From positions 558,001 to 622,000 of the forward strand of contig JBCAML010000023.1 of assembly GCA_038503075.1 (NCBI GenBank): 64,000 nucleotides of DNA. The letters run 5' to 3'. Source of the DNA: Gyromitra esculenta (lineage: Eukaryota > Ascomycota > Pezizomycetes > Pezizales > Discinaceae). Below, in pieces: positions 1 through 64,000 of this stretch. Within the stretch, counting starts at the first letter, position 1, and each line of letters opens with the position of its first letter. Position numbers and translations under genes: made by a program. Below the pieces are notes generated by a model. It ran no database searches. It was not told where the DNA came from and saw nothing but the letters and a program-made list of their open reading frames with translations.

Positions 1-1123
1 AAGATGCTGTTCAAGCAAGAACTCATGAATTTGTATAGCGATACCATAATTCATCGACATCTTGAATGAGATCTTGTTGGATAAGCTTGTGGAGGCTCTG
101 AATTGAAGCGCCTTGTCTAGGTGGTCGAGGAGGGGCTGGCGTGAAAGAGCTCGCCGAAGCGGTCAAGGGGGTTATGTAGCAGGATATCTATATCTATGTT
201 ACCAAAAACGTCTCTCCTGGGTAGCAAGACCTCATCGGGTAGGCCCGTGTAGGGGGTAAAGGGCAAAGGGTTACAGCCTAAGCTTTTTTCGCACAACGCG
301 TCTCAACACGCCGGCTAACAAATTTTTCGATGAATTTGTCTGGGAGCGTGTTTCTCGGCCAAAGAACTTTGATATTTAAACAGCGTTGGTCACAGCATGT
401 ATCAAATATCCTATTTCGTTAGTGGTAGCAGGGTTTGGCCTTGTTTTCGTGATTTGGCGAGATCATAATTGTTGCAATGGTGTGATGGAATCTGCTCTTC
501 GGGTGCAGCTGCTGAGTTACAGTAGCTCCTGGATTGCAGCAGCTTCAGAGATGCAGCGCATCATAGCTGCACCAATGTTGACTAAGCTACATCATTTCAT
601 TTTCTCCTGCCATCTCTCCAGCTAATCAGCATCGAGATTAGTGCTTTCCCGAGCCCATAAACCTTCACTTCGTTCAGGGCACAGGAGGCGACCCCTACTA
701 AACTATTACCTAGCAGTATGCCTCGCTGGACTGTTCGTATCCCCTGAACGATAAACTATATCTTATGTACTCAGAACACTGGGGGTTTTGAGCTTTAATA
801 AATCTGTCATAAGCTCGCTCCCAGCTCGTTCCAATGGCCATCGATTCACGCTGGCGCCCTACGCAATGCTTTTGAAATCCCGATATATATTGGGTAAGGG
901 TTCGTTCATCCTTGTTCTTAGTGGGTGGCTACCAGGATCGACTAGTCAGATCTATTGACCAATCAGCGTTGTGGTTAATTATTTTCTTACCCCATACCCT
1001 TTCACTTAGTTCAGGGCATTTCATTCAGGAAATTCTTTGATACTGGTCTTTTAATGCTGCACATCTAACCCCTGTTGGTATATGTGAAGTACTTCAGACT
1101 ATTTCTGCGTCCCCTAATGGCTT
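1..1123. other. Unassigned intergenic sequence
   Basis: I see no gene, RNA or repeat I can support here. The open frames are short, overlap on both strands and have no family signature. The region ends at the left tip of the first CATCAGC-type element. Confidence 0.5.
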
Positions 1124-2384
1124 CATTAGCAAAAATAATTGTGCTTTCTGGAGACCAGGTGCCCCTCCCCGGGCGACGTTCTCTCCCTGACCTCCCGGAG
1201 GAGCGGGTGCGTAGACATTTCCTCCCGAAGAATTTCGCAACTCTCTGCTGCAGCTTTTTCCTCCTGGAAAAAACTGCTCTCATACCTCTCATACCCCGAC
1301 CTCCGGGAGAGCCCCTCCTCCCCAATAGCTTTCGACTCACCGTAAGCCATAGGACTTAAAGAAATCTGCGAGGTATTCTCTCGCTAGAGAGTCCTAACCC
1401 ACCCTTTTAGGAGGAAGCAAACCCCATCCCACACGACTGAGATCATTTAGTCACGCATCTATTCACTCCATGCCCTAAACTCTTCCTTCCACAGATACAT
1501 CGAAGCCCAAGACCCCCCTAGGAAGCTGCTCTAATGGTTGCTTGCTATCAGCAATATAGGCTCGCTCCTCTCCCAAAGCTTGCCTCACAGACAGCTATAT
1601 TGACAGTTCGCTGACTGGGAAAGAGACCCCGCTCGATTCCCCTAAAGCTCGCCAAGGAAACTGGTATTGTAACTGCTCGCTGGAGCCATTTGGACCCGCT
1701 TCAATCCCCCTAATGCTCTCCTCGTAGAGAGCTGTATAAACTGCTATACAGACCCCTCCCTACCACCCGAAAGCTCGTATTCGGATCTGCTATATAGACG
1801 CGCTCCAAACCCTCAAACGCTTCAAGTTGCTAGATCGACCGCCTGCTGCCTACCGAAAGATGCCTCTCTACCCCCTAAAGCTTGCCTAGGCGTGAACTAT
1901 ATAGATCCTCCTCGAACCCCCGACCTCTGCCATTACTGTGGAAAGGACTGTACCTTAGGAATGACCGGTATACTCGAGGAGGGGGGGAGGACTTATAAAT
2001 AATCGATTGGTGTATATATGTTGTACATATTGCATATATAACGTGTAGAGCATATAGAGAATATAGATCAGTATTCAACATTTTCGTCAAAGAAAAAAGT
2101 CCACTATCCCAAATAAGTAACGTGTAGTAGTAGTAGTAGTAGTATTCATTTACGCATCCAACCCTTGGGTTATGGCGATCACACTATCTAAGCAAAACAA
2201 ACACAAACAAAAAGAAATAAGTAACGTGACGCGCGTAGTCTCCCACGCTTTCCGATCTCCTCACGGAGGAAGTGGGTCACCGAACGTTCCTCCATGAAAG
2301 GACATTAGCACCATGGCTCTCTCGACTCTCCCGAGCCCCCCGAGCGTTCAAGAGATCAAGGAGGAAAAAAATGTTTTGCTGTTG
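1124..2384 (+). mobile_element. CATCAGC-tipped MITE, minisatellite family 1, copy C
   Basis: The left tip reads CATTAGCAAAAATAATTG and the right tip ATGTTTTGCTGTTG, an inverted pair related to the tips at 6828/8862 and 16719/17808. The subterminal part (about 1140-1290) is full of CTCCTGGAG/CTCCCGGAG inverted motifs, as in the other copies. The middle (about 1500-1900) holds roughly six diverged copies of the GCTCGCC...CTGCTCGCTG minisatellite. A TA follows the right tip; the left flank is TT, so the target duplication is degraded. There is no coding capacity, so it is non-autonomous. A 90-bp retroposon is nested at 2125-2214. The short open frames overlapping this area are shadows of the inverted motifs. 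Confidence 0.8.
2111..2228 (-). mobile_element. 5'-truncated retroposon with (ACT)n tail, copy T-a
   Basis: A 90-bp insert (2125-2214) lies between two perfect 14-bp copies of AAATAAGTAACGTG (2111-2124 and 2215-2228). On the minus strand it reads a T/G-rich stretch, then GATCGCCATAACCCAAGGG, then GGTTGGATGCGTAAATGAAT, ending in six ACT units. The 14-bp duplication and simple-repeat tail are the signature of target-primed reverse transcription. It sits inside the CATCAGC MITE, so it is younger than that element. Confidence 0.88.
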
Positions 2385-3844
2385 TAGACAAATACTCGTT
2401 GAAACTTGTTGTCTGTAGCCGCATATCTACCCCCTCCATCATAAGTAGATCCGAGTAAATGTTCTCTCAGGCACTGCTGCCTCTTCCAATGACCTGTTAG
2501 CAGCTGACTTTTGTCCCGTAAATTTCGATATTGAATGATCTGAGTCCCTGATATTGATTAAGGAAGACGATTCTATAGTACTGTCTAGCAAATCATTAAC
2601 CTCAAACACAGTTCATCAGGACTATATATTATTCCACCCTCTGCACTAAAAGTATTGGTATATACTTTATCGCCAAGCATTCCTACAGCTTCACATTGAA
2701 TCTCTGCCATTACAGAGGAAGACATGGACCTGTCAAGTAGCTTTTCTAAATTCCAATCCGATTTATTGCTGCCTTGGCGCCTCTTCGGAAAGGGTCGTTG
2801 ATGGCTGATATTTTTTATCAATAAGGTCCGCCATATGTGGGGGCTTTGAGATCTCTGCTTTTTCTTTGGCCTTTGGAGGTATTAGGTGGTGACTTTAAAG
2901 CCCCCCTTTTGCTGTCTTCCTTTTGACATTCGGGTGTTCCATGGCGTTCATCCACTGGCAGTTTGTTGTCCACTATCAGAGGAAGACCAACAGGTCAACA
3001 CTCTCTAGTTTGCACACCCGTCTTCGGCTAATAACAGCTACGGGTTGAAGTACTGGTATTTGATCCAGGGGAATGTAGTGGTCGAAGCTGTGGATGGTGT
3101 ATGTAGGAAGAAGAGTGAAGCTGCTACAGTGGAGGAGACAGCATACAACTGAGCACCCAACCAGCCTATGTCTAAACGTTGTCCGGGCAACCCCCGGATC
3201 CCACCTTGCTAAACCCCAGATCACGCACCGTATAACTCACGACCCCCCATCGGCATTGGTAGACGCATTGGGATTTGAATTAATAGCTGCACTGTATTCA
3301 AAGCGAGCCGTCTCTTCTTTTCGTATCCGGGTATGACCTTAATGCAAAAGTGTATCATCGTGCTCTCCCTTGCACTAGGTGAGAAATAGTGGCTCAAAAA
3401 GATTCTCTCCGCGTGCAAAAATTGCCGGCTAGCCTAGCATTTATCCCATCCACAAACTGTTGCCTTAACCTACTGCTGAGCATGCAGCGTCGTACTACTC
3501 GCATCTCATCTTCCCTATCCTATACGTGCTTGTGAATTCCGAGGATTGTATCGAACTTACTTGATTGTCCCAGCCAAATATTCATCTGACACCTTCCGAG
3601 ATTTGCTGGAAGCGAACCGTAAAGCACTACTATAACAAGAAAGAAAGCCAAAGAACAATCTATTCAGGGAATGAAGCAACTCCAACTCAACAGTTGGATA
3701 ACTTTCAGCAGACGCCTCTCTTACGATTCTCTAAAACCATCATCTTACGGGTTTCCGTTCATCTCTCCGTTGTCGGTAAGGTTTATAAACCACTTCCTTC
3801 ATCATCGACAACTTGCAAAGTCTGACCCTCAATACTGTCCGTGT
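2385..3844. other. Unassigned sequence, possible gene fragments
   Basis: There is no recognisable family. A 78-residue minus-strand frame at 2585-2821 has a protein-like composition (..SDWNLEKLLDRSMSS..) but no match I can name and no clear gene boundaries. The frames around 2976-3418 run on both strands and cannot be ranked. Confidence 0.3.
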
Positions 3845-3899
3845 TGTTCGTATCGTAAAAAGATAGATAGATAGATTAATCATACTGTTCGTATCGTAA
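3845..3899 (-). mobile_element. 27-bp retroposon tail insertion, copy T-b
   Basis: TGTTCGTATCGTAA occurs at 3845-3858 and again at 3886-3899, a perfect 14-bp duplication. Between them are only 27 bases: on the minus strand GTATGATTAATC followed by ATCT repeats. It is an extreme 5' truncation of the family seen at 2125-2214 and 52923. Confidence 0.85.
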
Positions 3900-6178
3900 G
3901 AACGCTATAGGCATTTATTGTTTCATTATTCCGCTAGTCAAAGAGAGTTAATAGCGGAACTAAGAGTCATTTATACACAACTTAGGTGTGGGGGGACAGT
4001 AATTTGGCAGATAGCGAATCAAATCTCGATTCCAAAGCATGTAACTACTGGAAAGCACCGCAGCGTTAAGGTCTCGCATAGAGGTACGACGCATCCCTAG
4101 TCACTATTTTAAACTGGCAACCCTTGTACAGACCCGCTTTGTGGCAGAAGGCGATGAAGGATCTAGCTGTGATGTTGATTTTACGATCGGTGGGTCCGCT
4201 TCTGAGCGGCTTGTTTTTTTTGCGAGAATCGCCTCGCACCTTCTTTGGCTCAGGCTATATTGCGGTACTGGCATTGACAACGGTACGGATAGGCTGCTTT
4301 CCAGTGTGTGACCCATATTCGATCCTGGATGTTGAGACAGTTAGGAGTATGTTGACTACTAGCTACAGAGCCTAAGGCTAGATCGGATGGTTGCAATGGG
4401 CTGTGGCAAGATACCGTGATTGCAACTTTATCGTGAGACTCACATACCGGTTGCAAAGTGTTCAAAGGAGAGAAATTATCCACTACTCGTGGTTATTGTA
4501 TTCACTTGATTATATCCAGGATGCCGAGGCTGTTTCGTAGCTAGTAAAGTCAAGAAAGCGAAACACAATGAGGATGAAGCATTATAAATATTCTAATTTC
4601 GCAAACGGCTAAGGAGGCAAAAATTGATGGCATATTGCATGCATCTTGGTCGGCAAGGTACAAAAGCCGCACGCTTCCTATTTCTCAACATCTATTGCCA
4701 CCGTGACCCCTACCACTTTCACTATGCAAACTGTGAAAAAGAAACAAGCAGTTGGCGTAATATAACGCTGAGATTCTGAGTCCAGTCAGGAGGGATTTGG
4801 TGTCCAAAGCTAAGAAATCTTCTGTATGTAGCTGTAACAGAGCTGGACAGTAGGAGAAAGTTATTTAATTATTTATCCGGTGATTAATAGTTGAGAGGTG
4901 TACCAAAGGACATCGCGTTCCATTCTTTCAGCCCAATATTCCGGTTGATATATTTTAGGTGGAGGGATTGGGAGCGCTAGAATCAAGGTCTGGTTTATCA
5001 CGAGCTAAACGAACCAGTTATCCAGATCTCAGCATGAGTGGACAATCGTAATGTTTCCTCCCATTGGTATGGTCTTGCACGGTCCTATTCGATCCCGTTT
5101 CCCATGATGCACCCTTCTCCTTGTGATCTTCATGAATAGATCAGGCGATTGAAACAGGTCGGGCCTCGGGATCGGCAGGCAAACCATCGAATTGGCAAGC
5201 ACGTCTCCGGGTATCCGTGAGCACAACCGGTTTGCGAATCCGGAATCCTCCGTGAACCCAAAAACTAGTTCACGGACCAACTGGAGTTTACAACCTTTGT
5301 TTGCGGGAGCTTCTGGCTGAGTGAACCAGGCCTTTTTGCTGATCCATGGTTCCGCCCTTGGCGATATGCATACCCGATCTCTAGTCATAGAGTGCATTTG
5401 CTTATTAAACCTACATCAGCAAGAGCGTAGCACTCTCCAGTAGTTCCCTAATGGATGCACTGTATCCTTAGGATAGTATCGGTTAGTTGAGGGGGCGGCA
5501 GCAGGTCACCAGACACTGCGACTGGCAGTGTGAATTTCGTACCATGCAATGTTGCTCGGAAACGGACAAAGGAACTACAGTCTCTCATGGGATGACGTCA
5601 AGTTCTGTCAGACGGTAAACAGAGTTTTGCGCCGTATATTTCACTACGGATTTGCTAAGCTGCTAGCTTTTCCGCTTCATTAATTGTCAAGATCACTTGT
5701 CTGTCGTCGAATACGATTTCCGTTACCTCGTGAACAAAAATACGTCAGCACATTCAGAGAGGTCGAAAGCGTATGGTGTGCTGGCCTTCCCCTCAACTTG
5801 TCTACTTGAAATTGAAATGAGGTAGCTTTGCATTGTCTGCTAGAGGTGCTCTACAAGCTGCGACTTTTTTCACCCACCCAGGATTGCCTGTTAGCACCGG
5901 TTATGGAAAGGTTTTGGGATACATCCCATTCTAAAGAGACAATGCCCGACAGCCTGTCTGGCCGCATCTACGCTAACCGTAACACATCTTGTACGACGCC
6001 ACTAGAGCGGCTCTGTCTTTATGATAGGATGGATCCTGATCACACGTGACTCCTGGACGTGGCCGTCACGCTTCATTCATAAAAGCACTCTTTGTTAGGT
6101 GATAAATAGGCACGGGAGGGATCGCGTTCTATATATACAGTACAATCACTCCAAATCGTTTGTGTTGAGGCAATTATG
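3900..6178. other. Unassigned sequence with one possible coding frame
   Basis: No repeat or gene family is recognised. The longest frame is on the minus strand at 5029-5397 (122 codons, ending ..GGNITIVHSC). It has mixed composition and no motif I know. I saw no splice-site-defined gene, so it is noted but not called. Confidence 0.3.
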
Positions 6179-6530
6179 CATCGGGGAAAACCGCGCATGG
6201 GCAGGCGTCCACGCGAACTCCCCAAATTCCGTGCGCCTGTGTGCGTCCAGGCACGCCCATACCCCTAGGACATTGCTTGTATGGAAAACAAGCGCGTTTG
6301 TTTGCACCTAGTACGTCAGTACGTCCAACATGCTGCCCAAATCTGCGCCTAGTACGTCAGTACGCCCCACATGCTGCCCAAATCCCCGCCTAGTGCATCA
6401 CTACCCCAGTACGCCCATAATCTGGCTTTAATCCCCGCCCGAATAGTACTGGTAGTCTCATAGTGCTACCGGAAACTGGCTCCAGGGACCGCCACTGTCT
6501 CACTCAGACGGAGGCTCAAATTTTAAAGAG
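6179..6530 (+). mobile_element. Left-end fragment of CATCAGC MITE family 2, copy I
   Basis: The stretch starts at CATCGGGGAAAACCGCGC and continues through CCCCAAATTCCGTGCGC and repeated AGTACGCCCA/AGTACGTCCA units. It is parallel to the left end of the full copy at 21221. The body and right end are missing; homology stops near the end of a Tc1 element at about 6540. Confidence 0.65.
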
Positions 6531-6827
6531 CGTGTGTATTAACTAAATGACAGTGTTCCAGGACAAACAGAGAATAAGAGAGCGCGCAAGTAGAATATAA
6601 TAACAAAATTAAGAAAAGAGCGAAGAGTAGGAAACTGAGAAGCGGAGAAAAAAGAAAGTGAGTACAAGCGAGAGACAAAAGGTAAAATTGTAATAATACT
6701 AAGCTTCAAACTCGTTACCTCATTTGCAGCAATTACAGCAGCTAGGCAACGGGGCATAGATTCAATAAGTTTGTTTACAAGACCGGCTGGAGCATTTAAC
6801 CACTCATCAACAACAATGTCCCTGATA

Positions 6828-8862
6828 CACCAGCAAAAAAAATTATGCCTCCTGGAGATCAGGCATGTCTCCCCGGGAGACGCTTTCCTCCCCGACCTCC
6901 CCGAGCTCCCTGACCTCCTGGAGAAGCGGGAGCGCAAACCTCTCCTCCTGGAGATTTTGGCACCTCTCCGCTGCAGCTTTTACCTCCTGGAGGATTTGGC
7001 ACATCTCCGCAAGAGCTTTTTCCTCCTGGAGAAAACTTCTCTCATACCCCCCATCCCCCATCCTCCAGGAGAGCTCACCCCCCCCCAAAGAACCTTAGGC
7101 GAACCCTAACCCACGGGACTTGGAGCATTTAGTCACGCCTCCCTTCGCTCCAACCCCTGAACTCTTCCTTCCTCGCCCACATCAGCACTCCAGAACCCCC
7201 CTAGGAAGCTGCTCTATTGGCTGGCATATAGACCCCTCTCCAAAAGCTCGCCTATAAAGCCTCTATATAAGCAGTTCTATAGGACCTTGCTGACTGCCAT
7301 ATAGACGCGCTCCCGATCACCCTAAAGCTCGCCTAGGGAGCTGTTATTATGACTGCTCGCTGACTGCCATTCAGATGCGCTCTCAGCCCCCTAGAGAGCT
7401 CCTAGGAAGCTCCTATATCGACTTCTTGCTGTCTGCCGAAAAGACGCGCTCCCTGCCCCCCTATAGCACGCCCAAGGAGCTCATATATCAACAGCTCGCT
7501 GCCTGCCATTTAGACGCGCTCCGACCCTCCCAAAGCTCGCCTAGGAGCTCCTGTATACACTGCTCGCTGCCTACCATATAGACGCCTCCCTACCCCCCTA
7601 TAGCTCGCCTAGGAAGCTCCTATATCAACAGCTCGCTGGCAGCCGAAGAGACGCCTCCCTACCCCCTAAAAGCTCGCCTAGGAGCTCCTATATCGACAGC
7701 TCGCTGACTTCCATATAGACGCCTCCCTACCCCCTATTGCTCGCCTAGGGAGCTCCTATATTAACTGCTCGCTGCCTGCCGGAGAGACGCGCTCCCTACC
7801 CCCCCAGAGAGCTCCTAGGGAGCTCCTATATTGGCTGCTCGCTGACTGCCATATAGACGCGCTCCGATCCTCCCAAAGCTCGCCTAGGAGCTCCTATATA
7901 CACTGCTCCCTACTCCCCTATTGCTCGCCTAGGGAGCTCCTACATCGACTGCTCGTGAACTGCCGCAGAGACGCGCTCCCAGTCCCCTAGAGCTCGCCTA
8001 GGGAGCTCCTATATCGACTGCTCGCTGACTGCCGGAGAGACGCGCTCCCTACCCCCCTAGGGAGCTCCTACATCGACTGCTCGCAGACAGCCATATAGAC
8101 GCGCTCCTGATCCCCCTATTGCTCGCCCAAAGAGCTCATATATCGACTGCTCGCTGCCTGCCATATGGGCGAGCTTCCCCCTAGAGCTCCCTACTCCCTC
8201 CTATAGCTCGCCTAGGAGCTCCTGCGTCGGCTGCTCGCTGACTGCCATATAGACGCGCTCCCTACCCCCTATTGCTCGCCTAGGGAGCTCCTATAGTCTG
8301 CTCGCTGACTGCAATACAGACACGCTCCTTACCCCCTTACCCTCGCCTAGGATCGCGCTATATAAGGATGGCCCTAACCCCCAGACGCTGACAGGATCGT
8401 GGGATAGGCAGGATCCGTGGGATGGGCAGGATTCGTGGGAGGAGCTGTATCGGGTCTATTGGAATATATACGATGTACATAGAGCATATAGAGCATATAG
8501 ACTAGTAATAATCATTTTCGCGAAACAAAAAAACTCCACTATCCCAAATAAGCGACGTGACAGCGTGACGGACCTGGATTGGACCTGAATCAGCCCTAAA
8601 TATCACGCTTTGTGACCCTCTCCATGAAGCTCCTGGAGGCGTCCCGGAGGAGGCAGCAAGATCTCGTGGAGACGCATGGAGGAGCAGGCAAGCTCTCCAG
8701 GAAACTCCAGGAGAGGGTGCCTGGGCCGCCTGGAGTCTCCCGGAGGAAGTGGGTCGCCGTACGCTCCTCCACGAAGGCACATTTACTCCCTGAGCCTCCC
8801 AAGCCTCCCGGGTCTCCCGGGCCTCCAGGAGGTCAGGGAGGAAATAAATATTTTTGCTGATG
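6828..8862 (+). mobile_element. CATCAGC-tipped MITE, minisatellite family 1, copy A
   Basis: This 2035-bp element starts CACCAGCAAAAAAAATTATG and ends AATATTTTTGCTGATG. It is flanked by TA at 6826-6827 and 8863-8864. The flanks are the two halves of a Tc1 transposase that rejoin in frame when the element and one TA are deleted, so these borders are exact. The left subterminal region (6930-7035) carries about three ~42-bp direct repeats around CTCCTGGAG and TTTGGCAC. The right subterminal region is rich in CTCCCGGG/CCTCCAGGAGG inverted motifs. The centre is a long minisatellite. No transposase is encoded. It is probably mobilised by a TA-specific DDE transposase supplied elsewhere, which is inference. 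Confidence 0.92.
7195..8350 (+). repeat. Minisatellite array, ~68-bp unit, inside MITE copy A
   Basis: About 17 imperfect units follow the pattern GCTCGCCTAGGAGCTCC, TATATCGACTGCTCGCTG, ACTGCCATATAGACGCG, CTCCCTACCCCCTA. Many units contain the perfect 12-bp palindrome TAGGAGCTCCTA. The sister elements have roughly six units (1500-1900) or three (17180-17400), so array length explains most of the size difference in the family. Confidence 0.88.
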
Positions 8863-10172
8863 TAGCAGGATCGGTAAAGTTCCATCCAATTCTTTTTTTA
8901 ATTCTTTGCTTGATGTGTAACCAAATTTGCTCGATTGGGTTCATATCGGAAGACGAAGATGGTAGGCAGATTTTACTAAACCCGTTATTGTGTTTTTCAG
9001 CCTCAATAAATTTTGATCGATGGCAGGGGGCGTTGTCTTCGCAATAATGAAGGAGATGTTGACAAGACATCATTTGATTTACAGGAAATGAGAACACTTT
9101 AGCTCGAAGAATACGCTAACGATAAAGAAACTAATCAATATCCGCTTTACGCTCTTTGCTGCGGGCCTTATGCATGAGAACCGTGTGATGCTTGCCTAGA
9201 CTGATAAAATACTGGTAGTCTTCCATATCCCATTGGTATTGGTGTTGATGGAGTTCTGTTACAAGTCTTTTTTCACAAGTGTTTCAATTGGTGGAGGAAA
9301 TAGATAAACTGGAAGCTCACTGCTGGAATAGGCATACATACATAATTCCACCCCAAAACATTGCCACTTTCCTTTTGAAATCTTGTGGTTAATGTTGCAG
9401 GGTAAGTACTCTTCATCTGCATGACGTAAAACACCTTGTGCATGAGATGATTGCAACACACTAGGCTCAAAGTACGACTCGTCCTGATACAAAACCTACG
9501 AAAAATTAAACTTAATGTAAGTGTGCGTGAAAAGGAACTTTTCTTTTTTTTCTTCTGGCGCTAGGAAGGGATTCATTGTTACTGCTTGGCAATGAATTCC
9601 GTCAACAGCAAGAATATGTGCTGCCGTGTTTGTGCAATTGTGAAATTCAAGTTTGGCAACCAGTTAAGAAATAGCTTTGCGACACTAGGCAGTATCTTGC
9701 GTAGCAAGATCTATAAGTTGTTGTTTTCATGTACATTCAAAACTTCACCTTCACCTTCACCTTTTTTACATGTGGGATTATGTTTGAGGTTTTGGTTTGC
9801 AGAGGGGTCTTGAGAACTGCTTGGATTTTCTATTCGCCAATTTTTGGATAGCCGAATAATATTAGAATGGGTAGGGGTTGGGGTGTTGGTTAGGGTGGAA
9901 ATATCTTTCAAAGGTAAACTATGTTTGCCAGTTCAAGAAGCAAGACCTACAATGTGGTCATGGCCTCACTTTCCAAGGGCAATGGTAGAGGAACAATGAT
10001 ATTGAGAAGGCACGACTTAGTACTAAGGAAATGAAAAGATGTTTTCCACCATCACAGGTATTTTTTAGAGCATATTTATATTCTTGAATACGCAAAAAGC
10101 TTCGTTTTTGATAACCAAATAGTTATTGTTAATTCCTTTGAGAGCCGCTGAAAACTGCCATGAAACAACTTC

Positions 10173-10596
10173 ATCAGATTTCATGGATAGAAACGAGTAA
10201 TGGGTCAAGGCTATTGTGTTGGTTGTAATGGTTTCGGTTAGGGAATACAATGTCTTTGTTGTTCGGTTGTAGTTCGGTTATGAGTTTTCATATGTCAAAA
10301 ACGGGGTATTTAAGGGATGGGTATTCTATTGTTTTGTATCTTCTCTTTTCTTTTCTTAAGCAACATTCTCGTTGATCTTCTTCTGTATTGTTCAAATACT
10401 ACCTCGGTTCTACCTCAGAGCCCTTGCTGTCGCTTTTCACCTCGCTGCACTTATCTCACCTCGAGATAGACCCTTACGTAGGACCTGTAGAAACACCTCA
10501 CCTGCCGAACTTGTTAGAAACCTTGTTTAAGTAGCACTGTTTATCTTCAGGGATACTGAAGGGCTTAACGAGAAACATAACAGTTGGATCAGACTT
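10173..10596 (+). mobile_element. SINE-like retroposon with GGATA hairpin, copy S1
   Basis: The element at 10182-10587 (406 bp) is flanked by ATCAGATTT (10173-10181) and ATCAGACTT (10588-10596), a 9-bp duplication with one mismatch. It begins CATGGAT and carries GGGGTATTTAAG, CTTAAGCAAC and ACCTCGGTTCTACCTCAGA. It ends shortly after the perfect hairpin CTTCAG-GGATA-CTGAAG. It has no TG..CA ends and no ORF. This is the best outside copy for defining the full-length unit. Confidence 0.82.
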
Positions 10597-10845
10597 CAAT
10601 GACATATTACTCGTGTTTGCTAATCCATTTCTTCTTGAGGTGTTGATATGTCCATCGTGGCTTCTATCTTCACCAGTAAATTCACACTCTGTCTACCATC
10701 GCTTCTGTTGGTTTTGGGTATTGCCATAGAAACTTTGTTGTAGTGTCTGTGCTGTGTATTTCTGCTGACTCCATTTGTGTCAAAGGCTGTTCTCCTATCC
10801 CCAATTCCGGTTACACGATGAGACAACGAGTACGTTCAATACACT

Positions 10846-11679
10846 GATACGCTTTCACAGATTGAGATATAATGTTGGGTTAGGGTTCGGTTCAATAGTT
10901 GCGGTGGATTTCTGGTTCTTGTTATAATGTCTTTGTGATTCGGTTGTTAACAGGTATTGGTTGCGGCGTGGAAAAGCGAGGTATTTAAGCGATGGATTTC
11001 GTTTGTTCTTTGTCTTCTTCTTCTTTTCTCATTAAGCAACGTTCTTGTTTTACTTCTACCTGTATTACTTCAATAATACCTCGATTCTACCTCAGAATCC
11101 TCGCTGTCACGGTTTACTTTGCTGCACTTATCTCGCCTTGAGATAGACCACACGTAGAACCTGTAGAAATCTCAAGGGGGCAAGATTCCCTTCAAGCTCT
11201 CTGGTATCTCCAGAGATGAGCAGTGCTACTTGAATGAGAAATTAGACGACGAGAGAAGGTACAAGAATTACACAGGCTATAGGAAAGGTTCAAGTTGTAA
11301 TGACTTGAAGACAGCGACAGCGAAAAGTTACAAGGTGTAACCGGGGTTTGTATTTGCGAGATACAAGAGTAACTATAGAAGACATTGCTTAAGAGAGGAA
11401 GAAGAATAGTACAACCAGAAGGGAGAATCCTTCGCTTATATACCCATAATCCGACTTTCTGCTGACAAACGTATGACTCATTGTAAAAGGAAACCAAAGG
11501 AAACGTAAAGAACCACAACAACCAACAACCATGTAACCATATACCCAACCGACCAACGAAATAACCATCCATGAAAAGAAACTCTGTACTGTCTAAATGC
11601 CTCCTATCTCGTCTAAGTAGCACTGCTCACCTTCAGGGATACTGAAGGGCTTAGCGAGAAGAGATCCGTGAGATACGCC
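10846..11679 (+). mobile_element. SINE-like retroposon, copy S2, split by copy S3
   Basis: The span 10854-11671 is flanked by GATACGCT (10846-10853) and GATACGCC (11672-11679). Subtracting the nested copy S3 and its target duplication leaves 406 bp, the same as the uninterrupted copies. It starts with a degraded CACAGATTGAG and ends after the perfect hairpin CTTCAG-GGATA-CTGAAG near 11632-11648. The host is the family-2 MITE, whose sequence continues across the duplication. Confidence 0.82.
11174..11576 (-). mobile_element. SINE-like retroposon, subfamily 2, copy S3
   Basis: This 403-bp element is inserted into copy S2 at its GTAGAAATCT motif. Imperfect flanks AGAAATCTC (11165-11173) and AGAAACTCT (11577-11585) mark the target duplication. 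On the minus strand it begins CATGGATGG and ends after the hairpin CTCTGG-AGATA-CCAGAG, whose stem differs from that of S1 and S2 but is fully paired. The 143-codon frame crossing it (11192-11623) is not a gene: the homologous copies do not keep it. Confidence 0.8.
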
Positions 11680-12072
11680 TAGTACGTCCCGCATGCCCAT
11701 ACGCCCACACCAATAGCCACATGCCCAGGACACCCGTATGCACGTACTCCCAATCGCTACCTCGGCCGGATTCTTCTAAGTCAGAATCTTAGTCCTCTCT
11801 TTGGAGGATCACTCTGACCTCACCCACGCCTTCCGATAGCATTTCACTTATATGAGCCACACCTCCCACCTCCTACCTGTCCTTTCTCTTCTCTGCCCAG
11901 AAAAGATCTTTGTTAACACATGACTTGGCGATATACTCTGTGCTCACCTCTCCACCGGGTGCCCAAAATGCTGCCTGTTCGACAGCAGGATTGACTTCCT
12001 TATTTCATGGATTAAGATTGGGTATTGGGTTAGGGCTCAGTTCGATGGTTGCGAAGGATTTCAGGTTTTTGT

Positions 12073-13447
12073 TATAATGTAAGACCGGTACTTCTTACCG
12101 CACAGGAAATCTCCAAGAAGCTTTAGATAACAATCTAGACGCTATAACCTGTCCGGTTGCTATTTGCAACACAATACACAGGCGCAACTCCTAACTGCTT
12201 CTTATGAACCGCTAAAAGATAACCGTCAAGTTCAAAGTAGGGATCGAGCAAAGTTCCGTGAAGAACTTTCAATAGTAAGGTTTTAATAACTAACGCTAAT
12301 GGACCAAGCAATTGCTAAGCGAGATAAAAGTAATTCACAAGTAAAAGAGTAACTTGCAGGGAAGTGATTTTTGCTAGAAACAATATAATATTGATAAGGA
12401 TCGTTCTTCATCACTAATGATCCGAGTCAGAGTTTACATCCACTGTGAGAGTATTTATAATGCCTCCTCTCTACTATGTTTGGCTATAGTGTGATGTAGA
12501 GGCGCTAACTTCTATGACAACATAAAACCACTTCGCCTTATCTCCATACCCGATACCCCATTGAGTTCCTTGGCCCTGATCCGCGATTCTCCGAGCAGTA
12601 TGCATGTTGGTAACATGGGAGATACGTATTCATCTTCATTGCGTTCGTCTCTTTAAGACGATCATTTCGCCTATCCGAATCTTCGCGTAGCATTGCGTTC
12701 CCTTATCTTTGTCAGTCTGTAACTCCGCCAGTTTTGGTCCAATTCGCAATCCTTTTGAACCACAGCGAAGCCAGACACTTCCCCTACATACCCTCTAGGT
12801 CCCATTCCGCCGGACGGTTTTGCTTGAAGGCCTAGGGGTTACTTTTGCTCTCTGGGACAGGTCTTTTCTGGTGCTGTCCCCCCTTCTTCTCACGGTATGA
12901 CCTTTGTTTAAGCCCTTCAGTATCCCTGAAGGTGAGCAGAGCTACTTAAGCGAAAAGGTCAAGCGACAAGGTATATGATGTTTCTACAGGTCCTACGGGA
13001 TTTAACTCCAGGCGAGTTAAGTATAGGGGTTTTCACAGTGACAGCGACAGCGAGGATTCTGAGATAGAATCGAGATGGTATTTAAACTGATACAGCAGAA
13101 GTAAGGTAAGAACGTTGCTTAAAGGAAGAAGAGAAAAGAATACAAGACGACCAAAATCCTTCCCTTAAATACCCCGCTTTGTCATCCCATAACTCATTAC
13201 CAAAGCCTAACCGAACAACAAAGACATTATAGAACCCATTGCCCATTACAATCTTTAATACCCGAACCCTAACCCATCAGTCTAGTTCATCCGTGAAACT
13301 TCTCCAAATACTATACCTATTGGAAGGCTTGGAGGCAGGGTAACAGGCTCCAGTCCCGATCCGAAAGGTGCTAAAGTAGGGTAACTCCAAAGATAGGGTA
13401 ACTCCAGGGCCAGGAACTCCTTCAAAAGGTACAGGTATAACATATAA
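12073..13447 (-). mobile_element. Solo LTR, family J, copy 1
   Basis: The element at 12078-13442 starts TGTAAGACCGGTAC and ends GGTATAACA, with a perfect 5-bp duplication TATAA on each side (12073-12077 and 13443-13447). TG..CA ends plus a 5-bp duplication fit a solo long terminal repeat. Without the nested SINE it is about 952 bp. The left ~400 bp match copies 2 and 3; the right part differs from them. No coding sequence or second LTR is present. Strand is inferred from the copies and is uncertain. Confidence 0.78.
12886..13304 (-). mobile_element. SINE-like retroposon, copy S5, inside the LTR
   Basis: The element at 12892-13298 (407 bp) lies between CTTCTC (12886-12891) and CTTCTC (13299-13304). 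On the minus strand it starts CACGGATGAAC and ends after the perfect hairpin CTTCAG-GGATA-CTGAAG. It is the innermost layer of the stack MITE H, SINE S4, LTR J1, SINE S5. Confidence 0.82.
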
Positions 13448-14870
13448 TGTCTTTGTGTTTCGGTTGTTGTTGGGTATTGGTTGTGGTATGGAAAATCGGG
13501 GTATTTAAGTGATGGATTTTGTTCGTTCGTTATTCTCTTCTTCTTCTTTCCTTAAGCTACGTTCTCGTTTACCTTCTCCTGTATTTGTCTGAATATTATC
13601 TTGGTTCTATCTCGAAACCCTCGCTGTCACTGTCCACCTCGCTGCACTTATCTCACCTCGATATAGACCCCATGTAGAACTTGTAGAAACCTTGTACTTT
13701 CCATCGCTTCCTATCTCATCTAAGTAGCTCTGCTCACCTTCGGGGATATGGAAGGGCTTAGCGAGACAGGAACCGTGAGACCCTATGCGAGTTCCATATG
13801 GTTGCAGCTCAGCTGCAGGATGGATACCAGGATCGACTTCCTTAGCGAGTTCTAAATGGTCCCAGTTCAACTACAGGATCAACTCCACTAGGGAGTTCTA
13901 TATGGTGCCTGCTCGACTATAGACTTGCCCCCATTGCGCGCTCTATACGGCGTTAAATCTGCACCAGGATCAGCTGCAGGATCGACTCCCCTAGGGAGCT
14001 CTATATAGTGCCTGCTCAACTGCAGGATCTACCCCCTAGCGATCTCCAAAGGACCCCGTTCAACTGGAGGATCGACCCACCAGCGAGCTCTATATGGCGC
14101 CTGCTCAAGATCCAGTCGCACTGTCAGATAGTTGAGCAGGAGGGCGCAGGAGGGTGCAGGAGAAAGAGGAGAGAGCATGGTAGAATATATGTATATAGCT
14201 TAGTAGTTGAAGAGAATTGAAGATATCACATATATTCATTAGCAGCGTGCCAGGAACATGACTGTGATGCGCCTATATAGACCTCAGCTCTTCCAGCTCA
14301 TGGGGTCTAGTGCGTCCAGAACCTAGAACGTAAAAGGCATGGATCTATTCTGGTATTTGTCCGACCCAGAATTTGGATAGCCACGTTGAGTGCGCCCACT
14401 TGCAAAAAACTTTAGGCGCTGCTGTAGACGTGCTCCCTAGCATAAATCCTCGTCCGGTACGTCCAGTGCGTAAAGTGTCTCACACGCATATCAACGCAGA
14501 CCCCACTTTTTGCTGATGATGTATACTTGTGTATGGCCGGTCACTCATATGCAAGTGCAGAAAAAATATTTGGTTGGTGCCAGTGCAACCTGGTCTCACC
14601 CATTAAAGTTGTGCCAGAGCAACAGCTCGGTTAGCTAGATGTACACAGTAACTCAGGGGAAACAATCAAAACATTGATCGTGGTCCCACAATCACGCTCA
14701 AAACCACAATCATAACCACATTCACAACCACAATCATACCCAAGCAATATGACCACGCCAGCCACTCAGACGTCCAATTCCTATCTATAAGCTACCTGTT
14801 CCACGACATTTACATGAGAGAGGGGAGCAAAAAAACACCTACTTCAAATCAATAATACATATGAGAGAAT

Positions 14871-15302
14871 CATGTTTTCATGGATGGTTTCATGGATAAC
14901 TGTTTTCGTTGGTTCGTCAGGTACAGGGGTACAAGGTTGTTGTGTTACGTTGTTGTTCCTTGTGTTTCTTTGGGTTTCCGTTGCAGTGAGTCAAGTCTTT
15001 GTCATCGAACGAGTTGGAATGTGGTATATAAGCGAAGGGTTTTCCCCTCTTGTTGTACTTTTCCTTCTTCTTTCTTTAAGCAACGTCTTCTATTGTTCAC
15101 TTTTGTACTTTACAATACAAACCTCGGTTACACCTCGTAACTCTTCGCTGTCGCTGTCTTCGAAGTCATTTCGACTCGATCCACTTGTAGAGCCTGTAGA
15201 ATCTTCGTACACACTCTCACTGTTAGTTTCTCATTCAAGTAGCACTGCTCATCTCGAGGGATACTTGGGAGCTTGACAAGAAACCCGCTCCTTGAGACAT
15301 GT
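14871..15302 (+). mobile_element. SINE-like retroposon, subfamily 2, copy S6
   Basis: About 422 bp run from 14876 to 15297, with CATGT on both sides (a short duplication, so the borders are tentative). It contains CATGGATGG, GTATATAAGCGAAGG, TTTAAGCAACGTC, ACCTCGGTTACACCTCG and CGCTGTCGCTGTC. The 3' hairpin CTCGAG-GGATA-CTTGGG pairs fully if G-T wobbles are allowed. The 134-codon frame over it (14872-15276) is a chance frame inside the repeat. Confidence 0.75.
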
Positions 15303-16389
15303 ACAACTATAGCAATGCATTAGTTACGGTACTGAAACAGGTTCTGGCGGAGGGAGTTGGAGGCCTGGGTCCAAGCATAGATACTCATCTCCCAGGAATC
15401 ACTTTAGAGAAATGGAGAGACTGTGATGCACACCATGGATATTGGCACCAAAATTCCGGTGAGTTAAGAAAACGTTTTTAGCAAATACTAATGTAATACA
15501 TTTCGTTAACCAGACTGAGAGACCAGCAAGACAACAAGTGGCAGCCAAAAAATTCAACGAAAATAATAGGAAAAAAACACAAGAGCAGGTGAAATTGAAT
15601 AAATTAAAGGCAAAGGCAAAAAAGTCTTGATTGGGAAAAAAGAGAGCAGAAAGTTAAAAACAGGAATGGTTTCAAGAATGAAAACAGTGTAAGGAAAAGG
15701 GAAGGTATGGACATGTAAAATAGGGAGGATTACTAGTATTATGTGAGGTAAAGTGTGTATTAATAAATACAAAATGGCTAGCGGTGAAACAAAATTTTTC
15801 TGTAGCATGACTCTTACAGGCCATAAGCAAAACAATAATTGCACCCAAACACAGACTGCCGCCTGGAAGGGCTAAATTCCGCCAAATGGGTTTCATGTCG
15901 CCCACAGCGCCAAGGCACTACTCTCCACCCTTACCCAGACCACTTTCCAATCACCCACAGTCCATATTTTTGATCACCCGACGTCATGGTCCTAGAAACC
16001 TTTTGTCCACAGTGCTTTCACAACGACCAGAGCAACCCTTCCCCTGAGAACTTCGAGGAAAGAAATTTGAACTTTGTAACAAGTTAATTTGACCTTGCGA
16101 AAAATCTCACGTCCAAACCTTGATCCTGGGGACTTATGAGAGAGTAGTAGTAGTCAAACCCTAACAACCCCTGATTACCCTGCCTGCGCTGGGGTTTCTC
16201 TACCTTGCTAGACGGGATTGCCCAAACAACGGCGCAATCTACTCCTGTCCGCTCCACCCAACCCTTTTTTTCCATATCAACACCAATCCACTCTCATTCT
16301 CTTCATTCTTCACCCCTTTCTCTCCATAGGCGAATGTTGCTAACATCGTGTGTATTCTAGTACCCAAAGTCCTTGGGCTTTCAACCCCA
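15303..16389. other. Unassigned sequence
   Basis: Short frames occur at 15299-15481 (plus) and 15672-15905 (minus). Neither has a family signature or credible gene structure. No repeat of the window's families is seen. Confidence 0.35.
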
Positions 16390-18336
16390 CTATTAGGATC
16401 TGCCTGTTTCGACGTTTTCTGTCCTGTCTGCTGTCCTGCCTGCTTTCCTGTTCGCGAAAGCACCTGTTTCCTGTATACTATCCAGCTTGCCTTGGTGTCT
16501 GTTTCATGCCTGCTTCCCTACCTGTTTACTTGTTGACCTGCTACCTTAGGCGTCTGTTTTTCTGCTTGCTTTGGGCTTGCTTCCTGCCTACTCTGAGCTT
16601 CACTCCTGCTAGCTTCCGGGCCCGATTCAGGGCCAGTTCTCATGCACTTTTTCCTGACAACTCCGGCGCCTGTTTCCTGCCCACTCCCCTGCCAACACGC
16701 CTACCTGCACTCTTACCACATCAGCAAAAATATTTTTTCCCTCTCTGACCTCCTGGAGGTCTGGGAGGCTGGGAGGCTCAGGGAGTAAATGTGCCTTCAT
16801 GGAGGAACGCACGGCGACCCACTTCCTCCGGGAGTCTCCAGGCCCAGGCCCTCTCCAGGAGTCTCCTTGAGAGCTTGCCTGCTCCTCCATGCGTCTCCAC
16901 GAGATCTCGCTGTCTCCTCCAGGAAGCCTCCAGGAGCTCCATGAAGAGTGTCACAAAACGTGATATTCAGGACTGATTCAGGTCCGATCCTGGTTCGTCA
17001 CGCTGTCACGTCGCTTATCCGGGATAGTGGATTCTTTCCGTTTCGCGAAAATGTTTATTGCTAGTCTATATGCTCTATATAGCCTATATGCTCTATGTGC
17101 AGCGTATATAATCTAACCGACCCGATACAGCTCCTCCACTGGATCCTGCCCATCACACGATCCTGGCAGCGCTTGGGGCCCGGAGTTCTGGAGTTCTTTA
17201 TATAGCGCGCTCTAGGCGAGCACAGGGGGTAGGGAGGCGTCTCTTCGGCAGTTAGCGAGCAGTCGATGTTGGAGCTCCCTAGGCAAGTCGATATGGGAGC
17301 TTCCTTGGCGAGTTTGGCAGGAGTCGCGTCTACTAGTATATGTCAGTTAGCAAACAGCCAATAGAACAGCCTCCAAGGGGGTTCTTAGGCTTCAATGTGG
17401 GTGTGGAAGGAAGGTTTTGGGGGCTGCAACGAAGGGAGGATTGACTAAATGCTTCCAAGTCCCGTGGGTTAAGGGTCTCTGGCGAGGGAATCCCTCTAAA
17501 TCCCGTGCGTTAGGGCTCTCTAGCGAGAGAATCCTTCGAAATTTTCTCTAAATCCCGTGGGTTGAGTTCGTGTAAGGTGCTTTGGGGGGATATGAGAGTA
17601 ATTTTCTCCGAGAGGAAAAAGCTCCTGCGGAGATGCGCCAAATCCTCTGGGAGGAAAAAGCTACAGCAGAGAGTTGCCAAAATCTCCGGGAGGAGAGGTC
17701 TGCGCTCCCGCTTCTCCAGGAGGTCAGGGAGGTCGGGGAGGTCGGGGGGGAAACGTCTCCCGGGGAGACACGCCTGATCTCCAGGAGGCATAATTTTTTT
17801 TGCTGATGCTGCCAGCGCCCTATCAGCCCCCTGCCAGCTCACCTGCTAGCCCCCATACGAGCTCTCCTACTTGCCCGCCTGCTAGACCTCCTTGCCAGCT
17901 CTCCTGCCAGTTCCCTTTCCAGCTCCCCCGCCCGCCTCGGCGCCCGCCTCCCTCCTTTCTTCGCAGCATGTTTGCTGCCCGCTTCCCTGTCCACTTCAGG
18001 CCCAGTTTCCACCCTGCTCACGATAGTAGTAGGTATATGTATATAGAACGCGAGTCACACAAATCAATAGACCAATACCAATGCGAGCCAGAATGTATGA
18101 GTGTGAGCTCCAGGCCAGAAACCGAAAGCCGTCCGGATCTCAATAACCCGCAAACAACCTCCGGGCGGAGCTACTACCTCCCCAAGGACTTGCCCAAGGG
18201 AACTGACCTGCTAGAGCCTGGTGCCCAGCCGGAAGGGCTACAAAGAGCACACAAGGGGGGGATATACTCTGCCCCTATTGCCCTGCCTGCCTTATTTAAT
18301 AGGAGCACAGGGCGCCATTCTTTTTTTTTGCTGATG
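16390..18336 (+). mobile_element. CT-rich CATCAGC-type element D (right end clear, left end uncertain)
   Basis: The right tip TTTTTTTTTGCTGATG at 18336 matches the other CATCAGC tips. The CTGCC-rich sequence left of it (17809-18020) resembles the sequence before copy B (16390-16718), so B appears to have inserted into one CT-rich element. I could not find its left tip. The 192-codon frame at 17800-18378 is a product of this proline/serine-coding low-complexity DNA, not a gene. Confidence 0.45.
16719..17808 (-). mobile_element. CATCAGC-tipped MITE, minisatellite family 1, copy B
   Basis: This 1090-bp element has tips CATCAGCAAAAATATTTTTT and AATTTTTTTTGCTGATG. It is in the opposite internal orientation to copies A and C: its right end (GATCTCCAGGAGGCATAATT) is the complement of the left end of A. 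It retains the CTATCCCGGATAAGCGACGTGACAG-like segment near its left end, also present in A, and only about three minisatellite units (17180-17400). Its flanks are CA and CT, so no TA duplication is visible. Confidence 0.83.
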
Positions 18337-19344
18337 GGGTATAACTTGGTAAACGGCACGGTATCTTCAGCAATATGAAAATAATCAATTAACAGCAATG
18401 GTGAAATAATCAACATACAGCAAAAAATTCAGAGATAACAAGTATATAATAAAGAGCTTGAAGCTGTACCTAGCCCAACAATAGACACAACTTGCGTCAA
18501 TCAAATAACTCTCAATTACATACATCTTCCCCGTTTACCTTTCCACTTGCCCCTGAAACTCTTTGGAACTGCGGCCATACACATCCAAACCACTAATTCT
18601 AAGTTTTACAGTTGGAAGAGGACTAAAATACCCTTTATTCCTTATATGTTGTTCAGAGCCGAATATTAAAATATATAATAGTTATCATGAGTTCACAACA
18701 TCAGTCCCAAGCAAGGTAGTATCCAAGTCATAAGCATGGTAACCAAATACTATATGTTAATTAAAGGCTGACCAGCAGGTTAACCTACGCACTCTGGCAT
18801 ATAAAACTAGACTGGAACAAATGGAATTTTGATACTTGAAACATGATCGTCAAGGCAGGCTATACAAGAATAAAGTACTGGTCGCCCTAATTACTAACAT
18901 GTACAAGTAAAATAAGTTTTCCAAATCCATTATATATCTTTTATCAATACACAATTACACCTTGTTACCATCGTAATAAAAATACCTAGAATAACATCCA
19001 GTAATCCGGTTATTGATGGACATTGCCCAGACAGATGAAGCTCTTGCAACTGCGAAAGCTATGGCAGAAATGTATGGAAAAAACCATTTATTAAGCAGGC
19101 AAGCAATTCCGTTCGGACAGACTTTTACTTTCACAAATATATGTAAGGATTGAATATTTGTTTCTCTGTAAGTGGATTGTTTTCGTGCTCTGGAAGCAAT
19201 AAAATAACTTACATCAAAAACAAGGCAAGAAATACACAATGCATTGAAAGCCATTCATCTTGAGAGAACTGAAGCAAACAAAACTGGCATTAAGGCCCAA
19301 ATGAGGTTGCTATGTAGTTCAGGAGCTAATCTGTGTTTTGTTAA
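18337..19344. other. Unassigned sequence
   Basis: AT-richer than its neighbours. The 99-codon minus frame at 18955-19254 shows no known domain. It adjoins the integrase-core remnant to its right and may be part of the same dead element. Confidence 0.3.
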
Positions 19345-19620
19345 TTGATGTACATCACAAATTGAGCTAAATTGGCTTTCAGATTTATAGTGCTATCGAT
19401 GCATATTCACACCACATGGCATGGTGTTATGCTGGAATTTGGAATTGAACAGTTGTGTCCGTGAATAAGCAATATTTTCAAATGGCCCAGTCCACCTGTC
19501 CCATTCCCAAGCTTATCGTTTCAGATAAGGGTACTGAAATTATCTTAATTGCAAGATCATATGCTCTATAACACCCTGCTGCAAAGCCAGATTTACCATT
19601 TGCAAAGCATTTTCTTTTGA
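19345..19620 (+). pseudogene. Integrase-core (rve-like) transposase remnant
   Basis: In the plus frame, with stops, the translation reads IDVHHKLS, then GFQIYSAIDAYSHHMAWCYAGI, then N-TVVSVNKQYF, then PKLIVSDKGTEIILIARSYAL. The order of AIDAYS, a run of small aromatic residues and SD-GTE matches the DDE integrase-core proteins often found in fungal genomes (the rva_4 type). The first Asp and the SDKGTE segment would be catalytic. At least two in-frame stops and the loss of both ends make it a dead fragment. It abuts the left tip of a CATCAGC MITE. Confidence 0.6.
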
Positions 19621-19656
19621 TAAATTAGTAGAAAATCAAAACAGAGAAGCAAAGAG

Positions 19657-20890
19657 TATCAGCAAATAGGGTGGTCTGCGTTAGGATACGCGTACCGCAT
19701 TCGACGCATGTAAACGGACTGGACGGACTGGGCGCGGATTTATTTTACGCTCCAAGTTCAACGCAAAGCATGAATTTCCTACGTCTGGACGCGCCCAACA
19801 GAGATATCCCAATCCTTGTCTTGGGCGCATGTTATATTTCCCTACGTCCTACGTACTGGAGCATTGAAAGTGCGAGGTCTATATAGATGCATACGCTCAC
19901 GCTCCGTCACTCTCCTCTGCCGCTAAAAAATATGTGTTAAATCTTCCATTCTCTAACACGGCTAAGCTATATAGATATATGATACCCTGCCCTCCCCGCT
20001 CTCGCCAGCAATCCCCGCTCTCCCCTGCGCTCTCCGCTCTCCCATGTGCTCTCCGCTTGCCCTCCCGTTCAGGAACCTGGCGGTCAGACAGGATGTCTAA
20101 TCGGCGCCAAAGCAGGCGATATTGTGTTCGCTCGAGAGGTCGACCCTGCTGTCGAACGGGAGGCGTATAGATATCGCACGGGGGGACGATCCTGCAATCT
20201 TGCTGATGCCTTATAGGGCTCCCGAGGGGGGGGGGCGATCCTGCTGCTGATTCTAGTGCCAAATGGACGCTGTGGTGGGGCGCGAGGTTGTAGGCGTGGT
20301 AGGAAGGCGATGGCATGTGGCTTATCACGTGGCGTGGGTTAGGGTATGGAGGTGGTAGTGGAGGGATCGTGTATATCTTTTGGCGGGGTCGCGGCTTTTG
20401 TACCATATCCATTACTGTCTCTCTATTATTCTATATACTATCCTCTACTCTATATATACGGGTGTCTATTACTACTGGGTCTATTCTTTGGCGTACTATT
20501 CAGGGGCTCTCGCCCCCACGCTACTGAGCATGCTTTAGGCGTCGCTCGCAGACGTCGCTCGCAGAGCTATTGGCGATAGATCCCCAGGAAAGACCTACCT
20601 GATGGAAGTCCACGTCAACGCGCCCTGCTACCACAAAGGGGATACGATGTCAGATCAAGAGGTTACTGCTTGGACGCCCCTACCGTCTGTCCACAACGCC
20701 ATATAGAGCTCCCTAGGAGGCCGATCCTGCTGTCGAGCAGGCGCCCTATCGATCTCCCTAGGGGGGTCGATCCAACTGGCGATCCTGTTGTGGAGCAGTC
20801 AATCCTGCTTTGGAGCAGGCGCCATATAGAGCTCGCTAGGGGGGTAGATCCTGCTGCAGATCCTACTGCAAAACATTTATACATATAAGG
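19657..20890 (+). mobile_element. CATCAGC MITE family 2, copy G, interrupted by repeat K1
   Basis: It starts TATCAGCAAATAGGGTGG and continues through GTACCGCATTCGACGCATG and AACGGACTGGACGGACTGG, parallel to the left end of the full copy at 62234. A K repeat lies at 20265-20700. After it, family-2 minisatellite units resume (TATAGAGCTCCCTAGG, GATCCTGCTGTCGAGCAGG). The right tip was not found. Confidence 0.68.
20265..20700 (+). mobile_element. Repeat K, copy 1 (MITE-like, ~430 bp)
   Basis: Five copies occur in the window (this one, 36650-37022, 38733-39075, 49035-49405, 60207-60640). They share a GTGGYRNGGCGYGAGG start, a CACGTG-containing segment, a tract with TATTACTACTGGG, GGGGGCTCTCGCCCCC, and an end with AGATCTCGAGG followed by CGTCC and CCACA. 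The ends are weak inverted repeats (GNCGYTGTGG). There is no coding sequence. Confidence 0.7.
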
Positions 20891-21220
20891 AAAACCAACG
20901 GCTTACACTTGTATATCTATGTCTTCCTCCCGCATTCTGCATTCCTGGCTAAACACACTGGCTCGCTGGCCATTGGAGCATTACTAGTATGTGGGGAGGA
21001 AGGACTGCATCGTTTTTTGGATGAGGAATTTTTGGACTATGTAAGCGATGACAATGATAACATTGTATCGAATATATAATGCTAGATTCCTTATTTACTG
21101 TGTAGAATATTGTCTAAATTTTCATTTCACATCTATGTACTTTAAAGTCTCCCCATATTTTCCCATCAATCAAAGTTTTAAACATCATGGCCAAAGCAAC
21201 AACAAATTGTACAGTATATA

Positions 21221-22726
21221 CATTAGCAAAAACCGCACTACGCGTGGACGCATGAGCAAGCGCCCAAGCGCACACCCCAAATTCTGTGCACCATATGCCT
21301 CCAGGTACGTTAATACCCCAGGCCGTTGCTAGTATGGAAAACCAGCTCTTTTATTTGCACCTAGTTCGTCTGGACCCCTAGTACGACCATAATTTGGCTT
21401 TAGTTCCCGCCCAAATATTAAGTTCAGTACGCCGATACGCTTAGTCCACCCATACGCCCATACTTTAGCCTCAATTCTCTCCCGAATAGTCACCCTGCAT
21501 GCCCATGCGCCCGTACGCCCATAACTTTGCTTCAACATCCTCCCGAATAACACGTCCAATACGTCTTGTACGTCCAGTACGCCCATACCCCCATACTATC
21601 ACAGCTGCCTTGGTCGGATTCTTCTTAATAGAATATAGGCACAGGAACAGCGGGTAAATAGGATAGCTGGTATGAGGGAGATACAGAATGATATTGATGA
21701 TTAACTAAACTACTCCCATAACTCATACTTAAGGAAAATCCATCTCAGTACTGTTGCCTCAGTACTATTGTTCCCCGCACACCATTCTATCCAACTTGGT
21801 ATAACATTCTATCCGAGTTGGTACAACAAACTGCCCGCGCCGGGGTATTGTACAACCGATCACATGATGCACACGTGAGTCCTACTCTAACACTTCTAAG
21901 TCGGAACCCTAGCCCCTTCCTTAGCAGCTTCACTAGACCTCACCCACGCCTCCCACTAGCACTTCTCTTATATGAGTCACCTACCCACCTCTTGCTTGTC
22001 TTTCTGCTCCTGCCTCAAACCACTTTGCTGACAGGTCTCCAGGTTTTATGTCACTGTCGTTCAGGGTCCATGCCCCCCCTCCGAGCTCCCCCTCCTTTCC
22101 CTTCGCCCCGCCTCAGGCGCCTCCTATACCGCCTGCTTGGCTGCCCTAGGCCGCCCGTATGGACCCCGCTCGACTGCAGGATCGGACCCCCTTAGGGAGC
22201 CCTATATGGCGCCAGCTCTGCAGCAGGATCGGCAGCATGATCGATCCCCCTCGAGAGCTCTATATGAGCTTGCTCAACAGTAGGCTCGGCCCCCATAACG
22301 AGCTCTATATAGTGCCTGCTCGGGCGCCTATTCGAAATTCTGGCCCACCACCGGGTTCCTGAGCGGGCGGGCAAGCGGAGAGCGCAGGAGAGCGAAGGGT
22401 ACCATATATGTACATAGCGTAGTAGTTGTAGAGAATTTAAGACACCTCACATTCATTGATATCAGAAGAACAGCGTGACAGGAGCGCGACTGCGAAGTGT
22501 GAACTCCAGCGCGTCCAGTGCTGCTGTGCTCCAGTCAAGAGAATGTACAGGGCATACAGGGCTAGGATTTAGACGTCCAGAAGCTGGGGCGCGTCCAGAC
22601 GTAGAAAATATAGGCTCTGCGTCCAACTTAGAGCCTAAAATAAATCTTCATCCAGTTCGTCCAGTCTGTTTATATGCGTCCAATGCTGTACGCGCATCCT
22701 GACGCAAACCCCTCTTTTTGCTGATG
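21221..22726 (-). mobile_element. CATCAGC MITE family 2, copy F (both ends present)
   Basis: The tips are CATTAGCAAAAACCGCAC (left) and CCCCTCTTTTTGCTGATG (right). It is the mirror image of the copy at 62234-63680. Order of blocks: CGCATGAGCAAGCGCCC, many AGTACGCCCAT/ACGTCCA units, the TTGGTCGGATTCTTCT segment, a CTTATATGAGTCAC segment, then a ~48-bp minisatellite (GACTGCAGGATCGACCCC, TAGGGAGCTCTATATGGCG). Flanks are TA and AA. A small LTR is inserted at 21626-21892. Confidence 0.83.
21621..21897. mobile_element. Small LTR-like element L, copy 1
   Basis: The element at 21626-21892 (267 bp) begins TAATAGAATATAGGC and ends ACTCTAACA. A perfect 5-bp duplication, CTTCT, flanks it (21621-21625, 21893-21897), and the host MITE sequence continues cleanly (GATTCTTCT / AAGTCGG). 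A second copy at 55511-55776 has the same ends and its own 5-bp duplication. Size and duplication fit a short solo LTR. The ends are TA..CA (TG..TA on the other strand), which is atypical. Confidence 0.82.
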
Positions 22727-25414
22727 AAGTGTGATAGATTTTCTTCAAATCACCAAATCTTTAACAGGATTTGTGCCTAGTTCAACTGTCGCATCCACAA
22801 AAGGAAAGTAAAAACAACAGATCTCATCAGCTGTGATCACAGCATATACTTGGGATAAGGAAGATGATTTTCTGAACGATAATCTACAAATTAAACGTGA
22901 AAATAACCCTCAGGCTGATGACGTCTTTTTGCTCTTTTCAAACCCTGTAATCTCAACACATACTACTATTACTTGATTTATCTCTGATATATTAATTAAG
23001 CTTGAGGACACTTTCTTGCTGTGTTTAAGTCAACTATAAACGGTACTCGGCCCCATTCTCAGGCTCTAAAAATGTGATCAACCGAAATAATGACACTCTA
23101 ACGATGGTTTACTCTTTCCGATTGAGGAGCTAAGAAATTGTCTTGTGCAAGTTTAATTGACACTTTTGTAGCTCTCAATAGCTCAAGTGTCTGGGCAAAA
23201 TTCAACAATGCGCCAGGTTTGGATAACTAGAGCGCTATCGTCAAAGAAGAGTCAGCAGGTGTTATGCCAGTGCCCAGAACTTGTGCCCAAATTAAATTGG
23301 GTGCAAAAATTGGAGAAATATCTGGTCTAGCGCCAGGTATTGCCCCTAATTATAAATTGGATTAAGGAGCAGGGCTGAAGATGAGAGAAGAACTTTTGGA
23401 GTTAGACTTGACATCTGATCCGAGTATTTAAATTTTCTTGTAAGTTTGTAATCGTGATTCTTTGCCTGTAGATATTTTATTCTAACTTTTTTTATAAGAT
23501 ATACTTTTTGCCAGGCTGGGTGGATTGGATAGCATTGGGTATTGTGGTCAAGGCCTGTATTTTCTTATATCCGTAGAATGATTGTTTCGTTCTTTAATTA
23601 CCCTACCTTCACCTTCACTTTGGTGGATGGACCGGGTTGCTCCCACCAAATGTTTTTTCTGCACTCTCATACAAATGACCCGCCGTACTTGTGCGTAGCT
23701 TTCCCTCAGATTCGGCTCTCTTGTATCTCCCACCCATCATCTGCTTCCTTCTCGATCTGTCTGTTTCATACTCCCACAAACTTTGCGGCTAATCATTGCA
23801 GCGCCCCCCGCTACACTCGCACGATTGCTCCTACTTCGCTCTTGCCAACCTCTATACGCTGGCTATTCTGAGACCTCCTCTAACAGTGCTGAATGCGCAC
23901 AAAGCCCAGAACTGCAAACAGATAGAAGAAACTCAGATGAACGTGGCGGTGGAGTTCTCTCCTAGAGAACCCTACTGATATTTGAACATCAACAATTTTA
24001 TCTATCAACACTCGTCCACAGACTTGCGTTACAGTTGCGCAGGCCACAAAAGCCAGTCACACCATTTCAAGCTTGTTTATCAAAATCATTCATTGAGTCT
24101 CTGCATCTTGCTACTAGCCAAAAAAGGTCTCTGATGGGGGTAAAGTGGGGACCAACCAACCCTACGTCGAAGGCTAAAACCCAGAGAACCAAACACAGAC
24201 GCCTCCAAATTGCAAACGATTGTGGAACGCGTCAGTCATGGAATAAACAGCAGCGACAAGCTGATTGTAGGCTGATGATGTTTGTGTTGTCAGTGGGGAA
24301 TGTTTGCCACAAGGTATACGCACTAACAAACATTGTTTTTTAAGCAAGTACATACAAAAAGGGATTCCTTCAAGACGCCATATTGATAATTCTACTGGAT
24401 CTCGCTTTGCTCATAAGCTACTTGCGTGCGCCATTCCGAGCGTTAAGGAGCTCTGTGTATGCAAGACCAGATCCCATAAGTCGATACATCACAGGCGGGT
24501 CAATCCCAGCCCGCACCTTATGCAGCTCCTGGATGCGGTCATCAATCTTTATGACCGTATTAAGGATCCATGGATGTTTCCCGGGTTAGGCCAAGGCAGT
24601 GGCTACAGGTAATACCTTGATATTACTCATTTTGGCTCCAGAATTAAGAATGAAGCATGGCTAGCAGCTGTGAGACTCCGCCTAGTACCCCAACCGCTGG
24701 AGTAAGGATTAGTATGCTTGTGGCTCCAGCGCTTGAAAATCCTTTAAATGTATGTTCTAGTCTGGGAATAAGACCTTATTGTAGCAATAGAAAGTTGCTA
24801 TTTTCTGACGAAATATTTCCAGCCACTAATCAAAGTAGTAAGTTTGCTCACGCAATAAGGCGAGGGAGACGGCTTTGTTTGGATGTCTTTCTTGATTAGG
24901 ACTATACAAATTGGTTAGGAACATGGTATATATCAAACGAACGATGGGTCCATGCTCTTAGATCCAGTCATTGCAAAATGTTTGGTTTTCAATCTGGGCA
25001 TCAGGGGCTGTCTCGTTAGAAGTATCACTGCTATCGGTAAGATTTCTTAGGAAAGAGATTATAAGCCAATCGTGAATGCTTGACAGAAACCTGACTTGTT
25101 GCGTCTTCCTTGTTTTCCGTACTATTTTTCTTAGCTATTTAGCCTCGGTTTCCACCCCGCTCACTAATCTCTCGTGATTGGTGAGGGTAGGGATCTTCCT
25201 CAATAGGTTATGTCAAGATCTGCATATCATCCATGGCAAGACACACTTATTTACATTCACATACGTATCTTTATAGAAATGTCGCTCTTCCCCCCAGCTA
25301 CCATTGCTGTAAGTTATTTGTGTCCGTAGGCTGCAGCTTCAGTTGTGCATTCCAGAAAAAGCCTCTCCGTCTGAACAACTCGGTCATGAAATAGGTGGTG
25401 CATTGGTTTACTAA
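22727..25414. other. Unassigned sequence
   Basis: There are several 60-110-codon frames on the plus strand (23542-23871, 24035-24343, 24304-24612, 24657-24899), none with a domain I recognise. The frame at 24657-24899 and its continuation (RRGRRLCLDVFLD) look faintly protein-like. No window repeat family is present. Confidence 0.3.
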
Positions 25415-26101
25415 CTAATTGTATTGTAGATGGTATATCGGGCAAGGCGAACGCCTTAAATTGATTCCCGCCCGAATCCTTGACCCGTGCGATTCGTCAA
25501 GGATAGCCATTAGAAAACTAGCATCCACCCAAAGCAAACAAAGTCGTTGTTCAATATCGATCATAAGATGAGAGTGAAGTAAAGTTCCCGCAACCCAAGA
25601 CACATTCTCTGTTGTCCGTATCAACGGATCCCCCCATGCAAGGACACTGATACCCAGGGAATCCAGTTTCAATTCCTCATCGATTACTCTGAGCGCAAGA
25701 TAGGTGTCCTTGCTCATCTCTCTAATCGTTTGCTCCGAAACTATGGTAATGGTTTCAAGAACCCTAATGAGAATGGATCTTTCGATGATATCTCTATCTC
25801 GTGGTAGCAAAGGACACATAATGGCTAGCTGGTCGATTTCTCGGCCATAATAGAGAATGGGGTCGATATTCTTGCTAAGGTTCAGGAGGTGTTCAGTGTG
25901 GAGAGCCTCACCAACAGTAGCGTAGGCTTCCCCTAGACCAGGCATCTCAGCAATCAATGTACGAGTAATTTCCTTCTGCGCGGAACGCTGAGGTACCCAT
26001 CCAACACCCAACATCGGGTACGGCAGCAAAGGGGCTCTAGGGATACCACGGATTCTGGAACCCTTCTCGCCGAGACCTTCTAGGGCTGGCTTCAAGCACA
26101 C
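25415..26101 (-). CDS. Uncharacterised protein-coding exon (partial)
   Basis: A 228-codon stop-free minus-strand frame, one of the longest in the window. It has no ATG at its 5' end; the frame opens from a stop at about 26116 through GAGACC-GTG. It is therefore probably an internal or 5'-truncated exon rather than a complete gene. The translation is leucine/isoleucine-rich with many acidic residues (AEMPGLGEAYATVGEALHT, then SEQTIREMSKDTYLALRVID, then LAWGDPLIRTTENVSWVAGT), consistent with a helical soluble protein. The last ~15 codons look non-coding, so a splice donor may precede the stop. I do not recognise the family and assign no function. Confidence 0.4.
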   Translation of the reverse strand: MCLKPALEGLGEKGSRIRGIPRAPLLPYPMLGVGWVPQRSAQKEITRTLIAEMPGLGEAYATVGEALHTEHLLNLSKNIDPILYYGREIDQLAIMCPLLPRDRDIIERSILIRVLETITIVSEQTIREMSKDTYLALRVIDEELKLDSLGISVLAWGDPLIRTTENVSWVAGTLLHSHLMIDIEQRLCLLWVDASFLMAILDESHGSRIRAGINLRRSPCPIYHLQYN

Positions 26102-29100
26102 GGTCTCTAAATCTTAACTGCGCTCTTTTAACATTCCCGTTCAAAATTGTCACCCAGTTGTTTCAGGCATATTGAGGACTGAGGTGGGCCCATTTCAGAA
26201 ATTCAAGGCTAGTCAGATCGGCTAGAGGGTGGCCTCATGGTGCACGCCGGAGATATCCGTCTTCATCATGGGTCGATCCTTGACAGTTGCCTTTCTTGCT
26301 AAACGCGGCTTCTCCGCCTCTGCTGTTGAGCGCAATTCCTCCGCCTAGGTTGCTCCACGGGCCTCGCCTCTTCTACCCCTGCTGCTGCCGCCTCTTCTGC
26401 CGCCTCTGCTTCTGCCACGCGAGTTGCTTCGTCTCTTGCTGTACTCACAGTGTTTTCAACGATCCGCTTGGGTCTGCCGTCATCAATATCTATGCGTCCA
26501 ATAACCTAGACAAACGGGAGTACTTTTAAGCAAACTATATCATCGCTATAATTACCTTAACTCCCAGGAATTGCTGCGCTCTGTGAGATTTGTTTGCAGC
26601 CAGATGCTAGCGCCGAACTGCCACATCAAGGGCCATGAATTTCGAATAAGTTCCCGAAGGCTGTGGAACTGAGGCTGATATGAACAAGCTCTTAGTTATT
26701 TTAGTCTCCTCCCGTACCCAGCTAAAGAGGTCCGCGACATCACATCGTTTCTCAGTCAATACCCCAGCGCTCGTCTGTTATCTCGAACGATTATGGCTAA
26801 TGCTTGGTAATCGAGTACACGGTACTCAGTTATAGGGACTTATAGACCCTAGCATTATCCCTAGCTAAGGGCTTGGCAGATTGGATCGTGTCTTGTCTAT
26901 CTATCACTTCGCCCGGACTCATTCCGAATAGCTATCTTGCTGGCTCGGGAGGGGCTGACGCAGTCCGCGTTAGTTATCCTTGATAGTTCGGCGTTGCTCA
27001 TGTCATTCCGACTTGCCATCTGTACTTGTATTTCGAAAGGTATTTCGGGGGCTGCCTTGCGGCAAGGGCACGACTCTGCTTGCTTTGCGCGATCAGAAAA
27101 GTATGGGTATGAGAGGCTCGCAAGGCGGTGCATTTGGTGAGAGCGTCCAGATCATTGCCAGCCCTTGTATCGCACGCTGGTTTTCAGTTTCTAAAATCTC
27201 GTTGTGCTGGGTACGCTGTAAAAATATCATCAATGGTCTCATGCGTGACTTTTTGATTAGAAGCTAGCTGAAATTAGACAAAGCAAAGCTCTAGCCTTTC
27301 CCCGAGGAAGATTCTTTTGAGTTGAGAAACCAAGAGTTTACAATCCATGCCCTTCTCACTCACTCAGCCCATCTTGGTGATGTATTCTATGAGTTGGAAA
27401 CCTTTTGGTGGCATTTTAGGTATAAGTCTTCTTATGTGAGGAAATTTATTGCGAAAATGTTGGGTCCGAGAATTGAACCCATACTATTAAACTATCCGAA
27501 TACTTTTTATATTTCAACTAAGCTGGCACTTTATGTAAGTTTATATCATTTAGGGCTATCTGGAAGAAGAAAAGCTACACTTCCGGGCAAGTTTTCAACC
27601 TCACCATTTCTCCACGCTCTTATCTACAATATTATCGATGTCTTTCACCAACCGCACTTATCATGATACATTTATCGACACTTGTACAGTAAATTGCTGA
27701 TGACAAACCAAATAGCTATTGATTAAACTAGGGGACGGTGAATCAAAAATGATGGAAATGATGGAAAGTCATGCATGTCAAATAAAGTCCAATAACTTTA
27801 TGCAGTTACGCCATATGGAGTTATCACTTCAACCCGCTGGCATTCGTGCTAATTGGATAGGAGAGTACCAGAACTTCCCAGACAGCACTGTGCAAGTAAG
27901 ATCAACACTTCCTGTCATCCAAAGTACACCGCAAGACCTGAGTAGAGATCAGCACGCTCAAGCGCCCTACAGGCGCGACATCGTAGGAGTTTCACCATAA
28001 GCTGTTCAAACATGCCCCGCGATAACGGAAACCATGACGAAGGGCAACCCAATAAAGTCTCTTTCAGCGAGCATGATTTTACACCACAAAAGCTAATCTT
28101 TCAATCAATATTAGTCAACTATAGGGTAACGTATTGAGAGCCCACAGCGAAATGATTATTATATTTCTAACTAATAGTAAAATTCAGGCTTGTGGTTATC
28201 GAAAGATAAAGAATAGCACGTACTGTATATTGCCCCTGGTGTATGTAAAATACCTAATATGTTATTTGAGGAAAGAAAAGTGGCATAACGAATCAATATC
28301 CATGCTTAAATTGCAAAGGAATGTTTCTCCATGGCAGTTGAGGATGCAATGTTCATGGTGATTGCGCGGACAACTACAACATATGTATTATATATACGCG
28401 CACGATTACTATCTACGAAGAGAGGAGCAAAGCTAACGACAGAACACACTCGCCAAAAGCAGCCTTTCTTTCCCTTACCACTCCTTACGTGTTTCTGGAT
28501 CTCGCTCTGAGCATATAAGGACCATTCCCCTTATCTTAGTTGTGAAGATAGAGCTTCTAGGCTTCCAGACCCATATACCTCGCGATCGGTAGCTGCGCTT
28601 GGTCGGTTGGCCGGAGAAAATACGCGTTCAGCGCATTCAATTTGCCCTCTACGCTCAGCCCGACGCAGACCCCCACTAGTCCGTCGTGGTACCCCATGAT
28701 TTTCGTCTACTGCTTGCGATATATTGCCAATTCTCACAGTTGGTCAGACATACCTCAGCCGAATTGCGCAGCAGGTAGTTTGGAGTCCCTAACTCCAAGA
28801 CAATGCACTGGAGTTGTTTGAGAGTAACTATTCTAGAAACATAAATATCCTAAATTCATAATGTTGAGAATTCGCGACTGTACCCTGTTTTCTAATAGAT
28901 GGATGCACACACAATAGCACGATATCTGGCCAAAGCTATTCTAGTAGGCTATAGGGAGTTCTCGGGGTCTGCAAACGGTACTTTTCCTGCAGCATGTAGA
29001 ATAGTAGCTAGCTATAGATTAGTAGGCATTTATTTATTTATTAAAGGATCCGTTTGTTTTTAACTGACTCTCCTCGGGTGCTTTTTCTGGCCTACTCTAG

Positions 29101-29929
29101 GGATTCCCCTTGTTTTCTAAACTTGTTGCCTGACGCGAGTACATCGCTTTGCTGATTGGATCTCTCTGCCCCAAGCCCAAGGAAACCCGCCTTGTAGTAG
29201 TAGTCAATTGAAGGCCACAAAAGCGCACCGCTCATATGCATCGACCTAGCAAAAATTATTGCCACCATAAGTGCGGTCTTGTTCACCCTCTCAATTGATC
29301 GCGACCGCTGGAGGATCGAGGCTATAATTTCTACGGACGCTAGTTACATAAAGTTGTTAAACTTTATTTAGAATCTCATAACTCCTTGCCCCTTTGGTCT
29401 CCTGTTTTCTAGCTCGATCGACAGCTTTACAGTTTACTAAATTTAATAATTGACTTTACAATGAAATTACTTTGCGAACGCGGATATACATACTGCTATT
29501 GTGCCATCCATATTCAAAGGCATGGGCAATTCCTTCTTTAGCTATATTAAAATATCTAACTTATCTATTTTTATTTTTATTTTTCGTTGGGATCGAAAAA
29601 GGGGTGATATGCTTATCAAAGTCATAGAAAGTCACTCGATTTCGGACCTAGGCCAATATTAGAATGGTAGGAATAAATAGGGCCGATTGCCTAGTTTTTT
29701 ACAGGGCGACAGCACGCTTCCATCTATATATCTATAGCGTAGCTTTTCCAGGACCCCGAGTGTCCGTATACTCGGAGATCATACTTCTAACCAACCCCCG
29801 ACCTCCAAAATTATTCCACAAAGACCCCGTATTAGAAAGCTTCTCTAATAGTCAAGCACTTTACTTCATCCCGGCCCAGTTTCCAAGACGGTATCTTTGC
29901 TTACGCTTGATGGTTGCTGGATCACGCTC
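26102..29929. other. Unassigned sequence
   Basis: No repeat family of the window and no recognised protein motif. Frames of 60-114 codons at 26980-27267, 27322-27666 and 27719-28000 lack supporting structure. Confidence 0.3.
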
Positions 29930-29988
29930 ACGGAATCCTCCGATAGATAGATAGATAGATTTTTCATACACGCAACGGAATCCTCCGA
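29930..29988 (-). mobile_element. 31-bp retroposon tail insertion, copy T-c
   Basis: ACGGAATCCTCCGA at 29930-29943 is repeated perfectly at 29975-29988. The 31 bases between read, on the minus strand, TGCGTGTATGAAAAATC followed by ATCT repeats. This is the last part of the module shared with 2125-2214 and 52923-52985. Confidence 0.87.
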
Positions 29989-30210
29989 CCATCCTACGGT
30001 TATGACTATATAATTCGACTCAATCCTCAGATATTGGCACATTTCAGTCCCTTGGCTGACGTTCCTGAAATCTCTTTGCTAAGCATGACGGTGGCTTACA
30101 CGAGTAGCACCATAGCAGCCAAAATAACTTTGTCGAAGAATTCCAATTACCCTGTTCAAGAGCCGTCCCGTGAAACACTAAATTTATAGGAGTTGAGTCA
30201 GGTGCTGATA

Positions 30211-30428
30211 GAGCGATAGTCGTTTAACGAGGCGACAACGGCAATGATACACTCCAGCAATGTGAGCAATTTCTCCGTTTTCACAAAAGAGCTTAGCACT
30301 ATACTTCAAGATAAAAATATCTCTTATGTACATAACCATACCCACCTGCCAATTTCCATATTCAAACCCCATTTCCTACAAGGCCAGGTTGGTTTTGTTG
30401 CTGTCGCTTCATTACACGGCGATCGCTG
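30211..30428. mobile_element. MITE R, copy 1
   Basis: A 218-bp element with TA on both sides (30209-30210, 30429-30430). Long imperfect terminal inverted repeats read GAGCGATAGTCGTTTAACG / AGGCGACAACGGCAATG on the left and, complemented, CAGCGATCGCCGTGTAATGA / AGCGACAGCAAC on the right. Related copies are at 52681-52918 and 56727-56949. It is non-coding; the frame at 30244-30510 lies over it by chance. Confidence 0.78.
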
Positions 30429-31386
30429 TACAAGAAACCTTTTGATAGCTCTATCGCATCCATATCCCTGGTCTCAAACTAAACTACGAGGCTCTAGCTT
30501 AGTCATATAGGTGCACAACAGTGTCCCGGAATTGACCATAATAGAGCCTATGTAGACCACGCATAGAGGTCTAGGAGCCCCAATAACACTCCAAACGTTG
30601 ACCTATGCTCTACAGTGCGAGTAGGTGCATCAGTAAATGCATCAAAATCACTGCAAAATATTTGGGTGGGAGAGGCATCAGTAAAGGCATCAGCAACTAC
30701 ATCATCTTAACACGGTTAAGTACTTGCGTGGTAAATAAATCAGTAAAAGCATCAGTAGATGTACAGTTAGGGAAATTTGATACTTTTCCATCCCATTTCC
30801 AATCATTCCCAGCCATTTCCTCAACTTATTTTTCTGGGGAATCCTAGGATGCCTTTCTATCCCATTTACACGCACTATTGATGCTAAATTTGCAACTACC
30901 CATCCGTGCCTGTTGCTAGTGGTTTCATCAATGTCTTTACCAATGTCTTTATGATGCCTTCTCCCGCTGCCTATACCAATGCTTTCTCCCGATGCACTCA
31001 TCAGCGTGTTCATGGCGCTTCTTACTGATGCTTTTACAAGCGTCATATTCTAATATCTTTGCAGCCGTTTGCACCCTATTTCCGTATCCATTTTCCCGTC
31101 TATTTTCCATATCCATAGTCATTCCCCTCCCATATTGATACTGTCTCGGTTCCAGGGAGATCAGATCCAGCAGCTATAGTCCAGTCATCCAGCACGGTCC
31201 ATTTTCTCCAGGAATAAAAATCCCAGATTTTATCTAAAAAAAGGTCTATATCAAATCAGTCTCGTCCTAGTCCTGTGGAAGGAGGATCTAGAAATCAATT
31301 GAAATCAATATAATCATATAAAGTCAAGGGCGGATTAGAGAAGCAAACATTAATAGAGCACTATTCAAGGGTTTAGTATTATTAGT

Positions 31387-31464
31387 TATAATAGATTCGC
31401 ATCACCATAACCCAAGGGCTGGATGCGTAAATGAAATTTACTTACCTTACTATAACAGATTCGC
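31387..31464 (+). mobile_element. 50-bp retroposon tail insertion, copy T-d
   Basis: TATAATAGATTCGC (31387-31400) and TATAACAGATTCGC (31451-31464) flank 50 bases. The insert reads ATCACCATAACCCAAGGGC, then TGGATGCGTAAATGAAATT, then a degraded TTAC tail. Orientation is plus, opposite to copies T-a to T-c. Confidence 0.87.
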
Positions 31465-31919
31465 GCACAAGCACATTGTTTTAATCAAATATCATCCATT
31501 GCATTTTCAATCTCCCTGAAGGCTTCTCGTCAGCCTCTTTTAATTCATAATTAATATACGCTATGAATATTATCGACAATAAACTTACTTTTTCAACCCT
31601 TAATTCTTCATATGGAATCGCTCCCGGTCGATCTGAGTGACAATTGTTCAATTGATATTGGTCAAAAATGCTCCGATGTCGTGCAAGGGATAGATGCGAT
31701 GTTCACTTGCATCAATGTTTTCCTTCGTGTGAAAAAAACACTACTATTGGACCAAAACGAATAGTCTATAGACGGATTTCATCGATGCTTGGTTGCGTAA
31801 TCTTAGTCCTTAGTTGGATAAACACTCATTATGGCACTTCCGTAGCACAAGCTCCTTCCCCGAAATTTTTAAAACCTCTCGTGGACCGCATAAAGTCTTC
31901 CATATAGACGATTAGCAGG
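31465..31919. other. Unassigned sequence
   Basis: A plus frame at 31668-31907 (79 codons) has no family signature. Nothing else is seen. Confidence 0.3.
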
Positions 31920-32157
31920 AAGCGTGTTGAATATAATGATTATTCGTGATGCTCAGTAGACCGGTAAAGTAGTAAAGAGAAAACAGAATAGAAGAACGGG
32001 GGAAAGCCCCCATATATATACTCCCTATGGAGTCATATATAAACAGGTTTATGGGGGCTCTTTGGGCGCCGAATAGATCGGCCCGAGCAACCCCCATTAG
32101 TAGCGATGACATGCCACTAGGAAGCCTATAGATATATTCCATATATCCAACAAAGCG
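31920..32157 (-). mobile_element. Solo LTR, family U, copy 1
   Basis: A 228-bp LTR at 31925-32152 runs TGTTGAATATAATG to ATATATCCAACA, flanked by the perfect 5-bp duplication AAGCG (31920-31924, 32153-32157). TGTTG..CAACA ends are typical of Copia-type LTRs. The central palindromic CCCCCATATATATACTCC and CATATATAAAC motifs may include a promoter TATA box. Confidence 0.88.
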
Positions 32158-34085
32158 GGGATGATGATTACGAGTGATATTTCATGATCTCTTTGATCGG
32201 CTGATGCAGAGATGCTTCCTCATATAGCCAAGCAATAGAGCGAGGGGGAACCAGAAGATATATAGCCCACGATAGACGGGTTATGAATCTTAGTTCATCT
32301 TTTCCAGCAGATAACATCAACGACGTCAGTAATCAGACACTTCGTCCGCAGGGAAACACATCACCACAGTAAATCAGGCGTAGTGGAGAATTGTTCTGTA
32401 ATGGGGCGAGGGACTTCAACGGAGATGAAGTGGAGTTAAAAGGATGGTGGTACTCGGGCGAGGTAAGAAGTTCGAGAAGGTAAGACCTTAAGAGGGATCC
32501 TGCGGCGAATAGGAAACGTAAAATTCATGACATTAAATTCTTTTGGCCAATCGCGCCTCCTCCAGGATACCCCTTATTTTTCCAAACTTCACCCCTAACC
32601 CGAGTATCGCTAAGTCATGTGGCGGTAGCGAGTTTTGGTGGGTGGCAATAGCTAGAGCCATTCCTTGATGTGTGAATTCACCCTATTTTCTGGTTCATAC
32701 CCCGAAAAACCGGAATATAGATGCGGCGATAATCAGGCAAAAATATTTACTGTTGTAGGAAGAGAAATGAATTCCTAGCATTACAGAAACGCGGTTTGTG
32801 TATGTGGCCGTCGGGGTTTTGTATGATACACAAATTAGCAGATAACTGGAGATAGGGCGCGCATTGCCGCTTTGTCGAACTGTCAAGTTGTTAGCACTCG
32901 AGTCCCAAGACATGAGAAAATTATTCTCATCGATGGTGGAAAGAAGAGCTATTAAGGGGGTATATACACCCACTATCAGACCTTGTCTAAGCAAGTATCA
33001 ATCGTCTAAGTTTTCTCGTGTCCTATAAACGTAGTTATTCTCCGCATATCATGTTTAGAGCCGTGGATCCAGACCGATGTCTCTCACTGATATCCACCTC
33101 CGAAGACGCACCCAGGTTATCAGTATTAGGAGGTTTCTCCATCATTGTTGTTGCAGTATTATGACGTCCGTTGCCATAAAACTCATATATGGATGAAAGC
33201 TGATGGTATTCGGGAGACATTTTTTTGTTAAATCATCGTTTCGTTGTTTCTATTAGGTATAAGAATACCACATATAACAGAAGTTATGGATTCAACAAAA
33301 CCTTACTCCCCAAACCCTCCGATCAAAAAAACAGAATAAGAGAAAAGAAAAACCGTAAGCCCAGTTGTAACAAGTACTGATGGTATATGGGACCGTTGGG
33401 CGAAGGACAGGGTAATTGATGAAATACTACCGGTAGCCTGAGTAGTGGTCTGGCGGCGCATCAATCACTCAAGGAGTGTTCGGCGGAGGAGCACACTAAG
33501 TGGAGGTGATGAGGGATGTAACGGAAACTGCAACGGAAGGGAAAATCCCAGCCTGTATGAAAGGATAGACAGGATGACGAGGCCCTCGAGTATTATAAAA
33601 CTAAAGTTAAGGGGTGAGGAATATCGTGGCGGACGTGAAGCCAAAAAAGGCGCCACGAGAAGTATCACAAAGCGGATGCGAAGCCTAAGTACCTAAGACT
33701 TTAGGCCCTATGCCACCCCGCTGCAACGTAAAAGGAGGAATTATAGTTTCAGTATGAAGCGTACAGGAGAAGAAGCATGGGTATTTGGGAGGTAGAGATT
33801 TTGGATGTATATTGAGAGCGATATAGCCCTACTATGTCGCAAATTAATTCACACCGTTGATCGAATATTACTACAATTTAGAGTTGGGGATGATCTTGCG
33901 ACTATTCACGTTTGGTTGCTATGGGCTCACGGTCCAAGCGCCAACTCTTAGAGCTAAAGCGTCTGTTTATCGCTAACAGGAGAGATCCGAAATGCTTCGG
34001 GTATGTTGAAGGTTTGTATTTCTCGTTGGCTATTATATGGGTAATAGAGGTTTATCATGCGAGAGCACTCGACTTCAACATGTAA
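32158..34085. other. Unassigned sequence upstream of the second U LTR
   Basis: Short frames on both strands (32695-32994, 33035-33220, 33445-33696). None has recognisable motifs. Confidence 0.3.
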
Positions 34086-34369
34086 CCAAATGTTGAACAT
34101 TGTGAATAGATACGTGATACCCAATTTCGACAAAAGTACAGAAGAGAGAAGAGAAGAGAAGAACGGGCATAGAGCTCCATATATATATTCCCTATGGAGT
34201 CATATATAAACAGGTTTATGGGGGCTCTTTGGGCTCTGAATAGATCGGCCCGAGAAACCCCCATTAGTAGGTGAGACTATTGATTGAACCGACATCGGTA
34301 TCTCAAAGAACGACGTGCCAATTAAATACTAGGAAGCCTATGGATATATACCATATATCCAACATCAAA
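34086..34369 (-). mobile_element. Solo LTR, family U, copy 2
   Basis: The LTR at 34091-34364 (274 bp) runs TGTTGAACATTGTG to ATATATCCAACA, with CCAAA on the left and TCAAA on the right (5-bp duplication, one mismatch). It shares GGAGTCATATATAAACAGG, TTTATGGGGGCTCTTTGGGC and AGATCGGCCCGAG with copy 1. It carries about 45 extra bases near its right end. It lies ~130 bp from the 3' end of the HNH gene. Confidence 0.84.
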
Positions 34370-34492
34370 CATGGGTCATAGAGGATCTTTCATTGGAGGG
34401 TTCATACAATCTAGCATTATTCTAAAGCCAACCAGTGGTGGTCTAGGAACGGGCAAGTCATTTGGTAATGCTTACATTCAATCTCCATATAT

Positions 34493-36144
34493 CTACCCGC
34501 CCTCACGTCCCCGTTTCATATTAACCCACCACCTTCCCCCCCTCAACTCCCTCCCTACTTGTTGGCTCGCCATCCTCCACCGTTTTTCCATCTCGCGCGG
34601 CATCTCAGCATCCACAACAGCTCCATGCCGTGGCATCTCATCATCTGAAACTTCCTCACTGTATGGAGGAACCTCTAGGTCATGCAACCACTCCTGTCCC
34701 GTACGGTCCTCAAGTTCTATATGAGACGAAGACGAAGACACATGGCGGGGGTGGTACGATGGTTTGGATGGGGGTTTTGGGGCAATGACGCGATCTGACG
34801 TGGAGACTGATGTATGAGAATGCGACAAAGAGGTGCCAGAATTACGGTTGATCCAGTCGGCAACAAAATTTCCGTCATCGCTGGCAGGTGGTATATTCGC
34901 CCCTCCTCCTTCATACTCTGATCTATCGTTCGCAACCATTACCGCATCTACATCGTAGTAATCGTATCTCTCAGGCTCCGGGTGTGGATATCCAGCGGCA
35001 GCTTTTGCAGCGAGAACACGTGAGCAGATTGCATGCAGCTGGAATAGAGCTGGATGCGGCAGCGGGAGACGGACAGGGTCTGCTGTGTGGAAAACAAGTT
35101 CATGACCAGGTGCCAGTTTCATGAGAAATTCGGGGGGCTCTGTGGGTGTAGCGGTGCGCGTCCAGACGGCAATACCAATCCCGAGAGAGGCATGCGTGAA
35201 TTCAACCACGGCAGTATACTGGTGAGTACTAGCTGGTTAGCGATGCCAAAAGATGAAGGAGCTAAGGTTGATGGTTATACCGTAGACACGTCGTCAGGGT
35301 TATAGGGGAGTAGTGATTCGGTCAGCATAGGGATGACGGTAATTTTACCCTTATCAAAAAGGTCGTGTACGTCGAGGGATAGCCACCAAACGTTGCGTAG
35401 GGAATCAGTGCTACTTCCTGAACCCAACACTGCCTCTTGTAGTGCGGTTGTTTCTTCCTCACCGCGAAAAAGGGAAATCAGGTTCCAGAAATTGGTCTGA
35501 TTGATACCGTGCAAGCTAAACGGGAGAATGTGAGAGGTCTCACCGGACGAGCGCACGTTTGTCACACAGCAAGCTTGACCATCGCGTTCCTTGCAACACT
35601 TGATAACCTTTTGGGAGCGATAGGAGGAGCGTGTGGGAGTGCGTGATGGAAGGTCTTGGCTCATTGTCCTGAGGCGTTTTATGCGGTGTCCCGCGGATGC
35701 AGATCTTGGAGCGTTGGACGTTGGTCGAACGGATAACGGGGGTGACATCGCTGTGTGTTCGGATAGCGCCTCTTCGGGTGTCGACTCCAGTCGCGTAGAG
35801 TTAGCACGATGAGCGAGAAAGGCTGTCAGGCCATCGTCGATAGTATTGACGAGCGGAATTAGCTGGACGTCGGTGATACCAGAGGCTAGCAGAGCGATAA
35901 AGGGATTGGGAGTATCAGGAGAGACTGTTAAAGTATTCGCGACATGCAGGGCAGCCTTGAGGGTTCCTACCATGGCGGGGGTGAGGATGCCTGGGGACGA
36001 TGCATCGATGCGGGCTTTGGCAACTTCAAAGAGAGCGGGAGAGGTGTTTGCAGCACAGTCCCCGGAAATGGCAGGAGAAAGGCCAAAGAAAAGGGACCTG
36101 GGACAGGGGACAGAAGGAACGGGGGCTCTCGATTTCGTAGTCAT
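34493..36144 (-). CDS. HNH_2-type nuclease domain protein, two exons, 529 aa
   Basis: This is the only gene in the window I regard as intact. Exon 1 runs 36144-35281 and exon 2 35218-34493, joined across a 62-nt phase-0 intron (35280-35219) with GTATAA donor, GCTAAC branch point and CACCAG acceptor. The chosen ATG at 36144 (MTTKSRAPVP) follows a low-complexity upstream stretch that is unlikely to be coding. Residues ~1-115 are helical, and ~118-175 are basic and Ser/Pro-rich. The HNH_2 domain spans about 180-290: ERDGQACCVT (Cys192/193), SHILPFS (His205), then SLRNVWWLSLDVHDLFDKG (Asn251, His260). After the intron the exon continues with conserved-looking EFTHASLGIGIAVWTR and LPHPALFQLHAICSRVLAAK. 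The C-terminus (~400-529) is disordered and acidic/Ser-rich. HNH_2 proteins are widespread in fungi. The fold implies metal-dependent DNA cleavage, but the cellular role is unknown. Confidence 0.86.
35219..35280 (-). other. Spliceosomal intron of the HNH_2 gene (62 nt)
   Basis: On the minus strand the sequence is ACG|GTATAACC ... GCTAACC ... ACTCACCAG|TATACT. The donor falls after codon 288 and splicing restores one open frame. Reading through would stop at once (GTA TAA). A nearer AG, 10 nt upstream, would shift the frame. Confidence 0.85.
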
Positions 36145-36471
36145 TTGGTGGAAGCTGTGACAAGGAAACAGAGAGCTGGGTGTTGTGCTGTTGTTGAGCC
36201 AGCCGGGTAACAGGATTCTATATTTAGAGTAGATCCATAACAGGTTAACGGGTTTTACAGCCCAACCCGTTCGTAACCGGGCAACCGCCCAAAAATCTGG
36301 CCTCATGAACTCCCTCAAAATATGCTTTTACCGCTGCAAATCCAGTCAAACTACAACAGCAATGCAAAATGACGAAACTCAAAGGACAAAACCTAGGAAA
36401 CAGGGGGAAATTACTTCAAGAGGCTGTTATTCAAGAATTGACTAAAAACAGGAAAATTCTGCAACAAGCAA

Positions 36472-36649
36472 CATCAGCAAAACCAGAATCGCGCTAGGGC
36501 ACAAACGATCACCTCAGAGAACTATATTCAGCCCAAGCATCATATATGGGGGATCACCCGTGGTTAAATAGCTCTGCCCGTGAGAATCTAGACGAAGCCA
36601 TATGCGGCAAGCAAAGGTGGAGCAGGTGGCTTGCTCTGCACCCCTAGCG
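36472..36649. repeat. Repeat N, copy 1, starting with a CATCAGC tip
   Basis: CATCAGCAAAACCAG at 36472 resembles a CATCAGC element tip. The stretch CATATATGGGGGATCACCCG ... GAAGCCATATGCG ... GAGCAGGTGGC matches 59150-59290 (CATATATGGGTGTATAGTGA, CACCCGTAG, GAAGCCATGTGCG, GAGCAAGTGGC). No inverted end was found. It may be the left part of another MITE into which K2 inserted. Confidence 0.45.
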
Positions 36650-37022
36650 GCGTGGATGGACGGTGGGGGCGTCCTATCAGTAACCTCGAGATCTAACATC
36701 GTTATTCCCTTTTTCGTAGGAGGTAGCGTCGACGCAGTCTTCCATAGCCGCTGCCTTCCCTATGGGCATCCCGCCAAACGGAGCAGCGGAACGACGTCTG
36801 AGGGAGGGGAGGGAGCGCCCGAATCGCACCCTACAGTAGAGCCAATAGTAGAGTATATATTCAATAGATATATCTTGGATGGGATGATGTACAAAAGTTT
36901 GTGCTCATCAAGAGCTTATAGAGAAAATCTTCGTTATTGCAGAACCCCTAACCCATACCACGTGGCTTATCACGTGGTATCGCCTTCCTTTCATGCCCAC
37001 AACCTTGCATCCCACCACAGCG
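36650..37022 (-). mobile_element. Repeat K, copy 2
   Basis: Reverse-orientation copy of the K repeat: ACGGTGGGGGCGTCC, AACCTCGAGATCTAACATCG, AGAGCCAATAGTAGAGTATA, CACGTGGCTTATCACGTGG, CATCCCACCACAGCGGGCG. The CACGTG pair at 36960-36980 matches 20320 and 60245. Confidence 0.7.
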
Positions 37023-37422
37023 GGCGCGCTCTGATCCGAAAATGTATTGCTGACGCTTATCGCCCTTGAAGATGAATCTGGGGCAGGGAGTGCGGCAGCA
37101 GACTCAGAAGTAATAAATAAACGTACAGGAACTCTTTCACCACAATAACAAAATATTCTGTCAAATGTTTGAGGATGTAAAGTATCCCATTTCTGGCCAT
37201 AGTAGTCTTACGGGAGGTAATCGTGTGGAAGACATAAATCAAGAGAAAATAAGATGTCGTGGAGCGTCACAGAGTAGCAGAAGAGGATCAGATAAAGTGA
37301 ATTTAAAAAGTCTCAACGGCAGTTAAAAGATTATAAATAAGAGATGAAAGGATGCAATATAAGTGGAAGAATATATGGAATTTCCTGTTTCGAATAATAC
37401 ATCGATGGGTTTTTATTGCGTA

Positions 37423-37560
37423 TGTATGACCGGTACTTCTTATCGCACAGGAAATCCCTTAGAAGATTAAGATAATAATTTAGAAGCTACAACTGACCGG
37501 CTACTATCCGCAAGACAATACTCAATCGCAAGTCCTAACTATTTTTAGTGAGCCGCCTAA
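37423..37560. mobile_element. LTR family J, truncated copy 4
   Basis: TGTATGACCGGTACTTCTTA, TCGCACAGGAAATCCC and GTGAGCCGCCTAAAGGTAGC match the first ~140 bp of the J LTRs. Homology then stops, and the other end is absent. Confidence 0.65.
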
Positions 37561-37721
37561 AGGTAGCTGTAGCCTAGTATTGTAGAGGTGCGGCGGCTCA
37601 GGCTATAGAGGTTTTATTGGTCTTCCAGGGCTCATCGGAAATAGTTTGGCAGTGGTACTGGCCGCTGGGGCATTCGCGTACCCTTGTTTTTCTACAGCAA
37701 TTCTGCTAGAGGGTGTAAGAA

Positions 37722-37790
37722 GTGGTGATAGATATTCCGCTATACAAATTCACCACCCCTGCTTACAGGTTCATATCCCGGTGCATCAGC
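37722..37790. repeat. Short repeat P, copy 1
   Basis: GATATTCCGCTATACAAATT, CACCACCCCTG and CATATCCCGG match 39125-39190 (GATATTTCGCCATACAGGTT, CACCAACCATG) and 41568-41625 (GATATTTTGCCATACAAATT, CACCACCCATG). There is no ORF. It may be the 3' edge of a larger dead element. Confidence 0.5.
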
Positions 37791-37795
37791 ACAAG

Positions 37796-37932
37796 TACTC
37801 GGGGCAGGCATGAAGAACTTCAACATGCAAGTGCAAGTTTACCAACTCATCCGTCGATGTGCTAGCTGATGAAGAATCAAAAACCGCTATCAGTAAAAGT
37901 TATGCTCGGGTACTTCATGCATGCCCCGAGTA
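37796..37932. mobile_element. Palindromic MITE O, copy 1
   Basis: The element is 133 bp (37798-37930) between TA dinucleotides. The left end CTCGGGGCAGGCATGAAGAA is mirrored by TTCATGCATGCCCCGAG on the right. The second copy (46269-46405) has identical length in opposite internal orientation. No coding capacity. Confidence 0.85.
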
Positions 37933-37946
37933 GATGAACACCACCA

Positions 37947-38147
37947 GTGCTTAATATTGTAAAGGGTCGATTTGCTGCATACATGAATTGTGGGCGTGAT
38001 CAGAGGTTTGTTGAACTGGTATGTGATCGTATCAGGATGGAAAGGAACGAAGAACGCCAGGCTTTTGATCACGCAGCATTACCTATGATAGCCATTATGA
38101 AAGAAACACATGTAGTTCTGGCAGACACATTTCGCGAGAGCATGTGA
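37947..38147 (+). pseudogene. Unknown coding fragment, 66 codons
   Basis: The translation NCGRDQRFVELVCDRIRMER and HAALPMIAIMKETHVVLADT looks protein-like and free of low complexity. It is short and starts immediately after the O MITE. I do not recognise it. It may be the tail of a gene cut by the MITE. Confidence 0.35.
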
Positions 38148-38732
38148 TGGCATTAAATATCTAACAATTTCAAGTACAGTCGCACCTCCGACAAACCTTC
38201 TTCCCATGATCCTTTTCCTCGCGAACATTGATCTGCTATCTGGGATAACTTGCTATCTTATACGAAATCAATCGAGACTTAGCCTCCAACATATCGTAGT
38301 GGACTGTACCCATACCTTGAGATAGATGAAGAAGTGACCCTCACGTGGTTTTGAAGTACGAGGTGAGGGTGCAGAAAAGAAGTAACGGGGTTCGAAATCG
38401 ACGATACCGTGTTTCACTTAGTTTTTATAGATGCACATCCCTGCTAGCACCCGAAAGAATTTCATTGAACACTACGTCATCCTTCAAAGATTTGAAAAAC
38501 AATTTATCAATGTGCTGTGGCTGGAGAACCTCATTCCGGCGCTAGTTGATGGATCAGGCGAGTAAAATCACTCATTTCGCCGAATGGCTGTTGATTTCCC
38601 TTTCTAGGGCCTGGGAATAGGTCTGGATCTTTGCGCACAAACGAAACTTTTCAGCACGGAAACTAAGTTCTTGGCTACTCCCTCCAAAAACTAACCTAGC
38701 ATAGCTTGCCCCGCTAAATGATCCTCGAGATG

Positions 38733-39075
38733 TGGTGAGGCGTGAGGTTGAGCGTGGAGGTAGCGATGCCACGTAGTATGTCATGTGTGTAGGGTTAGGG
38801 CTCTGTGGCAACGGAGGTTTTCTTTCTATGCTCTCAACAAGCGAACGTTTTTGTACATCTATCGATCCACTCTATTGAATATACTACTATTGGCTCTACT
38901 ATTTGGCGTACAATTCGGGGGCCCCCCCTCACAATTAGACCTCCTTTAGACATCACTCCGTTGCTCTATTTAGCGGTATGCTCTTCGGGAAGATATGCGC
39001 TTATAGAAGCTCGCGCCAACGCCTCTCCTACGACGAAGGGAGTCATGATTTCAGATCTCGAGGCTGCAGATACTC
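38733..39075 (+). mobile_element. Repeat K, copy 3
   Basis: GCGTGGAGGTAGCGATGCC, ATACTACTATTGGCTCTACT, GGGGGCCCCCCC and CAGATCTCGAGG match the other K copies in order. It is more diverged and shorter than copies 1 and 5. Confidence 0.6.
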
Positions 39076-39094
39076 GTGATCCAGGGTAAGAACC

Positions 39095-39200
39095 TGAAAC
39101 CATGGGGTGTGTGGCTTTGTATGCTATGGAGTCGTGCACGGATATTTCGCCATACAGGTTCACCAACCATGTTTTCAAGTTCTTATCCTGGATCATGAGT
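39095..39200. repeat. Short repeat P, copy 2
   Basis: Matches 37722-37790 and 41540-41640 through GCACGGATATTTCGCCATAC and the TTCACCAACCATG motif. Confidence 0.5.
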
Positions 39201-39224
39201 ACAGTCGCATCTTGTTATAAGAGG

Positions 39225-39350
39225 AGCAAACGTCTAGAATACCATGGCCGGCAGGGGGGTCAGTTTAACATACTATGTGGCACAGTGTCAATGAAACTTG
39301 GACCGCCTACTAGCCACAACACCAATTCATACACTCAGGAATACATGTAA
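39225..39350 (+). pseudogene. Fragment related to the ORF at 51949-52290
   Basis: GGGGGTCAGTTTAACATACT, then CAATGAAACTTGGACCGCCT and AGCCACAACACCAATTCATA, align with 52130-52230 of the frame at 51949-52290. The reading frame is broken here by a TAG in CCTACTAGCC and by short indels. The two are paralogous copies of one unknown family. Confidence 0.55.
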
Positions 39351-39419
39351 AAAAAAACTCGCTTCTGGGGCACACTTCTGGGGCACACTATATGCTACCT
39401 TCCTGCTAAATTATCGGTT

Positions 39420-39545
39420 TAATTGTTCGGGTTAGTGTTTATTTGGTTTGGGTTAGGTGGCTTTGGGTCAGCAGGTATTGGTTTGAAAGGATTTGGGTTA
39501 GGTAGATTAGGGTTAGGAGTACGAGAGTTAGGAGGGGGTTTAGGG
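39420..39545 (+). repeat. Degenerate telomere-like tract
   Basis: The stretch contains GGGTTAGTG, GGGTTAGGTGG, GGGTTAGGTAG, ATTAGGGTTAGGAG and GAGTTAGGAGG within ~120 bp. These are variants of the fungal TTAGGG telomere unit. It is not a perfect array. It could be an interstitial telomeric remnant or a G-rich low-complexity patch. Confidence 0.45.
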
Positions 39546-40092
39546 TGTTTCCCCCCTCTTTGGGATATTTTGAATAACTAGAGTAGTATGTTTTTTCCTT
39601 GGTTGGTAAAGCGAGCTTTATTACATATATTTCCTATGTGCGTATGTACTAGCGTTGCTGTTGGTAAGCGGTCCAAGTTTCGTTGACACGGTACCGCATG
39701 GTACATATGTTAAACTGTCCCCCTGTCGGCCATGGTATTTTCAACGTTCGTTCTTATAAGAGACGTGCATAATTCGTGGAAATTTGTTCGTTATGACATA
39801 TTTTTCCTTACAGCAAATTTTTGGTAGCCCCAGGAACTCAAAGTTGCACCCAATCTCCCTCCGTTACTACAAATTTCCATTATATCGGGGTTCCTTATAT
39901 CGAGGTCCGACCGTACTCAGTTCTTAGGCAAAGCTGACTAGTTTCATACATGTTTCACCTACTAGCTCGGATCGAATTTCACCACATACTGTGTTACCCG
40001 GAACTTGATGTCTCGAAAATTGGCATTCTGATTGGCTAGATCTGTTTGAAGCGTTGAATTCGTATGGCAGAGAGATCCCTTGCGTTCCCTTG

Positions 40093-40255
40093 CAGTGAAA
40101 ACCGGTCATATGGCGGATCCGGGGGGACAGGGGTATTTTTTTTGGTCGAGGGATACAATATCCGCTAGTTGTGCGGTTCAGGAATATTGTGTCCCTTTGT
40201 TCAGAGCACCCCTGTTCGCCACACCTCGGATCCGTCATATGACCTGTTGTCACTG
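40093..40255. mobile_element. 163-bp inverted-repeat element Q
   Basis: The left arm CAGTGAAAACCGGTCATATG + GCGGATCCG and the complemented right arm CAGTGACAACAGGTCATATG + ACGGATCCG are nearly identical. The similarity continues inward (GACAGGGGT, GATACAATAT). The centre is AT-rich. It fits a small fold-back MITE. It lies directly left of the mariner at 40262. Confidence 0.7.
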
Positions 40256-40261
40256 TATGTA

Positions 40262-41515
40262 CAGCCGTGTAAGAAAAGTCCTGGCACCCCCGCCTCGCTT
40301 CGTGACAACCACCACCATGGCTCCTCCACACATGCAATTCAACCCCAGGTACGATCGCAATCGAGATATAGCTGCGCTTGCAGATTATGGCCTCGGCTAC
40401 AAGAAAATAGCGAAGCAGAAAGGTTTAGGTCAATCTACAGTGCGAAACGTGGTGAAGAGGTACCATGAGCGGGGTCATGTTCATGATGCGCCCAGGAGTG
40501 GAAGACCATCAAAAATCATGAAGGAGGTGCGGAAGCGGATCGATTCTGTGACCTTAGCAAACCCAAGAGTGTCTCTCAATCAACTTACCGATCTGGTCGC
40601 TGATATGCAAATATCACGTTTCACGGTTGAGAAAGTGACAAAAGAGTTGGGTTTCAAGCTACGGATACCAAGAAAGAAGTCATGGTTTCAAAAAGGACAA
40701 AAGCAGTGAAGGTTAGAATGGTGCCAGGGGAAGAAAAGATGGGGAAGAGATGAGTGGCGGAAAGTTGTTTGGCTGGATGAAGCAAAAGTTGAATATATTG
40801 CTTATCAGCCTGGTCTGCAGATTAGAGTAACTCACATTGAATCTGAACTGTTAGATCAAAATCTCCTAAATTTTCAGTCAGTGAGAATCTCATTACATTT
40901 TATATCCATGGGCAAAGAACTCCTCTTGTTCGTATTCGTCAACGTGGTGAAGATGAAAGGGAAACCACAAGGGACCGTTTAGGCCTTAAAAGCAAACAAT
41001 ACGCCAACGAAATCAATTTACTGCATCTAATACCTTTTGTACTAGCCCTCGAAAGACCAGCCGATGACTTACAAATAGTAGAAGACAGTGTCCCCTATCA
41101 TAAAAGTGGTATGAAATCTCTCATATATTCTGCATATGGTATTAAAAGGCTACTTCTACCCACCAATTCTCCAAATCTAAATCCAATTGAGAATGCTTGG
41201 CATATTTTGAAGACTAGGGTTCGAAAACGGTTTACAAATAGTGAGAAAAGACCTCATTCTGCGGATGAATTGTGGGAAGCAATGCAAAAAGAATGGGATG
41301 GGATTGATCAAGATGTTTTGGATGATTTGGTAGATAGCATGCCTCAACGCATTGAGAGTGTTATTGCTGTAGGGGGTAGCAATACAAAGTGGTAAATTAT
41401 ATATTAACATGTCAGAATTTATATGTGTATATCTTTTTTTTATCTACTATAATAAATGATAATATATTATACGTCACAAAAAGTAGTGGTGCATGACTTT
41501 TTTTACACGAGTGTG
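40262..41515 (+). mobile_element. Tc1/mariner element with both terminal repeats
   Basis: This 1254-bp element has TA on both sides (40260-40261, 41516-41517). The left end CAGCCGTGTAAGAAAAGTCC and the complemented right end CACACTCGTGTAAAAAAAGT are imperfect inverted repeats that both continue into CACC. The interior is one transposase gene with one or more frame breaks. An 80-bp relative with the same tips lies at 55820-55899. Confidence 0.85.
40317..41395 (+). pseudogene. DD34E mariner transposase, frame-shifted
   Basis: The N-terminal piece is 40317-40709 (ATG in ACCACCATGG). It has a helix-turn-helix (IAALADYGLGYKKIAKQKGL, STVRNVVKRYHE), a GRPSK linker, and a second HTH-like stretch (SLNQLTDLVADMQISRFTVE). 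After a stop at 40707-40709 the frame changes: WRKVVWLDEAKVEY (first Asp, ~40765), VEDSVPYHKSG (second Asp, ~41090) and NSPNLNPIENAWHILKTRVR (Glu). There are 34 residues between the second Asp and the Glu. It ends SMPQRIESVIAVGGSNTKW with TAA at 41393-41395, the usual place for the family. All catalytic residues can be found, but at least two frame changes and an in-frame stop separate them, so the copy is inactive. Confidence 0.87.
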
Positions 41516-41539
41516 TACACAGTGTATGAACCGTAAAAC

Positions 41540-41640
41540 ATTGAGTGGCTTTAGATGAATTGTGTATGGATATTTTGCCATACAAATTCACCACCCATGT
41601 TTTCAGTGCTCATACCCCAGACAGAAAGGCGCTGCATAAA
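41540..41640. repeat. Short repeat P, copy 3
   Basis: GTGTATGGATATTTTGCCAT, ACAAATTCACCACCCATG and CTCATACCCCAGACAG match P copies 1 and 2. It lies between the mariner and LTR J2. Confidence 0.5.
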
Positions 41641-41649
41641 GTTTTAACG

Positions 41650-42513
41650 TAGCATGATTTCTTACCGCACAGAATCTCCAAGGTTTTAGATAACAATCCC
41701 AGACGCTATAACCTCCTGTTGCTATCCGCAACACAATACACAGCGCGAAAGTCCTAATCGTTTCTTATGAACCGCTAAAAGATAATCAGAGGCTGCGTAG
41801 GACGAAGAAAGCTTCCACAAGTTAACTTCCAATAGTCGTGCTTAATAACTAACGCCGGCTGCCCTCCTACGTGTAGTTGAATATCGTCATTATTGCAGTA
41901 TCGCTCGTTCGAATATACTCTTCGTCTAACCAATCCTGGACGGCGTCTGTTGCGACGCTGTCGCGATTTATGCTCGTGTCGCAAAGAACAACAAAGTCTC
42001 TCAAGAAATAAAGCGATTCTTTGCATGAAGAAAGATTACTCAAGCATTTAAACGAACGCAGTGACCTCGAGAGTATGAATGAAAGTCGTATACCGCTGCT
42101 CTATACAATATAATATCGATAAGCGCTCGTTCTTCGTCGCTAACGATCGTAAGAAGACTTCCTCAGCTTGGTAGAACACCGCCACTTATAAGAATGTCGA
42201 ATACAAAGCGCTATGTAATAATACGAACTAACATGGAGAATCCCATAGACCCCGAAACACTTTCCTTCGCTCCTACCCTCTCATTATCGTATTTACGATT
42301 GTCTAATTAACCTACGACGCAACGTATGAAATAATCTAAGTTGTCGATCGAAAGTAGTTTACTATCGATTTAATAAAGAACCAAACATCCAATCCGAATC
42401 TTATTAATAATCAACCAAGATAATAATAACCGACATGGTCGATCAACGCTAGTCCATATACAAGATCGTAATAACTCAGCCAGAATCCAACTAAACCTAC
42501 TAATAGTATAACA
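41650..42513 (-). mobile_element. LTR family J, copy 2
   Basis: TTTCTTACCGCACAGAATCT, GCTATCCGCAACACAATACA and TATGAACCGCTAAAAGATAA match copies 1 and 3. It ends AATAGTATAACA like copy 3. The left end is degraded and no 5-bp duplication is readable. About 864 bp. Confidence 0.72.
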
Positions 42514-43844
42514 CCTAATCGCACAAGACAGAGCTTTTAAAACTATAGATGGCGAATAATAGTGAACAAAAACTTAAAAACTTGAAGAAAACTCATTGCA
42601 GTCAAGTGGGTGAATATCAACCCGTCATGCTATGCAATTTCTATTTAAAACTACGTAGGCCTGAGACTTCAAATGTCAGAGCGCAAAGAAATAAATGTTA
42701 GAGTTGGAAAAGGAGGTACTAGAGGATGCCCACAAAGAAATTTTGAAGTTTAAAGGTCAAAATTTACGAGATTTGAAAACAATAAGTAGGAAGCCATTTC
42801 ACCCGATAAATATTCTTTCCCAAATCACACAGTTTGTTCAAATCCTACAAATCCTTCAAAATGAGCCTGTCAGAAATTCAGTTCCTTTACAATCACAAGC
42901 ATGATACCCACTCCGACTCAGAGTTTGAGTTTGAATTCATTTCAGTTGATGATGCGGAACCTCCTACCAATGAGCCTCAAATAATCTCTGATACTGAAAT
43001 AAATTCCCCTCTGTCTCTTGAGCCTCCAATGCCAAGTCAACTATCTGCACCACCACCTTCATTCAGAGCAGAACGTACCAACAGCCTTCGTTCAAAAATT
43101 CGAGGCCTAAGTACTTTTGCGCGTTGGCTGTTTTGTAAAATTGGGAAGGAGTTAGGAGTACTTCTTTCTACTGTCTACCCTATATGTCAACAACCATCTA
43201 CCCCAAGTCAAATGAGAGTTGGCCGTGTTAGAATCCTGACTAGCCCAATTTGAATGTGGCTTATTGTAAGACTGGTACATCTTACCGCACAGGAAATCTC
43301 TGAGAAGCTTTAGATAGCAATCTAGACACTATAACCTGCCAGGTTGCTATCCTCAACACAATACACAGGCGCAAGTCCTAACTGCTTCTTATGAACCCCT
43401 AAAAGATAACCATAGGGTTCAAGGCAAGGATCAAACAAAGTTCCGTGAAGAACTTCTAATAATAAGGTATAATAACTAATGCTGAAAGGCCAAGGCCTTG
43501 CTAAGTGAGATAAAAAGTAATTCACAAGTAATGAAAGAAATTGTACCAAGAATATCGCTAAACAATATAATATCGATAGGCTGTTCTTCATCGCTAATGA
43601 TCAAGAAGACCCTTCTCAATTGGTAGAACATCGGACTACTTATAGTAAATAATCATCGAATACAAAGGCTATGTAATAACATGAACTAACATGAAGAAAT
43701 CTCATAGACCTTGAACACTTTCCTTCGCTCCTACCCCTCTCATTATTGTATGGTGTGATTGTCAGAATTAACCAGCGGTGCGATGTGTCAGCGAATCGAG
43801 GAAATGTCTATCAAAAGAGTTGGCCATTGAGGAAACAAGGAAAC

Positions 43845-44654
43845 TCTTACGGTCTTGACTTCTCGTTAAGCCCTTCAGTATCAAAGGAAGAGCCGCTACT
43901 TTTGAGAGATCGTCGACAAGAGTCACGATGTTTCTACAGTCCTACGTGCCTAACTCTGGCGAAGTTAACAGAAAGGTTGTCACAAATGACATACGACTAT
44001 GATTCTGAAGTAGAATCGAGGTAGTATTAAAACAATACAGTAGAAGTAAGGTAAGAACATTCCTTAAGGAAAGAGAAAGAGAATGATACAAGCAAACAAA
44101 ACCCGTCCTTTAAATACCCCGCTTTCCAACTCCAATGACTCATAACCAATGACAACCGAAACATAAAGACATTATAACCCGAACTAAAATCCTATCGCAA
44201 AGAGCGGGATTCTTGTCAAGCTCTCGAGTATCCCTCGAGATGAGCAGTGCTACTTGAATAAGAATCCAACGACGAGAGTTTGTACGAAGATTTTACAGGC
44301 TCTACGAATGGGTCAAGTTGTGGTGACTTGAGAACAGCGACAGCGAAAGATTACGAGGTGTAACCGAGGTTTGTATTGTGAAATACAAGTGTGGACAATA
44401 GAAGATGTTGCTTAAGGAAAGAAGAAGAAAAAGCGCAACAAGAGGGGAATTCCCTTCGCCTATATACCGCATTCCAACTCTTTCGATGACAAAGACCTGA
44501 CTCATGATAACAGAAACCTAAAGAAACAAAAGGAACACTGGTAAAACAAAACAACCACAAACCCATGCACCTATCCGACCAATGAAACATCCATCCATGA
44601 AATCCTATCGCAATCTGCACAATATTCCTAACCCATTATCCATTCTTGTTGGTG
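43845..44654 (-). mobile_element. SINE-like retroposon, copy S7, split by copy S8
   Basis: On the minus strand it begins near CACCAACAAGAATGGATAA and ends after a degraded hairpin (CTTCCTTTGATACTGAAGG). Flanks AAGGAAAC and AAAGAAAC suggest an 8-bp duplication. Subtracting S8 and its duplication leaves about 397 bp. TACCCCGCTTTCC (a GGGGTA box on minus) and GTTCTTACCTTACTTCTACT match copy S5. Confidence 0.76.
44187..44613 (-). mobile_element. SINE-like retroposon, subfamily 2, copy S8
   Basis: The element at 44201-44599 (399 bp) lies between two perfect 14-bp copies of AAATCCTATCGCAA (44187-44200 and 44600-44613). On the minus strand it starts CATGGATGGATG. It carries GGTATATAGGCGAAGG, CCTTAAGCAACATC and ACCTCGGTTACACCTCG, and ends after the perfect hairpin CTCGAG-GGATA-CTCGAG and GCTTGACAAGAATCCC. 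This is the cleanest copy for defining both ends. A 14-bp duplication rules out a normal LTR. Confidence 0.9.
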
Positions 44655-45644
44655 AAAGAAACCAAACATCCAATCTGAATCTTATTAATAATCAACCAAG
44701 ATTAATAATAACCGACATGATTGGGAATTGAATGCTAGTCCATATGTTTGCATCGTAAGCGAACTCAAGTCGTAACCAACTAAGCTACCAATAGGTATAA
44801 CACTTATTCAACATGCAACGCTTTCACAAGAAAACTGTCGAAAACCCCTTTCACAAATCACAGGAGAGATAGGAGTTAGTGTTAATGATCATACACTTCG
44901 CCAAGCCTTCTCTGATCATGGGTATTACTGCCGAGTCACTCGTCTCAAACCTTTCCTTTCCTTTAAGGCAAAAATCAAGCACTTTGATTAGGCAAAAACG
45001 ATGGAAGGCTGGACAGCTGAGGATTACAGTAAAGTTATTTGGACAGATGAATGTGCTTTTAATGTTGGAGGCTTTGCAGGCAATATATGGGTAACATATT
45101 TACCTGATGAAGCATATATTGAGGATTGTTTTGTTCCAAAGTTCTGGAAACTTGAAACAATCATGGTATGGGGTTGTATTTATGGTAATGTAAAGGGTCC
45201 TTTAATTTTTGGGACAAAAAGACCTGGAGTCGTACTTTGAATGGTGCACGATACTGTCAATACATTGTCCGCCCTCACCTCTTCCCTTTTTGGCAAGACA
45301 TGTCTTGGCATACACCTGATTATATTTATATCATGCAGGACGGCTCACCACCTCATGGTGCAAAATTTACAGCGAAGGTTTTGCGGGAACTGGAATTTTA
45401 TGGTATTTTTTTGCATGGCCTGGGAGTTCACCAGATTGCAACCCTATTGAAAATGTCAGGCGCATTATGAAGGAAAGGATTAGTTGCCATATACCTTGTC
45501 CTACCACAAACATAACTCTGCGTGTTGCAATTGAAGAAGAGTGGGATGCGATCACTAGCAATGAAATTGCTTTCCTTGTTGATTCTATGTCCACTTGGGT
45601 TGCAGCGGTCACGGCAGTACACGGGGGTCATACCTGTTATTAGG

Positions 45645-46268
45645 CACTTGCCAATGCACTCGGGTTTTTTTAGTAAGTGCCAAAATCATGTCAAAACCCA
45701 CTGCCAGTGGCATACAAAGTTGAATGCTAATTGCGGGCAACACTAGCAGGGAGGCCACAGGTACTCATTGGGAAATTCAAGTTGGATGGAAGGTATTTAC
45801 AGGACTAAATTGAATGTGCGAATTGAATTTCTACCTGTATTTTTATTTTTATTATGCAGCGCGCAACCTCATTTATGTTTAGCTATAGTATAAAATCACA
45901 CTCGCTAATCTCTGAGGTAGACCGATGTCTGTTCGGTCACTTTATGCCTGGGCGTTGTACACACAAGATTTTACTTAATCGTCCAATCAACCACATTCCT
46001 CCCGGCTCCTACCCCGCGTACGTCAATGCACAAACAAGTATTTACTACCAACCCGTCAAGCCTGATATTACGAACACACAAAAGTATCGACAGTGGCGTA
46101 TTTTATTTTTTCTGAAAGGTGTGTTGGAGGTTGACACACTTTGTATCTATGGCTTTGGACGCCGTATTTGGATTTAGAGCACCATCCAAAAATGGCTGTA
46201 AGGAATAATTTGCTATAACAAACGAATTCAAACGAACTGTGTCTTTCCCTTATAACAAGGTTCTACAG
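45645..46268. other. Sequence beyond the Tc1-like transposase
   Basis: Probably the 3' part of the dead element, then unassigned sequence. The 107-codon plus frame at 45854-46177 has no family signature. Confidence 0.3.
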
Positions 46269-46405
46269 TACTCGGGGCAGGCATGAAGAACGTGAACATA
46301 ACTTTTGCTGGTAGCGATTTTCGATTCGTTCTCAGCTAGCACATCGACGGATTAGTTGGTCAACTTGCATTTGCATGATCAGGTTCTTCATGCCTGCCCC
46401 GAGTA
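46269..46405. mobile_element. Palindromic MITE O, copy 2
   Basis: The element is 133 bp (46271-46403) between TA dinucleotides. The arms CTCGGGGCAGGCATGAAGAA and TTCTTCATGCCTGCCCCGAG are perfect inverted repeats. The interior (CTAGCACATCGACGGATTAG) is the reverse of copy 1. Confidence 0.87.
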
Positions 46406-46407
46406 GT

Positions 46408-46610
46408 ACTACGGGTGTCGGGGCAATTATGTCACCAGGTGGCGATGCGAGTAAGAGAAAACTACCTTTCCTCTCAGTCCACAACTCTCAGCGAGCCTCG
46501 ATAATGCCTTTTGATAAGTGAAAGATACCATGCGCTACTCTAGGTATCTTAATTGGTAAAATTTAGGTCTCTCGAGAGAAGGGTTGCACCGCCACCTAGT
46601 GACAGATTTA
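46408..46610. repeat. Repeat V, copy 1
   Basis: TACTACGGGTGTCGGGGCAA, GTCACCAGGTGGCGATGCGA and TCTCGAGAGAAGGG match 56383-56600 (TACTACGGGTGTCGAGATAG, GTCACCAGGTGATGGTGCGA, CCTCGAGAGATGGGG). No inverted ends were found. Confidence 0.55.
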
Positions 46611-46774
46611 CCCCGTCACCCACAGTACTCTGGACTTCCGTTTACCAATCAATCGAGTTTTCCGAGCTCGCAGATCTCGTGTGCAGGCCCGCACAGGCGC
46701 GGCAGCCGCAGACAAACTTGCCAACGCGCGAAAAACGCACAAGGGAGACAGTTTTTCCGATCGCTTCTGCTAGC

Positions 46775-46841
46775 ATGCGCTGGTCAGCGGGTTGGATGTG
46801 TGTATGATAAATCTATCTATCTATCTATGCTCTGGTCAGCG
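46775..46841 (+). mobile_element. 37-bp retroposon tail insertion, copy T-e
   Basis: ATGCGCTGGTCAGCG (46775-46789) and ATGCTCTGGTCAGCG (46827-46841) flank 37 bases: GGTTGGATGTGTGTATGATA then A and ATCT repeats. Same module as 2125-2214, plus orientation. Confidence 0.86.
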
Positions 46842-47079
46842 CTAAGTTATCGATTTTGCCCCACACCGAGACTTTGTCTCTTTGCTCATCTTTTTCAGAG
46901 AGATCAAGTGACTGGCGGAGCAATGAATGGAGTAACTCCTGAGAGATCAGATTTCTGGATCCTATTTATATCAGATTGTTTTCATATTTGAGCTAATTCA
47001 ATGATATCCTTCAATCATGAGTTTCGATGCCTTAAATACCGGCGACAGCGATCGAAGAAACTTGAACTCTGAAGTAAAG

Positions 47080-48474
47080 CCTAATGACAGTCACAGACCC
47101 ACCCTACGAGCAAACCTTGAAGTATGGCCTCACCAACCTTCTCCGCGAACAATCCGAAAACGAAATAGCCGTCAGCTTCAGTGGCAGAAGTCAAAGTAAG
47201 CATTCAGCGTTTCGTTTTCATATGCATGGTGTGCGTGAACTAGTACTAAGTGTAACTTTTCCAGGGGATGTCTACAAGCGCGCATTTCATGTATAAATCA
47301 CCTTTATGGCTGTCGTACGATTATACTACCGTTTGAACTCGGGGAGCATAAACGCGTCTGCGTGTTCTCTGTGACGGATAACCTCCACAGAATATTTTCA
47401 GCGAAACAGTACGCGACCATAGGGGATTTAGAGCTTGGATACGTACCAACGTGGAACAAGCGGTTACAAGCCATTTCGGATCCCAGAAGAGAAATTCTGG
47501 ACAGGAGCACCAACAGGATCTAAGTCGTACAACGTATATGAAGCAGTTTTTGCGAGTAGAAAAGGGCGCAATGCCAGTTGAAATTGATATGCCCATGTAT
47601 GAATACCGTATACGCTAATCTATAATAGGATGGAATGATTGACAAGCATGGAGTTGATTTTACTTGGCCAAAGCTACAAACGCAGATGTTTAAAGATTGT
47701 GAGCCATATCACGCCGTATATGCTTTGAATATACCTCTACCAGAGTGTGTATTAGGCCCTTTGAAGATTCCGGATATTATCGACGAGGGCGGATACTGCA
47801 GAGTGCTTGGAAAAGGAAGCATTAATTCCACTCCCAAAGGTTGTTTTGTTGATCTTCACATCGGTACATGTAATCCGTTGTGCCTTTCAGGATTATCAAT
47901 ATTCCATATAATAGGATACCATTCTGACGCTGTTTGCAGATCGTGGCATGGACACAGCCGCAGTTACACTCGAAGGTAGCAAACTAGTCGATTCCTAGGA
48001 TATAAAACTGTTGACCCTTTTCCCTCCAACTGCCGAAAATAGATCTGTGTACCAAGCTGTGGCTTAGCGAGAGAATCGCGAACGTTTCTTTCCGACTGAT
48101 AACGTTATTATGGATGGCCGGATGGCTATCACTGAGTCTGGTTGGGGCATCTCTGTACCAGCAAGGTGTATCCATTGCGTGTAGGCGATAAGAAGCTGTT
48201 TTTGGTAGTCAGCAATTTATCCAGATTAGGTAGCATGAGTATATTTGCTCAGTCCGTAATTGATAAGTGTGGGTGGAATAGGGTTGAGGTTGATCTTGTT
48301 TCTACAATCGATGTTTTTGGTGAGACAATCCGTTCTGCGATCGACGACGGCGACTCCTGCGCAAGAAACATGGAGATTAAATCTATTCAAAGCTTATATC
48401 ACATTTCTATGATGGAAAGATTGAAAGAAATTAGGAAATGGTCACATAGCCTAAGAGACTCGCTAAAGCTATAA
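47080..48474 (+). pseudogene. Decayed JmjC-like (cupin) domain gene
   Basis: Pieces of one gene follow each other on the plus strand. They are DPPYEQTLKYGLTNLLREQS (~47100), LGEHKRVCVFSVTDNLHRIF with DLELGYVPTWNKRLQAISDP (~47340-47500), HGVDFTWPKLQTQMFKDCEP with GCFVDLHIG (47635-47870), KLLTLFPPTAENRSVYQAVA (~48010), then ESGWGISVPARCIHCV (~48135-48180), and a helical C-terminal piece to 48474. The pattern of a DLHI motif, LFPPT..N and WGISVPARCIHCV resembles the cupin core of fungal JmjC-like proteins (metal site HxD..H); here the residue after DLHI is Gly where Asp is expected. Several stops and frame changes show it is dead. The boundaries between former exons are not resolved. Confidence 0.55.
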
Positions 48475-49034
48475 GCTGACTCGGAGTTAGGTATACGGGA
48501 TCTCTGTCTTTGTGGAGAGGAGTTTGATACTGCTCATGCGAAGATTGCACATAAAACGAGTCAGATGAAGGGGGAGGTATAAAGGATATCGAGATTGGCC
48601 TGTACCTACTATTCAATATTACCGCGAAAAATCAGTAGGCCATCGATTAGCTTAACCGACAATTCAATAAATATCTTGGGTATTATCTCTCCCGACCGTT
48701 TGACGACTAGAGGTTAACCTGCGAAAATAGTGGCACACCTCAAAACCCTAAACCATCATCGCGTCGCTCTCTCTTCTAGATCTAGACCTTGTTCTTCATT
48801 GGCCTTGTTTCGTCATGTGGGTAGAATAAACTGTTTTACACAGAAGCAACAAGATGTATTGGATGTGAGGGGGGTCAATGGGAAGTTTACCTCCCCGGGT
48901 GATCAAATACCTTAGGTTCACATTGCATATATCGTCAAAACTCAATAGACACTCCTTCATTAACTCGAAAGGCAATATCTAAGGGGAAAGCGGAAGTTTT
49001 TAAAGCAAGTCCTAGGCTACCGTTTTGGGCGAAC
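48475..49034. other. Unassigned sequence
   Basis: No recognised repeat or protein motif between the JmjC-like pseudogene and repeat K4. Confidence 0.35.
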
Positions 49035-49405
49035 GGTAGGGACGTCCTAGCAGCAACCTCGAGATCTAACATTGCTTCCCTTCGTCGTAGTAGGAGGCAT
49101 CACTACTGGCTTCCACAGGCGCATGTCTTCCCTATGGGCATACCACCATATGGAGCAGCGAGCAACGCCTGGAGCAGGGCGAATAGTGGGGGGCGAGAGC
49201 CCCCGAATAGTATGCCAAAAAGTAGAACCAATAGTAGTATATTCAATAGATAGATCGAGAAGTAAAGAATGAATGGATGACGTACAAAGGTGTGCTCGTC
49301 AAGAGCTTATAAAGGAAAACCTCCACAAACACAGAACCCTAACCCTTTCACGTGACTCCACCCTCTCCGCAACCTCACACCCAATCTCATGCCCCACCAC
49401 ACCGC
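49035..49405 (-). mobile_element. Repeat K, copy 4
   Basis: AACGGTAGGGACGTCCTAG, AACCTCGAGATCTAACATTG, TGGGGGGCGAGAGCCCCCG, AGAACCAATAGTAGTATATT and CACGTGACTCC follow the reverse K order. It ends in ATGCCCCACCACACCGC. Confidence 0.7.
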
Positions 49406-49708
49406 AAACCAGTACTAACCAGGACACAACACCTTAGACAGCGATACCTCCTATCAGATACCTGATTTTTCGAGTTTCTACGGGATAGCGTATTCCAGGG
49501 GTAGCGAGATATATCCAGAAGCGAGGCAGTTTCTTAGACAAAGTTGTGTTATCATTACCCCAGGAAACTCTCCGAGCCCCCCTAAATATCCACTACTAGC
49601 GAGACCTGAGCAACAAAAGGAAAGCTAGAGAAGTATACCACAGGAGATAGGTCTAGAAGAAAAATGAGAAAAAACCACGAAAATAAAAACCGTGCACAGC
49701 CAAACCCT

Positions 49709-51746
49709 TCACCTCCGCGGTCTAAGTGCCATCAACAAAGGCTCAAGCCTAGTAGGTGGTTGAGAGCTATAACGAGAGGGAGAAGGTGTTGGTGAAACAT
49801 CAAATTCCTTGGCGGAATCTTCGGGACATGGTTGTGCTGAATTTTGCTCGAGATCAGGAGACGTTGTGAGATCAACTTCAGCGACAAAATTTGGATCATC
49901 CACCCTTGACCGTTCTCTGCGTTGTTGAGTTGTATCTTTAAAATGAACTTGTCATCTAGGGGCTGTAACTACCAGAATCTTTTTTCCATCTAGTAGAGTT
50001 TCTCTTCCCAATGTTCCCGCTTTCTTCTCCGCTGCTGCCTGTTTTTTTGCCTTTTTTTCCGCCGCTAAACGATCTTTTTCCATCCGATCTTCCGCAATTC
50101 TGAGGACCTCTTCTCCTGTAATTACCCGAACTTTGTTAATTACCTGCCGGTCTGTTTTAATGACTTTACTTGCCTCATATTCAGCCGGAATGCGTGATAC
50201 TTCATGCTGATATATATCTGACTCCGTCATTACGTGCTCTGCTGTATAAACGAACCGAACAGCAAAGGATTCAGCGATAGCCCATTCGTGGGTTTGAAAG
50301 CAAGTCCTAACTGGACTTTCCGGAGTTCCTCGAATATTTTTTAACAGCCTGACCCAATTGCTGACATAAATAAAATCGGTTTTGGGAGTGTTGGCTGTTG
50401 TAATTGATTGGTGGGCTTGAGGGCGGCAAGGTTTGATTGTTTATTTTGAAGTTTTGAGAGGACACTCAAGTATTAAATGGTACCACACCACATTCTTTAA
50501 GTACCTTTTTACTATTTTCGCGTGTGAAGGTAAGTCGCCGGGTTTGTTGTAGTAGAGGAAAAAAACTGCCCTGGTGAATTCCATGGTATGTTATTCGAAT
50601 TAAGTCGTCTACAGAACGGCCGCTGTAGTGTTGAAGGGGCGAAAAGAGACTAACATCCAGCAGTTGTAAAAGGTGAAGGCAGACAAAAAACAACAATTGT
50701 ATTCGAAAGACAATGATCAAGAAATTCAAATGAAGCGTTAGAGGTGTACCCATCAATAATCAAGTCTTGCTACTCCTTCTCCTGTCTGTGTACGTGTAAT
50801 TGGATCAAAATGTTGAGGTAACCAGGCATATCCGATAGATCTGTCTGATCCGCCAGTTTAGGGGTGGGGGAATTGTGTGGCAAGATCTTCGGGATTGTTT
50901 GGATCAAGGCCTATATGCCATCCCATATATTGGGTAGCTCCTTTGTAGATGACCCAATGTAGCAGAACATAACCGCCTGCGCAAATTGATTCAGTAACCG
51001 TGATTAATTCCCTCGTGCCATCTTGAGTAACTCGAGGATTGCGTTGATTGGTACGGCACTCTACCTTTGCCTTTGTTGATAGCTCGAGCAAAAATTTCTT
51101 CTTATTAATATTCATATTATAGCATTGAAATGGTCTCAATTTATGCTTTCTCATAATATGACCAAACTTTGCAAAATGATTATGTATGATTGCAGGATGG
51201 CTTGTCCGCGCTCTTTATCGATCAAGACGACGGGCAAATTTGGTTTGCAGTTCGGAATGGCGATTAAGAAACCTCGTAGTCCAAGTTTTACCGACATATC
51301 CAGGACCTACACCCGCATGTGCTACCCTTCGTGAAATACTATTGGCGATACTAGGAAGGAATTCAATGCGCAAAGGAAATCCTCTATCGTCCATGAATTT
51401 ACACCAACCGATAATAGCTTTTTTCGATGCAGCCGATAGTGCTTGCTCATGTTTATGGGCCTTCGCACGGCATTTTTCATTTACCGGTCGTTCTGTGCCC
51501 AAGGGTCGATCAGGGGATGCCAGTGGCTTCAGATGCCTCATTCAGGGTTTTGTAAACGAGATTTTTATTGTCATCAATGGCTTGAGTAATTCTGCGCTCC
51601 CGCTTTGCTTTGTTGCGCTGCAATATCTTTCTCTCGCTGATTGTAGGCATTTTAGATTTGCATCGTGGAAGGTAGGAATGGTAGAATGTGCTGTTAGGCG
51701 TAAGAATGCAGAGATCTTTACGTCTGGCCTGCCGGTGACTAAGCAT
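49709..51746 (-). pseudogene. Fot1/pogo-type transposase, decayed
   Basis: Minus strand, in order. 51746-51510: KSKMPTISERKILQRN then RRITQAIDDNKNLVYKTLNE (psq-like helix-turn-helix). 51541-51215: ALSAASKKAIIGWCKFMDDR and VGKTWTTRFLNRHSELQTKF (CENP-B-type DNA-binding domain). 51154-50858: KAKVECRTNQRNPRVTQDGT and VTESICAGGYVLLHWVIYKG (start of the DDE_1 domain). ~50760-50466: DGYTS (catalytic Asp region), LLQLLDVSLFSPLQHYSGRS (QPLDVG-like motif) and GVVPFNT. Then come the charged tail at 50230-49952 (RIAEDRMEKDRLAAEKKAKK) and a last piece to 49709. The order matches fungal Fot1/pogo transposases of about 500-600 residues. Frame changes between the pieces make it inactive. No inverted ends were identified. 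Confidence 0.82.
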
Positions 51747-51948
51747 CTCGCCACTAGCTATGTCTTGCTTCCCCCCAAATACGTTAGCATGCTGAATTAA
51801 TTAATTAATGCCGCACAATCGCCAGGTCTCGCAGGCGCTGCGTGGCTGAGGCAGCAAAATTGATATAGCTGCACCAAGCAATGGCGGATGTCGGGTTTCA
51901 GTAGCGTTTCGTCCGAGATAGCAAGGTATCCAAGATAGCAATTTAAGT

Positions 51949-52290
51949 TTGGTGATCAAAAAATGTTTATCTAGAGAACCCATACATGATAGCAGTGAAT
52001 CCGACATAGTGAGATACGATACGGCGAGGTGTGACTGTATTTATGCATCGGGTTATGAACCTGAAAATATTGATGGTGAACCTGTAGAGCGAATGTTTGC
52101 AATATCATGCATGACCTGCAATAGAGGGGGTTCAATTTGTTATACCGTCACACACCAGGACAACGGAACTTGGAGCGCCTACAAGCCACAACACCAAACC
52201 CATACCTTCACGCCTCAAGGGTACATGCAAAGACTTTCGCTTGATATAGGCAACAGCATCAATGGAAAAGGTGTGACACTAGTTATTTAA
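51949..52290 (+). CDS. Uncharacterised small ORF with a paralogous fragment
   Basis: A 113-codon plus frame. Residues ~50-60 contain CMTCNRGGSICYTVTHQDNG and the end has HTFTPQGYMQRLSLDIGNSI. A related, broken copy lies at 39225-39350, aligned from the GGS..Y region to PQ-GYM, so the frame belongs to a repeated family. I do not know the family. It could be a small secreted or gene-fragment ORF, but I see no signal peptide at the annotated start, and the first 30 codons may not be coding. Confidence 0.4.
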   Translation: MVIKKCLSREPIHDSSESDIVRYDTARCDCIYASGYEPENIDGEPVERMFAISCMTCNRGGSICYTVTHQDNGTWSAYKPQHQTHTFTPQGYMQRLSLDIGNSINGKGVTLVI

Positions 52291-52680
52291 GATACTGGAA
52301 ATCCGTGGACCGCTCACACTCCCCCAACTCGAATAATACAAACCCGGCCCTCTAACTTAACACCGCCCTAACCGGAGCCCTTCTAAGTCCAACCAGTAAT
52401 CCTTAAACCGAATGAATAAAGTAGTGGTTTGGTAGGACATATCACAATTTTACCTGTACATTTTTCTTAGCAAAGTGTGTGCGTGAGAATGCGGGTGGTC
52501 TTGCGGAGTGTAGGGGCCTTAGTTTCGCTTTCTTGGTATGCGATGCTATAGCAAACTGAACCCTTTGCCGGTCTTGGTATTGTAGATGTTCGCTCGGTTC
52601 TTGAATAGGTTCATATTATCGCTGGTGAAACAGAGATATGGCAACTTTACTGATTCTCCGTGTTGAAAATATCAGGATCA
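52291..52680. other. Unassigned sequence
   Basis: No gene or repeat seen. Confidence 0.35.
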
Positions 52681-52918
52681 CAGTGGTGGTGGTTTAGGGA
52701 GGCGACAACGGAAATGCTACATGCAAGCAATATCGGCCATTTTGTCTATTCTCATAAAATAACTTAGTGGAATTCACGCAGTACGGATACTCCATTTGTA
52801 GCTCAACTTACTCGTGTGTTTTACTACTAAACCTCATTGTCTGCATAGCTAAATTGGTCACGTTGACGAGGAACGATATTGCTGCAATTGCTATTGACTC
52901 ACTACAGGGCTATCGCTA
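52681..52918. mobile_element. MITE R, copy 2
   Basis: CAGTGGTGGTGGTTTAGGGA followed by GGCGACAACGGAAATG at the left and GGGCTATCGCTA before TA at the right match copy 1. 238 bp. The microsatellite tail of retroposon T-f begins within five bases of its right end. Confidence 0.7.
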
Positions 52919-52922
52919 TACA

Positions 52923-53420
52923 ATAGATAGATAGATGGATTAATTATACACGCATCTAACCTCTTGGATTATGGCGGTTAGCAAAAAAAATAAACAATCA
53001 AAAACAAAAATCTGCCTCTGCATTTCCGTAATGCTGGACGTTCACTTTCTCTGCTCAAAATGGTAAACACAAAACAATTTAAACACACCGCTCATCATAC
53101 TCATCATACTCCATTTCATCTTCCTCACAAAACTCCTGTTCCTCTCTCTCTTCCTCATCCGCTTCCTCCTCAGTCTGTCTCCTTATTGTCATTTCTCCAC
53201 CACACCAGACTAGTTTCTTTATAATCCACTTCTTCCCCCATTCACACCTAAAATTCCCAGTTCCACAGTTCTTTGAGTTTAAACATTCACCCTTCCCCTC
53301 CTTCACCCAAGCTTCTACACAATTGGGGGAGTCCTCCAGCGGTCCGAAAACCGTTGGTGCATCAAAGGCCTTTCTTTTAGAATCATTAGGCTCAGGCTGC
53401 CTACTGTGCTTTGGCAGCAA
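52923..53420 (-). mobile_element. Retroposon T-f with ORF, 3' module and ATCT tail
   Basis: Reading the minus strand: ORF to 53079, stop, then TAAATTGTTTTGTG, a T-rich stretch, AACCGCCATAATCCAAGAGG, TTAGATGCGTGTATAATT, and an ATCT microsatellite ending at 52923. The module is the same as in T-a to T-e. This copy and 59672-60190 show the sequence upstream of the module and share an acidic ORF end. The true 5' end lies beyond 53420 and was not found. Confidence 0.72.
53079..53420 (-). CDS. Acidic C-terminal ORF of retroposon T (function unknown)
   Basis: A 113-codon frame. It contains several Cys residues (SPNCVEAW, KGECLNSKNCGTGNFRCEWG), GKKWIIKKLVWCGGE, then an arginine-led RRQTEEEADEEEREEQEF and an Asp/Tyr-rich end (DEYDERCV). 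A homologous but broken end lies at 60090-60190 (RRQT, DEYD, stop, then TAAATTGTG), linked to the same 3' module. I infer it is the C-terminus of an element-encoded protein. No reverse transcriptase motif is visible, so the class is not settled. Confidence 0.5.
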   Translation of the reverse strand: MLPKHSRQPEPNDSKRKAFDAPTVFGPLEDSPNCVEAWVKEGKGECLNSKNCGTGNFRCEWGKKWIIKKLVWCGGEMTIRRQTEEEADEEEREEQEFCEEDEMEYDEYDERCV

Positions 53421-54343
53421 TCCCCAAGAGGTTAAACGGCCTACCTAAGTAAGCCTCCCACATGAGAGAGTTCTGAATATCAGTGTATCAATCTGCCTAT
53501 CAGCTTTGGTTAGAGATTCACGGGACTCCAACTGCCTTGCACACGTTTCTTGGTGGACACTTATGCACATAAACCGGAAGTCTCCAAACCCAGAACCAGG
53601 CTAACCTAGACATTCCGGAGCAAAAAGCTGGAGTTATCCGTAGTGCATAGAACTTCCCACACAAGACGCGCGCACACGCTAAACGGAGGTGTCTTCATCG
53701 GCCAGCTGCGCAGACAAGACGCCCTAAATCATTTTCCTAGACAACACTCCGGATCGGAGTTACCCCGTGCTACTTACCGTCACAAGACTCTATTTCATTG
53801 TGTTCACACCTTAAGCCACTCGACTTGCCAGTCTTAACGCATGCCCAAGGGGCTGCAACGTGACCGATAGCAGCAGTCTGTCCTCTCGAGCCAGCATGAT
53901 GGTTGTGGCACTGCGGGAGCCCACCATATTGGTACGGCCCACAGGGGTTTACTACTTCCCCCGCTTCCCGTTACCTTCAACACCCCCCTCGCAGTGGGGT
54001 GCCTCAGGCCTTGCACTATCTTGCCCCCTCTTTCGAGCGCCCGCTCATGAGCACGTTCTCTCCATAAAGGGACTAACCAAGGACTTCACTGGCCCGGACG
54101 CCAGTACCTGTCCCGACAGGTGACCTGTCTATAACCAGAGCTACCATACAGCTCAAAAGGAGCGAGCCTGCGGTTACCCTCGCGACCTTTCTCTCTTCAG
54201 CGAGAGTGCATGTGACCGTTTACCCCACGGAGAGACTGGCTTTGCTAATGGCCCGCCGCTAACAGCTCTACTGGTTTTTCACGCCAGCTCCGGTTCGGGT
54301 GACGCTCCGGTTCGGGTTACAGTCGGTTGGTTTTTAGGTTACC
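53421..54343. other. GC-rich sequence of unknown type, possibly part of element T
   Basis: No long frame. On the minus strand it is G-rich and coherent, with GTGTGAACACAATGAAATAG, GACGGTAAGTAGCACGGGG and AACTCCGATCCGGAG. It could be the untranslated or decayed upstream part of retroposon T-f. I cannot assign it. Confidence 0.35.
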
Positions 54344-54631
54344 CTAGCAGATTTCTTCCTGTCTTGCTGTGCCAAGAATTACTTCTCGGGCAGCCGCTGC
54401 TAGGGCTTTGTATAACCTCTCTGGAATTTCTGGCGGCGGCTGCTGTTTAACTTTGGTGATCAACTTAATGATCTCTCGTTTCGCTTGGATATACTGCTTC
54501 GCAATGACCCCCACTTCTCCCCTCAACTTCCTAATCTCCCTCGTGAGCGCCTCGTTACTTCGGTGGTACTCGTTTTCGGCAGCCATAAGCTTGTAGGCTG
54601 GGGCACTACTCTTGTACCTTTTGGTTGACAT
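54344..54631 (-). CDS. Hypothetical coiled-coil ORF, 95 codons
   Basis: Begins at ATG (MSTKRYKSSAPAYKLMAAEN). Residues ~18-65 are a charged helical stretch (NEYHRSNEALTREIRKLRGE, VIAKQYIQAKREIIKLITKV) likely to be coiled coil. A proline run (QQPPPEIPERL) and another helix follow. No family is recognised. It might be a first ORF (nucleic-acid-binding) of the retroposon downstream on the same strand, which is inference. Confidence 0.4.
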   Translation of the reverse strand: MSTKRYKSSAPAYKLMAAENEYHRSNEALTREIRKLRGEVGVIAKQYIQAKREIIKLITKVKQQPPPEIPERLYKALAAAAREVILGTARQEEIC

Positions 54632-55505
54632 ACTGTATAATAATAAAGCCGTTGATGTAAATGAAGTTTTTCAAAAGCGGGGTAGTCGGGTTCTGATTGG
54701 CAGGAAACCTGTACCACAAAAAGCTCGGAAGATTAGTCGATCCGCTGGCGACCCGTGATTGGTCGCTTCGTCCTGCAGTGTGGTTGTCAAGGTAAGAGTT
54801 AAGCACTCTCGAGTCGCATATATTTTTTAAATAGAGGTAAGCTGCCCTCAAACTTCCTCAGAGGAAGCGGTACCCCAATTCCGCCCCAGTTTCTTAAGAG
54901 AGGAGCGGCTTTGGCTGTACCCCTAGGGACCCCCGTGGACTGCAGGTTTAGCAGGTTTTTAGGCTGGAGCCCATTCTCACAGATCAAAGTCGAAGGTTTC
55001 ATGCACTGCAGCACTGGCATCTATTAAGGCTAACTGACATCCTAAAGGGTTTCTCCTTGAATAACTCGATTACGACACCTTCCTCTATCACCCTCTCTTT
55101 CTGCTAATTTAGAACCCCTTGAACCCCTCTTAAGGCTTCCTTACCCTTCACACAAGAGTCTCCCTATAGAGGTGAGCATTAGCGGTCGGCCGATATGTCA
55201 ATACCTTCACAGCAACGGAAACGATGGTAGGTGGAAGCCAAACAGTCCCTCTCTGAACAAAAAAGAAGGTGTTTGCTACGGTATTTGTTGTTTAAGCGGG
55301 ATAATTGTAGCAATTGGCTATTGATTGATTGAAAAGATCTCAAAAGAGAGTTGAACGAATCTAAAGAAACGAGTCTATATATACAGCGTCATGTTATCTT
55401 ACTTAGTCATACTTCGGGCCAACCCTAAAATCCTTAGTGAATCACGGAAACACATATAGTCTGTCACGGTTTCCAACAGCATTGTATCTCTCCGTGGGCT
55501 AAGTA
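54632..55505. other. Unassigned sequence
   Basis: Short minus frames at 54606-54851 and 54799-55020 have no signature. Nothing else is supported. Confidence 0.3.
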
Positions 55506-55781
55506 GCTAATAATAAAATATAGGCACAGGACAGCGGGTAAACAGGATAGCTGGTATGAGGGAGATACAGAATGATATTGATAATTGACTAAACTATTTC
55601 CCATACGCCGTACTTAAGGAAAATCACCTCAGTACTTTTGCCTCAGTACTATTATTCTCCACACATCATTCTATCAGACACGGTATAACACTCTATCCGG
55701 GTCGGTACAACTATCTACCCGCGCCGGGGTATTGTGTGACCGATCACATGATACATACGTGGGTCTTACTTTAACAGCTAA
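55506..55781. mobile_element. Small LTR-like element L, copy 2
   Basis: The element at 55511-55776 (266 bp) begins TAATAAAATATAGGCACAGG and ends TACTTTAACA. It is flanked by the perfect duplication GCTAA (55506-55510, 55777-55781). Homology to copy 1 is end to end and nearly gap-free. Confidence 0.83.
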
Positions 55782-55819
55782 TAGCTGACCTTGTTGGTGT
55801 CTCCCACTGAACGAAAGTA

Positions 55820-55899
55820 CAGCCGTGTGACAACAGCCGCGACGCCCCGATTGCAGTCACGTTAGTGAAGTGGGTGTCAGCACTCTTGTTACACGGCTG
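55820..55899. mobile_element. 80-bp MITE related to the mariner at 40262
   Basis: Left end CAGCCGTGTGACAACAGCCG, complemented right end CAGCCGTGTAACAAGAGTGC. Both tips match the left tip of the mariner (CAGCCGTGTAAGAAAAG). TA precedes it; GA follows, so one copy of the duplication is mutated. It is likely an internally deleted mariner derivative. Confidence 0.75.
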
Positions 55900-55901
55900 G
55901 A

Positions 55902-56382
55902 CATGATTGGTCCCTAGGGATATATATATAGCTTTACTAACGGATTGTCTTTCTTACTAGGAGATACCTCCGGGCGGTTGACGGCGTATAGCCGTCCAGA
56001 TGCATGGGAACGCATAGAAAAGGAGGAAATGCACAGGACTTCATCATCCGTAAGCTTCCCTAGTTACCGCTCCTCGCAGAACCCCGATCGATGGGCTTTC
56101 TCACAAGGCTACTAAAGCTCGCTTTATAGGCACCCCCGCATTGCCTCAGTCGCCATTTTGTCACTTGTTTCTTTAGTATATAAGCTGCTCTCTTTAGGGA
56201 TATGTTTCCTAGGTAGGGCAATCCCATAGGTACCTATATAGAGCGCCAAATAGACACCGGATAGGACCTCTGTTAGTTGGTCGGGGTACGGATAGGACGT
56301 GCTAGAGTACGGCTCCTCAATTCCTAACGGAGTATATTGGTCCATGGAGCTGAAGGGACAGGTGAGCAGGCTCAGTGTAGTA
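55902..56382. other. Unassigned sequence
   Basis: A 94-codon minus frame at 56124-56408 overlaps repeat V and is not credible as a gene. No other feature is seen. Confidence 0.3.
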
Positions 56383-56600
56383 CTACGGGTGTCGAGATAG
56401 TCTGTCACCAGGTGATGGTGCGAGTAAAAGAGAACAGCCTTTCTTCTCAGCCCATAGCACTCAGATTGCCCGGATAAAACTTTCTAAGGGGTAAAGGATG
56501 CGACGCAGAAGGTATTAGTCTACGATAGTTTGTAAAATTTGCATACTAAGGCAAGCATAGGTTCCTCGAGAGATGGGGCGTACCGTCACCGTAGCACTAT
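56383..56600. repeat. Repeat V, copy 2
   Basis: Matches 46408-46610 as described for copy 1, with about 30 extra bases in the second half. Confidence 0.55.
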
Positions 56601-56726
56601 GGAGAAGTCATTACGTTGTAGTATATTATCACCGTGTTTAGCCCTGGGGCTCCCCTAGAACGAGAGCAGGCAGTCGCGATTGACAACAGGTTGCCAGCCT
56701 AGCTTTGTGTTGAGGTTCTCTGCTTG

Positions 56727-56949
56727 CTGCGGTGGCTACTTAATGAGGCGACAGCAATAATGCCAACTTTAGCAACAGGACTAGCTTCAGCATGTAGACA
56801 ATGCAGTTCAGGCGCAAAAAATAAAGAAGATGGTGTAGCTGTACAAGACATATTTTATCATGAGCATATTTTTAAACATTGTTATAAGAATAGAGTAGTA
56901 GTCCATTTTGCCAGATTGCCGTTGCCGCCTCTTTAAGTGATCGTCGCTG
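56727..56949. mobile_element. MITE R, copy 3
   Basis: Left CTGCGGTGGCTACTTAATGA + GGCGACAGCAATAATG, right GATTGCCGTTGCCGCCTC + TTTAAGTGATCGTCGCTG before TA. The inverted ends are the best preserved of the three R copies. The frame at 56724-56936 lies over it by chance. Confidence 0.75.
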
Positions 56950-59129
56950 TAGCTCATTCTCTTAAAGCCACGTATGTCGCGTAAGCGGCATCCGCATCTC
57001 TACCTCTACCTCGCTTACACAGCACCACGTTTCTCCTTCTTCCTCTCTAACAACATCACACTTTGCTCTCCCTCGACGTCTTTTCACCTGTAGATAGACG
57101 TTCTGACGCTGATCTACGAGCATTGAGTGCCAGGCAGATGATGAAAGTCTTGATCAGTACTACTGACTACTACTTTTTAACCTGCTAACACCCGCTCTAA
57201 CTTCGACCTACTGACAAAGATTAGAGCGGAGAGTACACGGTCAGCATTTATCTATCTTCCTGTCTACATATTTGCTCACCAATCCATCTATCCGCCGGCC
57301 AATATCCTACTTACTGCGTCGTACCAGTAACTTTCAGTTTAGATCGAGTCGAATTTTTCCTTGCTCATCGAAGATCTATATAAGTGCAAGTACTACCAAT
57401 GCCCGAAATTCAACCGTATCAACTTCACCATACAAAAGCACAGCACCAATGTGTTCCTGAGAGGTGAAAACGCCCTATAGGCAGTGTTTAACGAAGAAGC
57501 AGCTCCAGAACCAGCAGAAAATTCGCGAGCTCAACCTGCTGACTATTAATTTCGAAAACAAAAGGCCTTCGTATAACTAAGAATAAGACTGTGGCGGCAA
57601 GAATATACAGAAGAACTTATCCACACTGCTCGAGCATCATTGGACAGCGTGACGTCACAGGGAACCGCTCATGATACCCCCCGGTAGATCTATTGATGTA
57701 TCCCCTAGTGCGTAATCGATCTAGTTCGATATCGAACCAGGAATATTTGGACGAACAAATGTCGGAGAAAGCTACTACCCATAATAACACCGCATCAGTT
57801 AGTTATCTTGGGTATGATACATATAAAAGCAGTTCCGCTTATCATTTAAACATAGTGCATGCTCACATGTGCTGCATTTCCAAATTGTTTTTGGGGCGTC
57901 AGTACCTTCTAGGCCCTCTCCCTGTGTGCGATCACCTGAAGAAAATGTAAAGCTTTTTTCCTCCGAGCTGGGCTAGGAAATGCTTGTCAGGTTAGAGCAA
58001 CTCAGGTAAACCCTTATCCTTTGTCGTATAACGGATTTTCGAGGGCGGGGGTTTCTGGAATCCTCCTCTCCCGCTTGATACATGAACTGTTCATTTTTTT
58101 CCACTTATACCCGCGCTGCTTATTACCAATCCCAGCGCAATCTACAAACGAAATTGCCTGTTCTTAAATTGCCTGCTCTTGAATTTACAAGACAATCTCA
58201 AATCACAAAGGATAATGAAAGATTCAATAAGGGCGGTACCTGTACAACAGATGAAATTTTGAGCGAGGTAATAAGGGAAATTAATCATGTATCGTATTAT
58301 GCACGCATCAAGACTTTTTTTCTGTGTTCCGGTTGTTCCAGGACACACATGGACCGCATGGACCTCTCGCACCTATGTCACCCTCCATGGAGGGGGCATA
58401 TCATCAACCTCGGCACGTTATTCCAATAACTTTGCGTAGAGGTCGTGGATTCCCTAGACCACCAACCCATTGTTATGGACCTCCAAAAGCTCTTGGCAGC
58501 AAATTTTGGACGCTCTTTGGCCCTGTATAGTTCACCTGATGTCACTAGGTCTAATTTGCTCTAGTAAATTCTCTTATTCCGCTGATTCAATGTATCTAAA
58601 CTACTCTATATACCTATACTCAACAAACAATGGCCCCGCACAACATCGTGAGCTAGACCCCAGACAAGCTCCAGGCAACTAGCTCTAAACATTCCAAGTG
58701 AGTTCCAAGCAGCGAGAGCGAGACCCCTATGAAGTCGAAAAACAGAACCATGGGGAACGCTCTAAGTAAAATCAGCGAGAGATCCTAAGCAGCGAGAGCG
58801 AGATCTGCGAAGCAGTCGAAGCAAGCCCTATAAGACACCCACATTAGCGAGAGCGAGACTGTGGGTGAAGCAGTGAAGAGGGAGGTGATAGGGATCGGTG
58901 ATGAGAACGAATAGGAGGAGGTGGTAGATATAGGGGGTGGAAAATAATAGGGACCGGGATAGGGGAAGAAATCGGGGATGCTAGCGAAGCAGAAATAACC
59001 TCTAAGTCCTTGAGGTAAGGGCTGGATAACTGCTTCTAGAGTGCAGCTCTGAAGCTCAAGGAGATAAACGATGGTCCACAGCTCACTGTACCTGATTCAC
59101 AGCGGTCCGGGAACGTATATGGGAGGTCC
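56950..59129. other. Unassigned sequence
   Basis: No supported gene. Around 58690-58870 the phrase AGCGAGAGCGAGA recurs four times (a short local repeat). The frames at 57693-57950 and 58082-58429 have no family signature. Confidence 0.3.
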
Positions 59130-59300
59130 AGCAAACTTCATAGACTCCAAAGCGCCATATATGGGTGTATAGTGATCACCCGTAGTCGAAGGTCCCTGTC
59201 CAAGAGTATATAGGCGAAGCCATGTGCGCCAGGAGCAGGAGTAGAGCAAGTGGCGTACTCTTGTCCCCTAGCGAGCGCGCCCCGTACCTGAAACCCCCTC
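59130..59300. repeat. Repeat N, copy 2
   Basis: GCGCCATATATGGGTGTATA, GTGATCACCCG, GGCGAAGCCATGTGCG and GAGCAAGTGGCG match 36530-36640 in the same order. Confidence 0.5.
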
Positions 59301-59671
59301 GCTGATGCAACATCGATCAGCAATCTCAACTCCCCCCATATGATCTGTGTAGTCATTGAAATATGCTGGTATCTTTAACGTAGTTTTCTATTCACCTTCA
59401 CTGAGAACCTATGCTCACCTGAGTCCAGCTATAAAGTTACGTCTGGGTCCTAGCAGCCTCTTTCTTGTCGCACCTCAGAACTTCAACCTGGTGAATGATG
59501 GACACTAGTCATCATAGATACAGGCACAGTATCAATCCACAACATGGTTGCAACTCTAAATATAACAGTACCAGCTCCCAAGTGGTATCCCTCTTTGACA
59601 GAGTGTTTTTTTAGGTATCGTGAGTTCAGCGGGATAGTCCTTGGACATAGTTTGACGGTTCCACATTCTAG

Positions 59672-60190
59672 ATAGATAGATAGATAGATATCTCATTTAC
59701 GCATCCAACCCTTGGGATAGGCGACAACACTATAAAAAGCCTGTTGAAATACAAGCAAAACAAAAAAACACACGACAACCTAAAAAACACCACAACCAAA
59801 GAACACCACAGCCGGGAAAAACACATCAGAACCAAAAAAAACACCACAGCCGAGAGGACACACCAGGGGGGCCAAAAAAGCACCACAAGCGGAGGACACA
59901 CACCAAAAAAACCAAAAAAACACCACAACCGGAAGACACACCACGGCCAAAAAAAACACACCACAATCAAAAAAACACACAGCAACCAAAAAAACACACA
60001 GCTACCAAAAAAACACAACCAAAAAAACACACAACAAAAAAAACACAAAACAAAAAAAATACAACCAAAAAAGCACAACCAAAAAAACACAATTTAGTCA
60101 CTACTGTCATATTCATCTGTAACATCATTTTCGTACATCTCTGTTTCTTCTTTTCTTCTGCTTACGCTTTTTCACTAGTCTGCCTTCTCA
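59672..60190 (-). mobile_element. Retroposon T-g, 5'-truncated, with expanded 3' region
   Basis: From right to left: a broken copy of the acidic ORF end (60090-60190), TAAATTGTGTTTTTTTGG, a long expanded GTTTTTTTGGTTGTG-like tract, then CTATCCCAAGGGTTGGATGC, GTAAATGAGAT and an ATCT microsatellite starting at 59672. CATTC occurs on both outer sides, possibly a remnant target duplication. The adjoining sequence on the right is repeat K5. Confidence 0.7.
59755..60095. repeat. Degenerate minisatellite, AACCAAAAAAACAC units
   Basis: Dozens of variants of CACAACCAAAAAAACAC. The long frames seen here on both strands (Lys/Thr/His-rich on plus, Phe/Cys/Trp-rich on minus) are products of the repeat. 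It lies inside the 3' region of T-g and is much longer than the same interval in T-f or T-a. Confidence 0.8.
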
Positions 60191-60206
60191 ACATCATTCC
60201 CGCTGT

Positions 60207-60640
60207 GGTGTGGCGCGAGGTTGCAGGCGTGGTAGGAGGCGATGTCACGTGACTTATCACGTGGCATGGGTCAGGGTATGGGGGCTGCAGTGGGTGATCG
60301 TGTAGATCTTTTGGCGGGGTTGCGGCTTGTGTACATCATCCATCACTATTCCATTACTATTCTATATACTATTCTCTATTCTATATATACGGGAGCCTAC
60401 TATTACTGGGTCTCCTCTCGGGCGTACCATTCGGGGACTCTCGCCCCCTCCCACTACTGAGCATGTTTTTAGACATCGTTCGCAGGCATCGCTCGCAGAG
60501 CCATTGGCGATAAGTCCCGAGGGAAGACCTACCTAACGGAAGCCCGCGTCGACGCGCCCTCCCACTATAAAGGGGAATATCATGTCAGATCTCGAGGTTA
60601 CTGCTAGGACGTCCCTGCCGTCCGTCCACACTGCCACTCT
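60207..60640 (+). mobile_element. Repeat K, copy 5
   Basis: GTGTGGCGCGAGGTTGCAGG, CACGTGACTTATCACGTGGC, CTATATATACGGGAGCC, GGGGACTCTCGCCCCC, ATCGCTCGCAGAGCCATTGG and GTCAGATCTCGAGG match copy 1 almost end to end. Confidence 0.72.
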
Positions 60641-60821
60641 CAGCTCTTTAACGACGGGGAAATGCGTCGGGAAATGCATCAAATTAATATATGAGGAAAT
60701 GGGAGAGTAAAAGACATAGGGATATGAATCAAAAGTGCAAAATTATTCATTTCCATACACATTACTACAGTTTTGATAAATTATACCATATTTTTTCGGG
60801 AAAAAATATACTATTAAAAAG

Positions 60822-60887
60822 TCGGGACTAGGGATTGAACTCCTGCCATTATATGGTTCCCATACTGCTTATATAGCGAGGCTACCA
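60822..60887 (-). tRNA. tRNA-like pseudogene or tRNA-derived head
   Basis: The minus strand reads GGTAGCCTCGCTATATAAGC (A-box-like D-arm), a loop GGGAACC with a GAA triplet where the anticodon would be, and GGAGTTCAATCCC (B-box-like T-loop), followed by TTTTT. The acceptor and T stems do not pair well and the base before the anticodon is G, not T. A functional tRNA is unlikely. It may be a decayed tRNA or the head of a SINE. Confidence 0.3.
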
Positions 60888-60979
60888 TTTCTTTTGACAT
60901 GTATTAAACTGAGATCTAGATTTTGAGCAAAAAGCTGTAATATGCACATTTCCTGATGTATTTACAAATGACTTTCCCA

Positions 60980-61075
60980 CATACACATTTACCTACACAT
61001 TCCCCGACACATTCCTTGACACATTCCTTGACACATTCCTTGACACATTTACCTACACATTTACCTACACTATTA
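60980..61075 (+). repeat. Short tandem repeat, ~14-bp unit
   Basis: Units of ACACATTCCTTG (three or four) followed by ACACATTTACCT units. The Thr/His/Ser-rich frame at 60956-61321 arises from it. Confidence 0.7.
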
Positions 61076-61439
61076 TTGGTGCTTTTCACCTACTATACCT
61101 TACGTGATCCACTTACACACTTACTCTTGGAAAAGCGTAGGACAACATGCATAATGATACGTTTACAACAGACGTCCTCTATTAATGTATCTTTATCCCC
61201 CATTCGCTCCGCCCCCGCCCAATCCTGCACTGTTTCGACTTCAAACACTTTCCTGCACCCAAGCACTTCAATGGTAGGTCTGTATACTCAAACTGCTCCC
61301 CTCTCTCTCTGGGGATGTTAAAAATACTCTATCGTCCTCTAGCTTCTCATGTTACTATTCTCCCGAAGTCACATCCACTCCATTCGCTTTAAGTAATTTT
61401 CCCCGATTGATAATCCTGCTTGTGACTTCGCAGTTCGGC

Positions 61440-62095
61440 CTTGCATTTCTCCACTCTTGTCATAACTCTTTACCGTTTGTGACTCTACAGCTATAAAAGA
61501 CCTCGATGATGATTTTCCGAGGCTGGGTAGTAGCAGTGGTGATTGCCTGCACTGTAGGAGCTACGGTTCCAAACGCACACCCACCTTGTTTTCGAAAATT
61601 TGACACATGCGAATGTGATGTGTAGTAATTATATAGATCGAGGTAAGAAGAATGATGTTTGCTAGTGCTGAGGCATGAAATCATCTCAAGTGCAATACAA
61701 CCTGTGTCTTCGAACTTTCTATGGTAGTCGGTTCCGAGAAAGGATGAGGACAAAATTTGTTGAATGTGGAGTGGAAATCGAAGACGCAACTACGACCAAC
61801 AGCGCGATAATACTTCAAACCTTTAGGAATTGGCTTGGATAGTGTCTTATACGTGCTCAAAGGTCGTCCGGTGCAACGTATGACTGCCCCATCAACCGCA
61901 ATGCGGAAAGAGGGTACCTAATAGGCTAGAGCTGCGTGTTGAACTGGATAGTACAGCGGATCAGTTTTTTTTGCGCCATCGCTGCTTTCCTGATACATCC
62001 TATGCAGCAGAATTCTGTGGGGCTCTGTTAAGGTTTCTTTTGTCTTTAAACCGGGTTTGGTTCATGTATTCGCGTATATCATGAGGGGGGGAGCA
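61440..62095 (-). pseudogene. piggyBac-like transposase remnant
   Basis: On the minus strand, in one broken frame: RILLHRMYQESSDGAKKTDP (~62010), then FRIAVDGAVIRCTGRP, LSTYKTLSKPIPKGLKYYRA, VGRSCVFDFHSTF and FCPHPFSEPTTIESSKTQVV. The order AVDxAxIRxxGR, a short gap, then KPIPKGxK and an aromatic strand matches the DDE_Tnp_1_7 core of piggyBac-type transposases, where the Asp of VDG would be catalytic. Stops after LHL and before VPSF and loss of both ends show it is dead. Confidence 0.6.
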
Positions 62096-62233
62096 AGTTA
62101 TCACGGCTCCTGTAATCCATTACCGCATGAGCGTCCACTAGCACTACTCTCATATAAATAACAATACTTAACCAACAGCCAATATCGGCAGGTGTGGTAT
62201 CCGTCCATTGTCTTTCATTGCCTACCAGCACGT

Positions 62234-63680
62234 CATCAGCAAAAAGGGGGGTATGGGTCAGAATGCGTGTACCGCATTGGACGCATATTAACGGACTGGA
62301 CGGACTGGAAGTGGATTTATTTTAGGCTCCTAATAGGACGCAGAGCATAAGGTTTTCAACACCCGGACGCGCCCCAGCTTCTGGACGCGGCTCCACTTCT
62401 GGACGTATCAATCCTAGCCCTATACGCCCGGTACGTCCAACGTGCTGGACGTGCTGGACGCACTGGAGTCTGCACATCACGGTCAAGCTCCTGTCACACT
62501 TTCTTTTGAGGCTAATGAATACTAGTATGTGCGAAATCTTCAATTCTCTAGTACTAAGCTATATACATATATGATACCCCCCGCTCTTCTGCACTCCCCG
62601 CCCCCCACCCGCATTTGAGCAGGCGCCGTATAGAGCTCTCTAAGGGGGTCGATCCTGTTGTCAAGCAGGCGCCCTATAGGGCTCGCTCGGGGGGTCAATC
62701 CCGCTGCCGATCCTGCTGTTGAACAGGGTCAATATGGGCGTCCTAGGGGGCTGCTAGGGGGGCTGCTAGGGGGGTCGATTCTGCTTTTGAGCGAGGTCAA
62801 TATGGGCGTCCTAGGGGGCTGTTAGGGAGGCTGCTAGAGAGGTCGATCCTGTTGTCGAATGGGATCAATATGGGCTTTCTAGGGCAGCCGAGCAGGTAGT
62901 ATATGGGCCTTGTCCTCTGGCAGTCGATCCTGCAGTAAAGCAAGCGGTATAGGAGGCGCCCGAGGCGTTGCGGTTGGGGGGAGGGGAGGGCAGGGGAACT
63001 GAACGACAGCGATATATGACCTGGAGACCTGTTAGCGATGTTTTTTGAGATAATGACAGAAGAAAAAGCAAGAGGTGGGGTGTGTGGCCCATATAAAAGA
63101 AGTGGTGCTGGGGGGCGTGGGTGAGGTCCTGGTGATCGTGAAGGAAGCGGGCCCAAATATCCGAGGAAGGGGCTAGGATTCCGACTTAGAAGAATCCGAC
63201 CAAGGCAGCTATTGGGCACATGGGCGTCCTGGGCGTGGGTGTACGGGCGTGGGCGTATGGACATGGGCGTATGGGCGTAGTGGACGTAGTGGACGTGCTA
63301 TCCGAGAGGATATTGAGGCAAAAGTATGAGCGTATGGGCATGCAGGGCGTGCGGGGCTTGCTATTCGGGAGGAAGTTGAAGCGAAGTTATGGCGTATGGG
63401 CGTATGGGCTTACTAGGGCATGTAGATGCACAAGATTTGGGGCGTACCAACGCACGAGGCATGGATGGGCATACCAGCGTACCATTTTGACTACGTACTA
63501 GGGGTAGCAACGCACTAGGCGCAGTTGGATGTACGAGAGCTCCATATCGGCAATGTGCTGGATGCACTGGTTCAGCTGAACGCATATGGGCGCAAATAGA
63601 CGCAAATAGACGCACAAGCGTTTAGGGCTGCGTCCGGGCGCTTGTCCATGCGCGCACACGCAAACCGGTTTTTGCTGATG
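62234..63680 (+). mobile_element. CATCAGC MITE family 2, copy E (both ends present)
   Basis: Tips CATCAGCAAAAAGGGGGGTA and GTTTTTGCTGATG. Blocks in order: GTACCGCATTGGACGCATAT, AACGGACTGGACGGACTGG, a ~48-bp minisatellite (62620-62900; GATCCTGTTGTCGAATGGG-type units), the CATATAAAAGAAGTGG segment, GATTCCGACTTAGAAGAATC, then many GGGCGTATGGGC and GTACGAGG-type units (63200-63600). 1447 bp, non-coding. Flanks are GT and GT, so a TA duplication is not evident. Frames in it (62797-63264, 63361-63755) are repeat artefacts. Confidence 0.85.
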
Positions 63681-64000
63681 GTTCTCTCTAGCTTGGGCTT
63701 TTTTGTGTATTGTATAAAGGTTGGTGTTGGTGAGTATCGTCTGATACTGGATCATGTCGTCGTCGAACAGAAGATGGTAGATATGAACAGTTTCTATGAC
63801 GTCAAGGTCATATACTGCAGCTGGTAATCGACAATAAGCTCTGTGAAGCGAGTATCTGTGAGTTTTAGGCTCAAACTAAGAAGGCTAAGGTAGTGTTGAC
63901 GGGTCAAACGCTGGATATGTGAGTTTCGGAGAGATTGGATGTGTGTATGGGTTATCTACCTATCTACTTATCTGCGAATGGTTTTGGTAATGTTGGAGTT
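63681..64000. other. Unassigned sequence at right edge
   Basis: Flank of MITE E. A short plus frame at 63642-63827 has no support. Confidence 0.3.

What the first reader, a model, noticed from the sequence alone, without database searches (positions are those of the whole stretch)
10173..44654. SINE-like family with a GGATA-loop hairpin whose stem covaries between copies
Eight copies (S1-S8) end with a hairpin ~30-45 nt before the 3' end. The loop is GGATA in six (AGATA in S3; S7 decayed). The stems differ yet pair: CTTCAG/CTGAAG (S1, S2, S5), CTCGAG/CTCGAG (S8), CTCTGG/CCAGAG (S3), and CTCGAG/CTTGGG with G-T wobbles (S6). Compensatory changes at three stem positions argue for selection on RNA structure. 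A GGAUA-loop stem at the 3' end is known from L2-clade LINE/SINE pairs such as eel UnaL2, where the reverse transcriptase recognises it. Seeing it in a fungal-looking genome is unexpected.
Basis: partly seen in the sequence, partly recalled or inferred. Interest (0 to 1): 0.9.

Follow-up and report, generated by a model that had tools for sequence, protein, structure and literature searches.

The report
Covarying RNA fork in solo LTRs
The repeats taken for SINEs are leftover ends (long terminal repeats) of a retrovirus-like jumping element in a fungal-looking genome, and they carry a small RNA hairpin that evolution has kept paired, probably to help the element start copying itself.

Summary
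The hairpin is real and evolves as RNA structure; the SINE reading is wrong. The eight window copies are solo LTRs of a Ty3/gypsy chromovirus, about 5.9 kb long. Seven of eight have exact 5-bp target-site duplications. Among 100 listed copies elsewhere, 17 same-strand pairs lie 5.0-5.5 kb apart, against 2 opposite-strand, with gag after one LTR and integrase plus chromodomain before the other. The 5' LTR is followed by TT plus nine bases complementary to the predicted mRNA 5' end in 29 of 34 leaders, as in Tf1-type self-priming. The 7-bp stem is fully paired in 129 of 152 copies. On a tree built without the fork, 25 branches carry compensatory changes, 22 at one pair only; 30 such changes against 0-2 in slid controls. 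An outer helix also covaries, less cleanly. I read it as a U5-IR-like fork acting at initiation of self-primed reverse transcription (inferred; packaging is the main rival). The LTR ends are TT...GA, not TG...CA. LINEs were not searched for directly.

The parts
10179..10588 (+). S1: solo LTR, TSD TCAGA (10174-10178 / 10589-10593)
10519..10575 (+). S1 U5 fork (outer helix, conserved arm, GGATA hairpin)
   Evidence: 69.5 bits
10853..11169 (+). S2: solo LTR, 5' part (interrupted by S3), TSD TACGC
11577..11673 (+). S2: solo LTR, 3' part, with fork 11605-11661
   Evidence: (81.2 bits)
11170..11576 (-). S3: solo LTR of a second subfamily nested in S2, TSD AGAAA on the + strand; AGATA loop
11185..11241 (-). 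S3 U5 fork
   Evidence: 73.0 bits
12888..13298 (-). S5: solo LTR, TSD AGAAG; fork 12901-12957
13434..13780 (+). S4: 5'-truncated LTR, no TSD seen; fork 13712-13768
14876..15297 (+). S6: solo LTR, TSD CATGT; fork 15227-15283
43845..44657 (-). S7: solo LTR with decayed fork (43859-43911), TSD GTTTC, interrupted by S8
44195..44602 (-). S8: solo LTR nested in S7, TSD TAGGA; fork 44209-44265
12003..12080 (+). ninth LTR piece: about the first 78 nt only, followed by another repeat

Best explanation
The repeats are LTRs (in the window all solo or fragments) of a family of self-primed Ty3/gypsy chromoviruses. The transcript is taken to start at AAGCAACGT, about 53 nt after the start of the TATA box. 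The primer binding site, two bases after the LTR, is its exact complement, so the RNA's own 5' end can fold back as primer, as in Tf1. Between the two, near the 3' end of the LTR, sits a forked stem whose base ends about 14-17 nt before the LTR end: an outer helix of up to 10 bp, a nearly invariant 12-nt arm (UAGCACUGCUCA), and a 7-bp hairpin with loop GGAUA. It is kept as structure and, in loop and arm, as sequence, most likely because RT/RNase H or Gag must recognise the leader when the self-primer is set and cut, the role given to the U5-IR stem-loop of retroviruses and Tf1. Shown by sequence: LTR identity, chromovirus genes, complementarity, covariation. Inferred: transcript start, priming, the binding partner, and the step at which the fork acts.
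For: Same-strand spacing peak at 5,000-5,499: 17 pairs against 2 opposite-strand among 100 of 1654 places. Pfam on four open pieces from three loci: Retrotrans_gag, Asp protease, RVT_1, RNase H, H2C2, rve, SH3_Tf2-1 (64.3 bits, cut-off 30), Chromo. Identical 5-bp flanks at TTTCAYGG...GAGA in 49 of 107 rows; other 5-bp frames at most 12. 498 exact GAGA-TT-ACGTTGCTT junctions genome-wide, control 0. First 15 internal nt versus the LTR: longest complement 9 nt at the same place in 29 of 34 leaders; 9 or more in 5 of 680 shuffles. 129 of 152 hairpins pair 7/7. Inner stem: 34 same-branch changes, null mean 5.9, max 14, slid 5-11; 30 compensatory, slid 0-2, on 25 branches, 22 of them one pair only. 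Outer helix: 42 same-branch changes, null mean 17.2, max 32, slid 10-22; 22 compensatory, slid 0-5. Mean pairing probability above 0.5: hairpin in 34 of 34 leaders, self-primer:PBS in 24 of 34. Two LTR pairs differ at 1 of 407 and 3 of 418 sites, so copying was recent.
Against: No transcript data. The self-primer:PBS duplex is not clearly predicted in 10 of 34 leaders, and its two sides hardly vary, so covariation cannot test it. In Tf1 the two extra duplexes pair PBS-adjacent sequence with LTR sequence downstream of the self-primer (PMC10085805, passages); a local hairpin is nearer to the retroviral U5-IR. On 57 segments two of five measures do not exceed shuffles: pairs with a change on both sides 11 against 10.6 (290 of 500 shuffles as high) and further pair types 30 against 29.3 (205 of 500). 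RNAalifold on the bare 57-nt segment prefers another lower stem (columns 21-24 with 43-46) and leaves out the outer helix. An all-pairs G-test left one pair (61-69) clearly beyond its null; the next had E=0.61 (15 random flank columns were in that null). Outer pairs form in only 59-99% of copies.
Confidence: 0.6

Rival explanations
1. The fork is a packaging or Gag-binding signal: the zinc knuckle of Gag grips the exposed G-rich loop and marks genomic RNA for the particle.
For: Gag carries CX2CX4HX4C knuckles (translations; motif read by eye). Loop and arm are nearly invariant while stem letters change (2.6 and 3.2 changes per column, stem arms 9.7, flanks 20.1 and 22.6). Retroviral packaging hairpins show G-rich loops (recalled).
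Against: Nothing here separates it from a priming role; a leader hairpin can serve both.
Confidence: 0.25
2. The copies are SINEs whose 3' hairpin is read by an L2-clade LINE RT.
For: Short dispersed copies; GGATA loop near the 3' end.
Against: Exact 5-bp duplications, spacing of paired copies, gag and integrase beside them, PBS and PPT junctions, TATA box.
Confidence: 0.01
3. The structure acts at the 3' end of the transcript (3' processing or termination) because it lies in R, not U5.
For: The R/U5 border is unknown; the fork would then be at both RNA ends.
Against: RNA 3' ends would have to fall within about the last 15 nt of the LTR; no poly(A) data here.
Confidence: 0.12
4. The paired changes are carried as blocks by template switching between subfamilies, not by repeated compensatory mutation.
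For: Two subfamilies differ at several pairs at once; LTR copies can recombine; the tree is a single one and states were set by parsimony.
Against: 22 of 25 branches change one pair only, with A-U, G-C and U-A among the states at pair 61-69. But 17 of those 22 are at that one pair, so the case for the other pairs is thinner.
Confidence: 0.05

Closest known systems
Tf1/sushi group of chromoviruses (Tf1, Tf2, Tj1, Tosmo1-3, Tcry1 of fission yeasts)
   Same: Chromodomain at the integrase C-terminus, Tf2-1-like SH3 domain, PBS complementary to the predicted mRNA 5' end, leader that can fold back
   Different: LTR ends TT...GA (a figure legend in PMC10085805 says the 5' LTRs drawn there always end CA); self-primer match 9 nt; local covarying fork with GGAUA loop
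U5-IR stem-loop of retroviruses and of Tf1
   Same: Stem-loop near the LTR end just upstream of the PBS, inside the region closed by the primer duplex
   Different: Function not tested here; outer helix plus invariant arm; Tf1's extra duplexes are long-range
Morchella sextelata Gag proteins (elements not named)
   Same: The only named Gag hits, three of nine, 42-49% identity over 54-92%
   Different: Their LTRs were not seen, so sharing of the fork is untested
UnaL2/L2-clade LINE 3' stem-loop
   Same: Five-nt GGAUA loop on a short stem (UnaL2 loop from the finding and recall; one search is a listing)
   Different: LINE 3' end against LTR; different RT class; no LINE features in these copies

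Membership tests
LTR retrotransposon, Ty3/gypsy chromovirus | gag and pol in the order PR-RT-RH-IN with a C-terminal chromodomain between LTRs | tested here: met
   Gag follows the 5' LTR (L012, L087); integrase-chromodomain precedes the 3' LTR (L053, L074, L088; Pfam run on L088 only). The PR-RT and RNase H-H2C2 pieces scored lie outside the L087/L088 LTR pair, in a like copy it had inserted into. No element was seen whole; about 2.4 kb in the middle of L087/L088 was not fetched
LTR retrotransposon, Ty3/gypsy chromovirus | Short fixed-length target duplication | tested here: met
   5 bp in 49 of 107 rows (one window copy listed twice); 7 of 8 window copies
LTR retrotransposon, Ty3/gypsy chromovirus | LTR termini TG...CA (usual, not strictly defining) | tested here: not met
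   TTTCAYGG...GAGA. LTR families with atypical ends are reported in plants (PMC5659011, start of abstract in listing)
Tf1/sushi self-primed group | PBS complementary to the mRNA 5' end | tested here: met
   29 of 34 leaders exact over 9 nt; the 34 were chosen for near matches to both motifs; transcript start predicted only
Tf1/sushi self-primed group | Pretzel of three duplexes | tested here: inconclusive
   Central duplex predicted in 24 of 34; the other two not clearly seen
Tf1/sushi self-primed group | RT/integrase phylogeny inside the group | not tested
   No tree made; only the SH3_Tf2-1 domain hit
SINE | Pol III promoter, A-rich or simple-repeat tail, variable longer duplications | tested here: not met
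   5-bp duplications directly at the ends, no tail; TATA-like box 51-55 nt before the self-primer in 32 of 34. Boxes A and B only looked for by eye
UnaL2-type LINE/SINE pair | LINE with the same 3' hairpin in the genome | tested here: inconclusive
   176 of 178 such hairpins in 90 loci lie in the LTRs, but the loci were fetched for this repeat; of 1012 exact common hairpins 847 have exact LTR flanks, the other 165 were not examined one by one; LINEs not searched for

The most novel reading that the evidence does not exclude
The forked U5 element is a distinct RT- or Gag-recognised RNA module of a fungal chromovirus lineage near those of Morchella, with a GNR(N)A-type GGAUA pentaloop read out the way LINE RTs read theirs, coupled to an integrase that uses non-TG/CA ends.
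Probability: 0.15. Interest if true: 0.65.

Novelty: new variant of a known kind. Interest (0 to 1): 0.45.

Why it matters
Self-priming leader structures are described in the papers I saw for fission-yeast elements, with relatives up to vertebrates mentioned. Here one genome holds more than a thousand natural copies of a structured U5 region beside a self-primer, enough to read its rules by covariation. It also warns that solo LTRs with odd ends can pass for SINEs, and it points to an integrase that seems to use ends other than TG...CA.

Tried and rejected
SINE, and Helitron (which also ends in a hairpin, recalled): dropped on the 5-bp duplications and LTR pairs. tRNA priming at the 3' CCA end: the PBS does not begin TGG; priming by an internal tRNA fragment was not tested. 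Rfam: no match in the window at gathering scores. Search for relatives of the integrase in viral contigs: six pattern matches, none confirmed. Hairpin pattern in viral and prokaryote contigs: 0 exact matches. Plasmids: none. A window ORF searched to name the host: none. Named Gag hits are Morchella sextelata; among the 120 integrase hits listed the best named are Podosphaera aphanis and Morchella sextelata, so the host is taken as an ascomycete without proof. Papers: the listings show no title or abstract start on this fork; of the papers I saw passages of five and no whole text, and most subscription papers are not held.

Rows dropped: three of 60 diverse segments with an interrupted hairpin were left out of alignment A1, so counts are for hairpins that are there; the 152 include them. 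In one search the L087/L088 LTR pair gave no measure because the end motif was not found. One search failed to find copies because of a wrong gap length in my expression; one search replaced it.
Full report
What was seen. The window is G000:C23:558001-622000 of a 47.1 Mb genome in 23 contigs. The eight hairpins are there. A covariance model gives these eight and no other match at E<=5; five of the eight were in its own alignment. GGATA-loop hairpins with six closing pairs are 6 in the window, 5 of them in these repeats, against 0.35 per shuffled window.

What the copies are. The anchored hairpin pattern has 1654 exact matches in the genome and none for the reversed control. Among the 100 places listed, same-strand pairs 5,000-5,499 bases apart number 17 against 2 opposite-strand; the neighbouring same-strand bins hold 3 and 7, and no other bin up to 12 kb exceeds 10. 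Spacing plus one LTR gives an element of about 5.9 kb. Loci at such places show LTR then gag (L012, L087), and integrase with chromodomain, then a purine-rich tract ending GCTAC, then LTR (L088, L074). Pfam names gag; protease and RVT_1; RNase H and H2C2; rve, SH3_Tf2-1 and Chromo in four open pieces. Two of these pieces (protease-RT, RNase H-H2C2) lie outside the L087/L088 pair, in a like copy which that element entered; the middle of no paired element was fetched. The copies are therefore LTRs. None of the four protein pieces matches the window, so all window copies are solo LTRs or fragments.

Ends and target sites. Testing boundary offsets on 107 rows, identical 5-bp flanks are commonest (49) for an LTR that begins TTTCAYGG and ends GAGA; no other 5-bp frame passes 12. 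Some of the rest are ends of full elements, where none is expected: 25 of 107 are followed by the PBS. In the window seven of eight copies have exact duplications: TCAGA (S1), TACGC (S2), AGAAA (S3), AGAAG (S5), CATGT (S6), GTTTC (S7), TAGGA (S8); S4 is truncated. S3 lies in S2 and S8 in S7. The termini are thus not TG...CA. Two bases (TT) separate the LTR from the PBS and AC precedes the other LTR in many rows, which parallels the two bases that retroviral integrases trim (inference; retroviral detail recalled).

Priming. The 11 bases after the LTR are TTACGTTGCTT in 32 of 34 unique leaders and TTATGTTGCTT in 2. ACGTTGCTT is the exact complement of AAGCAACGT, which lies 51-55 nt after the start of a TATA-like box in 32 of 34 and behind a pyrimidine tract. 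The match is 9 nt in 29 of 34; shuffled PBS letters reach 9 or more in 5 of 680. The 34 were picked by near matches to both motifs, so 29 of 34 is not an unbiased rate; the exact LTR-PBS junction alone occurs 498 times in the genome. Fission-yeast papers describe this arrangement as self-priming and say it needs a three-duplex leader fold (PMC4600332 and PMC10085805, passages). Lin and Levin 1998, on a U5-IR-like structure in Tf1, was seen only as a title in reference lists.

The structure. In a set gathered by an anchor outside the stem, 129 of 152 unique copies pair 7 of 7, 18 pair 6, and 5 pair 3-5. On a tree from upstream LTR sequence without the fork, same-branch changes at the seven pairs total 34 (null mean 5.9, max 14; slid 5-11); 30 keep pairing, slid controls 0-2. 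They fall on 25 branches, 22 with one pair changed; 17 of these are at one pair, 61-69. An outer helix (columns 33-43 with 76-85) has 42 same-branch changes (null mean 17.2, max 32; slid 10-22) and 22 compensatory, slid 0-5, but its pairs form in 59-99% of copies. On 57 diverse segments 88.2% of cells pair, slid versions 28.5-60.9%; covariation score 0.404 against 0.225 shuffled, and cells changed on both sides 127 against 50.3, none of 500 shuffles as high. The number of pairs changed on both sides (11 against 10.6) and of further pair types (30 against 29.3) do not exceed shuffles. Changes per column fall from 20.1 and 22.6 in the flanks to 3.2 in the 12-nt arm and 2.6 in the loop. Also against: an all-pairs G-test with 15 noisy flank columns in its null leaves one pair clearly significant, and RNAalifold on the bare segment picks a different lower stem. 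On 34 leaders it returns the self-primer:PBS duplex, the hairpin and the inner part of the outer helix.

How it works. Inside a loop closed by the self-primer and the PBS, a fork with fixed loop and arm but free stem letters is what a protein-recognised RNA looks like. The place just before the PBS favours a role at initiation of reverse transcription, like U5-IR; packaging is the main rival. Both are inferences. GGAUA fits the GNR(N)A pentaloop rule (recalled), which may be why it also occurs in LINE hairpins.

Relatives. The integrase piece has 6152 homologues at E<=1e-20; among the 120 listed the best named are from Podosphaera and Morchella. Gag has nine at 1e-10, the three named all Morchella sextelata. 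Chromoviruses dominate among fungal LTR elements (PMC3248453, passages), so the element itself is ordinary. What I did not find described is the covarying fork together with the odd ends.

Noticed in passing
window 12078-12520; partial copies at 43262-43602, 41659-41785, 37422-37565: Another repeat (begins TAAGACCGG; 88-96% alike in several fetched loci) follows the LTR fragment 12003-12080; unclassified.
   Followed up: partly
window 7262-8352: Array of a mostly 68-70 nt unit with CTCGCCTAGG-type motifs.
   Followed up: no
window 59747-60093: A- and C-rich degenerate simple repeat.
   Followed up: no
window 40080-40709: ORF with HTH_32 and HTH_23 domains, perhaps the N-terminus of a mariner/Tc1-type transposase.
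   Followed up: partly
window 35275-36318 (-): ORF with an HNH_2 endonuclease domain; no homologue at E<=0.001 as read.
   Followed up: partly
L073/L074 and L077/L078: LTR pairs of what are by spacing single elements differ at 1 of 407 and 3 of 418 sites, so the family moved recently.
   Followed up: partly
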